Source of the DNA: Prorocentrum cordatum
Lineage: Eukaryota > Sar > Dinophyceae > Prorocentrales > Prorocentraceae
DNA: 64,000 nt
Assembly: GCA_963575745.1 (NCBI GenBank)
Contig: CAUYUJ010013914.1
Location: 271,548-335,547 of the forward strand
Reading direction: 5' to 3'
The position numbers and the translations under genes are program-made. This document shows positions 1-64,000 of the stretch, in pieces. The notes under the pieces are model-generated. The model searched no databases. It was not told where the DNA came from and saw only the letters and a list, made by a program, of their open reading frames with translations. Position 1 is the first letter of the stretch, and each line of letters begins with the position of its first letter.

Positions 1-1565
1 ACAACGACGACAACTACAACGACTGCGAAACGACGACGACAACGACAACGACCGACGACGACAAAAAACACGACGACAACGACAGCGTCGACGACGACGA
101 CAACGACGGTTGACCGACGAAGATGACGACAACAACAACGACAAGGACAGCGACGACGACGACAGACGGCGACGACGACGACGACGGCCAACAGACGACG
201 CCCGACGACAGACAAGGACAGACGACGACCGACGAACACGACAACGATCACGATCCCGACAACGACGACGACGAAGGCAACAAACAACCGAGGCCAGCAA
301 CAAAACACCGAGGACGACAACGACGACAATGACGACGACAACAACGACGACGACGAACGACGACGAATGAAAGACGACGGCGACGACTACGACAACGACC
401 GACGACGACTGAAGACGACGACAACGACGGCGATGACGACGACAGACGACAAAGACGACCGACGATGACCGACGATGACGACGAGAACGACGACGACGAC
501 CGAACAACGACGAATGCGAGACGACGACGACGACGACCACGACGGTCGACGACGACGATACCAACGATGACAACGACAAAGACGACAACGACGACAACGA
601 CGATGTCGACAACGACGACGACGACGACGACGACAACAAACATCCGCACCGTCCACATCGTCCGAAGAAAGCTTCAGACCAAAGAAAAGTCCTGGGCTGG
701 CAGGCTGGGCTGGCAAGAGATGTTCCGCGCAGTTCGGTACAGGCAGTGGGCAAACAGCGACGACCCACGACCGACGACGAAAACGACGACCGAAAATAAC
801 GACGATGATGATGTCGACGACGACGACAGAGCATCGAGGACGTTGACAACGACGACGACCGACGATGACCGAAGACGACGACGCCGACGACGACGGGACA
901 AACACGACTGCGAGACGACGACGAAGGCGACGACGAGGACAACCGACGACAACCGACGACGACGACGACGACGACATCGAAAGTGGCCGACGACCGACGC
1001 TAACGACTACGACAACGACAACAACGACGACAACTACGACGACGACGACAACGCCAGCGACGACGACGACGACGGGCGTCGGGCGACGGCCGACGACGAC
1101 GACCGACGGCGACGACGATCGACGATCGATCGACAACGACGACGACGACAGACGGCCGACGGTTGACGGCCGACGACCCAAGACGACAGACAACGACCGA
1201 CGAGAACGATGACGACAGGCGACAACGACGACGAGGACGACGAGGACGACGAGAACGACCACGACGACGACGATGACCGACGACAACGACGGCAACAACG
1301 ACGACGACGACCAAACGACGATGACTGTGACTCGACGACGACCGACGACGACCAACGACCGCACAGCGACGACTGAAAGCCGACGACCCACGACGACGAC
1401 CGTTGACCAACGACCGGCGACGAAGACAGCGACGACAACGACAACGACGACGACCACGACGACGACGAGGACGACCACGACGACGACGAGGACGACGACA
1501 AGAGCGACGACAAGAGCGACGACGACGACGACGACGACGACGACCGACGGCCGGCGGCCGACGAC
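1..1565. repeat. Degenerate GAC/CGA trinucleotide repeat
   Basis: About 1.5 kb built almost entirely of GAC, GACGA and CGACAA variants, interrupted once by ordinary sequence near 650-770. The long open frames in several phases, coding for runs of Asp, Arg, Thr, Val or Ser, come from the three-base period and are not evidence of genes. The repeat runs off the left edge of the window. Confidence 0.95.
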
Positions 1566-1572
1566 AGTAGGC

Positions 1573-1731
1573 TTAGGTCGGGCCTGTCCCCCTACAGGTG
1601 GATTTTGGACGAAACATGAAAAATACACCAAAATGTACCAAAATCATAAAACATTTTCGAAACAGACGCCCCTTGACTATCTTTTGACTATTTTTGAATT
1701 TCCCTCCTGTAGAGGGACACGCCCGACTGAA
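1573..1731 (+). mobile_element. MITE-A copy 1 (non-autonomous TIR element)
   Basis: Starts with TTAGGTCGGGC and ends with the inverted form GCCCGACTGAA. Inside each end lies CCCCCTACAGG or its complement CCTGTAGAGGG. The interior is AT-rich, with the family words GGATTTTGGACGAAA and GACTATTTTTGA. No target duplication can be seen around this copy. It has no coding capacity. Confidence 0.85.
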
Positions 1732-1739
1732 CCCTGGGT

Positions 1740-2290
1740 CCACCAAAAAGGGGAGTGGCCCTGAAGGGGGGGGTGAGTTCGATCCGCTGGTGCGTCGAAT
1801 TTCCGAAAACCGATGCCCCCATGCGCGCCCCGATTGTCGACACCTCTCGTTTCCGGCGGCGGCCGGAAACCCAATTTTGCATAATTGTTCTATGGTTCGA
1901 TGCGCCAACGGACCGAACTCACCCGCCCCCCCCTGTGGCACCTCGGGCGGGTCCGAGCCGACCGCCGCCGCGCGCCCGCCGCCGCCGCGCGGCGCGCGCC
2001 GCCGCGGCGAGGCAGGGCGCGGCGGCGCACGACGCGCCCAGCGCCCCCGCGGGGCGCGCGCCCGCGCGGCGCTCGCCCGCGGCGCGCGCGCGCGGCGCGC
2101 GCACGGCGAGGCTGCGGCAGCGGGGGGAGCTGCGCGGCGCGCGGCGCCAGCGCCAGGCCTGCGGCGGCGGGCCGCGGGCCCGCGGGCCACTGCATGTGGC
2201 CGGCTGCGGGGGTGGGGGCTGCCGCAGGGCGCGCGGGAGTGGCTGCCGCGGGGCTCTCAGCGGTGGCGCCGGGCTCGAGGGGGGCAAGAA
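1740..2290. other. Extreme-GC stretch, no gene recognised
   Basis: Alternating GC-only runs such as GCGCGCGGCGCGCGC between 1,960 and 2,260. Frames are open on both strands because stop codons are rare at this composition. Predicted peptides are Ala/Arg/Pro runs with no recognisable domain. Confidence 0.6.
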
Positions 2291-2298
2291 GCTCTGCG

Positions 2299-2421
2299 TG
2301 GAGGAGGAGGAGGAGGAGGAGGAGGAGGAAGAGGAGAAGGGGGAGGACGAGGAGGAGGAGGGGGAGAAGGGGGAGGAGGAGGAGGAGGAGGAGGAGGAGG
2401 AGGAGGAGGAGGAGGAGGAGG
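2299..2421. repeat. (GAG)n array
   Basis: Nearly pure GAG trinucleotides with scattered AAG and GGG interruptions. Confidence 0.95.
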
Positions 2422-2429
2422 CCTCTAGA

Positions 2430-3479
2430 GCCAGTTACAGGGCCCTGGACCCTCGGGCCATCATGTCCCCGCCCTCTCTCCTTTCAGCCACGGCCGTCCC
2501 TCGTTCTCCCCACTTCTCGTGCCATTGCCTCTGTGCTGCGCTCCTGCACCCACCACCGTCGGCAACGCTCAATCCTCCTCCCATCCCACCTCCTCGTTCC
2601 TCCCCGTGCCCACCTCGCCCACGATGCACGCATTCGTGTAACGTACTGGTCCTTGTGATTCCGGGGAGTCTCTCTGGTCTGCAGGAGTTTCCCTGCATCC
2701 CGGGGCCCGTCTGAGCCTCCCTCTGGTTTCTAACCTCCCGAGGGCAGCCTCCAGGGCGCTTCTGACACCTGGAACGGATGATCGACAACGACTCCCCGAT
2801 TACAAATGCTTCAGACGCAGGCTCTTACTCAACGGTGGCCCGACACAAACCAGTACACGGACAAGGACACACGGACATGGCCTGCGCCATGCGCCACGCG
2901 GGTGTTGCAGGGTGGGGCCGAAGCGCCCAGAACGTTCCGGCCTGGCGCCCACTTCGTGTGATCGGACTTGAGAAGAATCGCCGAAGCCCCACATGTTAAT
3001 ATATCCTCTGGTCTGCTTTTTACCATCAACGATGCAATCAGCTCTAAGCGGGCGTGACCAGCACGAGCACCACGAAGAAGCAAACATACTGCACCGCGCC
3101 CCCTGTCCTCGGGTCTGTGCTCGCCGCCGAGGCCACACGCGCCAATACTCCCAAGGAGGCCCTCTCCGGCGAGGCCCCCGAGGCTCACGACATCAACGAG
3201 CTCCACGCGCGGCCGTCGCGCGCGCCCCGGCTCCACTTCGGAGCCCCAGCTCTTGACGAGCCCACGGCTCGGGTGCAAGGCCCTTCTTGGGCCCGTCTTG
3301 GGGTGCCTTCGAGGCCTCTGGGGTCGCTTGAGACGCCTGTTGGGCCGTCTGGGACTCCTCCACACCGTCTTTGGGGCGACACACGGAGACTATGTTGTTG
3401 AGCCGTGTGGGAATCGATTAGGGGCCCGCTGAACAATGCATCTTTGGAACTCCTGGGAAGTCTCTCAGAACCCTGTTCG
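2430..3479. other. No gene recognised
   Basis: Mixed-composition DNA of about 1 kb. The short frames on both strands show no domain, no repeat of note and no link to neighbouring elements. The segment from about 3,290 carries scattered GGGGCCTC-type words related to the minisatellite at 4.8 kb. Confidence 0.5.
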
Positions 3480-3690
3480 GGGCGTCTCAGGGTCGGGGAT
3501 CTTCTGACCCTGGTCAATCCAGACCTGGGCCAGTCAGGCCTTGCAGGATCCTGCAAGATCCTGCAGGATCCTACAGGATCCTGCACTCAAACCCGGGTCC
3601 ATGCGCCCCTGGTTCTGCAGGATCCTGCAAGATCCGGCGCTTTGACTGACTCCCGTTTGCATTGACCCCCGTCTCTTGAGCCCCGACAGG
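3480..3690. repeat. Interspersed repeat rich in GGATCCTGCA, copy 1
   Basis: Contains a cluster of GCAGGATCCTGC-type palindromes around 3,540-3,640 and ends with CCCGTTTGCATTGACCCC. The same order of words, including GGGCCAG, CAGGCCTTGCA, CCGGCGCT and CCCGTTTGCATTGACCCC, recurs at 32,700-32,890, so this is an interspersed repeat with internal short palindromes. Confidence 0.75.
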
Positions 3691-4164
3691 GTTGTCCCTG
3701 AGGCCTTCCCGGGTCCCACCTGGGGCCTCTTCGGGGCCTCGTTAGGCTTCCTGTGGGCTTCTTGTGGGGGTCTCTTGGAGCGTTACAACTACGACGATGA
3801 GAAGAAGGAGGAGGACGGCGTTGACCGCTCCTAGTAATGTTGCTTTCCTAGAAGCTCCAACTCCTAGGTAAGGCCGCACTGGGATAATTTCCTATATTTT
3901 CTGGAGGATCGACGATTAATCCCACCTTTCGGGCGTAGGTGGTTTAGAGTGTTTCCTCTTCCACCCCCTTCTTCCCCTTCGGGGAGGGGTGTATCACTGT
4001 CCCCTATTAGTGTACAGCCCCTCCCCCAGGCAACTGGGAGCCAACCCGAAACCATGCGCCCCCCCCACCATCCTTTGTAAAAGCAAATAAAATACACACT
4101 CTGCCTCCGCAGCGAACCCGATGCGGCCTCCCCCCACCATCCCTGTGAACAAACAGTACAAAAT
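3691..4164. other. No gene recognised
   Basis: Ordinary sequence between two repeats. A duplicated phrase (GCGCCCCCCCCACCATCC-like near 4,048, and again near 4,125) is the only structure noticed. Confidence 0.5.
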
Positions 4165-4236
4165 ACACTTGGCGGCGGCGGCGGCTGCGGCGGCGGCGGC
4201 GGGGGCAGCGGCTGCGGCGGCTGCGGCGGCTGCGGC

Positions 4237-4268
<32 letters not shown>

Positions 4269-4347
4269 GCGGTGGCGGCGGCGGCAGCAGCGGTGGCGGC
4301 AGCGGCTGCGGCTGCGGCTGCGGCGGCGGCGGCGATTCGGCAGCGGG

Positions 4348-4385
<38 letters not shown>

Positions 4386-4480
4386 GGGCGGCGGCGGACA
4401 GCGGCGGCGTGGCGGCGGCGGCGGCGGGCGGCGGCGGCGGCGGCGGAGGCGGCGACGGCGGCGGCGGATTCGCCCCCAGT
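4165..4480. repeat. (GGC)n / GGCTGC array
   Basis: Roughly 300 bp of GGC with GCT and GGT interruptions. It gives poly-Ala and poly-Gly frames on the plus strand and poly-Pro/Arg on the minus strand, which are composition artefacts. Confidence 0.95.
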
Positions 4481-4784
4481 AGCTGCCCATCCAAAGACGA
4501 CTGCTGAGTATGCTGCGGCTCGGGCCAGGCTCGGGTGCTACGTATGTGTTGGGAGGGCGGGTGGGAGTGAGCGAGACGGCTTGCGGACGGGGAAGGGATC
4601 TTGATCCATACCCCTACCCCCTCCCCTGGGCCTGGAGGGGGCGTTCTGCGGGTCGCCGGACCGTCCAAAACGGCCTCGGCGAGGAAACCAACATCAATGG
4701 TTTAACCCAGGTTTTGGCCCCATTGTGGCCTCTTGGGGGGGCAGCGCTAATTGAGGGACCCCCCTTTTGATCGATTTCCTCCGA

Positions 4785-4922
4785 GATGGCCCCAAGAGCG
4801 TCCCCAAGGCTCCCAAGGGTGCACGAGGGTCCTCAGAGGTGGCCAGGGGGCCCCAGGAGGCGCCCAAGAGGCCCTCAGGATGCTCCAAAAAGGCCCCCAA
4901 GAGACCCCCCAAAGGCCCCAAG
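4785..4922. repeat. CCAAGAGGCCC minisatellite, left block
   Basis: Degenerate 10-13 bp units of the form CCCAAGAGGCCCC. It abuts the left LTR of the copia element; a longer block of the same minisatellite abuts the right LTR at 13,085. Confidence 0.75.
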
Positions 4923-5227
4923 TGTTGATGGTACTGGGTACGAGCACATTTTTTCTTCCCCGCTGCAAGCTCCGCGATGTCGAGCAACATAAAGGAGGTC
5001 CAAGACCTCGCCCCCCCAGCCCATGAGATCAGGGAGTCGCCGTTGAAACGTCTGATACCTTGTTATCGACGATAGCGCGAAGGGGGATCCCCTGATATCG
5101 TTCGAGGGAAATGGACACAACATGTTATTATGTTGTTTTCTATACGCTGGCCCCCAGCTGGGGCAACTAGTTTACAGAGCTGCTTATCTGCTGCGTTTCT
5201 AACTGGGCATATCAGGCATAAGACACA
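4923..5227 (-). repeat. 3' LTR of the copia element
   Basis: Direct repeat of 12,812-13,081. Both copies open with TGTTGATGG, share CCGCTGCA followed by GCTCCGCGA, and share an uninterrupted 41-bp block at the far end (here 5,165-5,205; it includes CAACTAGTTTACAGAGCTGC). The TG...CA termini fit LTR convention. The middle is poorly conserved. Confidence 0.85.
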
Positions 5228-5368
5228 CCAGTCTCAACGCAGAGTATACAGTTTCCAGCTAATTTACTGGAGACCAGCAGTCTGCATGAATATCCTCACG
5301 CTGTAAAAAAGTGTGCACTGCCGTCTCTATTAAAGCCCAATCAGAATGGACAAAACGCGGCCGCTCGC

Positions 5369-5725
5369 TCACCGGGCTCGAGAACACAACGAATTTGGAG
5401 ACGAACCCCAACAACATTTCGACTCGAAGTGAGAAATGATCCGCGTCACTAATTCTGCTGTGATTCCTGAAGCGGGCAGGCGTAGCTCGCGCAGCATGTC
5501 CTGCAACTCGTAGACTCGCATACTCTCGAGCTTCCTACGCGCGCCCGTGCGGTCAGCCTCCATTGTCTTGCCGAGATCGTCGATCTTCTGTACCGCCGCG
5601 TGTGGTGGCCATCTGTACGGAACACTGGCAATCGGCACGGCACTGGAAGTCTTCGATTCTGGCATTGGCGTAGGTCCGACCGGCCTCTGCACGCAACGTT
5701 TCACGAGCATGCACAGAACGAGCAT
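5369..5725 (-). CDS. SAP-like domain tail of the copia polyprotein
   Basis: A 118-codon frame after the RNase H part. Residues about 62-105 (roughly 5,413-5,542) read as a SAP motif: MRVYELQDMLRELRLPASG, then an ITAELVTRI segment. This matches the family pattern of two amphipathic helices around an LPxSG-type turn that binds AT-rich DNA. Family knowledge says SAP domains bind scaffold-type DNA; a role in targeting or nuclear retention here is inference. The frame is not continuous with the RNase H frame, so a frameshift or loss lies between them. It could also be a separate captured exon, but it lies inside the LTRs on the element's coding strand. Confidence 0.6.
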   Translation of the reverse strand: MLVLCMLVKRCVQRPVGPTPMPESKTSSAVPIASVPYRWPPHAAVQKIDDLGKTMEADRTGARRKLESMRVYELQDMLRELRLPASGITAELVTRIISHFESKCCWGSSPNSLCSRAR

Positions 5726-6013
5726 TCAAAAAGCACCGAGCAGAAATCTTGACGAAAACGTCCCGGCAGGCGAAAGCTCAAACCTTGACCAGTCGTCAAA
5801 AGGTTGAGCTAAAGCCGCTGAAACCTTGAAACCTGGCAGATTGCTTCATCAAGTGCCGAGGTCACTGCAGTCGCGGCCACGACCGATGGCACTGAAGATC
5901 CGGACGAGGAACCGCTTGCCAAAACACTTGCAAAGAGCGCGGAACGCGACGATCGTGTCGCATATGTACAAACTGCATTGCTGGCCTCAGAATGGTAGAC
6001 AACCTCATGCCCG

Positions 6014-6726
6014 TCAATCCTCGGAATCTCGTCGTCCGCGCTGTGGTCTTTCGGCGTAGCATGCGTTCATCTCGTCGGCGTCCTGCTGTATCTCCACTCG
6101 CTGCGCTCGTTGGGTCTCGTCACGCATGTCCGTTAGCTTCCGTTTCTTGAATGAAGGTGCTCGGGGGTCCGGTCTGAACGTCCAGAGGTTCTCGTGAACG
6201 ACTAGGCCCTGGTGAAGTGCGCCCATCTCCTTGGTGAGTCCGTCGGCGAGTTGTTGTTGCTCAGACCGAACCCATTTCATGCCTCCACGTCGGCGCTCCT
6301 GTCTGGCGACAGCTGCCTCTACGGAAGGCCTCCAGTCTGACAAACGAACGCGTACCTTGACAGCGCAGCCCCACACTGAGAGACAATCCGCGACCAGAAC
6401 ACCCTTCCACTCCTCGGCTGCCTGACGGTATTCGGGCCCAAGCATATTCGGTGAAAGCGGTATCCGCGCGCGCTGCACGAGTCCAGAATGCAACGTCCTG
6501 GACCGCAAAACATCGGGAAGCCTCCGCCGAAAAGGGCGCTCTGCACTGCGCGCCCAATTCGTTCACTCGACAAAGCCAAGAACTTGCGGGGATATAGCTT
6601 TGCATGGTCATCCGTCACGTTGCCATTTCCCACCATGATGTAACATCCACGTTGACTCTTGCGGTTCGGCACGTTATCGAATGCTCCGTCGTGGCAGGCG
6701 ATGATGACAGAACTTCTCGACATCAA
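6014..6726 (-). pseudogene. Copia RNase H region
   Basis: Two overlapping frames (6,726-6,319 and 6,508-6,014) carry the copia RNase H signature. The first has an Asp-containing start (CHDGAFDNVPNRKSQRGCY) equivalent to the usual DASW.N...RSQGG. The second ends with EQQQLADGLTK, the standard end of copia RNase H. Between them the frame shifts. The domain would degrade the RNA of the RNA:DNA hybrid during reverse transcription; as it stands it cannot be made as one protein. Confidence 0.8.
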
Positions 6727-7682
6727 AACCTCCGCGAAAAATCATATGGGCGTTCCCCTCGCGGCGTATAGAGCGCGCCAGGCTGCCCCCCATGTCCTGC
6801 ACCGTCAGCCTTGACATCTGGCCGGCAAGCCGAGATGCCTCGAAACTGCACTTGTGGAGTAAGAGCCGTGACACCCACTGAACCTGTCCGTTCATGCCAC
6901 GAAGCGCTCGGTGTTCAGCAGCGGTGAGCAACTCCTTCTCCTGCTTGGCCCTCTCCCGGGGCATCCGGCAAACCGTCATCGCATCGATGTAGCTGTCCAC
7001 GTCGATGGCGATGGCGTTGTCCTTGTCCTGCTTGAAGCGCCGCCCGGTGAAGGTAGCTCCTTCTGGTGTGCTCTGTAGATCATGCCAGTCACCGAACTCG
7101 ACCTGTCCCTTCAACTGCTGGATCGCGTTCTCGCAGGACTCCTGGTTGTTCTCCATGTCATAGGCCATGAGCATATCATCGGCGCGTAGGCACAGTAGCC
7201 CCACCAGCTTCCCTTTGTTCGTAAGCTTGAAGGCGGCAGTCTCGACCTGCAGCTGCTCGAAGCCGATGTCTCGCAGGATCTGCGCAATCCTCTGGTGCCA
7301 GGCCCTTGCCGCGTCGTCCGCGCCGTAAATGCTGCTCTCGTTGAGCTTGAGCAGGTTTCCTTCTGCGAGTCCAGGCATGCCCATGCCTTGTAGGTTATGT
7401 GGCATTCTCTTGAAGTACAGCCCCCCTCTCCATCTCGACTCCTTGCAGAAATGCTCCAGTAGCATCGCCAGTATAGTGCGAGAGCCACTTGCACGCTGCA
7501 ATATTGCGAAAAAGATTCTGCATGAAGGGTGAGCACGTCGGCAAATCCCGTCGCAGCTTCTCGTCGCACTTATCCTGGAAAACCTTGCTCACGATGCGGC
7601 ACTTGGGCTGGAAGTTAGCGTCGCAGTCGCTGCCCTTGTTCGCCCATAAAAGCGCGACTCTCGGTCCGCAGCGACTTGTCAA
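6674..7682 (-). pseudogene. Copia reverse transcriptase
   Basis: The frame 7,682-7,395 holds the N-terminal RT blocks (KCRIVSKVFQDK, RRDLPTCSPF, DATGAFLQG). The frame 7,501-6,674 continues with LNESSIYGADDAARAWHQRI, the counterpart of the copia L.KSLYGL.QA.RAW block, and CLRADDMLM near 7,175-7,186, the active-site YVDD box with both Asp kept but Tyr-Val changed to Arg-Ala. RALRGMNGQVQWVSR follows, as expected for copia. The two frames overlap out of phase, so at least one frameshift separates palm subdomains that must be joined for activity. Confidence 0.88.
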
Positions 7683-8032
7683 TATTCCTGGCCATGGCTG
7701 GTGAAATCACCGTCACAGCGTCGAACTTGGCCCAGGTACTCCACTCCTTGAAGAGCGCGTTGAAGCACTTCTCCGCACGTTGACGGGCGTCGCCGCACTG
7801 CGGTTGAGAACCTCCTTGATGTCCATTTCGCCTCCAAATGCTCGATCAAATCATTCAGCCGCGAACGCTTCACACACGACCTTGTTCGCAGCATAGGCGG
7901 AGCGATTTCTCTTGTTGTTTTCGGTAACCGTGATGTTGCGACCGATGTGTGATCGCCCTCCGTGTGCAGTCTGAGATGCTGGCGTTTTTTTGCGTAAGTC
8001 TCGGACGTCCAGGACGCTCTGTCTCACCTTGT

Positions 8033-8665
8033 TCACGATTCGCTTGCTGGCAAGCTCGTTGTCGCTGTCGCGCTTTTAGTTTGCTGCAGCAGGATCTTCT
8101 GGCGCTGCATTAAGCTGAGAACCAGAGCCACTTGGTCCAGACGGCGCGCTGGATGTTGCCGCGGATGTTGAAGGTGGCACCAGGCTGTCGGGTCCAAACG
8201 ATCCAGGTGGTCCTGTAGAGTGGGTGCTTTCTGGAAATCTATCACGTCGACCAACATATGGATTCTGTCCTTGACCGTCCAGAGATCACATTTAATTCGA
8301 TGCGTATATTCCACCACAGCATCCTCCATATCCATGTCGCGTGCCAGGGGGACTTCCAACGGCGCCCCCAAACTTCTGCGAGAAAGATCCCCACGCAGGA
8401 CCTTCGTGTCGTAGTGGAAGATGCGTCGCCGTACAAGTTCACCTCGAGAGGTTGTATCTTCTTTTGGTACCGGTGTCGCAATGCATCGGGAAATCCTGGT
8501 CACCAAAACTGCATCATAAGAACAACGAGGCCGTCCTCCGATTATCGTCGACCATGAACTCGGCATGCTCCAGGATCCTTCTGGCCACTCAGCTTGGGCG
8601 CGACGTCGCTGAGCAGGCGGTTGGCCATCTGCGTCACCAGGTTCTCGAGCTTGCACTCCTTCCAC
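8033..8665 (-). pseudogene. Copia polyprotein linker between integrase and RT
   Basis: Open minus-strand frame of about 210 codons between the integrase and reverse-transcriptase pieces. No domain is recognised. A stretch near 8,240-8,400 (residues such as EVPLARDMDMEDAVVEY) looks like conserved coding sequence. Position alone assigns it to the element; it ends in a Gln/Ser-rich low-complexity tail. Confidence 0.5.
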
Positions 8666-8758
8666 ACCCGGATGATCCGGATGGAGATGTTCAGGTTCTT
8701 CTGGCTGTGGAGGCGAAGGCTGTTGTTGAGGCTGCGGTTGTAGCCGTGGCTGTAAAGG

Positions 8759-9617
8759 TTATCGCGACGGTGTGAACGTTGTGTTCCGAAGATCGATGAA
8801 ATCGCGTTGGCCATGAGGAACTCCTTGCAATTCGCGCTGATCTCCAAGAATACGATCCTCGATCTCATTAATCGTCGACCTTCTGCAAAGATTCGGTCTG
8901 GCCAAAATTGGAATGCCATGGTGGACCAACCAGTATCCAAACTGATCCTTGCCAATAACTCGAGCTGGCCCTTGCCGTTTCCGATGCAGATCGCGTTTGC
9001 CTCTACCTGCGCGCCGATTATGAGGCAATTCGCCTCGTTCGAAAGATCCGGGCTGAGGCAGGGCCTTTGAATGAACAGCTCGTCGCAACGCTAAACTGAT
9101 ATCTGACTGGTGGACTGCACTCTCGCAAACTTCTTCTAGTCGCAGTCGGTGCCACATAAGTGATCCTTGAGCAACTTGCCCGGCAACCATCGGATCGGCA
9201 TATCTCCCAGAGATGCGGGTAATGCTGGGTTTGTTGCCAAGTGCCCGTTGAGCAAAGCTGAAGCCTCTGTTGTTCGCAAGTCGGTTCATGGTCGGAGCGA
9301 TCTGGTATCCTGCAACTTTGGCGCCCTCGTCGTCTCTGACCTCAAGCTCGCGAAAGACCACGATGGCCATCTCTTTGGAGAAACGGATCTTTGCGGAAAG
9401 GCTGCTTCTGGGTCAATATGCATCCGCTCGCGGGTTGAATGCGTCGCCAGCCCTCCGTGAAAGCCGTCTTCGCATGAACTGATGTAGTGCTTGGCTTCCG
9501 ATCTCCACCGCTGATCATCCATTGAAGTGCTGCGAAGTCGGTCGCAGGGCCAAACGTAACCAAGAGAACTTGCACATTCCAACCCGAATCCGGCACGCGC
9601 GCAATGTCCATGCCCAA
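8759..9617 (-). pseudogene. Copia integrase
   Basis: The frame 9,617-9,342 begins MGMDIARVPDSGWNVQVLL then VTFGPATDFA, matching the first catalytic Asp block of copia integrases (MD...PD..G...LL...D..T.F). The frame 9,370-8,759 carries the C-terminal part: NRLANNRGFSFAQRALG and RQGPARVIGKD...WLVHHG, the pattern found downstream of the DDE core in dinoflagellate copia polyproteins. The middle of the core is split over frames, so the protein is broken. Confidence 0.75.
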
Positions 9618-9742
9618 TAACTAACTAAATCGCAACCATTGTGGCAGGCGTGCTTTGTGGTGTGCTGGCGGTCGTTGTTAAAAATCACGTAGCTCGCACT
9701 CGAACAGCTTCCTCGCCGAAGCTGCTGCTGGCGATCCCCCGC

Positions 9743-10507
9743 CTATCCGAATGTGCCGGGCAAGTTCTTCACCGCGCAAAGCATGGAGGAATTGAGCATG
9801 CAACTTCTTGATCGCTGCCTGGGGCGCTGCCGGCACTCGCTGCTGCAGTCAGCGTAGGTCTCAGCACTCGCGGCCATGATGAGTCCTGAGAGAGACGTGA
9901 AACCTGCAGCGGGGCTTGCGTCAGTGGCGTCGAGAACTCCCCAGATAGTCCCGCCTCCAAGTAGCTTCTCCATCTCATGTTGTTGCTTGGTACTTTTGGA
10001 GAATACGTTCAGCCATATCCCTTGTCCATGCTGCGCATGACTTGCCACCAAGTCCTTGAGCTTGGCCATGCTCGTGGCCCCGTGAACAGCGAACATCGGG
10101 CGCGCGCGCCAAAGCCATTGCTGAAGTAAATCTCCGCGATGAGCTCGCACATCACAAGCGCATTGGACGCATCGAACCCAAATCGTTTCAGGCGGCAACT
10201 CGTCCTTCAAAAGGTTCCAAACTTGCGAGCACAATGGATTTTCTAGCAATACATGGTGCCCTTGCTCTAGTTGATGCTTTACGATTTCTAGCGCAAATCG
10301 AACATCTGCGAGTGCTTTTGCTCGGCGTTGACGCTCCTCCTTCGGCGAGAAGAAGTTGTCGATGGCTAACCGCGCGTCACAGGGAGACGGCGCGATCGCG
10401 AGGTGCGGAACTTCAGCTTCAACTTCCGTCATCGTTTCCGCCTGCGCACTGGGCAGCACTAGATCATCCATGCACTTGCCGGTTTGCGCGCCAAGCTCTC
10501 CAGCCAA
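9743..10507 (-). pseudogene. Copia polyprotein segment upstream of integrase
   Basis: A 254-codon frame containing VKHQLEQGHHVLLENPLCSQ followed by VWNL. That resembles the 'GR.F..E.P..S.SW' segment usually found ahead of integrase in dinoflagellate copia polyproteins. A DATDASP stretch near the C-terminus might be part of a protease-like region, but I cannot show this. It sits in the correct order between the gag-position frame and integrase. Confidence 0.55.
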
Positions 10508-10854
10508 ACGTGCAACGTTGCACTCCCCACCGTAAAATTATTCGACCGCGGCCCCGGGAAAATGAAGAGGGTGCCGATCAACGCGTAGCACATGCAAGGT
10601 AACTCACGTCTCTCGCGCACGATCGGCCACCCAGGCCTCGATTCATTTTTTCCGAGACTTCGTCATAATGCCGGCGTCCGTCTGCATGGTCGTGATGTTC
10701 TGGTCTCTGATCGCGATCTGAGGTGAGTTCTCCTACTCTGCGGTCCAGACGCCCAGCGTCTTCGCACGGAAAGTCGGCGCTTTCCCGCGCGCCGGCGTCT
10801 TCGAGAAGTCGGCGACGTTGATCGTCAGGTGGTTCTTCTTGGAGCGCGTGGTCT

Positions 10855-12336
10855 TCAGCAATTTGTCCGAGATCTCTTGGAAATCACCTGATTGCGCTTC
10901 GCGCTGATGATCGCGCCCAGAGCGCCCATCCGGGCGGCGCCCACAATCATTGGGGCGTCGGAGATCGGCAGCCTCTCGAAGTTATGAGTCCAGTCGCGCC
11001 CTTGAATACCACTCGGCACTGCTCGGGTGATCCCTGCCTTGATCGGGGCAGAGGCGTCGGTGCCTGTGAAGACCGTCTTGCCGGGCATCTGCAGGTCTGC
11101 CAGGTCGCACTTCCCCAATTGTTTTTCGACGGCCCAGACGCCGACCGGCGCTATCGCCGCGGTGTCCCGGACCACGTAGCCCGGAAATACCACCTGGTCC
11201 GCCGCGACGATCGCGCCGCCCGTCTCCTCGTCGAGGTCGACGACCGGCTTGAGCTGGTCATCGGCGCGGTTCGTGATCGGCAAGACCATGTTGCACTCCT
11301 GTTGGCAACCCGATCCAGATGGCAGCATCGCCGCCGCCAAACCGGCGCGCGCCAGAAAACCTCGAGCGCGCCCTCGTCGGGCACCTCGCCCTGAGCCCTT
11401 CGGTTTCTGGTCGACCAGCATTTTCATCCTACAGCACTCTGGGCAGCCAGCCCAGCGCCTAGTCTCGCGGCGCACGCTGCACTTGCATTGCTTATGGAAG
11501 GCGCCGAGCTCATCTTGGAGCTCCTTTGTGCCGAATTTGGTTTTGCCGTCGACGTCGATGCAATTCTTACCCTGTCGAAACCCTCGGTTCGTCTTGCCGT
11601 CCTCGATGAACTGGCGCTGTCGGATGTAGGTGGATGAGCTTGCCGCGCTGCCATGCCCTCGTCCGCGGCCTTTGGCGGCGACCGCTCCACTCGTCTTCTG
11701 AGCCTCCGCAGCAGACGTCTGCGCTCCCTCCTCGGATATGTCAGCGACGTCCACCACTGGAATTGCCGCCTCGAGCACTTCCACTTCTGCTGAGAAGATC
11801 TCCACCTCGTTGTCGTCGCCCTCGTAGTTCTCATCTACGTTGTCCTCCTCGGCCCCGTCGCCATCGACTTCTTCGTCGGGGTCCGCGCCGAAGGCCGACT
11901 TCCACCGGAGCCGTCGCCCTCTACTTTCTCGCGTTTGGTCTCTGCTTCCTCGAGCGTCTACGTTATCGAGCAGGATGTCGAGAGCGCCGAAAGTTGCATC
12001 CCAGTCGCCGACCCAAGAACGTGTTGCGTTGAGCCTCTGTGATACCACACATATCCAATAAATAAGAACGCCCGTAAATCCTCCGATGCATGCGTCTGGC
12101 CGCCAGTGAGGCCCCGTAACATCTCGCGGGCACCCTGCCTTCGCCGGATCAAATCCATGATGAGTTCGCGGGGCCTCCGATGTCCACGTCTGAAATATCC
12201 AGAAATGCCCTGTGCTTCTAAAGGGGCGCCCTTTCCCAACGCGTGAACGAACACACTTGGCGAGAATGCCGAGCGCTTTTCCTACGGCCTCCTCTTTCTC
12301 AGCCGGACTGCTTTCCTTTTGAAATTGCTCAGCCAA
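10855..12336 (-). CDS. Gag-position frame of the copia element
   Basis: The longest intact minus-strand frame of the element (493 codons). It has an acidic middle part (about residues 150-215), a basic Arg/Gly segment, and a Cys cluster CKCSVRRETRRWAGCPECCR around residue 290-310 that could bind zinc but is not a canonical CCHC knuckle. I do not recognise the family. Its place directly after the 5' LTR leader and before the pol pieces is where gag belongs. It may be gag, or an additional ORF typical of this lineage. Confidence 0.5.
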   Translation of the reverse strand: MAEQFQKESSPAEKEEAVGKALGILAKCVRSRVGKGRPFRSTGHFWIFQTWTSEAPRTHHGFDPAKAGCPRDVTGPHWRPDACIGGFTGVLIYWICVVSQRLNATRSWVGDWDATFGALDILLDNVDARGSRDQTRESRGRRLRWKSAFGADPDEEVDGDGAEEDNVDENYEGDDNEVEIFSAEVEVLEAAIPVVDVADISEEGAQTSAAEAQKTSGAVAAKGRGRGHGSAASSSTYIRQRQFIEDGKTNRGFRQGKNCIDVDGKTKFGTKELQDELGAFHKQCKCSVRRETRRWAGCPECCRMKMLVDQKPKGSGRGARRGRARGFLARAGLAAAMLPSGSGCQQECNMVLPITNRADDQLKPVVDLDEETGGAIVAADQVVFPGYVVRDTAAIAPVGVWAVEKQLGKCDLADLQMPGKTVFTGTDASAPIKAGITRAVPSGIQGRDWTHNFERLPISDAPMIVGAARMGALGAIISAKRNQVISKRSRTNC

Positions 12337-12573
12337 AACTCTTACGCTAATCTGCTCGTCTTTGTGGCTAAGCGTTCACGCTCGACCAGTGACTCCGTTC
12401 TTGACCTTTGCGATGAAACATATATTTTTCTCCAAATTCTCCATGTCAGGAAATTTTAGTATTATTTGTTTGTCGCATTCCTCAGATGCTGCCGCGTCCC
12501 CGTCAAAACATGGAACGACATCTCCGTCCAACCGCATGTGTCTTTTATTTCCGTATCGATGCCGGGCCACAGT

Positions 12574-12675
12574 GGAATCGAAGCGGTTGCTGTTGAGATC
12601 GAAGCTGTGCTGCTTGATATCGAAGCGGGTGAGCTTGAAATCGAAGTTATGCTGCTTGAAATCGTCGAAGGCGTT
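12574..12675. repeat. 21-bp tandem repeat in the copia leader
   Basis: Four to five units of the form ATCGAAGCTGTGCTGCTTGA with a period of 21 bp. The minus strand reads as heptads of the type FDxKQHx. It lies between the right LTR and the gag-position frame, inside the element's 5' leader. Confidence 0.75.
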
Positions 12676-12811
12676 CTCGGGGAGCGAGTTCTTAACAAAA
12701 AAGGCGGCGGTTGCTTGTCTGCGAGGACCAAATCTTTTTTGGAAATACGATGAGGCAGACGAACCGACTCTGAAACATAGGCCGCCCTTCGTTGATATGC
12801 TCCGTTGCCCG

Positions 12812-13081
12812 TGTTGATGGCACTGGGCATGAGCAACCTGTTTTGTTATCCGCTGCATGCTCCGCGAAGTCGACCAGTATGAAAACATCAAAGCACATTA
12901 TATCACGGAATCGCCGCTGGCAAACGTATGATAACTTCTTACCGCTGCTAGATTGAAAGAAGATCCCCTGACAGTTTGTTTTGGTGTTTTTTGTTCGACG
13001 CTGGCCCCGAGCTCGGGCAACTAGTTTACAGAGCTGCTTATCTGCTGCGTTTCTAGCTGGACAAATCAGGCAGAAAACACA
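12812..13081 (-). repeat. 5' LTR of the copia element
   Basis: Partner of 4,923-5,227, in the same orientation and with the same ends, but about 35 bp shorter and heavily substituted apart from the shared 41-bp block (here 13,015-13,055). For the minus-strand element this is the 5' LTR. No clear tRNA primer-binding site follows it. Confidence 0.85.
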
Positions 13082-13084
13082 AAT

Positions 13085-13645
13085 CTTCCAACGAGGGCCC
13101 CCCCTGAGGCACCCAAGACGCTCCAAGAGGCCTCAGCGAGAATTCCAAACTTATTGATTTTACAAAAAATGTTGGCAACATGTTGGCCTCCTGGGGGAGG
13201 GCACTGCTAAAGATGACTCCAAGAGCGCCTGGGAGAGCCCAAGATGACCTCCAAGACGGCTCAAGATATCCCAAGATTCCTCAAGATAGCTCCCACGATG
13301 CTCCAAGAGGCCCCATAGAGCTTCAAGATGGCTCCAAATGGCCAAAAAGCTCCCCCAGGAGGCCCCGAAGAGGCCAAAATCCGTTCAAAACCTTGGGGGC
13401 AAGCGATGTTTCTGGCTTTCTCGACTTCTCGCTTCCGATGGCCATCCGAGGCTTCGAGATGGCTTCAAGATGGCCCAATAGGGTTCAAAAAGAGCGCTCC
13501 CAAGGCCCCCAAGAGCGCTTCAAGAGGGCCCCAACAGGCGCCCAAGAGGCCTCCAAGAGGGTCCCAAGAGACCCCCAAGAGGGCCCAAGAAACTCTCAGG
13601 GACCGCCAAAAGGCCCCCAATACGCTCCAAGAGGCCTCCACTGGG
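13085..13645. repeat. CCAAGAGGCCC minisatellite, right block
   Basis: Degenerate units of 10-13 bp (CCAAGATGGCTC, CCAAGAGGCCCC and similar) over more than 500 bp, interrupted near 13,385-13,440. Related blocks lie at 4,785-4,922 and 39,255-39,760. Confidence 0.8.
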
Positions 13646-14393
13646 GGACCCTTCCTCTGTGTGCTGCCCACATCCCTGATCGAGGCAATTCCTCTGGGAA
13701 TCGTTTCTGGATGGGCTGGTGTTTTTTGTTTTTTGGTCGCAGCCGCAAGCGAAGGCGCAAGCGGCGTCAAAGGTCGACCGGGTCTCTGGGCAGAGCCTAA
13801 TTACCCAGCGAGCGCACTCACGGCTGCCGAGGCTGCCGCCGAGGGAGGCGGAGTGGCGCCGGGGGCTGAAGGCTGGCTGCAGAAGCTGCCAGGGTAGCCA
13901 GGCGGCCAGAGTGCAGGCATCCCAGAGGCGAGACCAAAGGGAAAGGACGAATTGTACCTTGTCGCACCAGGCGCCAGAGGTAGACGCGCTACCGAACGTG
14001 GCGAAGCGCGGAGCTGCCAAGCAGTTCAGCGTACTAGACCGCATGCCAACGGGGACAAACACACATGGCTGACCAAGAAGGCTGAACCACTCCTGAGCAA
14101 TCCACGTAGGTGCGCGTCCCACCATGCCGACAGCAGCTACAGACACGGCGAGGTTGTGGCGGTGTCTGGGGACCAGAGGCCAGGAACGCAAGCATTCTAG
14201 CCAGAGCTGGTCAACGTGCAAGTCACCAGAACGCAGGGTGCCTCACCAGGCTCAACGGGGCCAGAATTATGTCTGTGTTTTTTTCCCTCCTGACTCACGC
14301 CTTCCCGAACCTGCCCTGCAGCGACCGGGCTCCCACAGCGGGTTCGGCGGTGCCTGCTCCTCTCGGGGGCCTTCGAGATTAAACAGTCCAAAG
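13646..14393 (-). other. Unrecognised minus-strand coding-like region
   Basis: An open frame runs from 14,221 past 13,646. Its peptide has mixed, protein-like composition (Trp, Cys and hydrophobic residues, for example WLECLRSWPLVPRHRHNLAV), unlike the repeat-derived frames around it. I cannot assign a family. The downstream end runs into the minisatellite, so it is at best a fragment, perhaps of a retroelement. Confidence 0.3.
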
Positions 14394-14546
14394 TTAGGTC
14401 GGGCATGTTCCCCTACAGGCGGATTTTGGACGAAAAGCATTGTCAAGTCACATTCCAAAAAGATTAAAAATCATTACAAAATCGTCCCCCGACTATTTTT
14501 TACTATTTTTGAACATTCCTCCTGTAGTGGGACAGGCCCGACTTAA
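14394..14546 (+). mobile_element. MITE-A copy 2
   Basis: Full element with TTAGGTCGGGC and GCCCGACTTAA ends. It is flanked by GTCCAAAG on the left and GCCCAAAG on the right, an 8-bp target duplication with one change. Confidence 0.9.
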
Positions 14547-14554
14547 GCCCAAAG

Positions 14555-14995
14555 CCGCCCGTCGAAGTTCTGCCATGAACCGAAGGTACTTGCCATCGAT
14601 CGGGCACCCCTTCCCCGTGCACTTGTGTGGCTTCGTGCGCGGTTTGCTTCTCTATGCCCGCGCGCTCCACTACTCGCAGAAAGTGGCTGCTCGCAGATGG
14701 TCTGGAGCCGCCGCGGGGGATATACGAGCATTGACATCGAGGAGGACGTGTTTTTTCAGACGTTTGCGAGCAGGCACTTCGCGAGTGGTGGAGCGCGCTC
14801 GGTGACTCGCAAGAGGATCCGGGATGCCCCAAGAGGGTCCAGAGGCTCTGGCGCTGGCCTCGCGGGGGAAAGAGATGCACAGGCCCCGAGCGATGCCAAG
14901 AGATGGAGGCGGCCAAGGGGCCTGACACGGGACCCCCGAACATCGGTCGGGAGGGAGGGTGAATCGCAGGGGGGTTCCAGCAGGGGAGCGCAGAA
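14555..14995 (-). other. No gene assigned; one short coding-like stretch
   Basis: Minus-strand sequence just right of the MITE reads KPHKCTGKGCPIDGKYLRF and MAEL in one frame. That could be an isolated exon, but nothing else supports it. The rest of the interval shows nothing recognisable. Confidence 0.25.
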
Positions 14996-15075
14996 GGACA
15001 TCAACATAAAAACTCGGAGGTCCGCGCGGATTTCTCGGATCCGCGCTGGACCCCCCTGGCGGCGCCTCCGGCGCA
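14996..15075 (+). mobile_element. FB3 foldback unit, one arm
   Basis: Reads GACATCAACATAAAAACTCG then GAGGTCCGCGCGGAT, followed by the CTCGGATCCGCGCTGG and GGCGGCGCCTCCGG words. It matches one arm of the large palindrome at 30,980-31,150. The second arm is missing here. Confidence 0.75.
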
Positions 15076-15077
15076 AG

Positions 15078-15175
15078 ATGCCCAAGATGCCTGCCGGATG
15101 CCGTCCAGGATGCCGTTCAGGATGCCTCCACCTCCTTCGTTCCCGTCCAGGATGCCCCAGATGCATGCCGGATGC
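15078..15175. repeat. GGATGCC(GTCCA) minisatellite
   Basis: Units of about 11-12 bp such as CCGGATGCCGT and CCAGGATGCC, repeated eight to nine times. Confidence 0.75.
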
Positions 15176-15312
15176 CGTGCTGGACCATCTCAGACCTCCA
15201 GCCCTGCCCTGGCTCCAAAGACGGGGCCCTCCGTCCTCCACGAGGAGGCGCTCGGCGCGCGCGGCGTGGCCGCAGGCCTCCCCCCCCCCGGGGGGGCCCT
15301 CCGCCCTCCACG

Positions 15313-15535
15313 ACATTGAGCAGGGACCGGCCGTCTGGACATTCCTATAGGCCGACCGCGACGTGTTCTTAGAAACCTCCCAACCTGTTCTAAGAACAAA
15401 GCAATGTGCTTAGCACATAAACCCGATGTGTTACAACAAGACAGTCCCAGCCAGACAGGTTCCTAAGAACACCTCGTGCAGACCGCACAAAGGTACTTAG
15501 AACATGATTTGATGGGCTCATATCAGGGGGGCGTA
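15313..15535 (+). mobile_element. FB2 element, right end lost
   Basis: Starts ACATTGAGCAGGGACCGGCC and carries the family's internal TTCTAAGAAC-type palindromes and GGTACTTAGAACATGATTTG. The terminal GCCACTGCTTGAAC end seen in the copies at 27.8 and 28.6 kb is absent. Confidence 0.75.
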
Positions 15536-15738
15536 AGACCTGGGTACAGGGGACTCGAAAATCCCCGACGAAGTCGTCAAAAAAACGACGAGGCCGAGCC
15601 TGCACTTTGACGAGGCCTCCCGCTGCAGACATCCCACGGAACTCCTGCTCGTCAAAATCCGAGTCACGGTCGTCAAAAAACGATGGCGAACCCGAGTCCT
15701 GGCAAACCCGGGTCTTACGCTCCCCCGATCATAAGCGA

Positions 15739-15945
15739 GCGAGGGAGAGGAGGAGGAGGAGGAGGAGGAGGAGGAGGAGGAGGAAGAGGAGGAGGAGGAG
15801 GAGGAGGAGGAGGAAGAGGAGGAGGAGAGAGGAGGAGGAGGAGAGGGAGATGGAGGAGGAGGAGGAGGAGGAGGGAGAGGAGGAGGAGAGGAGGAGGAGG
15901 AGGAGGAGGGAGGAGGAGGAGGAGGAGGGGAGGAGAGGGGCGAGA
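15739..15945. repeat. (GAG)n array
   Basis: About 200 bp of GAG with AAG and AGG interruptions. Confidence 0.95.
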
Positions 15946-16535
15946 GGGGCGCTCGGCGCACGCGGCGCGGCAAGCAGGCCCCCCCCCCCTCCCCCGGGGG
16001 CCTGCCGCGGCCTTCCGCGCGCGGGCGCGCACGCGCAGGCGGGAGCGCCACGCCACCAGCGCGGCGCGGCACGCCCCGGAGGACTGCCTGGGGCGGGCGG
16101 CGATCTAAAACAGGGCTAGGATCGGGATAAATCGCTCCAGAGCCTTCTGGAGCGCTCTCAGAGCGCTCCGGAACGCTCTGGAGCGGCCGCGGCGCCCAAC
16201 ACATCCCCCAAACCCGCCGAGTCCCAGAGATTTCGAGCTATCCCGATCCGATTTTGTGCCGATCTTCGCGTCGTTTTACGGTCACTTAAGACTGGCGGCG
16301 CGTGCAAACGTCATTGCACCGGCCGTGCAGACGTGCTGCAGCGGATTTCTGAGTGGATTGTTGCCCGAAGCGGCGGGCGAAAAACGAAGTGAATTTCACG
16401 TGGACTCTTTTTGGTCTTCATTCCTGGCCCCCAAAAAAATCCGCAGGACATTCACCTCGAAATCCGGAACGAAATTCTCCAGGACAATCCGGGCCCATTC
16501 CCTTGTTTTCCGAACGAAATCCGCTCTGCGATGCT
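15946..16535. other. GC-rich DNA without a recognised gene
   Basis: Begins with extreme-GC sequence. Around 16,130-16,190 there is a cluster of short palindromes of the form CTGGAGCGCTCTCAGAGCGC. The rest is unremarkable. Confidence 0.5.
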
Positions 16536-16702
16536 GGCGCCATGACAGGTGGGCAGGGGGAGGGGGGGAGGTTTCTGAGAAGGAGGCTGTTTCTTAGAAG
16601 GCGCCTGCCCTGTATCTGTAGAGACGGTCCGCTTTCCTTCCAAGAAGCGTGGGTGCTTGTGGGAAACATTCCCCCTCCCCTACCCCCCATCCGCGCGTGG
16701 CC
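16536..16702. mobile_element. FB1 foldback element, copy 1
   Basis: G-rich left end and complementary C-rich right end (CCCCCTCCCCTACCCCCC, then CGCGCGTGGCC), with an internal stem of AGAAGGAGGCTGTTTCTTAG then AAGGCGCC and its partner TCCAAGAAGC. Same architecture as the copies at 25,270 and 28,229. Confidence 0.75.
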
Positions 16703-17261
16703 GCTCTGAGGAGCTTGAACGTCGTTCACCTGCACGACATCTCTCCCCCTCCCCCCCCCTGTCCGCCGCCTTGTCAGACGATGCTGATCCGAAGACGAGT
16801 GCCAATGAGCTCCAGCTTGCGTGAAGTCTTGGCGTTGCGCGCGTTGCAGAGCGGGCAATTGCGCCAGGATCCAGGGCTTCGGCCATCACAGATTGGTTCG
16901 GCTCGTAAGTTCAACAAGCAGATCGGGCCTGGGCCTCGTGGCGAATTCTGGGATCGTGTAATGTTTGTGGCAGCGTCAGATCTCAAAATACCTCGCGTCG
17001 TGAAGATGGTCGTGGCGGGAACGCTATCGTCGTCCTCTGGCGGCCCTTACTGGGCCTGGGGACCATCAACAAAACAAAACGACTCACGATGAAAAGCCGG
17101 TCCTAGGGAAATGGTCGGGACTTCTGGGCACACATTAGATCCAGGCGTAGCAACTTGTGCCACACCGGACGATTTCGCCTGGTCTTCAGCCCCACGGCCC
17201 TTGCAGATCGATCTGGCCCAACAATGCAGCATGAACGTGGGGTCTGGGGTTCCCGGTGGTG
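16703..17261. other. No gene assigned
   Basis: A minus-strand stretch near 16,788-16,880 reads GSWRNCPLCNARNAKTSRKL before a stop and could be a gene scrap. The sequence at 17,085-17,145 (AAGCCGGTCCTAGGGAAATG, TCTGGGCACACAT) recurs in diverged form at 57,995-58,083, so this is another interspersed repeat. Confidence 0.35.
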
Positions 17262-17426
17262 TTAGCTAGGTCGGACATGTCCCCCGACAGCCCGATTTTG
17301 GATGAAAGCATGGGAATACCCCGAACATCCACCAACAATGCTCAAACATAGTATGCAAACATCGTCCCCTGCCAATCTTTCAAAATCTTTCAATTTTCCC
17401 CCTGTAGAGGGACAGGCCCGACTTAA
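17262..17426 (+). mobile_element. MITE-A copy 3
   Basis: Starts TTAGCTAGGTCGGAC and ends GCCCGACTTAA, bracketed by a perfect 8-bp direct repeat CGGTGGTG (17,254-17,261 and 17,427-17,434). Confidence 0.92.
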
Positions 17427-17434
17427 CGGTGGTG

Positions 17435-17881
17435 ATTTGCTGTTGGTCTGTGATGTGCTTAGCAACGTCACGCGCCGGGGCCCCTCGCGTCGTGACGAAA
17501 ACATGGCGGGATGTTTTTTTTCCTCGAAAGGCGACTCAGGTCCAGACCTCTGGGGCCCACGCCATGCACATTTCACGGCGTTGGGAGTTCGGGCGCAATG
17601 AACCATTGAAAACAATCCCATCGAAAACGGACTGCCCATCCTGGCGCCTACACCGTCTGGCCAATGAGCATCGCTTGAACGATCCTTGTCCCCACTGGCA
17701 TGGCCCAAAGTCGTCCACCTAACCGGCTTTCCATTCTAGGGCCAAGCCGGGGCGGAACCGTGACGGGGGGGCAGGAGGGGTGACATGTGCATGGGGGGCA
17801 CCAGAAGTTATCCTATCCTTGGGTGGGTAAAACAACTGTTCTCCCGCTGGCACGGCGCCTCGCCGCCGCGCCGCCACGACG
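17435..17881. other. No gene recognised
   Basis: Mixed sequence between a MITE and a CTC array. No domain, repeat or motif was found. Confidence 0.5.
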
Positions 17882-18020
17882 CCCGCCACCTCCTCTTCCT
17901 CCTCCTCCTCCTCCTCCTCCTCCTCCTCCTCCTCCTCCCTCCTCCTCCTCCTCCTCCTCCTCCTCCTCCTTCCCCCCTCCTTCCCCCCTTTTTTCCTCCT
18001 CCTCCTCCTCCTCCTCCTCG
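17882..18020. repeat. (CTC)n array
   Basis: Nearly pure CTC/CCT, the complement of GAG arrays elsewhere. Confidence 0.95.
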
Positions 18021-18181
18021 TCAGCCCCTCGTATGGGCTTGGGCCATGGCCAGGGTGGCCTGCGGCTCCTCTTCGGGCGGTTGCTGCGCCTTTTCTTGGA
18101 CCAGCCCCGTGCCCCACCCGCCCATCGGCGCCAGCGGCGCTGCGGGGGCCGGGGAGGCTGCCGCCGCCTTTCGGCGCCAGC

Positions 18182-21100
18182 TGTGGTGACAAGCCTTCGC
18201 GGTCTTCCTCCTCCTCCGCGTTGTGGTTCCCCGCCTTCATGTCGTTGTTGTCGTCGGGGAATTCCTGGTCGCGTTGGCTGTCGCTGCCGCCCCTGAGGCC
18301 GTTGCCCCGCTGGTTGCGGTTGTGTTCGCAGACGCCGTCGTACTGGAGATAACCATGTTTTCCGCCTTGCTGCGTTCTGTGTTGTCTATCTCCTGAGGCA
18401 GAACGTGGCGACGCCCGCTTGAGGCTGGCACCGTCTGGGTGTCCAAGCTCCTGAGGAGCAAGCGCCATGTGGGTGGGTCGTCGGGGGCCTCTCTCTCGCG
18501 GGCGCTACCCTCCACAAACGGCAAAGTTTGGCGACGTATGCCTGAGGCTTCCCATGCCTCAGGCGTCGTGTCAAAGGCGTCGGGGCTCGTCCCCTCAAAG
18601 ACGCTACCCTCCACAGGCGGCAAAACTTGGCGACGTATGCCCGCGGCTTCCCATATGCCTCGGGCAATGTGGCGAGTGCGTCGGGGGTCGTTCCCTCACA
18701 GACGCGGTTGGGTGGGTCCGCGATGAGGGCCGCGATGTTGGTGCGGTGGGCGTGATGTCGGCGATGGGGGTCCTTGGTGGCGCGGCTGGTGCTGCCTGCC
18801 CCTCGGTGCTTAGGTCGATGAAGATCCTGGTGGTAGGGGTGTTGACATTTTGTAAATCGGGTTTGGGTAGCGGGCTTGGGAGCTGTGTCACGGGTGGGAA
18901 CGGCGACGCCCATGGAGTCTGCTGCTCGGTCGGGATGGCGTCGATCGTCAGGGTATTTTCTGCTAGGTCGGTGGGCGTCGGAGTGGGCGAAGGTGGGTGC
19001 TCGCTGTGAGGATTGGCGTCGCCGGTGTCGCCGGATGGGACCATTTGGGAGTCCTCTATGAGAATGGGTCCCTGTGGCGGCGGTGGAGTCGTGGGTGGCG
19101 GTGGCGGCAGCGCCTCCCTCGGCAGTGGGGTCGCGTTGCTCTCTGTCGGCGCGACTCCGAGGTCTTGCAGGCAGAAGTCGCTGTCGGGCGTCGTCGAAGG
19201 GCGCGACGAAGCGTGCGACCTCTCGCCCAAGGAGCAGGCAGCAAGCTCGCACGCGTGGAACGCTGCGTCCTGGCGCGGGCGCTCGAACTCCGTAGCGGCG
19301 AGGGTGGTCCTCAAATTGTGCTCAAACTCCTCGCGTTGGTGGCCCTCCCCCTGGGCTGCCGGCGCCCCGTCGCGGCCCATGACTGCGTCATCGTCCGCCA
19401 GCTCAGCCGCCATCTCGTCATGGATATCAAGCTCCAGCGTCTCGCCCGTCAGCATACTCGACGCGAGGGCGCGCCCGCGGGCGCCGCTGAGCTCCGCCGC
19501 CTCCTGCTCGTGGCGGACCTGCATCTCCCGTTGCCTCCGCGCGCTGTCGTGCTGGGCCCGCTGCAGGTGTTGGTAGGCGTCGTGCTGCGCTCGATCTGCC
19601 TGCTGCTCGAGGTGGCAGCGGCTGGCGCAGTGCTCCTCCAACTCTGCCTGGCCAACGGCAGCCGCGCGCTGACGCTGGTCTTCGCGCGCTTGTCAGGCCT
19701 CCGCCTCGATGCGCCGCTTGCCTTGCTGGTGGGCTTCGGCCTGATCCATGCCGAACTCGACGAGGCGCCTTTCCTGCTGCGCGTGGTGCATCTCTATGAC
19801 CGCCTGTCCGGCCTAGAGCTCGAGGATCATCTCTTGTCCGACCTGGACCTCGTGTTGGCCCAACTCCGCCGCGTGCTTCGCCTCCGAAGCTCGCGCCTGC
19901 TGGGCCAGGGCTAGCTCTTCACCTTCCAGCTCTGCTTGGGTCTGGTGGCAGCGATTTCGCTCTCGGCGCGCCATCTGCAGGCGCTGCTCCTCGCCCCGCC
20001 GAGCCCTGTTCGCGGCCTCGACCAGCGCTCGCATCTCCTGATCGGAGCTCCTCCTCTGCACCTGGAGCAACTCCTGGGCCTGCGTGGCGAGGTAGCGCTG
20101 CATCTACCGAAGTGCTGCGCCGACCTCGTCCTGCTGGTGCTGCTCATTCCCGCTCTGCCACTTGCGGTAGGCAGTCTGCTCTTGCTCGGGCTCGCGGTGG
20201 GCGGCGCTCCTGACGTCGTCAACTTCGCTTTCGTGAACTCGCTGGTGGCGCGCCAGTTGCTCAGACACTGCATGCAAGGTCTTCTGGGCCATGGCATGCC
20301 CGCAGCTTCGTAGTCTGACCGCGTGACTCTGTTACATCTCCATCAGCTGGGCTTTGATTGAGCCTTGCAGTCTCCTCTGTATTGCCAGCAGGCTGGGGGG
20401 CCGCTGGTGGCCCCGGGGCGGGCTGCTGCCTTTGGCGTGGGCCCCAAGCCCTGCAGCTGCGTCGGCCTGGGGGGCCCGGCTGCTGATGGACGCGGTGTGT
20501 GCGCACGTCCTCTGCCTCCGCTTCCGCTTCGTCCAGCTTGTTCGGCATCGGCTTCAGCCTCAGACTCCGAAGGCGAGCCACTGGCCGCGGTTCTCGCCAC
20601 CATGTCCTTGGCCTCGCGGATCAGCACCCTGTATATCCGCGCGACCCTAGTGGCCTTCGCCTCCTCGTCCAACTGCGCTGCGATCCTGGCTTGGAGGCTG
20701 GCGAGCTCCTCGTCGGCCCGCTCCTGGGTGGAGCGTAGCTGGCGAAGTCTCTCCTTTGGTGGGATCACGAAAGTGATGTTCGCCGCCGTGACCGCTGCCT
20801 CATACTCCAGGCTGGTGGGCGCCACGCCTACGGATCGTGCTCCTGTGATGTTGTCCGCCAGCCTGGCGAGGCGCTGGCTGCGGGTCTTCCGCCAGACCTC
20901 GAGCATATCTGGGTCGGACGGCGGCGAGCTCCGCGACTCATGACCCTGCGCCTCCCCGTAGGTTACTGGCAACACCATGTCGAGCACGGCGCGCTGCTTT
21001 TCGGTGAAGCTGCTCTGCTGCTGTGGCTGGGGCGCCTGCCGTCCTGCTGCTGGGGCTGTGGCGCGTGTCGGGCGGCGACTACACCTGCGTCTGTTGGTAG

Positions 21101-21663
21101 GCGCGTCCTCCTGCCACTTATTATGCTGCCGCTGGCCTTGGGCCCAGAGAGCACCCTGCCACTTCTGCTGGGTCCATCCTGTGCTGGTCTGGTGCTGCAT
21201 GTTGCGCTGGGTGCTGCACACACGCTGCGCATGGCCATGGGCTTTCTCTGGCTGCTGGGCCCGATGACCCCTTCCTCTGGCCAGCATTGGCCGCAGCACG
21301 CGACATCTTGTCGCCCGCACTCTGGAGCCGCTACTGGTGGCGCTGCGGCTGCTGAGCGCTGCGGTGCTTCCAGAGGAGCCTGCTCGCACTGGTGGCCCTC
21401 AGGAGAAGCCGCGCCTGTGCGCGCTTCTCTCGGGCTCGCCTGTGCCAGGCGCTCTCCTGGGCAGGCGTTGCTCCTGCTGCTCTCGGCGGCGGCGGGGCGT
21501 CCAAAAGGCGCCTCCTGGCTCACGGCTGCCTCTGCCGCGCTGCGGTGGGCTGCGCGCCTGAGCCCACGCTGGGGGCCCCTTGCTGCTGGCATGGACCGCG
21601 GCGCGGCACGATGGGGGCGACGGCGGTCGACCCCTGGCGCGCTGGCGGTGGGGGGGGCCTCTC
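18182..21663 (-). pseudogene. Retrocopy of a spliced-leader mRNA for a coiled-coil protein
   Basis: Minus-strand coding-like region directly behind two spliced-leader copies (21,664-21,700). From the leader the sequence reads as a basic Gln/Ala-rich N-terminal part (to about 20,960) and then a charged segment (21,389-20,343) with ITFVIPPKERLRQLRSTQER and further helical heptads. A shifted frame (20,292-18,604) continues as coiled coil rich in Gln, Glu, Arg and Ala, then a Pro/Thr-rich tail. The long second frame is interrupted in phase by TAG at 20,104, TAG at 19,813 and TGA at 19,693, so the copy is dead. No introns are evident, as expected for a processed copy. I do not recognise the parent protein. 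Confidence 0.65.
18475..18715. repeat. 99-bp tandem repeat
   Basis: About 2.5 units, each containing CGCTACCCTCCACA then GGCAAA and TTGGCGACGTATGCC. Unit starts are at 18,503 and 18,602. The period of 99 is a multiple of three, so the minus-strand frame of the retrocopy's tail stays open through it. Confidence 0.8.
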
Positions 21664-21700
21664 CTTGAGCCAAAGTAGCTTGAGCCAAAATGGTTGCGGA
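21664..21700 (-). other. Full spliced leader followed by a 15-nt leader relic
   Basis: On the minus strand, 21,700-21,679 matches the 22-nt dinoflagellate spliced leader at 20 of 22 positions and ends CATTTTGGCTCAAG. It is followed without a gap by CTACTTTGGCTCAAG (21,678-21,664), a 15-nt copy of the leader's 3' end with two changes. The leader contains an internal AG followed by CCATTTTGGCTCAAG, so a second trans-splicing event onto an already leadered transcript leaves exactly a 15-nt relic. Confidence 0.9.
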
Positions 21701-22078
21701 CCCTCCTCCTCCTCCTCCTCCTCCTCCTCCTCCTCCTCCTCCTCCTCCTCCCTCCTCCTCCTCCTCCCTCCTCCTCCTCTCCTCCTCCTCCTCCTCTCCT
21801 CCTCCTCCTCTCCTCCTCCTTCCTCTCCTCCTCCTCCTCTCCTCTCCTCCTCCTCCTCCTCCTCCCTCCTCTCCTCCTCCTCCTCCTCCTCCTCTCCCCG
21901 TCCTCTTCCCCATCCTCCTCCTCCTCCTCTCCTCCTCCTCCTCCTCCTCCTCCTCCTCTCCTCCTCCTCCCTCGTCCTCCTCATCCCCCTCCTCCTCCTC
22001 CTCTCTCTCCTCCTCTCCTCCTCCTCCTCCCTCCTCCTCCTCCTCCTCCTCCCTCTTCCTCCTCATCCCCCTCCTGCC
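21701..22078. repeat. (CTC)n array, long
   Basis: About 380 bp of CTC with CCTC and CTCT slippage, immediately upstream of the leader copies on the minus strand. Confidence 0.95.
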
Positions 22079-22217
22079 CTACTCCTCCTCCGCCCCCACA
22101 GCGCGCGCCTCGCCGCCACGACGCCGCCGCGCGTGCCGCGCCGCCGCGCCGCGGCACCGGCGCGCAGCCAGGCGGCCCAAGAAGCGGCCAGGAGCCGCCG
22201 CGAGCGGCCAGCCGCGC

Positions 22218-22222
<5 letters not shown>

Positions 22223-22253
<31 letters not shown>

Positions 22254-22256
22254 CGC
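22223..22256. repeat. (GGCGTC)n hexanucleotide
   Basis: Five to six units of GGCGTC within a GC-rich stretch. Confidence 0.8.
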
Positions 22257-22349
22257 GCAAGCCGCAGCGCCGCACGCCGCCGCCGCTGGACGCCGCCGCC
22301 GCCGCAACGGTCGCGCTGCCCGCAGATGCCGCCGCCGCCATCGCCTCCG

Positions 22350-22700
<351 letters not shown>

Positions 22701-22709
22701 CACTCCGTC

Positions 22710-23440
22710 GCCAAACGCCGCTCATACAAAGAACCTCGTGCGCCGGCAGATCGCCAATGTGTGGATACCCGCATCGAATGATTTGACGCTCCCGGGGCCC
22801 AGCGAAGGCAAGGCTGCAAACGGCACGAAACCCTGCGTTGTGTTTTTTGTTCCACGATGTGAGGCGCGATGGGGGTGCGGTGTTCGGGTCAGAACTCAAA
22901 TCTCCAGCGGGAATTTGGAACGATACGGACTGTTATCGGTAAAGCGCAACTGCTGGAGAGCATCCCGAAGCTGAATAACAGTAATCCAGCCTCGGACGCC
23001 TGGTCGAAGTTACTTCGGGGACCTCATCAAGACGCTCATTGAAATTCACCTACCGATGGACAGCCCCCGATTCCAGGAAATTATTGCGGTACCTGAGCAA
23101 CAGCAAAACAAATAACTACTGCAGGATTCTAGCTCGCCAGTCGCTGGAAAATTGAGGCGGCGGCTGGTGCATGCGAAGTAACTGCGCGCGCGTCCCCCTT
23201 CATAAATGACTCGCCCAGGGATATTCAACGACTGTTTTGCGCGCCGACGTCTTCGCTCCCCCCCAAACAGTGTGGCGTCGATGGTGCCAAAGCGACTCCA
23301 GCGCGGGCAAGGTTGAAGCGGTCCCTCGCCACATCCGGCACCAGACTCCACGCCGCTTCCACGCCAGCCCAGCGCCCCAACTTCGTACAGACTCCCAAGA
23401 CGGCCTCAAGTCAGTCAAACGAGGCTTCCAAGACGGCCCA
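22710..23440. other. No gene recognised
   Basis: Mixed sequence with short unrelated frames on both strands. No motif, repeat or element end was identified. Confidence 0.5.
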
Positions 23441-23441
23441 A

Positions 23442-23516
23442 GGGAGGAGGAGGAGGAGGAGGAGGAGGAGGAGGAGGAGGAGGAGGAGGAGGAGGAGAAG
23501 GAGGAGGAGGAGGAGC
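23442..23516. repeat. (GAG)n array
   Basis: Pure GAG apart from one AAG. Confidence 0.95.
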
Positions 23517-23839
23517 CCATGGCAAAGATTCTCGACGCAACAGCCCCCCCCTATGTGACCCCTCCCTCCGCGCCGCCTTCCTGCCTCGATTCCTCCTTCT
23601 TTTCCAGTGTGCCCTCTGCCCCGGCGCGCGGCCCGCTGGCTTGCCGAACGCGCTGGCGACCGCCAGGGCTCCCGACGACAGCAAAACAACACTTGTCTCG
23701 TGTCAAACCGCACGCCCGCGGAAAGAAAGCATTCCCCCTTCAACCCCTGAGCCATGCGTGTGCATGGGGTACTGAAATTTGATGGGCGGGCGGAGCGGCG
23801 AAGCCGAACTTTCTTACCACCAGGGCGGACCCGCATGAG

Positions 23840-24140
23840 TGAGCAGGGTTTCGCTATACCATCTCACAAGTTTCTGGCTCCGCCCAGCCCTCCTGGGAAG
23901 CCCACCAGAGCGAGCGGGATGTGGCTATACCATGATATGTCTCCAGTGTCGTGCTCCTCCATTCTTTCCAGGGGGGCCCCGCCAGAGCGCCAGGGTGGCC
24001 CGCCCAGAGAAAGAGAGAGAGAGAGAGTGAGAGAGCGACGTGTGGCTATACCACGTCACCTCACTTGCTTTTCGCCCCTCCCACCCCGCCAGGGAGACCC
24101 TGCCAGAGCGAGCGAGGTGTCGCTATACCGGCTGTGCCAT
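23840..24140. repeat. Tandem repeat with GTGGCTATACCA core
   Basis: Four diverged units marked by CTATACC at 23,854, 23,925, 24,046 and 24,123. Each is preceded by CCAGAGCGAGCG-type sequence. The basic period is about 71-77 bp; one unit is longer because it gained a GA microsatellite (24,008-24,034). Confidence 0.75.
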
Positions 24141-24465
24141 TATATTTATCAGGTTCCGTGCTCGTCCCACCCCATCCAAGGAATGCCCAACAAGAACCAA
24201 GAGCGCAGAAGATCTCTTAGGCTTCGTGCTCCTACATCCGTACACCGTACATGCCTACATGCGACTTGCCGGGGAAACCTTTTACGATACCCCCGGCGAA
24301 CCGAACTTTCTTATACCCGTGGGGTGACTATCACCAGCACAGAATTAAGCTCCTTCTGGCCTGCGGGCCGCAGCCCTTGACCCAGACCGCGAGGAAAACA
24401 GGCCTTTCATGGCCGCTCCCGGCCGCCTTCGCGGGCGGGCGTGTGCAATGCTACGACGCAGCAGC

Positions 24466-24900
24466 ACAGAGGAGGAGGAGGAGGAGAGCACGTCGCCTGG
24501 GGGGACACCATCCGTCAGCATCAGCCAAGAGCGACAATCGCGGCGTGCCTCGCACGCAATGTCGAGGTGTAAGTGCCTTGTAAATGTGGAGGAGGAGCAG
24601 CACAGAGGAGGAGGAGGAGGAGGAGGAGGAGGAGGAGAAAAGACTAGGAACAGACAGGGAGGAGGAGGAGGGAGGAGGAGGAGGAGAGGAGGAGGAGGAG
24701 GAGGAGGAGGAGGAGGAGGAGGAGGAGGAGCAGCACAGAGGAGGAGGAGGAGGAGGAGGAGGAGGAGGAGAAGAGACTAGGAACAGACAGGGAGGAGGAG
24801 GAGGAGGAGGAGGAGGAGGAGGAGGAGGAGGAGGAGGAGGAGGAGGAGGAAGCAGCACAGAGGGAGGAGGAGGAGGAGGAGGAGAAAAGACTAGGAACAG
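24466..24900. repeat. GAG array with a higher-order unit
   Basis: GAG runs broken by two fixed cassettes in constant order: CAGCACAGAGG (at 24,598, 24,731 and 24,853) and GACTAGGAACAGACAGGG. The cassettes recur every 122-133 bp, so the array duplicates as a composite unit and not only by trinucleotide slippage. Confidence 0.85.
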
Positions 24901-25030
24901 ACAGGGAAGGGGTTGTTTGCGCCCGACGCGAGGGGGCTCGCCCGGGCGCCCTGACGGCGCCCTGCTGGCCGTCGCCGGGGAGACCAAGAGGTGCCAATGC
25001 CGCTCCTCCCTGGACCTCAGCCAGGGTGTT

Positions 25031-25257
25031 GGGCGCCCGAGTTATCCGGGGTAACTCGGGTCTGGGGTAACTCGGGTTTGGATTCCCGGAAAAGGAACCC
25101 GAGTTAGCCCTGACCCGAGTTATCCCTGATGATTCGGGGCTCTGGACGCCCGAGATATCCGGGGTAACTCGGGTCTGGGGTAACTCGGGTTTGGATTCCC
25201 GGAAAACGAACCCGAGTTATCCCTGACCCGAGTTACCCCTGATGATTCGGGGCTCTG
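25031..25257. repeat. Two 113-bp tandem units rich in CCCGAGTTATCC palindromes
   Basis: Two nearly identical units (starts 25,034 and 25,147). Each carries GGGGTAACTCGGGT twice and its complement ACCCGAGTTA twice, so each unit can fold into nested hairpins. Confidence 0.9.
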
Positions 25258-25269
25258 AGGGTGTGCTGT

Positions 25270-25436
25270 GGCGGCGCGCACAAGGGGATGGAGGGACGGG
25301 GGAGGCCTTCTTAGAAGGAGGCTGTTTCTTAGAAGGCGCCGGCCTTACATCTATTGGTAAGGCCCGCGCCTTCTAAGAAGCAGGGGTGCTTCTAAGATGC
25401 CCTCCCCCCTCCCCCCACCCCCCTCTGCGCATGGCC
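25270..25436. mobile_element. FB1 foldback element, copy 2
   Basis: Ends GGCGGCGCGCACAAGGGG and CCCCCCTCTGCGCATGGCC. Inner stem CTTCTTAGAAGGAGGCTG, CTTAGAAGGCGCC with partner GCGCCTTCTAAGAAGC. No coding capacity. Confidence 0.85.
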
Positions 25437-25520
25437 GACCTCTGCCGGGGCGAACCCAGCGGTGGCGACGAGGGCCTCCCAGGAGGCCCAGACAAGGGAA
25501 AGCGAGATAATGGTAGCGGT

Positions 25521-25889
25521 GTAGTTGAACAGGGACCCGCCGTCCCGGCATTCCTGTAGGCCTACCACGACAGGTTTCTAGAACCGAGTCATGCTCTAAG
25601 ACCTGAAGCAACGTTCTCAACACGTAGGGCCGATGCATGAGAACAAGACATTCGGCAGACACGCGCTAAGCACACCCCGCGCAGAGCACCAAAGGTTCTT
25701 ATAACATTATTTGGTGGGCCTATGTTAGAAGAAAAACAAGTGCCAGAAACATACACTTTTGGCGCTCCGCGCGGATTTCTTCGATCTGCGCCAGAGCCCC
25801 CTCCCGCCGCAGGCGCCGCCGAGGAAACCCAGCGCCGCTCCGAGAAATCCGCGATATGGGCAGGCCACGACGCTTCGCCGCTGCTCGAC
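25521..25889 (+). mobile_element. FB2 element carrying a nested FB3 unit
   Basis: Left end GTTGAACAGGGACCCGCCG and right end GACGCTTCGCCGCTGCTCGAC match the FB2 copies at 27.8 and 28.6 kb. Between 25,733 and 25,845 lies unrelated sequence (GGCGCTCCGCGCGGATTTC and its inverted form GAGAAATCCGCG), which is an FB3 foldback inserted into FB2. Confidence 0.75.
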
Positions 25890-26126
25890 CTGGGCACCTT
25901 TTCCTCCTCTGAGAGGCCGCCTGGCCGGCCGTCACCGCGTCCCGCGGGGCTGAGGGGCAACGATATCGGGGGACTGGCATCGGGGGGGAGGCATCGGCCT
26001 GGAATCGGCGACACATCGCCGATGGAGATCGGCGATAGGCACCCGGCTATGGGAAGTCCGCACCGTCCTGTGCAGCTTGGGGCTGTCGGGCCCCCAGCCA
26101 GCGGCGATCAATGGGCGATTGATGCT

Positions 26127-26300
26127 CCCATCGCACGTAAGGACCACATCCGAGAAATCATTTCGAGCACCCGGAAAAGTGTCGAAACAGTGTCGGACGA
26201 GTGTCTCCCAGGGTCCGACACGTAAAAGCCCTCGCCTTTCAGTACTTCTCTGGTGCTCGAATTTCTTTCTGACGCTCAAGGCTAAAAAGTAAGTAGGAAA
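26127..26300 (+). repeat. Interspersed repeat R, copy 1
   Basis: Contains GACCACATCCGAGAAATCAT, CACCCGGAAAAGTGTCGAAA and GAATTTCTTTCTGACGCTCA. The same ordered blocks appear at 30,560-30,730 and 47,190-47,360. No terminal inverted repeats were found. Confidence 0.85.
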
Positions 26301-26336
26301 ATCATAAGATTGGGGCTCGATGCATCCCCCCTTATG

Positions 26337-26499
26337 CTCAGGTCGGGCATGTCCTCCTACAGGCGGATTTTAGAGGAAAATTTAAAAATACCACAGAAAT
26401 CGACCCAAAAGCCTAAACTAGTAAAACAAAAAAATCGTCCCCAGACTATGTTTTGAATATGTTTGGATATTCCTCCTGTAGAGGGACACGCCCGACTTA
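26337..26499 (+). mobile_element. MITE-A copy 4
   Basis: Starts CTCAGGTCGGGC and ends GCCCGACTTA, inside a perfect 8-bp duplication CCCTTATG (26,329-26,336 and 26,500-26,507). Confidence 0.92.
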
Positions 26500-26507
26500 C
26501 CCTTATG

Positions 26508-27607
26508 CCCATCCCCCCCCCATCGTTGCCCCCGAGGGGCGGGGCGGCCCACCGCGCCGCACAGCCCCCGCCGCTCACCGGCCCGCCCGGCGGCCGCCGC
26601 CGCCCGCGCCCCGCGGCGCGGCGCCGCCCGCGCCCGGGCTGCGGCGCCCCGTCCACTGGAGCAGGTCCGCGGGCCCCCGCCACTGACCCTGACCTTCCAA
26701 GAGAGCTAACACAATAGCACCAGACTAAAAAAAAAACGATCCCAAAGCTAGTCTGCGTCTTGGTTTTGACATGTTTCGTTTAGTTTTTGTTGGCCTCCAG
26801 TGCTGAAAAATAGCTCTCTGGAAGGTCAGGGGACGAGGGGGCGCTCCGTGCGCTTCGGCCGGGCAAAAAGCCCCGGGCGCCACGCCCTTCTGAGCGGCCC
26901 CGGCCCCCCCTTGTCGCCCCTCCCCGGCCGCCGCCCCGCCGTCCTCCCCCCCCTCTCGTGCATGGTGGCTCCATTCGCTGGACGCCTGCCCCGTTTCGCT
27001 GCGTTCGCCAGCGCGGTGGCTCTGCCGAGCCGCCGACGCAAAAAGTGCCTCGGCGGCGAGCCCGGAAGGGAGGTGAGAATGGGGTGGGCCTTCTCAGGAG
27101 GCTCGGAAGTCCCCTGGCCTTCTGAGAATGTGTTTTCTGAGCTTTCCCCGAACGCGCAGGAAACAGCTCAGAAGGCGCGAGGGCTTCCGAGAAGTCACGC
27201 CGCCTTCTGAGAAGGCCTTCTCCTTCTCACTTCCCCCCCTCGCTCGCCGCCGAGTGCTTGGTGCCTGCTTCAGCGACCACTCTGCCCTGAGACCATGGCG
27301 TTGCAATCTTTTCACAACGGGCGTTTCGCCCCGATTCGGACCCAGGACCCTGCGGCTCGAAAAAGGGCGCAAGCAAGATGGGGGCGCCGGTCGTGACTGG
27401 TTGCGATGCGTTGCGATTTTTGTCGACACGTCGGATTTCAGGGTGTGGGCCATGTAAGATTTCAAAATCTGCCTCTACCCGGCCCCTGGCTCCGGCCATC
27501 GCTGCCTCTGTCGCAGGCGCGCCTTGGCGCCTTGCACTCCGGCCCCCCGCTTCGAACTGCATGTTTTGAGCGGCCCCCGCCCCGTGCCCGTCCCTCTTCT
27601 CATCCCT
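26508..27607. other. No gene recognised; diverged FB1-like segment
   Basis: GC-rich at the left. Between about 27,080 and 27,240 there are AGAAGGCG/CCTTCTGAGAAGG inverted words like the FB1 stem, so a worn foldback copy is likely. Nothing else is identifiable. Confidence 0.4.
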
Positions 27608-28092
27608 TTGGGAGACCCAGAAGGTGGTCAAGCTGCAAGAGGGTGGTGCAATAGTTTTGGGGCAATTGCATTGAAAATTGATTGCGCCGGAAGATTGTAT
27701 TGCAGTGTATTGCAAGTAATGCATTGCACGCGAAAATCCAGCAATACCCTTGTGCCCCAGAATGTATCACACGCCCCAAATGTTGAGCAGGGGCCGACCG
27801 TCCCAGCATTCCTACAGGACTACCACGACATTCTCTTCGAACCCCAAAAATGTTCTAAGAAAACAATGTTCTTAGAACATGAACCCGACGTGGTAAAACA
27901 AAACAGTTCCACCCAGTAATGCTCTAAGAACATTTCGTGGAAACAACTGAAGGTTATTGGATCATTGTTTGGTAGGCCTGCAGGCACGCCATGACGCTGC
28001 GCCACTGCTTGAACACCCCACACGTCTATTGCACCCCACACATCTATTGCACCACCCCCTGGTCGCTGGACCCCCTTTGGGGTCAACCCGAA
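27608..28092. mobile_element. TIR-G element split by a nested FB2 copy
   Basis: The left end (TGGTCAAGCTGCAAGAGGGT, GGTGCAATAG) and right end (TCTATTGCACCACCCCCTGG) are inverted repeats matching the intact element at 54,958-55,198. An FB2 copy (27,780-28,015) interrupts it between ...CACGCCCCAA and the CCCCACACGTC right part. The 55-kb copy shows the uninterrupted version of the same place. Confidence 0.85.
27780..28015 (+). mobile_element. FB2 element nested in TIR-G
   Basis: Starts ATGTTGAGCAGGGGCCGACC and ends GCGCCACTGCTTGAACA, an imperfect terminal inverted repeat of about 13 bp. Internal TTCTAAGAA/TTCTTAGAA palindromes. Confidence 0.88.
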
Positions 28093-28228
28093 TCCCTTTT
28101 TTCGACGGTGCCTCAAGTCGATATCGGGCGCGTCCCGCCTGTAGCCCGACCAGCTCCTTACTGGTCTCGCACCCTTGCGCCCGCTGGCTCAAAATTCGTT
28201 GCCTGCGCCATGGGAGCCTGCATGAGTT

Positions 28229-28394
28229 GGCGGCGCGCTAAAGGGGGTAGGGGGAGGGGGGAAGGCTTCTTAGAGGGAGGCTGCTTCTTGAAGGCGCCAG
28301 CCGTACATCTCTTGATAAGGCCGGCGCCTTCTAAGAACCAGCCTCCATCTAAGAAGCCTTCCCCCCTCTCCCTTACCCCCTTTAGCGCGTGGCC
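28229..28394. mobile_element. FB1 foldback element, copy 3 (best preserved)
   Basis: Terminal inverted repeats GGCGGCGCGCTAAAGGGGGT and ACCCCCTTTAGCGCGTGGCC, followed inward by GGGAAGGCTTCTTAGA on the left and TCTAAGAAGCCTTCCC on the right, so the element is nearly one palindrome with a central GGCGCC stem. Confidence 0.9.
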
Positions 28395-28622
28395 GAATGG
28401 CCCCCAGTACTGTCGGGTTTGGGCCTGATTCGCCCCTTTCACAAGGGAGACGAGAAGAACGGGGAGTGGGAGGAGGAGCAGGAAGGAGGATTCTGGAGGA
28501 TCCCAACGTATCTGGAAGGCCCGCTTCTAGAGCCCGCGTCGAGCAGTCGTAAATGGGAGAAATCGGAGAGAACTCGGACTGGCCATTGTCATGCCTCCGT
28601 GCTCCCCTGAGGCACGGCCCAC
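28395..28622. other. No gene recognised
   Basis: Short spacer between an FB1 and an FB2 element with no distinctive feature. Confidence 0.5.
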
Positions 28623-28865
28623 ATGTTGAGCAGGGACCGGCCGTCCCAACATTACTATAGCCCTACCACGAGATGTTCTTGGAAACCAAAAATGACGACA
28701 GAGTAACAAAAACAATGTTCTAAGAGCATTAACAAAATGAAATAAAACAATACAGTCTCAACCAGAAATGTTCTAAGAACTTCTCGTACAAACCACAAAA
28801 GGTTATTTAAACATTATGTGGTAGGCCTGTTGGCGAGCCAAGAGGCTTCGCCACTGCTTGAACAT
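28623..28865 (+). mobile_element. FB2 element, complete
   Basis: Starts ATGTTGAGCAGGGACCGGCC and ends CGCCACTGCTTGAACAT, giving 13-bp imperfect inverted ends. Internal words (CTACCACGAGATGTTCTT, ATGTTCTAAGAAC) match the other copies. Confidence 0.88.
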
Positions 28866-29279
28866 GGCGACCCCAACATCCGACCTTGCCGGATTTTCGA
28901 CCGGGTTGGGGAAAGAGGCAAAACACATCGGGGCACAGCTTGGGGATGCACGATGGTGCGAGGGGGGGCGGTCGGGACGTCCATCCTCAACATGGGGTGC
29001 GTCCGAATGTAGCCCCCACGGGGGTGCATCCCAAAGTTCCCCACCTTGTCTAGACGGCAGAAATTCTCGTTGGGGTAAGAACTTGGATGCGGACATTCTT
29101 CTGTTCCATCCTGGCGATTTGGTCTCGGCCTCTGTGTGAGACAGCCTTCGGGCCCCGGGGCCATCAGTAGCACGCCGTCCAGGCCGGCCTCCCTCGCTGC
29201 TTGACTGTGCGTGTCCCTGCCTCTCTCCCCCCGTCAGCTCTCACGGGCATCATTTCTGGATGGGCTGGTGGGGATACGC
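28866..29279. other. No gene recognised
   Basis: Mixed sequence. A phrase CATTTCTGGATGGGCTGGTG near 29,250 also occurs near 13,700, hinting at another low-copy repeat. Confidence 0.4.
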
Positions 29280-29432
29280 TTAGGTCGGGCATGTTCCCCT
29301 ACAGGCGGATGTTGGACGATTTGTTTTTTTTATGAGACACCAAAATGGTCAAGAATAGAAGAACAAATCGTCCCCAGACTATTTTTGATTATGTCTAAAG
29401 ATTCCTCCTGTAAATGGATTGGCCCGACTTAA
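29280..29432 (+). mobile_element. MITE-A copy 5
   Basis: TTAGGTCGGGC and GCCCGACTTAA ends with typical interior. No target duplication is visible. Confidence 0.88.
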
Positions 29433-29818
29433 AGGAAGGAGTCCAGACCTCTGTAGCCTCACGGTCTGCATCGACAATTTCTATCCGAAATCTGGGCACA
29501 CCCCGGCGCAGCGAGAAGACCGCGACGGCCAGGACGGCTGGACTGGCCAAGGCGGACGACGAAGACGAGGAGGCCGACGAAGCGGGCGAAGAGGAAAACG
29601 CGGACGAGAAGGACCCAGACCACCCGACGTCATGATTTTTTCATAACGTCGACCCCCAAAGCTCTCGACCCCTTCCCCGGGACCCGTCCCGGGACCCGTT
29701 CCTCATCCTGAGCCGTCTTTTGACTGTCCCGAGGCCCAGTGAGGGCCCCCAGATGCCGAAATGGCAAAGAGAAAACCTCCCATCATGATTTGTGCACTGC
29801 TCGAGGAGGTCTGGGGAC
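29433..29818. other. No gene recognised
   Basis: Contains a short acidic GACGA-rich stretch (29,545-29,620) that resembles GAC-class microsatellite and nothing else of note. Confidence 0.45.
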
Positions 29819-30223
29819 CTGAGTATCGTTTAACCGATCCCCATCCCCACCAGCGGGGGCTGGGCCCCACTGGCCGATTTACCCCCCTAGATGGGGAGAT
29901 TGGCAGGCCGTATCCTTCGGGTTTCGAGGGGTGTATCCCCAACTGGGGGTGTAATTTGGTGGGGGTCTCGAAGGTTGGAGGCCTGGAAATGGGCACCAAC
30001 ACCAACACGGGGGTTTGCCTCCACAGGGGGAAGATGATCCTAGATTTCGGCGTTGGTGGTAATATTTCGGCCACCTTGGAAGCCAGAATATTACCACCAT
30101 CACCGATAACGAGATCTTCTTCCCTCGGTGGAGGCACACCGCCGATATTAGTGTTGGTGTCAACCTTTAGGCCTGCGAGAAGGGGATGAGCATGGGGATG
30201 GGGATCGGTTCAACGATACTGAG
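29819..30223. mobile_element. TIR-E element, long form
   Basis: The left end CTGAGTATCGTTTAACCGAT then CCCCATCCCCA is repeated inverted at the right end (GGGGATGGGGATCGGTT then CAACGATACTGAG), about 32 bp of TIR. An inner inverted repeat GGTGGTAATATT / AATATTACCACC sits at 30,050-30,100. A shorter sibling forms intron 4 of the methyltransferase gene (49,684-49,866), sharing CCGATCCC, GGGCCCCACTGGCCGAT and CCCCCCTAGATGGGG-like blocks. Confidence 0.88.
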
Positions 30224-30559
30224 TCTGAGGACCAGGACGGAGACGAACCGGGAGAAGCTCCGCGCGCGACACGGGCGGCAGGCTCCAGAGCCTCGCCCGC
30301 AACGCCCTCGGTAACCGCCATGCGGGCGGGGTGGAGGGCTCCCCAAGGCCTTACAGTCATCGGCCTGACCGAAGGAACGATAAAGAAGGAACGAAGCCTA
30401 TCTTTTATCCCAAGGAATGGCGCATAGGGAACGATACATAACAAATAGCGCATAAGGAACTGTAAACAACGCATGCAAGCCTAAGGAACGACCGAGCCCC
30501 TTTTGAAAAGCAAGTGTTCCTTATTCAAGCCGCTCACTGTATGTTGCTCCCGTCGTACT
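30224..30559. other. No gene recognised
   Basis: Contains several GGAACGATA/AAGGAACG phrases between 30,370 and 30,490 that look like a weak tandem repeat. Confidence 0.45.
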
Positions 30560-30730
30560 CACGGACCACATCCCGGGAATGATTTCCGGCACCCGGAAAA
30601 GGGTCGAAAGGGTGTCGAACCAGTGTCGGACGAGTGTCTCCCAGGGCCCGGCACGTGAAAATCCCCATGGGTTTCGGTATTCGTCTGTTCTTTCTGGTGG
30701 CCAAGTCTACAGTAGGTTGGAACATCATAA
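30560..30730 (+). repeat. Interspersed repeat R, copy 2
   Basis: Shares CCACATCCCGGGAATGATTT, CACCCGGAAAAGGGTCGAAA and GTGTCGGACGAGTGTCTCCC with copy 1. Confidence 0.85.
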
Positions 30731-30916
30731 CTTGACACAGGCCGTGCTGTTCTCGCGAAGCGGTAGGCATCCAGCCAGCGCGCGCCGCTGAGGAAGCGGA
30801 GCTCGGAGGTCCACTCCAGGCCGGTGTGCCTCCGAAAGTCCTCTCGGGGCAGGGCGAGGCGAGGCAGTAGGGGAACGAACCATGACATAACCATAAAGAC
30901 TCGGAAACTATCTATT

Positions 30917-31215
30917 ATTTGTCGTCCCAAATCCGCCTGTAGGGGGGCTTGCCCGACCTAAATATAGGAAAACAAAGAATGACATGAGCATAACAACTCG
31001 GAGGTCCGCGCGGATGTCTCGGATCGGCGCTGGAGCCCCCCAGCGGCGCCTCCGGCGCCGCCCCTGGCGCGCGGAGCGCGCCAGGGAGGGGGGTCCAGTG
31101 CCGATCCGGGGAATCGGTGCGGACCTCCGAGTTTTTCTTATGATCATGTCATTCTTTGTTTTCCTAGACTTAGGTCGGGCAAGTCCCCCTACAGGCGGAT
31201 GTGGGACGAACAATA
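30917..31215. repeat. Near-perfect 300-bp palindrome of MITE-A and FB3 arms
   Basis: The left arm (MITE-A end reversed, TAGGAAAACAAAG, FB3 unit) is mirrored in the right arm (FB3 unit reversed, CTTTGTTTTCCTAG, MITE-A end forward). Arms pair over roughly 150 bp with few mismatches, around a GC-rich centre at about 31,060-31,085. A truncated FB3 start also lies just left, at 30,868-30,895. Confidence 0.88.
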
Positions 31216-31326
31216 GAAATAGACAAAAATACACCACAATGCTAAAAAATACTCAACGGATCATCCCCAGACTATGTTTCACACATTTTTGAAGATTCCC
31301 CCTGTAGAGGGACAGGCCCGACTTAA
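31170..31326 (+). mobile_element. MITE-A copy 6, with 8-bp duplication
   Basis: TTAGGTCGGGC and GCCCGACTTAA ends between perfect TCCTAGAC repeats (31,162-31,169 and 31,327-31,334). Its right 48 bp overlap the last coding codons and stop of the minus-strand methyltransferase gene. Confidence 0.92.
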
Positions 31327-31626
31327 TCCTAGACAACGGCAACTCAAGTCGGGGTCCAAACGCACCAATAGTTTCCGAACTGTGCCCAGCCGTCGCGAGC
31401 CCCGGGACCCCCCCGGAAGGCCAGCTGCCATGGTCCCAACTCTTGCCCCACGCTGGTCCTCGGCGCTGGCCACCAGGCAGAACACCCCGCGCCAGTCTGC
31501 CCGCTGCTGCCACAGGAGCCTGCCGAGCTGCCCATGGGCCTCGGCGGCCTCGGACTGGCCCGCGCTCCTGCGGCTGTCCCTGGCGCCGGACCAGGCGCCG
31601 TAAGGCACGTTGGTCAGGATCATGGT
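31279..31626 (-). CDS. Methyltransferase exon 10 (TNVPYG, C-terminus)
   Basis: Acceptor GCCCATCAG. Encodes TMILTNVPYGAWSG, the motif IV with the catalytic-type Asn (N-V-P-Y in place of N-P-P-Y), then HGQLGRLLWQQRADWRGVFC and LVASAEDQ, as in the RlmL fold after motif IV. The last 16 codons including the stop lie in MITE-A. A further small intron before the C-terminal KLLVRLDP stretch cannot be excluded. Confidence 0.8.
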   Translation of the reverse strand, partial: TMILTNVPYGAWSGARDSRRSAGQSEAAEAHGQLGRLLWQQRADWRGVFCLVASAEDQRGARVGTMAAGLPGGSRGSRRLGTVRKLLVRLDPDLSCRCLGLSRACPSTGGIFKNV

Positions 31627-34224
31627 CTGATGGGCCAATTGTCCACCACCACTGCCATAGGCAGGAGAGGAGGGAGGAGGAGGAGGAGGAGGAGGAGGAG
31701 GAGGACCTTCCCATCCTCCCTTCTCCCCCGTCGTATACCTATGGTAGCGGTGGTGGAATATTGGCCCATCAATGGTGGGTCTCCCGGCCAGTTCACTGGC
31801 CACCTTTCTGCAGGAGGGACCTGTACAACACTGCAATGCCCGCCCTGGGCCATCCTGGGCCCTGCGATGCTTTCAACTAGTTATCCTGAGACCAGGGCGT
31901 CGTGTATTGTTGTTCCTACTGGGCGTTGTTTGCCTGGCGTCGGGCTGCGGGACCATCACATATCTGGCTGGAAAACATGCAGCACAACGATGGGGTTTAG
32001 GGATCGGGTCGTGATGCGTCACGACGCTGCAACTCTTTTACAATGTCGGATCTCAGGGTGGACTCTCCTGGCCAGTCCGGGAGGGCGTGAACACCGTGCC
32101 AGGGCTCAGGATGGCCCTGGCTAGGCACGATGGTGGTGCATAGATGTCTTCTGCGCAACCTTGGTCAGGGAACCCTGTCTGAAATGGACCCTGCAGGGGA
32201 AATCCGAGTCCGCGCCACCATCCGCGATGCGCGCCGGCACCTCGGTGCCGACGTCGCCACAACCGGCGCCCACGCCGGGGTCGTCCGATCGCCACAGCCG
32301 CCGCCTGAAACGGTGGAGGTTCCGGGTGGCCCGGTCAATCTGCTCCTGGCTGCGGTCGGTCCCTTGCAGCGTCAGCGAGCCAGCTGCGGGATGGGGACTC
32401 GGCCGGATGGGTTGGCGGCGCGCACTCAGGGTTGGGGCGAGACGGCGGAACGCCGGGGAAGTGTTCCACGAGGAGGCGGCAGAAGGGCCTTCAACTTCTA
32501 AATATCAAAACCCCTCCCTTCCTCAGGAGCCGTTCTCAGGAGGAGGGTCCCAGAACCGCCTTGCCTTCTTACACAAGGCCGGACCCGCACAAGCCACCCT
32601 CCCTTTCCAGACCTCCGACGTGGCGATGTGTGTTCACGTGATGTGGACCCCCAAGAGGCATATTCAGACCACTTCCAAAGACCGGCGTGTTATTCCGAAT
32701 CAATTTCGGGGATCTTGCGAGCCCGGGCAATCCAAACCCGGGCCAGCCAGGCCTTGCAAAATCCTGAGGAATCCAGCAAGATCCTGCAGGTTCCTGCACC
32801 CAAGCCCAGGTCCGTGCGTCCCTGACCCTGCAGGATCCAGAAAGACCCGGCGCTCTGGTTGCCCCCCGTTTGCATTGACCCCGTCTCTTTCGGGAGCGGC
32901 CAAGAGGGGAGCGTCCAAGAGGGGGGGTGCAAATCATGGCCGGCGGTTTGTGCGCGGCCCTTGGGGGGGGCCAGGGACGCAACGAAATAAGACGAGGCGC
33001 CCTGAAATCTGGGCAAATATCACAGCCCCCGCCATGATGTCCACCCCCCCTTAGTCATCACCCCCCTGTCTGCCGCCCCCGAGTCTCTTGAACCCCGACA
33101 TTTTTTGATCGCACTGGAGCCAGGCAAGGGCCCCCGGGGGCCGGAGAGGATAACAAAACTCCGCCGCGATCTTTCCACAAGGGCTCCCAACTTCGCGCTT
33201 CGCGCTGCGCGAAGCGCGAAGTGCGAATAACTTCGCGCTCTCGCGCCGCCTCCCAAGGGAGAAGGGGAGGATGAGGAGGAATCGGAGCCGAACCGCGAAG
33301 CGCGAATAACTTCGCGCCCTCGAGGGCGCCCTTGTTTCCACGCAGCGGGGAGGCCTCCGGACTGCGCGCCGCCAGGTGGAGCTCAGCAGGCCGCCGTAGG
33401 CCTCCTCCTCCTCGCCGTGGCAGGGGAACCGGGTGAACGGATACCTCCACGGCGCGAGACTCTGCACGGCAAGCTCGCGTCGTGACGGCCCTGGCGTTGG
33501 CTCCTGACAGCGCAGGGATCGCTCAACCCGGAACGACCAGCAGATGGTCGACCGCCACGTCGTTCCACAGTGGCCGATTCTGGGCCACTGGCGGCGTTCC
33601 GCGTCGAGCGCCCGGGCAGGGGTCGCCGTCGCGTCGACGCACAAGGCGAGCCTATCGTGTGCAGACGCCTTGCGACGAGTTCTCCTGGTGCAGTCAAGGA
33701 GTAGATGGCGGAGTAGAATGTCAGTGGCTCTCAGTGGTGATTTACACACAGCCATCCCCCCCTGCAGCCCAGGAGAAATCCTTCGGGAGGAATCTGTGCG
33801 TATTGGCATGAGTTGCATGTTCGATTCGACACTCGCTGAGCAAAACCAATATCGGCCGCTGTCGGGCAGGCGACCTCCTCTCGGATTGACCGAGGCCACG
33901 GCGACATTGACAACGGGTACGTTTAAAAACGGTAAGGGACTGCTGTCTGTCTTTGTCTCCGTTCCGTGCCCGTACAATGTGTATACATATCTACATAATA
34001 CAAATCATGCTGGAACTGAAAGGCCCGGGCGGTCTTATACAATCCCTGGGTGCGAGGCTGAAGTGGGGGTCTGCGGTGCAGCGTCGGATTTTCATTTCTC
34101 TGTAAGAACTATTGCCAATCCCCCCTTCTGGTGGTGTCTTTAATGAAGTGCCCCTCCCAGGACAAGCGCTATGTTTTTACAAGGGAGAGCATTGCGCCTC
34201 CGACTTGGTTGCTGGCCCCCGAAG

Positions 34225-34255
<31 letters not shown>

Positions 34256-37200
34256 CACAACAACAATAACCACAGCCACAACCACATCAACGACAACAAC
34301 GACAATCATTTGAAGACTGTTCGCTCTCACTGGCACGCGTGGCTTGCAGTCCGTATACCCCGGCCCTCGATACCTCGCACTTCGTCTTCGATTGCACCCC
34401 TTTCGGGGGGAATCTATTTTTTGTCGGCCATTGACTGAAGTGCGAAGTCTCGAGCGAAAGCGCCGTTCCTGAGTCCGGGGGCCTCTCTGGCCAAGGCCTC
34501 TCAGAATACCTACGGGGAAATATCGAACGGGAGCCCTTGTCGCCGTGTACAGGCCTCCACCAACTTGCCTGAATTACGGGAAAGTCTCGAGCGCGGGCGC
34601 CGTTCCTGAGTTCGGGGGCCTTCTTGGCCAGGGGCTCTCGGAGTAAATCGCGAGGAAGTATCAAGAAGACGCCTTTGTCGTCGTGGCTGGGTCCCCGCCA
34701 TCTTGATTGAATTGCGAGGGAGTCTCGAGCGAGAGCGCTGTTCCTGAGTTCGGAGGCCTCTCTGGCCAGGGTGTCTCGAAGTAAATTGTGAGGAAGTATC
34801 GAGCTGGAGCCGTTGTTGTCGTAGTTGGGCCTCCAAGGGCGCACTTTTAGAAACAAGCCAACGCTTGAACGGGAGCCTCGTTTTCAAAGAAAATGTAGCC
34901 GGCGTCAAGACGAGAGCGCCCGGAACCGTTTCCGGTGATCAACAACAATTAACTCTCCAGAAGTGAGTATTCAACAACAGCAACAGCAGCAACAGCAACA
35001 TTAATCATTTTAAGACAGGTCGCTCTTATCTGCGCGCGTGCCATTCAACACGTGTATCACAACCCCTCGATACCCGCCCAAGGGCCCAGGACCAAGTTGT
35101 CTGAGCCTGGCCTCGTGTGTTCTCTCGTTGCGTTGCCCGTGTTGTTCGTCCACAAACTGGCGCACGCGCTTCAGACACGAAGTGAGGTCGCCAACGTACG
35201 TACTATTACGTGGATGTTCTATGAACTATCAACGGTTGGTTCATCATCGTATCCAGCATGTGTACTTGCGATCCAAAATCTTACAGGGTGCCCTAAACGA
35301 CCACTGAAATATAAGTGCCATTGTATCCCGCTTTGTATCGGATCTGTCATGAAAGCGTGACGCTGTGTCTCATCATGCCTGCGAGGCCCATCGACGGCCG
35401 ACTGCGCCTGAGGGTGATATGAACTGCCTCAAAAGCATGGGAGATCCCGAGACGATGCGACAATTCCGACACAACTCTCTCGGCAAGCGCACGTGTTCGA
35501 TCGGACCCCAAAACTGCGGCGACCCGGCTATTTCGATGATCGTACACTCAACTAGACATCGCGCCGCTGATTCCGACATGATGTCTGGGGCTGGCACCGC
35601 CCAGTACCGTCCACCCCACACACCTACACATGTGAACATGTACTTGTTCCCTGAGGGTGTCTTCGGCTTGTGAGGGCCTACGAAATCACCGGCTAAGTAC
35701 CGCAAAGGATCATCAGACTCGCGGTTCCGCATGCGACCTGTCGCGATAAGCTTGGCGTTCAACAACAAACACACCAACAAATGCTACACCGCGGTATTGA
35801 CGGTTATCCACGCGGAATCCGCCGGCCCCCTTGTGGGGCCACCACGCTGTAGGCCGAAGGTTCGCAGTTTCCTGTACCAGTTACAGCTTCCAGTTTCCAC
35901 TGTTACAATTCTGCTTCTTGCTGCTTACTGTTCCTTGTTGATGGACCGCGCGAGGGGGGAGGCCTAAAACGCGCATTTTTACGACGCCCTGAGCGTGTTG
36001 TCTGAATTGCTGGGGTGGGAAAAATTACACCTGTCAGGGTTCAAAAACACATGGGATTTGCCACATTTCTGGCTTTCGGTGGCACCCCTCACGCAGATCG
36101 GCGGGGTCAGGGTCCAAAACCACATGGGATTTGCTACATTTCTGGAATTCGCTGGCGCCCCTCAAGCAGATCGGCGGAGTCAAGCAGATCGGCGGAGTCA
36201 GGGTCCAAAAACAGAACGGGTATGCCACACTTCTGCCATTCGGTGGCACCCCTCACGCAGACCGGCGTGGTCAGGGTGCAAAAACACAATAGATTTGCCA
36301 CACTTTGCAATTCGCTGGCACCCCTCACGCAGATCGGCGGGGACAGGGTCCAAAAACACAATCGATGTCCCACATTTCTGAAATTTGGTAGCACCCCTCA
36401 CGCGGATCGGTAGGGTCAGGGTCTAAAAACACAGGGGATTTGCCACATTTCTGAAATTCGGCGGCACCCCTCACGCAGATCGGCAGGGTCAGGGTCCAAA
36501 AACACAGAGGGGATATGCCACATTTCTGAAATTCGGCGGCACCCCTCACGCAGATCCGTAGGGTCAGAGTCCAAAAACACATGGGATTCGCCTCGTTTCC
36601 GAAACTCAGCGGCACCCCTCACGCTGATCCGTAGGGTCAGGGTCGAAAAACAAGCACGTCCCCACACTGCTTCACGGCGGCGCCCAGACCTCATGATTTA
36701 GCTCTTGCATCTCCCATTATCCGAGACAGGGGGCTGGCGGCATGGGGCGAAGCCCTTACGGATTACCGATAGCCATTCGAACTCGCCCAATGCACGTGCA
36801 ACATCGCGACGCCACAGGGGCCTTCCGTGAAGGCGGTTCCTCGCAAGGAGGGGAAGAGCTTCATCAAGGTTCTGTTTGTCGAGCCCAGAACAGCGGATCA
36901 ACGCAGACGTGTCTGACTCGGTCGGTGCGACGTCACTACAACTGATCTCTACTCAAGTGACATCAGAACGCGCGCGATGTTCAATGTGGGTTTTCGAAGC
37001 AACACGAAAAACGTGCAACGCACCGAACAGTCTGCCGTTTCAGCCCCGCGTGAGACGACGTTGCACGACATGCCAAAAGCAACCGTCTCTGTCGGCTGCC
37101 GGCGTCTGCGCGCGCTTCAGACGCGAAGTGGCGCGGCCACGAAGAATGACGAAACAGTCTGACCTTGATGCAATCCTTGGTCATCCACTGCGAACGGCGC

Positions 37201-40200
37201 AACACGTGCTTGCCCCCCGGGCCCCGGGCCATCCACGCATGCCCTGAACGTCGCGCGCATTTCGTCCATGATCCCCCAGTCGCCGTCAGCGCACCGGAGC
37301 GAGGCGATTCCATCGCCGGCCCCTTTTGGCAGACTAGCCCTGCGGAGTAACCAGAGCGCGCGCGCTGCGTTGTCGTTTGCCGTGGTTGCGCAGCTGGCAC
37401 AAGCGACCGCGTTCGGATCCAGTCGCCGCAAGACCGATGGAAAAACCAGCGTGGCGGAGGGAAGAAGGGAACGGGAACCCATTAACTCACAGCTCCTCGC
37501 GGCGGTCTTCAATGCGCTCGATTTCCAAGGGGGCGCAGAAGAAGTAAACGGATGCACCCTCAGACTCCAGGTGAACCTCTCTGCCTGGTTTGACGGCGCA
37601 GGGCTCTTTATTAAGCTCGATCCAGCCATGTGCATCTTCCACTGACAATCGCGCGTCCACGCTGCAAGTCTGCAACGCAACCGGCGGATGATTTTCGCCG
37701 GGCCCTTTCGCCCCCACTTTCACCGGCGGGCCGAGGCGGCGAAGGGGCGGCGCTGAGAACGGTCCTCTTGAGTGGGCGTGCCAATATCGCCAGGCTCCTT
37801 CCACGAGCCGCTTGGCCGGCGCAGGCGCAAGGACATGCCGGTCCCCGTGGGGTCCCACATCCAAAACCAAGACAAACGGCGCACGACGCGAGCCTGAAGA
37901 CGACGCTGCGGATGACGCCGGGTTACCGGCATGTCTGGTGATGTACTGTTGTGCAGCCAATTGAGATGACAACGCGATGCGTCCTCCATGCCCCCTTACT
38001 GGCCCTGCAGAACTGTCACCGTACGCAATGTTTTCAGGAAGCAGGATATCAGGGAAATCCACTGGATGACATAAACACTTACACACCTCATGATCTTCCG
38101 TCTGTGACACTACACGACTATCCCAGCAGAGCGCTTCCAGCGTAGCGCTCTCCTACGAACGAACGCGTCGGCGCGCGGGTCCCACTTCAGCCCCACGTCG
38201 GCGATGAAACCGACATCGTAAACACTTAGTCATCCTCTCTTGTTCTCGAGGAAGCCGTTTGGCTCCACAGCCCCACAACCAAAACAACCCGGGGAATGGT
38301 GGAAGTGGGCGGGAACGCAAGCCGCATGAGCAAGAGCAGCGGCCTTCGGCCTTCCAAGGTTCAGGGCGCGGCGTTGGCCACGCGCTTGAAAGGTCAAGTT
38401 GCTCTTTGCACGGCCATCGAGAATCTCGCGCGATACATTCAGATTCACATGTTCTTCGCCATCAAATGTTCGGTGCACTTTCACACATCTTCAGCTGGGA
38501 CACCAAGATTTCTGAGGTAGTTGCGAAGTTTCTAAAACTCCACGTCAGATCGAATCTAATCCCGATGGCGCAGGACTGCTGCTGCAATCGTACGAGTGGC
38601 GTGGTCCACTTGGCGCTGGGCTTCAGGCGCGAGCGCAGTAAGAGGTGCGTGAGGCTCTTCCGACGCGAAGGCACCCCTCGATACGGGCATGAAGTCGCAG
38701 CTCTCCCGCTGGGCGCTTAGACCCGCGCGCATCAAGTGCAGCGAACGAGCGGCTGTCTTGAGAGCAGTCGCGGTAGCTACGGCGTATCCCGAAGGATACT
38801 TTGCAACCTGAGGCGTGTAAGACGCGTGTCGATTCCGATCCATGCGGTCGCGCATACACTCGATCCTCAATCTCAGCAGTGAAGGCGAATTTGTCACGAT
38901 GAGACAACGCGGTCTTTGGCGCCTCCATGCGCCTCCGGTGCGTTCCCCAAACGTGCGCAGACCTGCGTGGACAAAGAACAGACCAGGTTCGTCCTGTAGG
39001 CGTCGGACCTCTGGTAGCTGAAATGCGACGCGCTCGGCTTTGCATTTTCCCGACACGAGCAATCCTTACATGACTGGCCCAGCGCCCTAAGCTGCGAATC
39101 TCTACACTCGCACTACGGGGGCACAGTATATGCCATTAATCCCACCAGCCCTCTGGGCGCAGGTGGCCTAGAGCGTTTCCTTTTCCAACCTCTTGCCTTT
39201 CCCTGCTCGGGAGGTTTACCTCCCCCCCCTCCCTGCGCCTGGTGGCAGAGGGTCCTTTTTGGTCCAAGATGGCTCCAAGAGGGCCCAAGATAGCGGTAGA
39301 TGGGTCAAGATAGCCTCCGAAACACGTCCAAGAAGCCTCAAGACGGCCCCAAGACGGTTTCAAGTGCACTCCGAGGCCTCCAAGGACCCCCCCAAGAGGC
39401 CCAAATCCTTCAAATACATAAGGGACATCCATGTGTTTCCCCTTCTCGCTTTTTCGCCTCCGATGGGCTCTTGAGACCTCCAGATGGCCCCAAAGCGGCC
39501 CAAGATATCCCCAAGAGGGTCCAAGAGGGCCCCAAGACGGCCCGAAGAGCGCCCAAGAGCGTTCCAAGAGCGGGCCAAGAGGGCCCCCAAACGGTATGTT
39601 TGAGCCTCCGATGGGGGGGGGCAGGAATTAAGGACCCCCTTCTTTTTTTAGCGAAAGGGTCCAAGACGGCCCCACAAGGCCTCTCAGGCATCCCAAAAGA
39701 GCCCCAAGAAGGCCCCCAGACCCCCCAAAGGAGCCCCAAGAGGGCCCCAAAACGCCCCAAATGCGGTGGTGGCACCCGAGCGAAAACAACGACAACAACA
39801 ATCAGTTTAAGACTGATCGCCCTTTATCTGCACGCGTGCCACCCCATTCGTAAATCCCAAAACCTCGATGCCCGCCAATTCCGTCTTCGATAGCACCACC
39901 TTGGGGGTATATGCCTTTTTTTTACCTGCAACGTGTATTTCGTGCAGTTCATGCGCCAGGGGAACAGAGCACGGATGGAAGGAGGAAGGAGGGGGGAGGA
40001 TGGAGCACGAGAGAGAATAGCAGGAGGGGGGCCAGGAGCAGAACGCACGTGGCAGAACCAGACGGGCAGATCGGGCTGATAGACCCTAACGGGCGGGTCG
40101 GGAAGGCGGGCCCAGGTGGCCAGGTCGAGGAGGCGGGTTGCTGAAGCGTGCGTCCTGCATGAATCGCGAGGAATTTTCGAGCGATAGCGGGATTCCCACA

Positions 40201-43200
40201 TACATCGTGAGGAAATCCACAGCGAGAACCTGATTCCTGAGTGTAATACATTGTGAGGAAGTTCCACGCGAGAGCGCGAGTCCTGTATAATTTGCGAGGA
40301 CGTCCCGCGCGAGAACGCGATTTGGGAATAGATTGTGAGGAAGTATCAGGCGGGAACCGTTGTTCTTAGTGCTGCTGTGGTTGTAAGCCGGGGGCCGACC
40401 AACCAATTCTGTGATTCAAAAGGTTCTCAATTAAAAATAAGGAACAACCCCCTGGAAGGGCACTTCAATTGAAAAGCGTAGATGTGCCCCAGACAATGTG
40501 TTCACGAATCGCTCCCTTGGTGCTCTGGAATCGCGTTCTCGCTGCGGACTCCCTCATAATGTACTCGGGGGCCACGCTATCGCCTGAGGCTTGAGTGTCA
40601 CCCCCTCTTGCTAATCTCGCTCATCCTCCATATCGTCCATCCTTCCCTCGTGCCCCCTTCCCTCTGACCACCATTCCTCCACTCCCTTCCTCCTGGCTCT
40701 CTCTCTCCTGCTTGAAGTCTGGTTTGTCTTCCTTATGTTTTACGGCCGCGCCGAAGACAATTGGCAGGGAGGGGACATGTGCTCCAACAGGGGTCGCGAT
40801 CAGCGTCGGCGAGGGAGGGCTGGGGGTATACACGTTGAGCGGCATGCCATCAATCAAGGGGTCGCCCATGGGCGTGGTCCGGGTAAGGTCGTGTTTCGAC
40901 TCTGGGCGTGGCCGGCTGGGTCTGCTCTTCTTTTGGGTATGCCCGGACGAACTTCGAGCGGCGGTGGCTTTCAGAGAGCCGCTAGTGGACCCCAGCCGAA
41001 GGGGAGGAGGAGGAGGAGGAGGAGGAGGAGGACTGGACTGGACTGGACTGGACTGGACTGGACTGGAACTCTGGGAATCCACTGAGGTCACACAACGTGA
41101 GAGCCAGGCATCGCCGACTCCAATCGTACAAGTGTGCTGGATTCTGAGACGCACTGTATGCCACTAGCTTGACACACGGCCCAGCGCCGCGCTCTGCGGA
41201 GCAGCACTGGCCCTGGCCGCACACCAGCGCGCGGGCACGCAGCCGCGCTGGGTGGGCGCTCAGGCACGGGACGAGTCTTCTCCCCTCCCCCGACCCCCCG
41301 ACACCCGACTGGACGACGCCCGCCCCCTCCCTCTACTGAAGCCTCTCAAGTGAAGCGGAAGAACTACGACTGGTACTGTTGGCAGCTCTGGCTGACTGTA
41401 GCTGGGCACTGCGCGTGCATTCACCCCCACGGAACGGGCCCGCAAGGCCTCGAGGGGGGCATTCTGATTCACAATACCTCTAGCTACGAGCTGCTGGAAT
41501 CTGAGACTAGATTGCATTCGGCCTACTTGCGATCGCTCCCGATCAGTGATGATACTTCTCGATCCAGTGGCCCCCTCGGGGCTGGCCCTGGAAGGTACAC
41601 CCCCCCTCCGCGATCACGAGCTTTTCGAAGAGCGTCGCCATCATCTGGCCCAGCTCTACATCCCGAAGGAACGTCATATAGATAGCCCCTTTCTGGGGGG
41701 TGCCCTCCTCCTTGCGGAAGATCCTCAACCGAAAGTACGGGCACGCCCTCGCCACCGTCAGCATCTCTCCCTGCCTGATGATCCCCCACATCTCCACCAT
41801 CCTCTTCTTGAGTTCCTCCTGTTCGTGCTGCTGGGGGCTCGCCGACGGCGTGAACGTCGCTCCGTAGTATGCCGCGCCCATGACGATGGACACATGTTGT
41901 GGGCCCTTCTTGCGGAAGTCCACCTTCTCGCCGGTCTGGGTCTTCTCCCTGAGCTCCTTCGACTCCTGATCGTACTCGCGCCCCGCCTGCTGGCACGCCG
42001 CCACTAGGCCGCCCGACGCCAGCACCTCGTATTTGAGAAACACGGCGGACGACAGGTCGGCGAGCTCGCGGGACATCACGAGGACGAGCTTGCTCGTCGC
42101 CTGCTGGAGCCGCTCCTGCTTGTTGACCCGCCGCTGTGGTTGGAGCGGTCGCCCCCCCGCCCTTTTTGCCGCCGCCGCCGACCCCCTCGATCTCCGCCCC
42201 CCTCTTGCCTGGCTGCTTGAACCAGGAGGGCATCAGCACGTCTCCCGATCCCGATCCGCTCGCCGCCGCGGCCGCCGCTGCTCCCTCTGGCATGTTCCTG
42301 TGAAGGGTGAAGTGCGGGACGCTGGAAAGGACGATGACCACACAGGTGGTCGCACAGCTGCAGGAGGTTCGAGCCCTCGTACTGACATAGGGGACATGCC
42401 AGGGATGTTGGGGCCGTCGCAATAGACTTTAATGTTGAAGGCCCCCGTGTTTCACAACTTCCCCTGGCTAACGAACCCTGTAGGTGCCGAGCTGCGTTAG
42501 ACCTGCTGCCAAATATTTGCTTACAGTTAATGCAGTTGTTGCTCGGGGTAATCTGGCGGCATAGATTGTGAAGACCGTGAACCCGACGTAAGTGGTTCAT
42601 TAAATCACGCCTAGTGTAGAAGGTCGCCTCACATATATGTCCTGCCTCCAAAGACATGCCACATACCAGCCGGAACTCCTCCCCCATGACCTCCGCCTCC
42701 TCAGCGTTCTGGGTTGAGATCTTTACATGGTCTAAAATATTTAAGAACATGTCCATATTGTTGCCATCTCCTTGTCCATTTCCTCCTCCTCCTCCAGGTG
42801 GCGGTATATGTATAGAGTAGACCCTAGCCCTGAGCTCAGAGAAATCCAGCGCGACAAACTCCGAGGCCTTCTCGGCATCCCCCAAGATCTCCAAATCATC
42901 AACCAGTTCATGGAGGAGGAGGAGGAGGAGGAAGAGGAGGATTGGTGATGTAGCCAGTGTCGTGGCCGCCCCGCGACCCGCCTGCGCCTCGACCCGCCCG
43001 TGACCCACCAGCGCCGCGACCCGCGCGAGCCGCGAGCCAACGAGGTCCCGCCCGCGCTGCGACCCGCCCCGACGCCCCCTTCGCACTCTTTTGCGCAAGT
43101 GCGGGGGACTGGGCATGCATATCTCAAGCCTCCTATCTTTTTTACATAGAGAAAGGGAGGGAGAGAGAGAGAGAGGGAGAAAGAGAGAGAGGGAGAGAGA

Positions 43201-46200
43201 GAGAGAGGGAGAGCGCGCGCAGCAAAGAGAGAGAGAGAGAGAGAGAGAAAGGATGAGAGAAGGAAGGAGAGAGGAGAGAGAGAGAGAGAGAGAGAGAAAA
43301 AAAGAGAAAGAGAGAGAAGCAAAAAAAGAAACAGAAACAACGACAAGCAACAATACATAGGGAGACATACATAACGAAACCAAAACCGTTAGAGGGAGAG
43401 CGAGAGAGAGATGGCGGAACCTCCGCCCGCGGTCGCCCGGCGGCTGCCCGAGGACGGCGGCCAGCGCCTCGAGGACTAGGGTGCCGCTGCCGCAGAACGG
43501 GTCCCAAAGCACCAGCTCCTCCGGAAGAGGGAACCCGCAAGAGCCTGTTTTTTAAGACTCTGGCAAGTTTACTTGCATGGACGGGGGGGGGGCTGAGCCT
43601 GAAGCAAGCCGCAAACGACTGGCACGTTCGGGGGGGCGCGGAAATCACGCAAGTCGAAAGGCACTTGCACGCTAGTATTCGCTTGAAGAGGGGCGGGGGG
43701 GGGGGGGGGGGGGGCGAACGCCATGCAAGTAAACTTGCCTGAGTCGAAAAAAAACAGGCTCCAACTGGCGACTTTAGAGGACAGAGAACTGTGCACATGC
43801 ACCGACTCTGGCCAGGCCCATCCTGAGCCCAGGATCGGTGCATGCGCCCTCCTGCCTTGGCCAGGGAGGCATATGCACCGATCCTGGGTCAAGGACGGGC
43901 CTCGCCAGGATCGGTGCATGTGTGTAGTTCTCTTCGCCCGAGACGGGGGGACGCTAATTCACGCCGCTTCTAAAAAGCGGCGTGAATTGGCGAGGAACCA
44001 CCCAGGAAGTCGACCGCCTACCAGGAAGCCCCGAAAAGGGCTCCGGAGGCTCCAGAGAGGGCGCCCCAAAAGCGAGCCCCAAGAGCGCCCCGAGAGGGCC
44101 CTCAGAGAGCCCCAGAGGAGGAGGAGGAGGAGGAGGAGGAGGAGGAGGAGGAGGAGGAGGAGAAGAAGAAACGGAGGAGGAGGAGCGGAAGATGAGGAGG
44201 AGGAGGAGGAGGAGTAGGAGGAGGATGAGGAGGAGGAAGAGGACAGGAGGGACCACGAGGCCTCACAGATGGCTTCTTCGCCACGTGCGCTCGGGCCGCT
44301 TGCGTAGCGTATCGCCCACGGCGGCACCCGCGACACGCCGTGCCCTGCGAGCGAGCGGCGTGGCGCTCCGCTTCGAGGGGGGGGAGGCTGGGAGAGGCTC
44401 GGGACATCGATCCTCCCAACAAATCCTCCTCCTCCTCCTCCTCTTCCTCTTTCTCCTTTTCCTCCTTCTCCTTCTCCTCCTCCTCCTCCTCCTCCTCCTC
44501 CTTCTGTTCTTCTTCCTCCTCCTCCTCCTCCTCCTCCTCCTCCTCCTCCTCCTCCTGTGGACTGGGACTTGGTCCGCGCGTCGTGCCGAGGCGTGGTGGG
44601 CCAAAGCAGGCGGCGCGACACGCTAAGCCAAAATTGCCGACAGTGATATGTGTATATATACATCGACATTTCTATATATGTATACATATGTAGATATGTG
44701 CATACATAGATACATATATAGATCTGGATACACGTGTACACACATATGCTTATATCTAAATACACATCGACATATAATCACGTATACGAAGATACATCTA
44801 CCTACATACGGCAAGTCCGTGTCGTGACGGTCCGGGCGCCGGTTTCTGAGACTGCGGGGTACGTTCGACCTTGAAGAAAAGCGGCCATCTGCTGGCAGGC
44901 CACTTCCTCATTTGATGCGCCTACGTGTTGGAGAAGCGCGCTGACCGCTCCGATCGGCGCTGGACCCCCTGACCCACGGAGCGAGGGGTGCTCGAAGCGG
45001 GGCGCGTCGAGACAAGGGCAGCTCAACATTAGTCCCCGGACCTCTCCCGGGGTCCAAACGCACCAAGCTCTGGAGCTGCGCCCAGGCGTGGGGACAGGGG
45101 TGCTCTCCGAGGAACAACTATCGCTGTCTCAACTCGCTCTCCTGTGATGCTGGGCGCTGACCGCCAGGAAGAATACCCCGCGCCAATCCGTCGTCTGACG
45201 TGCACCGCCGATCCAAGAGATCTGCGCGGACCTCCGAAAAATGACCAGAGTCAGAGAGCTGAACTGTGGTTTATTGAGCCTCGGTGCGTATCTTAAGTGG
45301 GATTCCGTGACCAGGATTCTCGTTGCCGAAGTCTCATTTCTAAACAAATGTTGTTGTTGATCAGCACCCGCCGGTGCCCAGTGTATTGGTCCCAGCCTCG
45401 TTGGCCCTCGTCTTGAAGAGACAGCGCCTCGCGTAACTTACTCACTCCTTCCACCTTCCCCCTCCTTCCATCCCTGTTGCTGCAATCAGCATGTCAACTA
45501 CTTCGGTCACCCTAACACGTTTTCGTGGCCCAATAGGAAGCACCACCAGAAACCCCAGTGGCCAAGTCCACATGCGGCCGCCCCACCCATCTCGGCACAC
45601 CCATTACACGATACGTGGCCCCATCCGAAAGCTCCAGTGACGGTGTCCCCATGCGGCCGCCCCACCCATTCTGGCACACCCCGCACACCGTTCGTGGTCA
45701 CATAGGAAGCTCCACCGCATGCCACAGTGGCCACATCCACGTGCGGCCGCCCCACCCACTTGGGCACACCCTTCACGCGCTTCGTGGCCACAGAGGGGAC
45801 TCCACAGACGGCCCCAGGGGCCATGCCCACTTGCGGCCGCCCCACCCGTTTCGGAACATCCCACAAAGGTTACACGGTTCGTGGCCCCGTGGGGAGCTCC
45901 TCCGAAGGCCCCGAGTGCCAAGTCCATGCGGCCGCCCCACCCGTCGGCACACCCTTCGCACGACTCGTGGCTCCATAGGGAGCTCCACAGAACGCCCCAA
46001 TGGCGGTGCCGAGATGCGGCCACCCCGCCAATGTCGGCACACCCCTCACACGCTTCGTGGCCACATAGGGAGCCCCACGGAAGGCCCAAGCGGCGAAGTC
46101 CATATGCGGCCGCCCCACCCATTTCGGCACACCCCTCACGCACTTCGTGGCCACATAGGAAGCTCCACCGACGGCCCCAATGGCCATGTCTACGCGCGGC

Positions 46201-49200
46201 CGCCCCAACATTTTCGGAACACCCCTCACACGCTCCGTGGCTCCATCGCGAGCTCCAGTGAAGGCCCCAAAGGCCATGTCCACATGCGGCCGCCTCAGCA
46301 ATTCCGACACACCCCTCACACACTCCGTGCCCCGAGAGAGAGCTTCACCGAAGGCTCTAGTTGCTGCGGTGTCCGCATGCGGCCGCCCCACCTATTTCGG
46401 CACACCCCTCACACGCTTTGTGGCCGCATAGGGAGCTCCACGGAAGGCCCCAGAGGCAGTGCCCACATGCGGCCGCCCAGCCCACGCTGGCGCACCCCAT
46501 CACACGTTTCGGCACCGCATCGGGGGTTCCACCAGATGCACCAGCGTGGCCATGTTTCTTCGTGGCCTCATAAGGAGCGCCACCGAATGCCCCAGTGGCG
46601 GCATCTACATGCGGCCGCCCACCCATTCTGGCACACCTCTCACACGCCTCGCGGCCCCATTAGGATCTCCACCACATGCCCTACTGGCGGTGTCCACATG
46701 CGGCCGCCCAGCCCCATTTCGTCACACCCCTCACACGTTTCGTGCCCACATGGGGAGCTCCACCGAATGCCCCAGCGGCGGTGTCCACATGCGGCCGCCC
46801 CACCCATTTCGGCACATCCCTCACGCGTTTCGTGTGCTCCGCTGGAAGCGACAATGGCGGCGTCCATGGGCGGCCGCCCCGCCACATCTCGGCACGTTTC
46901 GGCTCGCCGCCGATCTGGTCCACCAGTGCAGGGGTACTGCGCAGTTGCGCACTTGCTCTGCCTCGAGCCTCCCCGCCGTGCAGGGCCGCGGTCAGCCGCC
47001 GCAGCAGCGGAGACGTCATCACGCAGGCCGCCGCCAGGGACTCGCGCAGGGGGGCCTCGCCGCCCGCCTTCCGGTAGCCCCGCATGTGCAGGGGCCCGGA
47101 GCCGTCAACGCTCACCTCGGGCGGGAGCCGACGGCGAAGGGGGCAGCAGTGTCTTCGCTCGGACTTATATGTGGTTCCCCTCGTGCGAAAGGGCCACATC
47201 CCAAAAATGATTCCGAGCACCCAGAAACGTGTCGAAATAATATCGAAAGAATATCGCCTCTCAGGGCCCGTCACGTCAAAACCCTCCAGTTTTGGGATTC
47301 TCTTGGTGTGATCGAAATTCTTTCTTGTGATCAAGGCTGAAATAGGTGGGCACATCTTAAACTTAAACGCTCGTTTTGGCGGCGCGCAGAAGGGTAGGGG
47401 ATGGGGGAAGGCTTCTCAAGAGGAGGCTGCTTCTTAGAGGGCGACGGAATGTCATGCGTAGACAGGGTCACTCCTTCGAAGAAACAACATTTGTTCACTT
47501 GGGCGACAATCAAAAACGGGTATGACGCGGGATGGCGTGCCGACCTTACGCCAAGGATTACGCAGCCCGCCGACGCGGCACGCCACATTGGAGACGAGGG
47601 CGCTTACGCGAACCTTACGTGGGCAGCTTACGCGCGAATGTCGGCGCAGACGACCTGTTTCATTGCGTCGCTCACTGAGACGCTCGTTTTGGAGACCTTC
47701 CTGGGGCCACTCGCTCCACTCATGCGTCGATGCTGCGTCGAACGCCCATCGACCTGAGTCGAACTTGAGTCGAACCTGAGCCGAGCTGGAGTTGAACTAG
47801 AGCCGAACTAGATTCGAACGAGAGTTGAACAGATCCGTCCAGCGCCCCACAGGAAGGTCCCCCGAACGAGCATCTCACTTTACTGTGCGGCCGTGGTCAT
47901 TATCAACCACGAAGCTGGAGTAGACTCGAGATGCAGTGCGGGACTGCAGCGCGAAAGCTTCGTGAACACGTGCATGCTAAACCTGCGCTGCCCAGAGACA
48001 GGCTGCTACTCCAAATCCCTTATTAGCCGTCCCCCGGGTCCGGATTTTTAAGGCGCCCTTTTTGAAACTGGGGGGGGTCCGGTTTATCAGGGCGCTTTGT
48101 GTGGATTGGAGCTTAGGTGGTCCGGATTATTAAAGCGCCCCGTCAAAGAGGGGGGTCCGGAATATTAGGTCGCATTTGGACGGGGTTCCGGATTTTTAGC
48201 GGGAGTCGATTCATACGGGATTTGGAGTACGCCGCAGCTTGCGCGGGCTTACGCGGGCCGCCAGCGCGGCACGCCTCCTTGGAAATAAGGCCGCTTCCGC
48301 GCGGCCTTACTTACGCAGGACGATCGATTTTCCTCCTGAGGTGAAAATGGCCATGAGGACTTCGCGAGACAACGTCGGCGCCGCCGAACGGACGGCGACC
48401 GGACGAGCTGTGTGAAGCAACCGGGGGGAGAGGGATGTATGTATTCATGTTCAATGGAGCCCGCTCGCGCGGGGAGTTGATGGGAGTGCGCGAGACGACG
48501 CAGGGCCCACCGTGGAAAGTTAATTACCGAACCCCCCTCCCCCATAGAATCTTAACACGGGCGGTTTGCGGGGTCCGCGGATCCGATTTCTTCCGGTCCC
48601 CTGTTTTACTCGAATAATTTAAATTTGCACAAAGTGGAAATCGGATCCGCCGTGCAAAATAAGACCGGACACGGATCTGGGAACATCCGAATGGGATCCG
48701 CGCGGACTGAAATCGGATCCACCGAAACAAACACCGAAACCATATTTGGATCCGCGCGAACTTCATGGGATCCGACGGCAATTATCTCATACGGGTCTGC
48801 TCAAGACTTCACACCGTCGTTCCCGGCCCAAGAGGAAAAACCTTTCGTCCTGGGGATGTATGCGCGGGCAGCTCACGCGCCCAGCGTCGGCGAGGACGAC
48901 CCCGTTCTCTTCTTGCCATCGCTCGGACGTCCATTCCCAGTGCATCTTCTGGCTTCTGGAGCTTTTCTCGGCGTTTCGATACTGGGCGGAAGGCGGGGGA
49001 AGGGGGGTCTGGCTCCTGACCTGTGCTTAGTGCGAATGTTTGCAGGAGGGCATCCATCATGGGCGAGGCTCCTCCCGCTCGAAGCAGGCGCAAAGAACAG
49101 CCAAGATCTACCCCATGGGGGGGGAGGAGGCGAGGGCCCGCGCCGACTGGGGGATCGACGAGGATAAGGATGAGGATGAGGATGAGGATGAGCATGAGGA

Positions 49201-52110
49201 GGAGGAGGAGGAGGAGAAGGTAAAGAAGACGGAGACGACGGAGGGGGAGGAGGAGGACGAGGAGGAAAAGGAGGAGGAGGAGGAGGACACGGAGACGGAG
49301 GGGGAGGAGGAGGAGGAGGAGGAGGAGGAGGAGGAGGAGGAGGAGAAGGAGGAGGAGGAGGAGGAGGAGGGGAGAGGAGAAGGAGAAGAGTAAGGAGGAG
49401 GAGGAGGAGGAGGAGGAGGAGGAAGAGCTCTTCTTCACGAGCTGATCCAAGATGCGCTCCTCGGTGCTTCTCGCCGAAGGAAAACCCGCAGACGCCCGAG
49501 CGGTGCCACGTCTTCCCCGGCGCGCCCGCCTGGCACTCGTCGTGCCGCAGGCGCAGCCGGACGGTGGTCGCCGCGGCCTGCCGCCGGGGCTGCGCGCGGG
49601 CCCCGCTGGCGCCAGCCGCGGCGCCCTCAAATCCCAGATCTCGGGCAGGGCCACCTGCGCTTGCCGCAGCGCCGCCTGTGCACCGTTTAGCCGATCCCTA
49701 TCCCCGGCAGCATGGCCTGGGCCCCACTGGCCGATGTACCCCCCTGGATGGGGATGCAGGCTGTTCCGATCGGGTTCTGAGAGGCAGATCCCCAACTGAG
49801 GTGGTGAGACGGTGGGGCCCGAGACGTCGAGGGGGATGGGGCTAGGGATCGGTTCAACGATACCGACCACCGGCGCTGGCCGCAGCGCCGCCGGAGCCCG
49901 CGTCGCTCGCAGGGCCGAGAGCGGCCGCGCCAGCGCCCCGCGCCGCTGGGGCGGCGGCGGCGGCGGCCGCGGCCTCCGCGAGCAGCGCACGGCGTCGATG
50001 CTCCACCGCGTCCAGCGCGCGCTCACGCACCATGCGCTCGTGGTAGAGGCGGGACCGGTCGGAGGAGACCACGATGTCCGCCTCCACTGGCTCCTGCGGA
50101 AAGAAGATGCGTAATCTAATGGAGCCCGCGCAGCCGCGAATAAAAGTGAGGGGGCGGCGGGGTCGTCGGGAGGATGCCCGAGGCTTCGAGCAAGCCCGCC
50201 GCAGGCGCCTATGTGGTCCACATTACACAACGAGCCCGCCGAACGCGCCGAATTCTAGTCAAAGCAGTGTGGGTGGGCCTCGGGCGCCTGGTGGGCACCC
50301 CGTGCGCCTGGGTGGGGTTGCCGAGGTCTCGCTCGGCGGGCGGTCGTGAGCGCCTCGCGGGCGCCCCGTGCGCTGGCGCTGCCGAGGTGTTTCGCCCGGT
50401 GGGCGCCCGTGGGCTCGTGGGCGACGCGTGGCTCGTGGGCGCCCCGTGCGCGGGGTGGGTCTGCCGAGGTTCCGCGTGGTGGCCGCCGGTGAAAGCCCAA
50501 CGGGCTGGCTGCACAGCTTGCACCATGGTGGTTGCACCGCATAGCTCGCACCACGTAGCGTCCGACGAGCAGCTTGCAACACGCATGGGTTGGACCCTCA
50601 CGCCGCGTCGCCGGCACCGCGCAGCCCGCACACGGACGGCTGCGACCACACAACTTGCACCGCACAGCCCGCGCAGCATTGCCGGCACACGCATCAGTGC
50701 CAGACTGGGGTCAACGATGGCGACCGCATGCTTCTACATGCTTGTTCGTCTTCGATCCTGACGGGCCCCCGCCGCCGCCTCCGCTTGCGCGGCCCGCGCG
50801 GGGGCGATCGGCAGGAAGTCCTCCCACGGCAGGCGCCGCAAGCCCGCGTCCAGCGCCGCCTTGGTGGGCGCGTGGAACGGGTCCCCGACCAGCACCCGCG
50901 CCGACTCCGCGACGCGGCTTTCCATCACGGCGCGCCAGAGCGACTCGCCCGTGCCTCGGGGGGGAAGGAGCAGTTTCTGTTGATCGGCGGCGCGTTTGGG
51001 TCCAGCAAGCGGTCATGCAAACGGCGGGACGCATCTTTTGAGAATTGAGGCGCAGGGGCGCATTCGGGCGAGGGGCGAGGAGAAAGAAGGCCACGGGCCA
51101 GCGGAGGAGGAAGCACGTACCAGTCGTTTTCGCAGTTTTGGGGCCTCCTGGGGCGGGGCCTTCATCACCATAGCTGCAGTCGCTTCAGACTCCTGGTGAG
51201 GAAACGCCTCCGCAGAAGTCTGTCGGCGTACGGTGGTTGGCGGTGCGCACACAAGGGGGTGGCGCGCGGGGGGCTAAAGCCTGAGCGGACAGGGAGATGA
51301 AGGGGAGGCAGGGGGGCAGTGCCCTGCCAGCTTCCGAGCGGCCCAAGCCTCTGGCCTCGGGGCCTTCCGGGACGACCCCGCTCCTTCCTAGAGGCGCCCC
51401 CGCCCCTCCCCCGCCTCCTCGAAAAAGGCTGGGGGCGCCCTCTTCGCCGCACCACCCTCTCAGAGATCCGATGCCCTGACTTCTCGTCTATGCCACCCCA
51501 CCTGCCGATTCCAGGACGAGCCTTCCCTCCCGCGTCGTTCCCTGGCGATGACGGCCCGGCCCCCCCAAAGGCCGGGCACGCCGCAAAAACCGCCCTCGCC
51601 GATTCTCCTGGCGTGGCGCGCGCTGCCGCTGGAGGTCTGGGCCGATGTCTGCGCTGCGAATTGTTCCTCGACTGCCCCGGAGCCCGGGCCCCCAGAAACC
51701 GACCAACACGGCGAAACCACGGCCCGCGCCGCTCCCTCCTGCCGCGCCGGAGGTCTGGGCTGGGCGCGCGCTGCCGCTTCTCTTGGCCTGGCACGGACGG
51801 GTCCTGAGTGGGGCGGGTGGTTAGTGGGGGGGGCCTACAGTCGGGGCTGATTGGAATGGACACGCGAGAGGACACAAGACCCATCCGAGGGCCACGTTGT
51901 CATAGGGGTGTAAGAAGGCACGGGCCGCGCAGGTCAGGACACGAGGGTACACTTAGTTTGGCAAATCGACCTCCTGACCCGTCTCAACTGTACATGGGGG
52001 GAAGAATAACCGAGCACAGACGATAATAGTACCCCAGGAATCAGAAAGTTCGGGGTTCCGGCGGGGATAATAACATATGATCCCAGGGATGAGGATGATG
52101 ATGAGGATGC

Positions 52111-52157
<47 letters not shown>

Positions 52158-55100
52158 GCGCTGCTGAGGATCACGATACTGTTGATGATGATGATGGCGA
52201 TCCTGGGCGCTCGGCACAGTTCTGACTCGAGAGATATCAAGACTCGAACCTATACAACTGGCCAGCAGGCGCTCGGCGCAAGGCTGACTCGAGAAATCTC
52301 GAGAGTCGTGGCTATAGAACTTGCCAGCGGGCGCTCGGCACAAGGCTGACTCGAGAGATCTCGAGGCTCGTGGCTACACATTGCCAGCGCAAGAGAGGTC
52401 CTTGGCAGGTCTGGCCAAGGAGCCTCTTTTGCGCTGGACTTCGAACCGCTCTCCCACGCAAGCACGGCATCCTTTGGAGCCGCCCTTGCATGGGAGACAC
52501 TTGCTGCAAAGCTGGGCGGCGGCGCTTGCCTCCTCGAAGGTGGCGCGCTTCGGCTCGGCCGCCGCGGGGTCCTTGCAGGGGTTGGACTTGCGCTTGGCCT
52601 GGGCCATGGCCTTGGCCGTCGCCCAGTCGTCGTCGACGGCCTCCTTGAGTTTACTGAGAAACTCGTTGCCTCGAGCGACCATGGTGTTGAGGCTCGCTGG
52701 CATTTGGTGGCCCTCGCCTCGGATCTCGCGCAAGGCGCGCTCGATCCAGCGACTTGTCCACGGGCCGCAGCCCCAACCGCCTGCCTGGGGCCGTTCGCTG
52801 CTCGGTGCTGGGCAAGTCTCGCCGGAGCCAACGGCGCCGAGCTTGCGGGGGGTCCTCGCGGCGGCCTCGGGAGGCCACGCGCGGACCCCGCCCGCGATTT
52901 CTGAAAGGGAGGGCGGGGGTCACTTCGCTCGGCAGCTCCCGAGCAAAGCGAATCAACCCTACCTCCCCCCCCCCCCCCAGAAATCGCAGGGCGTATAGGT
53001 GCGAGTTCGCGCGTGGCCCTTTTGGGCCTGCTTGGCGTTCTCGGGCGGCTGCTCGAGGGCGTCGCGGTGCTCCGCCGCGACGCCGCCCCCGTCGATCCTC
53101 GAGACCTGGTGGGAATTTCTACTAGTGCCCCCTGCCCGGGGTGCCTCCAGGATTCGCTCCGCACCGGAGCGAAACGCTGGAGGCGCCTCGGGGGGGGGGG
53201 GCACTGTAGCAACCGCAGACCTTGAGGCGCGAGTAGTGCGCGGGGGCCTCGGAGCGCACGCAGACCAGCACGCGGTGGGCCTCGTCGACCCTCTCGGCCT
53301 AGCGCTTCTGCTCCTCGGGCTGCTGGGCGGCGGGCGCGCCCTGGCCCTGGCCCCCTCGAGCCCGGGCGACGGCCGCCGTGGGCTCGACCGCCAGAACGGT
53401 CTCGGCGGCGCCCGCGCGCTCCTCGATCTCGCCCAGCAGCGCGCGCACTGTGCCCAGCTCGAGGGCGTCGCCCTTGACGATCCTCTCGCAGTTCATGACC
53501 GCGTGCTCCTTGGCGAGCTCGGTACGGCGAGCAGCCCCGCATGTGCGGCACGGGGGCCTCGTATAGTCCTGCTCGATCGTGACCTGTGGCGCTCGGGATT
53601 CGCAAGCCCTCGTTAGCTTTCGCCTGCTTCCGCTTTGCGTTGCTTCCGCCTGTTTCCGCCTTTGTCTCTTTGTCTCTCCGCCCACTTCCCCATGCTTCCG
53701 CCGCCCCATGCAGGAGCCGGCGGAGGCTAACGAATGCCCGTGACCCTCCCGGCCTGGCTGCTCTCGATCTGGAAGATCGCCGCGGTCTCCACCTCGAGGG
53801 CGCGCAGGCGGCGCTCGTCCTCGGCGCCCGGGACTCGCCGGGCGCCCCGCACTCTGCAGAGCCTGCCCTCGTGGACGCCCTCCTCGGCAACGCGCGCCAC
53901 CTTGCCGTGCCGGGGGGGGGCCCTCGCAAGCCTCGGGGTCGTTTCTCTGCGCAGGGCCTTGTTTTGCTTTTTGGTGGCGTGTTTCCCCGCTTGCTTCTTC
54001 TGCTCGCACACGTCGGAGAAGCTCGCGCGCGCCTTCGGCGGCCCGCCTGTGAGCTGCGCCTCGGCCGCGCCTCTGCTGAGGTGCTCGAGCGAGGTCTCGC
54101 CGCCAGTCTTGGCCTTCTCGCGCTGCCACTTGCGAGCGCCTTTGCTCAAGAACTGGCCCGCGAACTTGGACGCCCACCTGTTCTTGCGACAACTTGTCCG
54201 TTTCAGCTCCATCCTGGTCTCGAGGGCGCGCGGAAAACTTGATCTCATTGATCCGCTCCTCTGGCGTTCTGATATTGTCCTTCTGCTCGTCGCTCGTCCT
54301 GCTCGCACTCCTCCGGCAAGTCGCCGTTGTGGAAGCAGTTGCCGTCGAGGACGCTCCATTCGGGCACGGGCGGCACGCCCTCGGGCCAGCTCCGGTTGCC
54401 CTCGAGGCGCTCTTTCGCCAGGCTGTTCTCGATGCCGCGGGCGGGCGCGATGGAATAGCTCCACGGCCCCATGCCAACGACGACATTGAGCTCGCCTTGC
54501 TCTGTCGACCGGACCGCGAGCAGTTGGTTGGGTTGCAACCCTTGGAGCGGCACCGCGTCGCTGTTCTGCTCGCGGAAGCGGGTGCAGGCCTCGGAGACGC
54601 AGTAGAGGCACTCGTAGGGCCCTCATTGTGTCGAGGACTTGTGTCCCTTCTGGGGCTCGTCCTTGGCCTCCTGGATCCAGTCTTGCTCCATGGCCAAATG
54701 CATCTCGACTTTGACCTCTCGGATATTGGCTTTGAGCTGGCTGTGCTCGAGGGTGTCAGGCTCTTGCAAGAAGCTCGTGACGTCGGGGGCCATGGGCGCG
54801 CGGATGACATTATTGAGCCACGGTCGTGTCGCTGTCGACGCCCTGCTTGCCCTCGGAGGCCTGAGACTGCCAGGGCCCCTCTGCGAAACCCGCGGGGCTG
54901 GCCCTGGGAGTGTAACGCCTCGGAGGCACATGAGAAGACACGCTCTTGCGCCTCTTCGGGTGGCCCAAGAAGGGGTCCAGCTGAAAAGGGGGTGGTGCAA
55001 TAGATTTGGGGCAAGTGTATTGCAAATTCATTGCGCCGGAAAATTGCAGTGCATTGGATTGCAAGTAATATATTGCACGCGCAAATCCAGCAATACAATT

Positions 55101-58100
55101 GCGCCCCGGAATGTATTGCACGCCCTAAATGTTCTGCAACCCCACAAATCTATTGCACCACCCCCTTGTCGCTTGACCCCTTTTCGGGTCAACCCGAGCC
55201 TCGCTCCGCACATTTGTTCGCCGCAACCCGCCCGCGCGCCTGCCGCGCGCGCCTGCATTAGGCTCGCGAGCGTGCCGAAGGGAAGTGGCCCTGCAGGACT
55301 CGGGCGTCGGAGAGAAGCGCAGGCACGGAAAACTGGGCCGAGATCTTGAGCCAAAACGGTTACTAGAGGGCAGCAAATCCACCCCATAATAACCACCCCG
55401 ACACGCGAGGCCGTTTAGCAAACGCACCCCAAAAATATGATCAAAAATGGCCAGGCTGCTTAGTAAACGCAGGAGGCCGTGTAGTAAACGCATGTTGTCT
55501 GGTCCAGGTGGTGTTTTCCTCCCTAGACAAAATGGTTACGGAATGCGGTCCTGGGAACTTGGAGGCCCGCATCGCCCGGAGAGAACCTCCGAGAACGACC
55601 CGAACCCCAAAACCGCGCGGTGACCCTGAATCCCCAGTGAATCACCACGCGGCGTGGTCACAACAACGTTCGACGGGGGCCCGAGGCTCTGTGGGTTATC
55701 TTGGGGTCATGTTGGGCTCTTGGGCCGACTTAAGGCCATCTTTGGAAGCATCAGGGGGTGTCGTGGCGCTATATTGGAGACCTTGTGGGCCTTCTAGGGA
55801 GAACGGAAGCACAGACAGGGAGAGCTTCAATTCCACACAACAAACACATGCGAATCATTGTTTTTGGCCACCTCCGGGGCCCTCTTTGTTGTTTTTTTGC
55901 GGGGGGGGGGGTCTGAGAGAGCTCCTGGTCCGTCGAGCCCCTGGTCCGTTGAAAGCCTTCGGAGGCCGTCATGGGGCCTTTCTCGGCCGTCTCAAATGTC
56001 ACCGAAGACGGCTACGAGGGCGAATGGCCCACAGGGGAACAATGCATGTAATTATCCGATGGCGCCGACGGTTGATTTCCTCGGCGAAGCTCCCCGACGA
56101 ATGCGTGCAACGCTGCAATGCCCAGCCCAAGGCTACTCGCCCCTATCGTCACCTCCGGCGTCTCTGGACGGGGAGAAAAGGGGGACCATGACCAAGGCTG
56201 AACGCGGAAACGCCGTTTCGATCTTGGTCACCGTCGATCTCGGTCAGGGCCCATTCGTGGATCATCATCACGAATTGGGGACGGCCGACATTGAGGACCA
56301 TGCACAAGACGGGCATCGACACAATCATAGGGGAACCAAAAAGTATCGACACCGCTACTCCCTGGACCTCTCTTGGGGTGCTCTCTGACTACAACTTCGA
56401 TGCGAATCTAGACGCGGCAGCGAGGGCCTCCCAGGAGGCCCGACGGGGCGAAAACCGAAGTAATGGTAGCGGTATGGATACCACTTTTCTTCTCCTGAGA
56501 CTCGGCGACGGCCGACATGTACCATGTGATATGTACGGCAGAACACAGAGAGACACGACGTACAAATAGGGGGGCGTGCTGAGAGAGAGAGAGAGAGAGA
56601 GAAAACAAAAAAACACGTTCTCTTTCCTTTACGGAGGCTCGCGCGCGCCCGCGGCCAGCGCGCCAAGTAACTCAAGGGCCCTGCGAGCCATAGCAGCGGC
56701 AGGGCAAAGAAGGTAAGAGCGAGGCGCAGGAAGAAGCGAGGCTGAAATGGGAATGGCAACCGCAAACCACGACCAAAATCGACATCGACTGACCATGACC
56801 GGGTACCGTTCCCTCCTCTGAGACTCGGCGACGGCCGACATGGAACATGACCAAGATTGACGGGCTTGTTATCCACCACCACCACCACCATAAGTTGGAT
56901 GGGGGAAGGTGGAGGATGAAGAGGAGGAGGAAGAGGAGAAGGCGGAGGAGGAGAAAGGGGGTGGAGGAGGAGGAGAAAGAGGATGAGGAGGAAGAGGAGG
57001 AGGAGGAGGTGCAGGAGGAGGAGGAGGACGAGGAGGAGGAGGGGTGGGAGGAGGAGGAGAGAGGAAGAAGAGGAGGAGGAGGAGGAGGAGGAATTCCCCT
57101 CGACGCTTGGTGCCCCCGCGCCGTGCACCATGACGCCGCCAGGCGCAGCCTCCAGCCGCCCTGGTACGCCCAGCACCTGCAACTCCCGCTCGAGGCACCT
57201 CTCCTGCGGGCTCCAAACGTATATACTGCCACCACCTCCATTCCCCTCCTCCTCCTCCTCCTTCTCCTTCTACTTCTCCTTCTCCTCCTCCTCTTCCTCC
57301 CCCCCCTCCTTGGTCTTCTCCTCGTCCTCCTGCTCCTGCTCCTCCTCCTCCTCCTCCTCCTCCTCCTTCTCCTTCTACTTCTCCTTCTCCTCCTCCTCTT
57401 CCTCCTCCCCCTCCTTAGTCTCCTCCTCGTCCTCCTGCTCCTGCTCCTGCTCCTGCTCCTCCTCGGTCTCCTCCTCCTCCTCCTCCTCCTTTCGAGCCTT
57501 TCGAACGCGGCCCAATGGTCTCCGCGAGACCGTGGCCGTGGTCCTCCTCCTCCTCCTACTCCTCCTTCCCTCCCGCTCGAGGCACTTCTCCTGCGGACCC
57601 CAAGAGTATGCACCCCCAGACATGCTCGCGTCTCAAAAAACAGAGCGGAAGTTGCTTGGGCGTTTTCGGCATCGGGGAGCCCTCGCCAGGCCTCGGGGCC
57701 GTCTCCGAGTAGGTGGGGTCGAAGACTGGCGCTGCATCGCCAATGCATCGCCAATGCATCGGCGATGCATCGGCAATGCATCGGAGATGCATCGGCGACG
57801 TCGGCGGTGCATCGGCGACATCGGCGCCAGGAAACATGGTCTCTACATCGAGCCGCATCGTGGATGCATCGGCGATGCGGCGCGACATGATCGCGCCCAG
57901 ACATGATCGAGTCGTAAAAAGATCAGGACGAGAGGTCTTTGGCCGGTTTCGGCCTCGGGGGGCCTCCCAAGGCCTCGGGGCCGTCAAAAATGACTCGGGA
58001 TGAAAACCGGTCCCGGGGAAAGGGTCGGGATCTCCAGCGACCCTGCATTGCAAACATCAGGCCGTCGCATGTCTGGGCACACACCGCCACCACCTCCCTT

Positions 58101-58273
58101 CCCCCTCCCTCCTCCGCCCTCCTCATCCCCTCCTCTCTCCTGGGAGAGGGGAGGGGGCGATAGGGAGATGGTGGTGGTGCACATGTTCTTGGGCCCCGTG
58201 TCTCCAGCCCCGGAGCGCTCACCACCAGCACGCGCCGCAGCCGCGGCCCGGACGCCGCCGCCGCGGCCAGCAT
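31279..58273 (-). CDS. RlmL-type (UPF0020/THUMP) RNA methyltransferase, ten exons
   Basis: Ten minus-strand exons (58273-58205, 57203-57122, 50954-50779, 50093-49871, 49654-49530, 47115-46977, 43544-43421, 33444-33395, 32383-32160, 31626-31279) join into 1,560 nt, an uninterrupted 520-codon frame with all phases compatible. The order of motifs follows bacterial RlmL N-terminal half: APGLE..L..EL..LG...GGV, a SRVAE segment, W..FLP, SRLYH (THUMP side), VSVDGSG...RGYR...APLRESLAAA, SAM motif DPFCGSGT, FPCHG, GTDRS...A..NL, HFRQGSL, and TNVPYG with the catalytic-type Asn. The family transfers methyl from SAM to guanine N2 in rRNA; substrate here is inferred only. The length suits a single methyltransferase without the second RlmK half. 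Upstream regulatory sites cannot be seen. The first exon, exon 10 end and GA donor of intron 1 are the least certain parts. Confidence 0.82.
31669..31705. repeat. Short (GAG)n array in intron 9
   Basis: Twelve or so GAG units inside the 533-nt intron 9. Confidence 0.9.
32160..32383 (-). CDS. Methyltransferase exon 9 (GTDRS)
   Basis: Acceptor CCCATCCCGCAG. Encodes GSLTLQGTDRSQEQIDRATR then NLHRF, equivalent to the family's GSD....I..A..NA block that positions SAM, and near its end VHFRQGSLTK, equivalent to the strand and Asp-loop before NPPY. GT donor ACCAAG|GTTGCG, phase 0. Confidence 0.82.
32700..32890. repeat. GGATCCTGCA-rich interspersed repeat, copy 2
   Basis: Matches 3,480-3,690 block by block (CCAGCCAGGCCTTGCA, ATCCTGCAGG, CCCCGTTTGCATTGACC). 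It lies in intron 8. Confidence 0.75.
33190..33222. repeat. Perfect 33-nt palindrome
   Basis: Arms ACTTCGCGCTTCGCGC and GCGCGAAGCGCGAAGT around a single T. Related CTTCGCG/CGCGAAG words follow at 33,225-33,320. Confidence 0.9.
33395..33444 (-). CDS. Methyltransferase exon 8 (YPFTRFPCHG)
   Basis: A 50-nt exon after a 10-kb intron. Acceptor CCGTGGAG|GTATCC. Joined to exon 7 it reads GDRGRRYPFTRFPCHGEEEE, matching the 'R..F..w..H' segment after the SAM loop in RlmL. The likely donor TACG|GCGGCC resembles those of exons 2 and 6. Confidence 0.7.
33445..34200. other. Intron 7 start, no gene recognised
   Basis: Ordinary sequence with no motif that I can assign. Confidence 0.45.
34222..34440 (+). 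repeat. CAA-cassette repeat, copy 1
   Basis: (CAA)n with ACATCAAC variants followed by ATCATTTGAAGACTG, TCGCTCTCACTGGCACGCGT and CCTCGATACC. The same order recurs at 34,970-35,110 and 39,780-39,905. Confidence 0.8.
34441..34856. repeat. 137-bp tandem repeat, three units
   Basis: Units start with GTCTCGAGCG at 34,447, 34,584 and 34,722 and share GCCGTTCCTGAGTCCGGGGG and GAGGAAGTATCGAGC-like blocks. Confidence 0.88.
34970..35110 (+). repeat. CAA-cassette repeat, copy 2
   Basis: (CAACAG)n, ATCATTTTAAGACAGGTCGC, TCTGCGCGCGTGCC and CCCCTCGATACCCGCC. Confidence 0.8.
35373..35780 (-). pseudogene. Gypsy-like integrase fragment
   Basis: A 135-codon minus-strand frame in intron 7. LAGDFVGPHKPKTPSGNKYM followed by FTCVGVWGGRYWAVPAP matches the first half of a retroviral-type integrase core: catalytic Asp in GDFVGP, then GN.Y.......RY..A.P. 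The second catalytic Asp is not preserved after the SPQFWG stretch and the frame becomes unlike integrase, so it is broken. The pattern is closer to gypsy than to the copia integrase at 9 kb. Confidence 0.6.
36038..36640. repeat. 73-bp tandem repeat, eight units
   Basis: Units contain CATGGGATTTGCCACATTTC, GGTGGCACCCCTCACGCAGA and GGTCAGGGTCCAAAA. Core positions are 36,082, 36,155, 36,246, 36,318, 36,391, 36,464, 36,539 and 36,612. The third interval is longer because an 18-bp piece (AAGCAGATCGGCGGAGTC) is duplicated. Confidence 0.92.
36698..39062 (-). other. Unrecognised coding-like DNA, decayed
   Basis: Several minus-strand frames have protein-like composition, for example 38,110-37,487 with WIELNKEPCAVKPGREVHL, and 39,062-38,556 with HLMRAGLSAQRESCDFMPVS. 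They lie upstream of the gypsy-like integrase scrap on the same strand, so they may be remains of the same element, but no gag, protease or RT motif is visible. Frames break often. Confidence 0.3.
39255..39760. repeat. CCAAGAGGCCC minisatellite, third block
   Basis: Degenerate CCAAGA(T/C)GGCCC units like those around the copia element, including the GGGGGGGGGCAGGAATTAAG interruption near 39,615 that parallels 4,735-4,760. Confidence 0.8.
39780..39905 (+). repeat. CAA-cassette repeat, copy 3
   Basis: ACAACGACAACAACAATCAG, TTTAAGACTGATCGCCC, CTGCACGCGTGCCACC and CCTCGATGCCCGCC. Confidence 0.8.
40150..40390. repeat. Short tandem units related to the 137-bp repeat
   Basis: Repeated TTGTGAGGAAGT and GCGAGAACGCGATT phrases at intervals near 50 bp, ending AACCGTTGTTCTTAGTGCTG, similar to the end of the 34.4-34.9 kb array. 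Confidence 0.65.
40999..41068. repeat. (GAG)n followed by (GGACT)n pentamer
   Basis: GAG runs to about 41,031, then seven GGACT units (41,032-41,068), an unusual period-5 tract in this window of period-3 repeats. Confidence 0.92.
41543..42900 (-). pseudogene. Zinc-finger and downstream frames, LINE-like
   Basis: Minus strand, intron 7. From about 42,690 to 42,380 one frame reads two Cys/His-type fingers: RRDLMNHLRRVHGLHNLCRQ and CINCKQIFGSRSNAARHLQG, then CPLCQYEGSNLLQLCDHLCG. Such C2H2 pairs are common in dinoflagellate LINE polyproteins. A shifted frame follows (FKQPGKRGAE, Gly-rich) and then an intact 178-codon frame (42,079-41,543) starting MMSRELADLSSAVFLKYEVL with a long helical region. 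I do not recognise that second protein. At least two frameshifts separate the parts. Confidence 0.5.
43145..43410. repeat. (GA)n microsatellite with interruptions
   Basis: GAGAGAGGGAGA-type tract, pure GA in places. It starts 11 nt beyond the donor of exon 7, at the beginning of intron 7. Confidence 0.95.
43421..43544 (-). CDS. Methyltransferase exon 7 (SAM motif DPFCGSGT)
   Basis: Encodes GFPLPEELVLWDPFCGSGTL then VLEALAAVLG. DPFCGSGT is the glycine-rich SAM-binding loop and the following Glu is the usual acidic ligand. The 3' splice site (AAACAG|GCTC) lies in the terminal repeat of MITE-T. GT donor CGGAG|GTTCCG, phase 2. Confidence 0.88.
43541..43761. mobile_element. MITE-T, 221-bp TIR element
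   Basis: Terminal inverted repeats of about 42 bp: left GAGCCTGTTTTTTAAGACTC, TGGCAAGTTTACTTGCATGG; right mirrors this and ends AAAACAGGCTC. The TIR contains its own palindrome GCAAGTTTACTTGC. The interior has a long poly-G run (43,695-43,715). On the gene's strand its end supplies the CAG acceptor of intron 6. Confidence 0.9.
43956..43988. repeat. Perfect hairpin, 14-bp stem
   Basis: AATTCACGCCGCTT, loop CTAAA, AAGCGGCGTGAATT. Just left of it (43,795-43,920) GATCGGTGCATG occurs in both orientations, so the whole stretch is inverted-repeat rich. Confidence 0.9.
44117..44245. repeat. (GAG)n array in intron 6
   Basis: GAG with AAG interruptions. Confidence 0.95.
44423..44556. repeat. (CTC)n array in intron 6
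   Basis: CTC/CTT tract, opposite in strand to the GAG array 180 bp away, so the pair forms a long imperfect inverted repeat. Confidence 0.95.
44640..44812. repeat. AT-rich TACATA/TATGTA island
   Basis: Degenerate TATG/ATAC tetranucleotides (ATACATATGTAGATATGTGC and similar), a sharp low-GC island in GC-rich DNA. Confidence 0.9.
44948..45243 (-). pseudogene. Second copy of the last methyltransferase exon
   Basis: Minus-strand 45,195-45,160 (TTGGCGCGGGGTATTCTTCC, CTGGCGGTCAGCGCC) and 45,090-45,050 (CTGGGCGCAGCTCC, TTGGTGCGTTTGGACCCCGG) match 31,480-31,440 and 31,385-31,350 of exon 10. The peptide DWRGVFFLAVSA parallels DWRGVFCLVASA. A stop follows at 45,129, so it is a dead fragment. FB3-type words lie on both sides in opposite orientation (GATCGGCGCTGGACCCCC at 44,953; TCTGCGCGGACCTCCGA at 45,227). 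Confidence 0.7.
45540..46900. repeat. 90-bp tandem array, about 16 units
   Basis: Units contain CATGCGGCCGCCCCACCCAT, TTCGGCACACCCCTCACACG, CTTCGTGGCCACATAGGGAG and CTCCACCGAAGGCCCCAG. GCGGCCGC start points are spaced mostly 88-95 bp, often exactly 90. Because the period is divisible by three, frames stay open on both strands for hundreds of codons. The array fills the start of intron 6, ending about 80 bp from exon 6. Confidence 0.93.
46977..47115 (-). CDS. Methyltransferase exon 6 (RGYR...APLRESLAAA)
   Basis: Acceptor CCGCCCGAG. Encodes VSVDGSGPLHMRGYRKAGGE followed by APLRESLAAACVM, the most diagnostic segment of the UPF0020 family ahead of the SAM site. Ends CTGCACG before a GC donor, phase 1. 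Confidence 0.88.
47190..47360 (+). repeat. Interspersed repeat R, copy 3
   Basis: CCACATCCCAAAAATGATTC, CACCCAGAAACGTGTCGAAA and CGAAATTCTTTCTTGTGATC match copies 1 and 2. It sits in intron 5, about 75 bp upstream of exon 6. Confidence 0.8.
47378..47470 (+). mobile_element. FB1 foldback element, left half
   Basis: GGCGGCGCGCAGAAGGGTAG, GGGGAAGGCTTCTCAAGAGG and CTTCTTAGAGGGCG match the left half of FB1. The right half is missing. Confidence 0.75.
47471..48019. other. Intron 5 sequence, weak GAACTTGAGTC repeats
   Basis: Between 47,750 and 47,830 TCGAACCTGAG/TTGAACTAGAG phrases recur every 10-12 bp. Otherwise nothing is recognised. Confidence 0.5.
48030..48200. repeat. Tandem GGTCCGGATTTTTAAGGCGC units
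   Basis: Four to five imperfect units of about 40-55 bp, each with GTCCGGAWTWTTA and GCGCC, between 48,030 and 48,200. Confidence 0.75.
48201..48540. other. Intron 5 sequence, nothing recognised
   Basis: No motif or repeat of note. Confidence 0.45.
48565..48785. repeat. Cluster of GGATCCG words with a 14-bp inverted pair
   Basis: GCGGATCCGATTTC near 48,578 is mirrored by GAAATCGGATCCGC near 48,647. Four further GGATCC words follow to 48,775. Confidence 0.75.
49150..49425. repeat. (GAG)n array in intron 5
   Basis: GAG with GATGAG and ACGGAG interruptions, about 100 bp from the donor of exon 5. Confidence 0.95.
49530..49654 (-). CDS. Methyltransferase exon 5 (VRLRLRHDECQ)
   Basis: Starts after AAGCGCAG|GTGG in phase 1 and ends GACGAGTGCCAG before a GC donor. 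The last part, AAATTVRLRLRHDECQ, is the strand that precedes the SLD/VSVD motif in RlmL. The upstream part is Ala/Gly/Arg-rich and poorly constrained. Confidence 0.75.
49651..49892 (-). other. Intron 4: TIR-E element between 26-bp direct repeats
   Basis: Two 26-bp direct repeats, 49,651-49,676 and 49,867-49,892, differ at two positions. Between them lies a TIR-E element (49,684-49,866) with CGTTTAGCCGATCCCTATCC on one side and GGGATCGGTTCAACGATACC on the other. Donor (CCG|GTGG) and acceptor (CAG|GTGG) fall at the same point of each repeat, so the 216-nt intron equals one repeat period. Confidence 0.8.
49871..50093 (-). CDS. Methyltransferase exon 4 (THUMP part, SRLYH)
   Basis: Acceptor TCTTCTTTCCGCAG with a clear pyrimidine tract. 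Encodes EPVEADIVVSSDRSRLYHER, then an Arg/Ala-rich helix (VRERALDAVEHRRRALLAE) and an Ala-rich low-complexity tail. SRLYH is the family's conserved step before the catalytic domain. GT donor inside a 26-bp direct repeat, phase 1. Confidence 0.85.
50270..50490. repeat. Imperfect tandem repeat GTGGGCGCCCCGTGCG
   Basis: Three to four units with GGGCGCCCCGTGCG and CTGCCGAGGT, about 60-90 bp apart, inside intron 3. Confidence 0.65.
50779..50954 (-). CDS. Methyltransferase exon 3 (SRVAE, W..FLP)
   Basis: Acceptor CCCCCCCGAG|GCACGG. Encodes TGESLWRAVMESRVAESARV and later AGLRRLPWEDFLP, equivalents of the 'l..SR.A.rv' and 'inW...f' segments of RlmL. GC donor at GAG|GCGGCG, phase 0. Confidence 0.82.
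50955..52080. other. Intron 2, first part, no gene recognised
   Basis: GC-rich sequence with open frames on both strands but no domain match. Confidence 0.45.
52085..52160. repeat. (ATG)n array
   Basis: GATGATGATG run, the only pure GAT-class trinucleotide tract in the window. Confidence 0.95.
52203..52390. repeat. 62-bp tandem repeat, three units
   Basis: GACTCGAG at 52,224, 52,286 and 52,348. Each unit holds a CTCGAGAGATCTCGAG-type palindrome and TTGCCAGCGGGCGCTCGGCA. It abuts the downstream end of retrocopy 2. Confidence 0.9.
52374..55344 (-). pseudogene. Retrocopy 2 of a spliced-leader mRNA, decayed
   Basis: Minus-strand coding-like DNA behind a leader copy at 55,364-55,345, inside intron 2. 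The reading begins near 55,340, is interrupted by TIR-G (54,958-55,198), and continues with LQEPDTLEHSQLKANIREVK and VEMHLAMEQDWIQEAKDEP (to 54,626). After an in-frame TGA at 54,623 it reads YECLYCVSEACTRFREQNSD and VVVGMGPWSYSIAPARG. Later frames include ETRMELKRTSCRKNRWASKF, CRTCGAARRTELAKEHAVMNC (a Cys/His cluster) and finally CSKCLPCKGGSKGCRACVGE before a stop at 52,374. Several frameshifts and stops break it. Parent protein not recognised; a retroelement gag is an alternative. Confidence 0.5.
54958..55198. mobile_element. TIR-G element, complete
   Basis: About 50-bp terminal inverted repeats: left GGGTGGCCCAAGAAGGGGTC, GGGGGTGGTGCAATAGATTT; right AAATCTATTGCACCACCCCC, GACCCCTTTTCGGGTCAACC. 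AT-rich interior with repeated ATTGCA words. It interrupts retrocopy 2. Confidence 0.9.
55345..55364 (-). other. Spliced-leader relic of retrocopy 2
   Basis: On the minus strand it ends CCGTTTTGGCTCAAG and matches the dinoflagellate leader at all but a few positions. It lies at the 5' edge of retrocopy 2 on the same strand. Confidence 0.7.
55400..55500. repeat. GGCCGTTTAGTAAACGCA repeats
   Basis: Three copies of a TTAGTAAACGCA-type phrase (near 55,408, 55,458 and 55,485). Confidence 0.7.
55527..55542 (-). other. Second spliced-leader-like sequence
   Basis: Minus strand TCCGTAACCATTTTG, one change from the first 15 nt of the leader; the 3' part has decayed. It lies 180 bp upstream of the first relic. 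Confidence 0.55.
55550..56890. other. Intron 2, last part; no gene recognised
   Basis: Mixed sequence. The phrase GAGACTCGGCGACGGCCGAC then ATG occurs twice (56,497 and 56,820). The stretch 56,415-56,476 (GCGAGGGCCTCCCAGGAGGC, TAATGGTAGCGGT) recurs at 25,463-25,522. A GA microsatellite lies at 56,580-56,603. Confidence 0.5.
56893..57095. repeat. (GAG)n array beside exon 2
   Basis: GAG with AAG and GTG interruptions, ending about 30 bp from exon 2. Confidence 0.95.
57122..57203 (-). CDS. Methyltransferase exon 2 (EL..LG...GGV)
   Basis: Follows acceptor GAGCCCGCAG. Encodes ERCLERELQVLGVPGRLEAA then PGGVMVH, which matches the RlmL N-terminal pattern of GLE..L..EL..LG....GGV. It ends CAC G before a GC donor (G|GCGCGG), phase 1, fitting exon 3. 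It lies between a GAG array and a CTC array. Confidence 0.75.
57238..57500. repeat. (CTC)n array in intron 1
   Basis: CTC/CTT tract made of two near-identical halves of about 120 bp (57,262-57,345 and 57,362-57,445 share TTCTCCTTCTACTTCTCCTT). Confidence 0.93.
57571..57622 (-). repeat. Partial duplicate of the exon 2 acceptor and start
   Basis: Minus strand GGGGTCCGCAGGAGAAGTGC, CTCGAGCGGGAG repeats the exon 2 boundary (GGAGCCCGCAGGAGAGGTGC, CTCGAGCGGGAG) and then runs into a CTC/GAG tract. It could act as a decoy splice acceptor. Confidence 0.75.
57728..57880. repeat. GCATCGGCGAT minisatellite
   Basis: About ten units of 9-12 bp (GCATCGCCAAT, GCATCGGCGAT, GCATCGGAGAT) within intron 1. Confidence 0.88.
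58205..58273 (-). CDS. Methyltransferase exon 1 (start codon, APGL)
   Basis: ATG at 58,273 opens 23 codons: Ala-rich then RLRRVLVVSAPGL. The donor side reads GGGGCTG|GAGACA, a GA donor, joined in phase 0 to exon 2 (GAGAGG...), which completes the family's APGLE..L..EL start. The frame is also open upstream of this ATG, so a longer N-terminus such as a targeting peptide is possible. Confidence 0.6.
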
Positions 58274-58449
58274 CGCGGCCGGCCGCGACGAGGGCCACGA
58301 GAACTCCAAGGCTCTCGAAGACTCAGGGCGGGAAGAGAAGTTCGCGACGAGCGACGAGCGACTCGGGGTGACAAGCGGGTCCCGAAGAAGGGGTCGAGTC
58401 CCAGGGGCCCCGCATGGGTAACCACCAAGACAAGGCATCGGATCTCAGG

Positions 58450-58680
58450 GGAGGCGAAGGATGAGGGAGGGGGTGGGAAAGGGGAGGAGAGGGGTGGGGA
58501 GGGGGAGGGGGAGAAGAGCAAATGGAGGTGGAACATGGGGGGCGAGAGGGGGGGAAAAGAAAAACGTCGGGTGGGAAAATGAGGGAGGGGGGAGGGGAGT
58601 CGAGTCGGGACGGGGAGAAGGAGGGAGGGAGGGAAGGGCAGGAGGAAAAAAGGAGGACGAAGAGGCAAATGGCGATGATT
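58450..58680. repeat. G-rich GGGAGGGG tract
   Basis: Purine-rich plus strand with many GGGAGGGG and GGGGAGAAG phrases; low complexity. Confidence 0.75.
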
Positions 58681-58697
58681 GTGGCGGAAAAGGGCGG

Positions 58698-58785
58698 GCG
58701 ACGACGACGACGACAACCGCCGCCGTTGCGGCGACGACGCCGCCGCCGACGACGACGACAACGACGACGACGACGCGCGCTTTGC
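58698..58785. repeat. GAC/CGA trinucleotide tract
   Basis: GACGACGACAACCGCC-type sequence of the same class as the left edge. Confidence 0.85.
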
Positions 58786-58789
58786 TCCT

Positions 58790-59810
58790 CCTCCCACCTT
58801 TTCCACCGCCTCTGCCTCCCGAAGGGCGGCGTCACAGCCCACTATCATTGGAAGGAGTCGTCCAAAATGCGGTTTCAACAGGCTGTCCACGCGACGGTCG
58901 ACTGCTTGATGAAGCTCCCCAGTTGGGACCGGGGCCCAGGATGCGGTGTTCTTGAGAAGTGCTCTTCGGCGGTGGACAAACCGCACTTCAGTAAACCACC
59001 GTTTCATGAAAACGGCCTATAGGACCGAAGCCGCCGGACCTGGACCCGCAGAAAGGACGGCCGCGGCGCCCTCTCGCGAACCGAAAACGGCCAGTTCCCC
59101 AATCGACGTGTCAGGGTCGGAGGTGCATCAACCTCCGATCCAACATGCCGTCTGGAGGGGAGGGGGGGGGAACACGAGCTCGTCGACGCACCCCCGAGGC
59201 CTCCGAGTTCTAGCGGGTGTGCACGAAGAGGCCGCCTGTGCTGTGTAGCCGGCGGCCGCTGCGCTGGCGCAGTGAATTGCCCCGCGCTGCCCCTTCGATG
59301 TCCCCGCTAGGCCCGCTCGCCACCCGCGCCACCCGCGTCGCGCGGGCGCCGTGCGGGGAGCCAGGAACAAGAAAGGTCCCACGGCTGTCCTACGGGGGCC
59401 GCGCAAAGCAACGACATGTTCCTCAGGTGGTCAACGACTTGCGGGACGGAGGGATTTTTTCCTGGAGCACTCCCCCAGCAAGTGCAGGACATCCACACTT
59501 GTTCCACAGTCGTTCCACCAGGTGTTCCACCCGGGGGGAAGTTGTCCCACTGCCTGGCCGCCCCACTGTCGGGCCACTGTCGGGCCCACTGTCGTGACAC
59601 TGCCGCCCTCGCTGCCCAGTTGCTCCAGCTACGACAGTGCCCGCCCACTGCCTGGCCCCCTGTCTTGATAGCAGTCGGGTTTCGCGCCCTCCCCGACGCG
59701 CCGCGGGAAGCCCAAGGGCGGGCAACGGGGGCCCTGAGATGTTGGTCGCGACGAGCACGGCGAGGGAAGGAGGGGCTGCGGAGGGCGGTCGCGTGGGAAG
59801 GGACTGCGGG
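58790..59810. other. No gene recognised
   Basis: Mixed sequence. Around 59,555-59,650 short CCACTGTCGGGC phrases are repeated four to five times. Confidence 0.45.
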
Positions 59811-59910
59811 NNNNNNNNNNNNNNNNNNNNNNNNNNNNNNNNNNNNNNNNNNNNNNNNNNNNNNNNNNNNNNNNNNNNNNNNNNNNNNNNNNNNNNNNNN
59901 NNNNNNNNNN
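59811..59910. other. Assembly gap (100 N)
   Basis: Exactly 100 N followed at once by a GAG array (59,911-59,948). The length of the hidden sequence is unknown; the GAG tract probably broke the assembly. Confidence 0.98.
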
Positions 59911-60286
59911 GAGGAGGAGGAGGAGGAGGAGGAGGAGGAGGAGGAGGAAGGGGATGAGGATGACTTGTTGTTTCACTATCGGTCCCCTTGGTGCATGACA
60001 TGCGGGCAAGCGTGCCATCAACAAGGCGCCCGAGGCAGATGCTCGAGCCCCCAACCGAAACAGAAACAGTATGAGGCGGTACACGGGATGCTGTGGCCGC
60101 AGTGCGGCCAGAATGCACAGGCAACTGTAGCACCGATGGCGTGCAGTCAACGTGCCTCCAGCCGAAAAAACGGGTTGTGTCACAAGGACTGCATGAAGAA
60201 GTGACAGAACTCGTGCACTAACCCGCTGTAGGAATCAATCGGAGCCGTCCGACTCAATGCCCACCCTCGTCTCGAGAGGTGCTTCG

Positions 60287-60700
60287 CCCTCCTCGCGAGA
60301 CAGTGGCGCACCAGCCTACCCCAATACAGGCGTCGCCCCGCTCTCGCCATCCAGTCCCCCCACCTCCGTTTGGATAAGACGCGCAGCGACCGCCCCCGCA
60401 GCAAAGACGGCAGAGGGGTCGGCGTACGCAGAGGAGGCGGCAGCGGCAGGCGATGCCTGCCCCTCACCCAGGACATGGGCTTGGGCGGGAGCAGCCAAAC
60501 CACCAAACGAACCAGCGCTCAGAGGAGCCGCGGCCTCCTCGCGGGCGAAGGGAGCTCCAGCCTGCCTCGGAACAGGCACCGCCCAGCTCTCGCCACCCGC
60601 GCTCCCCACCTCCGAGTGGGGGTAACATGCTGCTTCCCCCCCGCATCAAAGTCGGCAGAGGGATCAGAGCACTCGGGGGGGGGGGAACGGCAGGCGGTGC
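60287..60700 (-). repeat. Duplicated C-terminal segment of the LINE
   Basis: Two diverged units of about 243 bp share CCTCCTCGCG, CAGGC(A/G)(C/T)CGCCC, GCTCTCGCCA, CCCCACCTCCG and CGGCAGAGGG. The minus strand reads Ala/Gly/Pro-rich peptide in both. Confidence 0.7.
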
Positions 60701-61194
60701 CTGACTCCCACCAAGGTCAAGTCTGTCTGCGGGGGCGGCCAAGCTAACAATTGCAACCGCCCCCTGGACATGCGCAGAGGCGGGGCCCGTGTTGGCCTCG
60801 CGTGCCTGATTGCGCGCCAGCAGCGCTAGCATGCCTGGGGTCGGACCAAGACCAGCTGGCGTCGCCGCGGGGGCTCCGACCTCTCGCGGCGGAGGATGTC
60901 TGGCTGCAAAGCACAAGTGCGCAGCTCCTCTGCGTGAGCCGGTCGTGAGCCTAGAAGAATCACAGTAGTGTGGATAACGACCATCGCAGATTCGGCGCAA
61001 CGTGGTCGGGCCTCCAACCAAACGCTGCTGATTGCACTCCTGACCTAACTTTGTGACAGCGACTCGAAATGCAGGCTCCGCAAACCGTGCAAAAGAACTA
61101 CGCGTGATCAACATCACCTTTGAGCACGATGCAGTGTGCCAGAGTGTGCCCGAGAGGAATGTCCAGGGTTTTACGACGCGTGCTGGTCATACCT

Positions 61195-62180
61195 TTACAA
61201 CCGAACATGGGTCTGGATATCGGCTCGCCCCATAAAGCTAGGCAGTGCACGCGACGAGCCCCTGCTTGCTCGAGATCCTGCCGCGAATGCCAGCCACCTG
61301 ATTTTAAAAAGCTTGGTCCTGGGCCCCACAATCGAGCGCTCGAACCTATCCTGAGGGAAACCAAACAAACACGTACCACAAACACGCGCAATGACACGGA
61401 GCATGTTACATCTCTGGTCCCCCTCTCCAGTTTCGAGCGGTGAAGGCTGGGTGTGGGAGAGGAGAGCTTTCTTGGCCGGGGCATCCGCATGCCAACTCCC
61501 CAGTGCGATGCGCCGTTCCTCACCGGGCAGAGCATCGATGACACTCCATTCACGGTGGGCAGGTGTGTGTATGACTGGAGAGGCATGGCCCGTCGCCTCG
61601 TGCATCCGCGATCCACGCCGAAGCTCAGCACGACGGTGCTTGCTTGAAACTTGGCGCGAAGGGTCTGCGCGACAGAGCTTGGTAACCGTCGTGCTGTCCC
61701 CGTACCCGCTCCCCCGGACTTCTGAAACATCGGGGTCAGCGCCATGGCCTGATGCTCTGCGGTTCGAGACGTTTGCGGCAAGGTGTCGAATGCGTGCCTG
61801 GAACGATAGCAACCGCCTCGTCAACTCCAGGTACCAAGGAAATCCAGGAGTAGGAGGCCCGAGACAACTCGCGGATAGCATGGCCAACAGCCGAGCCGTC
61901 AACGCAAACATCGAGCCATCGCAGATCAATGGAATCCCAAGGCACGGCAACACCAGGGCATCATATAGTGCGGGGTTAGGATGCGCGGCAGGGGAGGGGA
62001 GGGGGATTCCGGATAGTTCCATTTCATCATCGAAGAGCAACCTGTCGTCGCTCTCGAGGGCCTCGGCGCGCCACTCCACAGGCATCCCCTCCAGAGCGTC
62101 AGCTCGAGCTTGAGCGGCAGCGGGGTGCATGCGCTGCCAAAGCCGATGGCGCACGCCATCTGGTTGCCCACAAAGAAGGC
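61195..62180 (-). pseudogene. LINE RNase H region
   Basis: Pieces in three frames: CLLCGQPDGVRHRLW (the Cys/His step before RNase H, near 62,160), LDVCVDGSAVGHAIRELSRA (first catalytic Asp block, near 61,910), QTSRTAEHQAMAL (Glu block, near 61,775) and WHADAPAKKAL (last Asp block, near 61,480). All expected motifs occur in order but in different frames, so the enzyme is dead. Confidence 0.72.
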
Positions 62181-62612
62181 ACAATCCAGTCGTCTGATGC
62201 CCGCGCGAGCGGGCCTGGGCGCGTGCCCACGCGCCTCTGCAAAAACACATGGGAGCAAGGTACTTCTCTCGCGGGCTGAGACCTTTCGCTTGGGATCCGA
62301 AGGGCTTCTTGAGGGGGCCCGCGCAAACGCGGGCCCAATTGAACCCAGGGGCGCAAGCCGCTAAGGCCCGCTCGTGGGCCCGTTGGGTGGCCAGGCCCAG
62401 CAAGTGGGAAAGCGCGGCAGGAGAGGTGCACCCACCATGTATCTCCTTGCCCCGGTCATCACGAAAGGTCAGCGCCGACGTGGAACCCCATCCAATGGAG
62501 GTCGAGGTGCACGCGCTGGGTGGGCCCCCTGGACTTGCGCCAAGTGACCTGGTCATCGAACGGGATGGCGCGCCAAATGTCGCACAGCCCGTTGACAGCG
62601 CGCAGAGAAACT

Positions 62613-63703
62613 CTAGGCCACGTGAGCGCCGTCCAGACAGACCCCGCCCAATGAAGCACAGGGGCCACAGCTCCCCGCTACATGGGGCCCCCAAGGATCG
62701 GGAGTTTGGCCTTGAAGGAGCACCCTTTCTGTCAGGGGGGGTGGAGGGGGGTTGTAAGACAGGAGAACACGACGGGCTTGGAAGAGTTCCTGGTCGCCCA
62801 ACCCAGCGACCCCCGAACATAAAGTAGCCGCTGACAGCGCTCCAACAACGTATATTTCCCCCGTGCGACCTTGCTGCCGACGGAGGGCGCTACGATGGCG
62901 CTGGAGCACGCGATGCCGACGATGCATGTCACGAAGGCGTGTCTTGCGTTTCCATAACGCACGGGTCGCAGATCTCCTTTGGGCAGCAGCCAAGTCGGTG
63001 CCGAGGGAGACCGCGCTGTTGGAGACTTCGCCCGGCGCCCAAGTGGCGCGCGATGGCCATGGCCAGTGCCACGGAACGGCCGCACGTGCATACCGCATCA
63101 GGGTGAACCGCAACACGGAGCTCATCTCTAAAAAAGATGCACAGCGCAGCTGCTGCCTTGGTTATGCCCCTCACTACTTCAAACTCCGACCCGTCCGTCG
63201 TCACGCTGACGTCGTCGACATGAGACGATGGCCACGCGTCCCCATGGTCCGAAATGAACGTGTCGAAAGCTTCGACACTTTAAACACGCGCGAATATATC
63301 ATTGAATATGTCCCCAGCGGGCAAGCCAGAGGAAGCCGCATATGGCGCGTCAGCGTACCGCGCACCAAGGCGGAAGAGACGGGGGCCACGCCAACAATTG
63401 TACGTCGTCTGGAACCGTCGCACTATCTACGCCATGAGCGAGGGCGCGCTGGCGGAGCAAATCATGGCCGATAGACTCGTAGTACTTCGTTATGTCCCAT
63501 GCGGTTCCCCCTGCCACCCCATCCTCATGATGGGCAGCCTCAGCCCGCGCAGCCTGATGCCAAACTGCGTCTTCGGCACTCCTACCAATGCTCCCGAGGG
63601 CACATATCGTTGAATGTAAAAATGGCGGGTACATATCGTTGAATGTAATAATGGCGGGCCTTCTCAATCGTTCCCAAACTCTGACGGGCCCCGCGCACAG
63701 CAA
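62613..63703 (-). pseudogene. LINE reverse transcriptase region
   Basis: GTAWDITKYYESIGHDLL (near 63,500) carries the first catalytic Asp in the D..K.Y..I context. HVDDVSVTTDGS holds the paired Asp of the active site (VDD at 63,211-63,219). Further blocks continue to about 62,740. At least two frameshifts separate them. Confidence 0.78.
63602..63659. repeat. 29-bp direct duplication
   Basis: ACATATCGTTGAATGTAA followed by ATGGCGGG occurs twice in tandem at 63,602 and 63,631. Confidence 0.85.
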
Positions 63704-63719
63704 ATAACCAGAAGGCCCC

Positions 63720-64000
63720 GCTTCTGTTTTCCAGGAAAAAGGAAAAGGAGCCAGAACAACTGTTTAGGGAATAAAACCCAGGGACTCAATCGCTGGCACG
63801 ATGGCGGCAAGCTTCGAAAGCCTCGTCCGACCCGGGACTGAACTGGTGGAAACAGTCAAGGGACTGGGGCGTGGCGCGACTAAAACTTCCCGGTGCTCTC
63901 CTAATCTCGGAAGCCGAGGGCCGAGGCTGGCGGGCGCGGTCGGGCGCGCAAGCCTCGGGCGGCGCATGAGACGCGTGCCGTAACTTGGCCAGCTCCTCTC
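63720..64000. other. Right edge, nothing recognised
   Basis: No motif or element end was identified in the last 280 bases. Confidence 0.45.

Follow-up and report, generated by a model that had tools for sequence, protein, structure and literature searches.

Does the minus strand of a 64,000-nucleotide stretch of Prorocentrum cordatum contig CAUYUJ010013914.1 (the whole of which is called the window here) carry a genuine gene whose small exons lie among tens of kilobases of repeats, or merely a chain of motif-like fragments? The original prediction, made from the sequence alone, described ten exons joining into a complete RlmL-type methyltransferase gene that standard ORF calling would miss. 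Our analysis indicates that the locus is very probably a real gene for an RlmL-type RNA methyltransferase, nuclear and intron-rich, reaching from 58273 to about 30.6 kb in 12 exons (Table 1). The exon total would be 11 if a 150-nt hairpin near the 3' end were retained in the mRNA. The enzyme is a member of a well-known kind of RNA methyltransferase.

Table 1. Exons of the proposed gene model and associated elements, by position in the window; homologue counts refer to tblastn at E ≤ 1e-3.
Feature	Position	Strand	Sequence or motif	In P0001	Homologues	Remarks
Exon 1	58205..58273	-	...VSAPGL; APGLE motif	exact		start codon; GA-AG junction
Exon 2	57122..57203	-	ERCLERELQVLGVPGRLEAAPGGVMVHG	yes	18/19	
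Exon 3	50758..50954	-	TGESLWRAVMESRVAES...	yes	19/19	
Exon 4	49871..50093	-	EPVEADIVVSSDRSRLYHERM...	yes	8/19	Ala/Gly-rich tail
Intron 4	49676..49870	-				GT-AG; 22-nt inverted ends; second copy of element at 29827-30215; fold z only -2.0
Exon 5	49530..49675	-	...VRLRLRHDECQ	yes	0/19	weak matches only
Exon 6	46969..47115	-	VSVDGSGPLHMRGYRKAGGEAPLRESLAAAC...	yes	19/19	
Exon 7	43421..43518	-	ELVLWDPFCGSGTLVLEALAAVLGQPPGDRGR	yes	19/19	SAM-binding motif
Exon 8	33370..33444	-	YPFTRFPCHGEEEEAYGGLLSSTW	yes	0/19	weak matches only
Exon 9	32160..32397	-	PHPAAGSLTLQGTDRSQEQIDRATRN...GSLTK	yes	18/19	
Proposed exon 10	31777..31803	-	VASELAGRP			27 nt; homologue fit and GT-AG intron 9
150-nt hairpin element	31627..31776	-				inverted ends; ACCAT directly repeated at the junctions; either an intron (10) or an in-frame insert
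Exon 11	31459..31626	-	TMILTNVPYGAWSG...	no counterpart	17/19, best E 2.7e-17	catalytic motif IV
Exon 12	30559..30840	-	DFRRHTGLEWTSELRFLSGARWLD...	absent	16/19, best E 1.6e-9	C-terminal part; outside span of original prediction; extended to first in-frame stop (30559-30561); end tentative

When a spliced draft of the gene was compared with proteins, the best of 118 was a deposited 437-residue 'unnamed protein product [Prorocentrum cordatum]' (P0001). Mapped onto the window, P0001 occupied nine minus-strand exons with 437 of 437 residues identical, and the window therefore contains either the P0001 locus or a copy identical to it. This deposited, unnamed model already included exons 1-9, and in that sense the gene was not a hidden one. 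P. cordatum transcript fragments were also sought by protein search, with none found at E ≤ 0.001 among 567 candidates and none at E ≤ 0.1 among 16.

Exon support was assessed by tblastn of 19 homologues (P0002-P0020, P0001 left out) against the window at E ≤ 1e-3. Exons 2, 3, 6, 7, 9, 11, and 12 were each matched by 16-19 of the 19, with the matches collinear and all on the same strand. For exons 1, 5, and 8, all of which are present in P0001, no homologue passed this threshold, and some of seven homologues gave weaker matches (E 0.034 to 0.82); these three exons are what could be said for a chance assembly of motif-like fragments. Counting against the chain, 19 of the 153 forward matches fell outside exons. 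The same 19 queries in reverse gave 10 matches at E ≤ 1e-3, solely from P0013, P0015, and P0016, and all ten overlapped triplet-repeat arrays. With this control, the collinear matches to seven exons and the exact placement of P0001, chance assembly has next to no probability left and was ruled out, in agreement with the original prediction.

The assignment to the UPF0020/RlmL family was upheld. In the spliced protein, PF01170 (UPF0020) scored 44.7 bits (cut-off 22.3) and PF22020 (RlmL_1st, the RlmL ferredoxin-like domain) 34.0 bits (cut-off 27); a sequence search of the PDB returned the RlmL entries 3k0b and 3v97 among its matches, and the exon 6 peptide alone, searched against a PDB set, matched E. 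coli RlmL (E 0.00036) and three related structures. A close homologue, P0003, is predicted from its model to fold like RlmL, with RlmL-type structures leading the fold comparison. The joined protein thus showed, in the profile search, the similarity to RlmL-type proteins whose absence would have refuted the original prediction. PF02926 (THUMP) was not listed for any of seven proteins at E ≤ 1, although the fold match of P0003 to RlmL-type structures spans that region. The SAM motif DPxCGSGT and motif IV, (S/T)N-x-P-(Y/F/W), were both present at the expected places, as DPFCGSGT in exon 7 and TNVPYG in exon 11. The fused RlmKL equivalog, NF008748, gave 111.4 bits, far below its cut-off of 466, and for this reason the gene was not filed as RlmKL. 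What is directly supported, then, is the run of exons 1-9, the two conserved exons 11 and 12, membership of the family, and, for the close homologue, the predicted fold.

Compared with RlmL, which is the N-terminal half of E. coli RlmKL/YcbY (3v8v, 3v97), and with Gram-positive RlmL-only proteins (3ldg, 3ldu, 3k0b), the P0003 model has the same domain order and fold over its whole length, and the HxRGYR and DPxCGSGT motifs are common to all. In contrast to these proteins, the P. cordatum gene is split by introns, lacks an RlmK half, and carries an Ala/Gly-rich insert in exon 4. Its motif IV reads TNVPYG, whereas TNPPY is found in 79 of 118 homologues and is the usual form in bacterial relatives. 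Among the 20 closest homologues, the second place of this motif (31603-31626 in the window) is other than P, mostly as TNVP, in all 13 where the scan finds the motif; this is a catalytic-motif change common to the group.

The product would consist of an N-terminal ferredoxin-like/THUMP-like RNA-binding part followed by a Rossmann methyltransferase, in which DPFCGSGT would bind SAM and TNVPYG would act as catalytic motif IV. RlmL methylates N2 of guanine G2445 in large-subunit rRNA, and by analogy the predicted chemistry of the P. cordatum enzyme is N2 methylation of a guanine in large-subunit rRNA. That the target is an organellar rRNA is a guess; a presequence scan of N-termini matched 4 of 20 proteins, with a pattern too narrow to bear on targeting.

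In the proposed model the frame is kept throughout the 12 exons, none of which contains a stop or frameshift. Exons 1-11 supply 490 codons, and exon 12 may add as many as 93 before its frame reaches a stop; the original prediction had ten exons and 520 codons, given without individual exon coordinates. The gene spans about 27.7 kb, and its 11 introns average 2,360 nt, the shortest being 150 nt and the longest 9,976 nt. The scatter over 27 kb that had been singled out is real, but it is not remarkable, since the published means for P. cordatum are similar in gene length (24,462 bp, or 24.5 kb) and exon number (11.7 per gene), with a mean intron of 4,709 bp (PMC10666404). Donors of introns 1-11 are GA, GC, GA, GT, GC, GC, GT, GC, GT, (AC), and GA, with AG as the acceptor in all and AGG at 9 of the 11; the reported figures for the species are 24.7% GT, 51.4% GC, and 23.8% GA, with 79.7% AGG acceptors (PMC10666404). 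The exons are presumably joined through these GT/GC/GA-AG signals, which are customary in P. cordatum. G+C is 54-69% across 2-kb blocks of the window, with a reported genome value of 59.7% (PMC10666404), and triplet repeats and tandem arrays are abundant. The architecture is ordinary for the species and the gene is already half annotated; what is new is a corrected 3' part and one testable oddity.

At the 3' end, both the deposited model and the original prediction required correction. After exon 9, P0001 runs on for 36 nt into the intron (VAQKTSMHHHRA) before stopping at 32121-32123. This model is wrong: it is without the TNVPYG exon and the C-terminal exon, so that part of the active centre is missing. 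The original exon chain did reach further, with collinear minus-strand exons joining in frame from the ATG at 58273 (APGLE) to TNVPYG, the codons of which run from 31614 on. Its lower limit of 31279 did not hold, nor did the claim that the gene so delimited was complete, as the last exon was ended past the conserved part and a C-terminal exon starting at 30840 was missed. Of the seven homologues reaching the TNVPYG frame at E < 1 with that exon conserved, six have matches ending at 31456-31468 and one extends to 31435; roughly the final 50 nt of this frame (31330-31279) lie inside a dispersed repeat of about 165 bp; and homologue matches resume at 30843 and below. On these grounds a gene end at 31279 was rejected. 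The repeat has six long copies in the window, all in one orientation, at 1568-1735, 14394-14549, 17267-17426, 26337-26499, 29279-29432, and 31165-31330.

Directly before the strand leading into motif IV, 12 of 14 aligned homologues carry G-(R/K)-P. Exon 10 is proposed because it fits this pattern and yields a GT-AG intron 9 (ACCAAG/GT ... AAAG/GTGGCCAGTGAACTGGCCGGGAGACCC, slashes marking the joins). Support from tblastn was dropped for this exon, which is too short for the method; the sole overlapping alignment (1 of 19) is out of register there.

The C-terminus departs from the homologues after RWLD, and a second dispersed repeat covers 30682-30540, which makes the position of the stop tentative. 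A single motif scan for a 13th exon, over 30768-20000, found none. The second repeat is 110-150 bp long and has three copies, at 47150-47300 (before exon 6), 26126-26233, and 30540-30682 (covering the last part of the exon 12 frame). The unusual C-terminus, together with a transposon-like element adjoining the catalytic motif, could mark the locus as a decaying copy, either a pseudogene or a non-functional allele. Given that the exons of the model are free of stops and frameshifts, and that exons 2, 3, 6, 7, 11, and 12 are well conserved, we consider decay improbable.

The oddity is the 150-nt element itself, which directly adjoins catalytic motif IV and is in frame and free of stops. Bases 6-149 of 31776-31627 form one hairpin (-92.6 kcal/mol, z -9.0; 0 of 200 shuffles as good). 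Its inverted ends, starting at the sixth intron base, align over 34 nt with 30 identical, and ACCAT is directly repeated at both junctions. No further copies of its ends were found within the window.

Three readings of this element were weighed. It may be a transposon inserted in frame and translated, which carries appreciable weight at somewhat less than an even chance. Exons 10 and 11 would then form a single exon of 345 nt (31803-31459), and the protein would gain about 50 residues immediately ahead of motif IV. A length that is a multiple of three and an open frame are in keeping with translation, no GT/GC/GA donor is needed, and P0012 of Durusdinium trenchii, alone among the 14 aligned homologues, also has an insert there, of 15 residues; the site would lie at a loop edge in the P0003 model (helix 372-379, strand 383-389), before the motif IV strand. 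On the other hand, 13 of the 14 homologues have no insert, introners are reported to be enriched in P. cordatum (PMC10666404), and the open frame may be chance, because shuffling the element leaves it open in 1129 of 5000 cases and one-third of random lengths are multiples of three.

If the hairpin is instead removed, the ends of the intron are in question. Removal as a GA-AG intron (31783-31652) keeps the frame without stops, with both ends suiting P. cordatum rules, and codon-adding introners have been described in Aureococcus (PMC9860276). It would leave GGGQLAHQ where the RP of the conserved G-(R/K)-P stands in 12 of 14 homologues, and would make it a coincidence that the element is open over its whole length; we think this rather unlikely. 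The join that fits those 12 homologues excises the 150 nt exactly, at ACCAT. Counting against it, an intron so defined begins with AC or a different dinucleotide of the repeat, never with GT, GC, or GA. Such excision with AC-AG or similar non-canonical ends, which we hold to be unlikely and give the least weight of the three, would make the element an Amoebophrya-type hairpin introner within a conserved gene of a core, free-living dinoflagellate. The rest of the probability lies with other cases.

Introns with inverted repeats are reported as enriched in P. cordatum (PMC10666404) and known elsewhere (PMC7789003, PMC9860276), and the remaining introns of the gene were examined in the same light. 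When about 60 nt at each intron end were compared without gaps, inverted ends scoring at least 12 were found in 4 of 11 introns (intron 4, 13; intron 8, 12; intron 9, 14; intron 10, 22), as compared with 17 of 2988 random pseudo-introns. Among mismatched pairs of real intron ends, a single pair scored 18, owing to CCT repeats, and no other exceeded 10. The published introner pattern combines an inverted repeat of 8-20 nt with a direct repeat of 3-5 nt, neither lying more than 30 nt from the intron ends. The 150-nt element has the two repeats and is the only clear case; the direct repeats of introns 4 and 8 are 2 and 1 nt, and the inverted repeat of intron 9 lies more than 30 nt inside. Direct repeats at the junctions were rejected as strong evidence, since at least 4 nt are shared at 7 of 11 real junctions but also in 34 of 110 mismatched end pairs.

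In its inverted ends in 4 of 11 introns, in the hairpin with its flanking 5-nt direct repeat, and in the intron 4 element with a second copy in the window, the gene resembles the introner elements reported from dinoflagellates and other eukaryotes (PMC10666404, PMC7789003, PMC9860276). Unlike them, the 150-nt element would start with something other than a GT, GC, or GA donor if joined as 12 of 14 homologues suggest. The non-canonical hairpin introns described from Amoebophrya (PMC7789003) likewise have end-pairing inverted repeats and a direct repeat across the exon/intron boundary; splicing was demonstrated there by RNA-seq, whereas here excision is one of three readings. The second copy of the intron 4 element, just downstream of the gene, keeps both ends (CGTTGAACCGATCCC...). 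Within intron 11, a 300-nt palindrome (30916-31215) has arms that are 82% alike, and related pieces lie at 14992-15077.

Several other features were noted in the window. Intron 6 contains a tandem array with a unit of about 90 bp (45625-46834). In intron 7 the frame of exon 7 continues into a sub-threshold C2H2 zinc-finger match (42079-42800; 16.9 bits, cut-off 25.2), and this stretch is possibly a retroelement relic. A minus-strand frame at 6677-7501 weakly resembles the copia-type reverse transcriptase profile RVT_2, scoring 29.3 bits where the cut-off is 31.6. A scaffold gap of 100 N appears as X in frames around 59.8-59.9 kb. No tRNA, tmRNA, or Rfam matches (gathering threshold) were found within the window.

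The analysis puts right a publicly deposited gene model from which the catalytic motif is missing. A suggested reason for the truncation of that model is the 27-nt exon lying beside a hairpin element outside the usual donor rules. In the published P. cordatum annotation, GT, GC, and GA together make up 99.9% of donors, and the pipeline is described as having GC and GA donors added (PMC10666404); as these are the donors covered, non-canonical hairpin introns would largely be missed. Were the hairpin indeed excised at non-canonical ends, further gene models of P. cordatum would be truncated likewise. BUSCO recovery for the species is reported as 61.4% (PMC10666404), and, if the hairpin is spliced, overlooked introns of the same type could be part of the reason for that figure and for the incompleteness of P. 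cordatum gene models.
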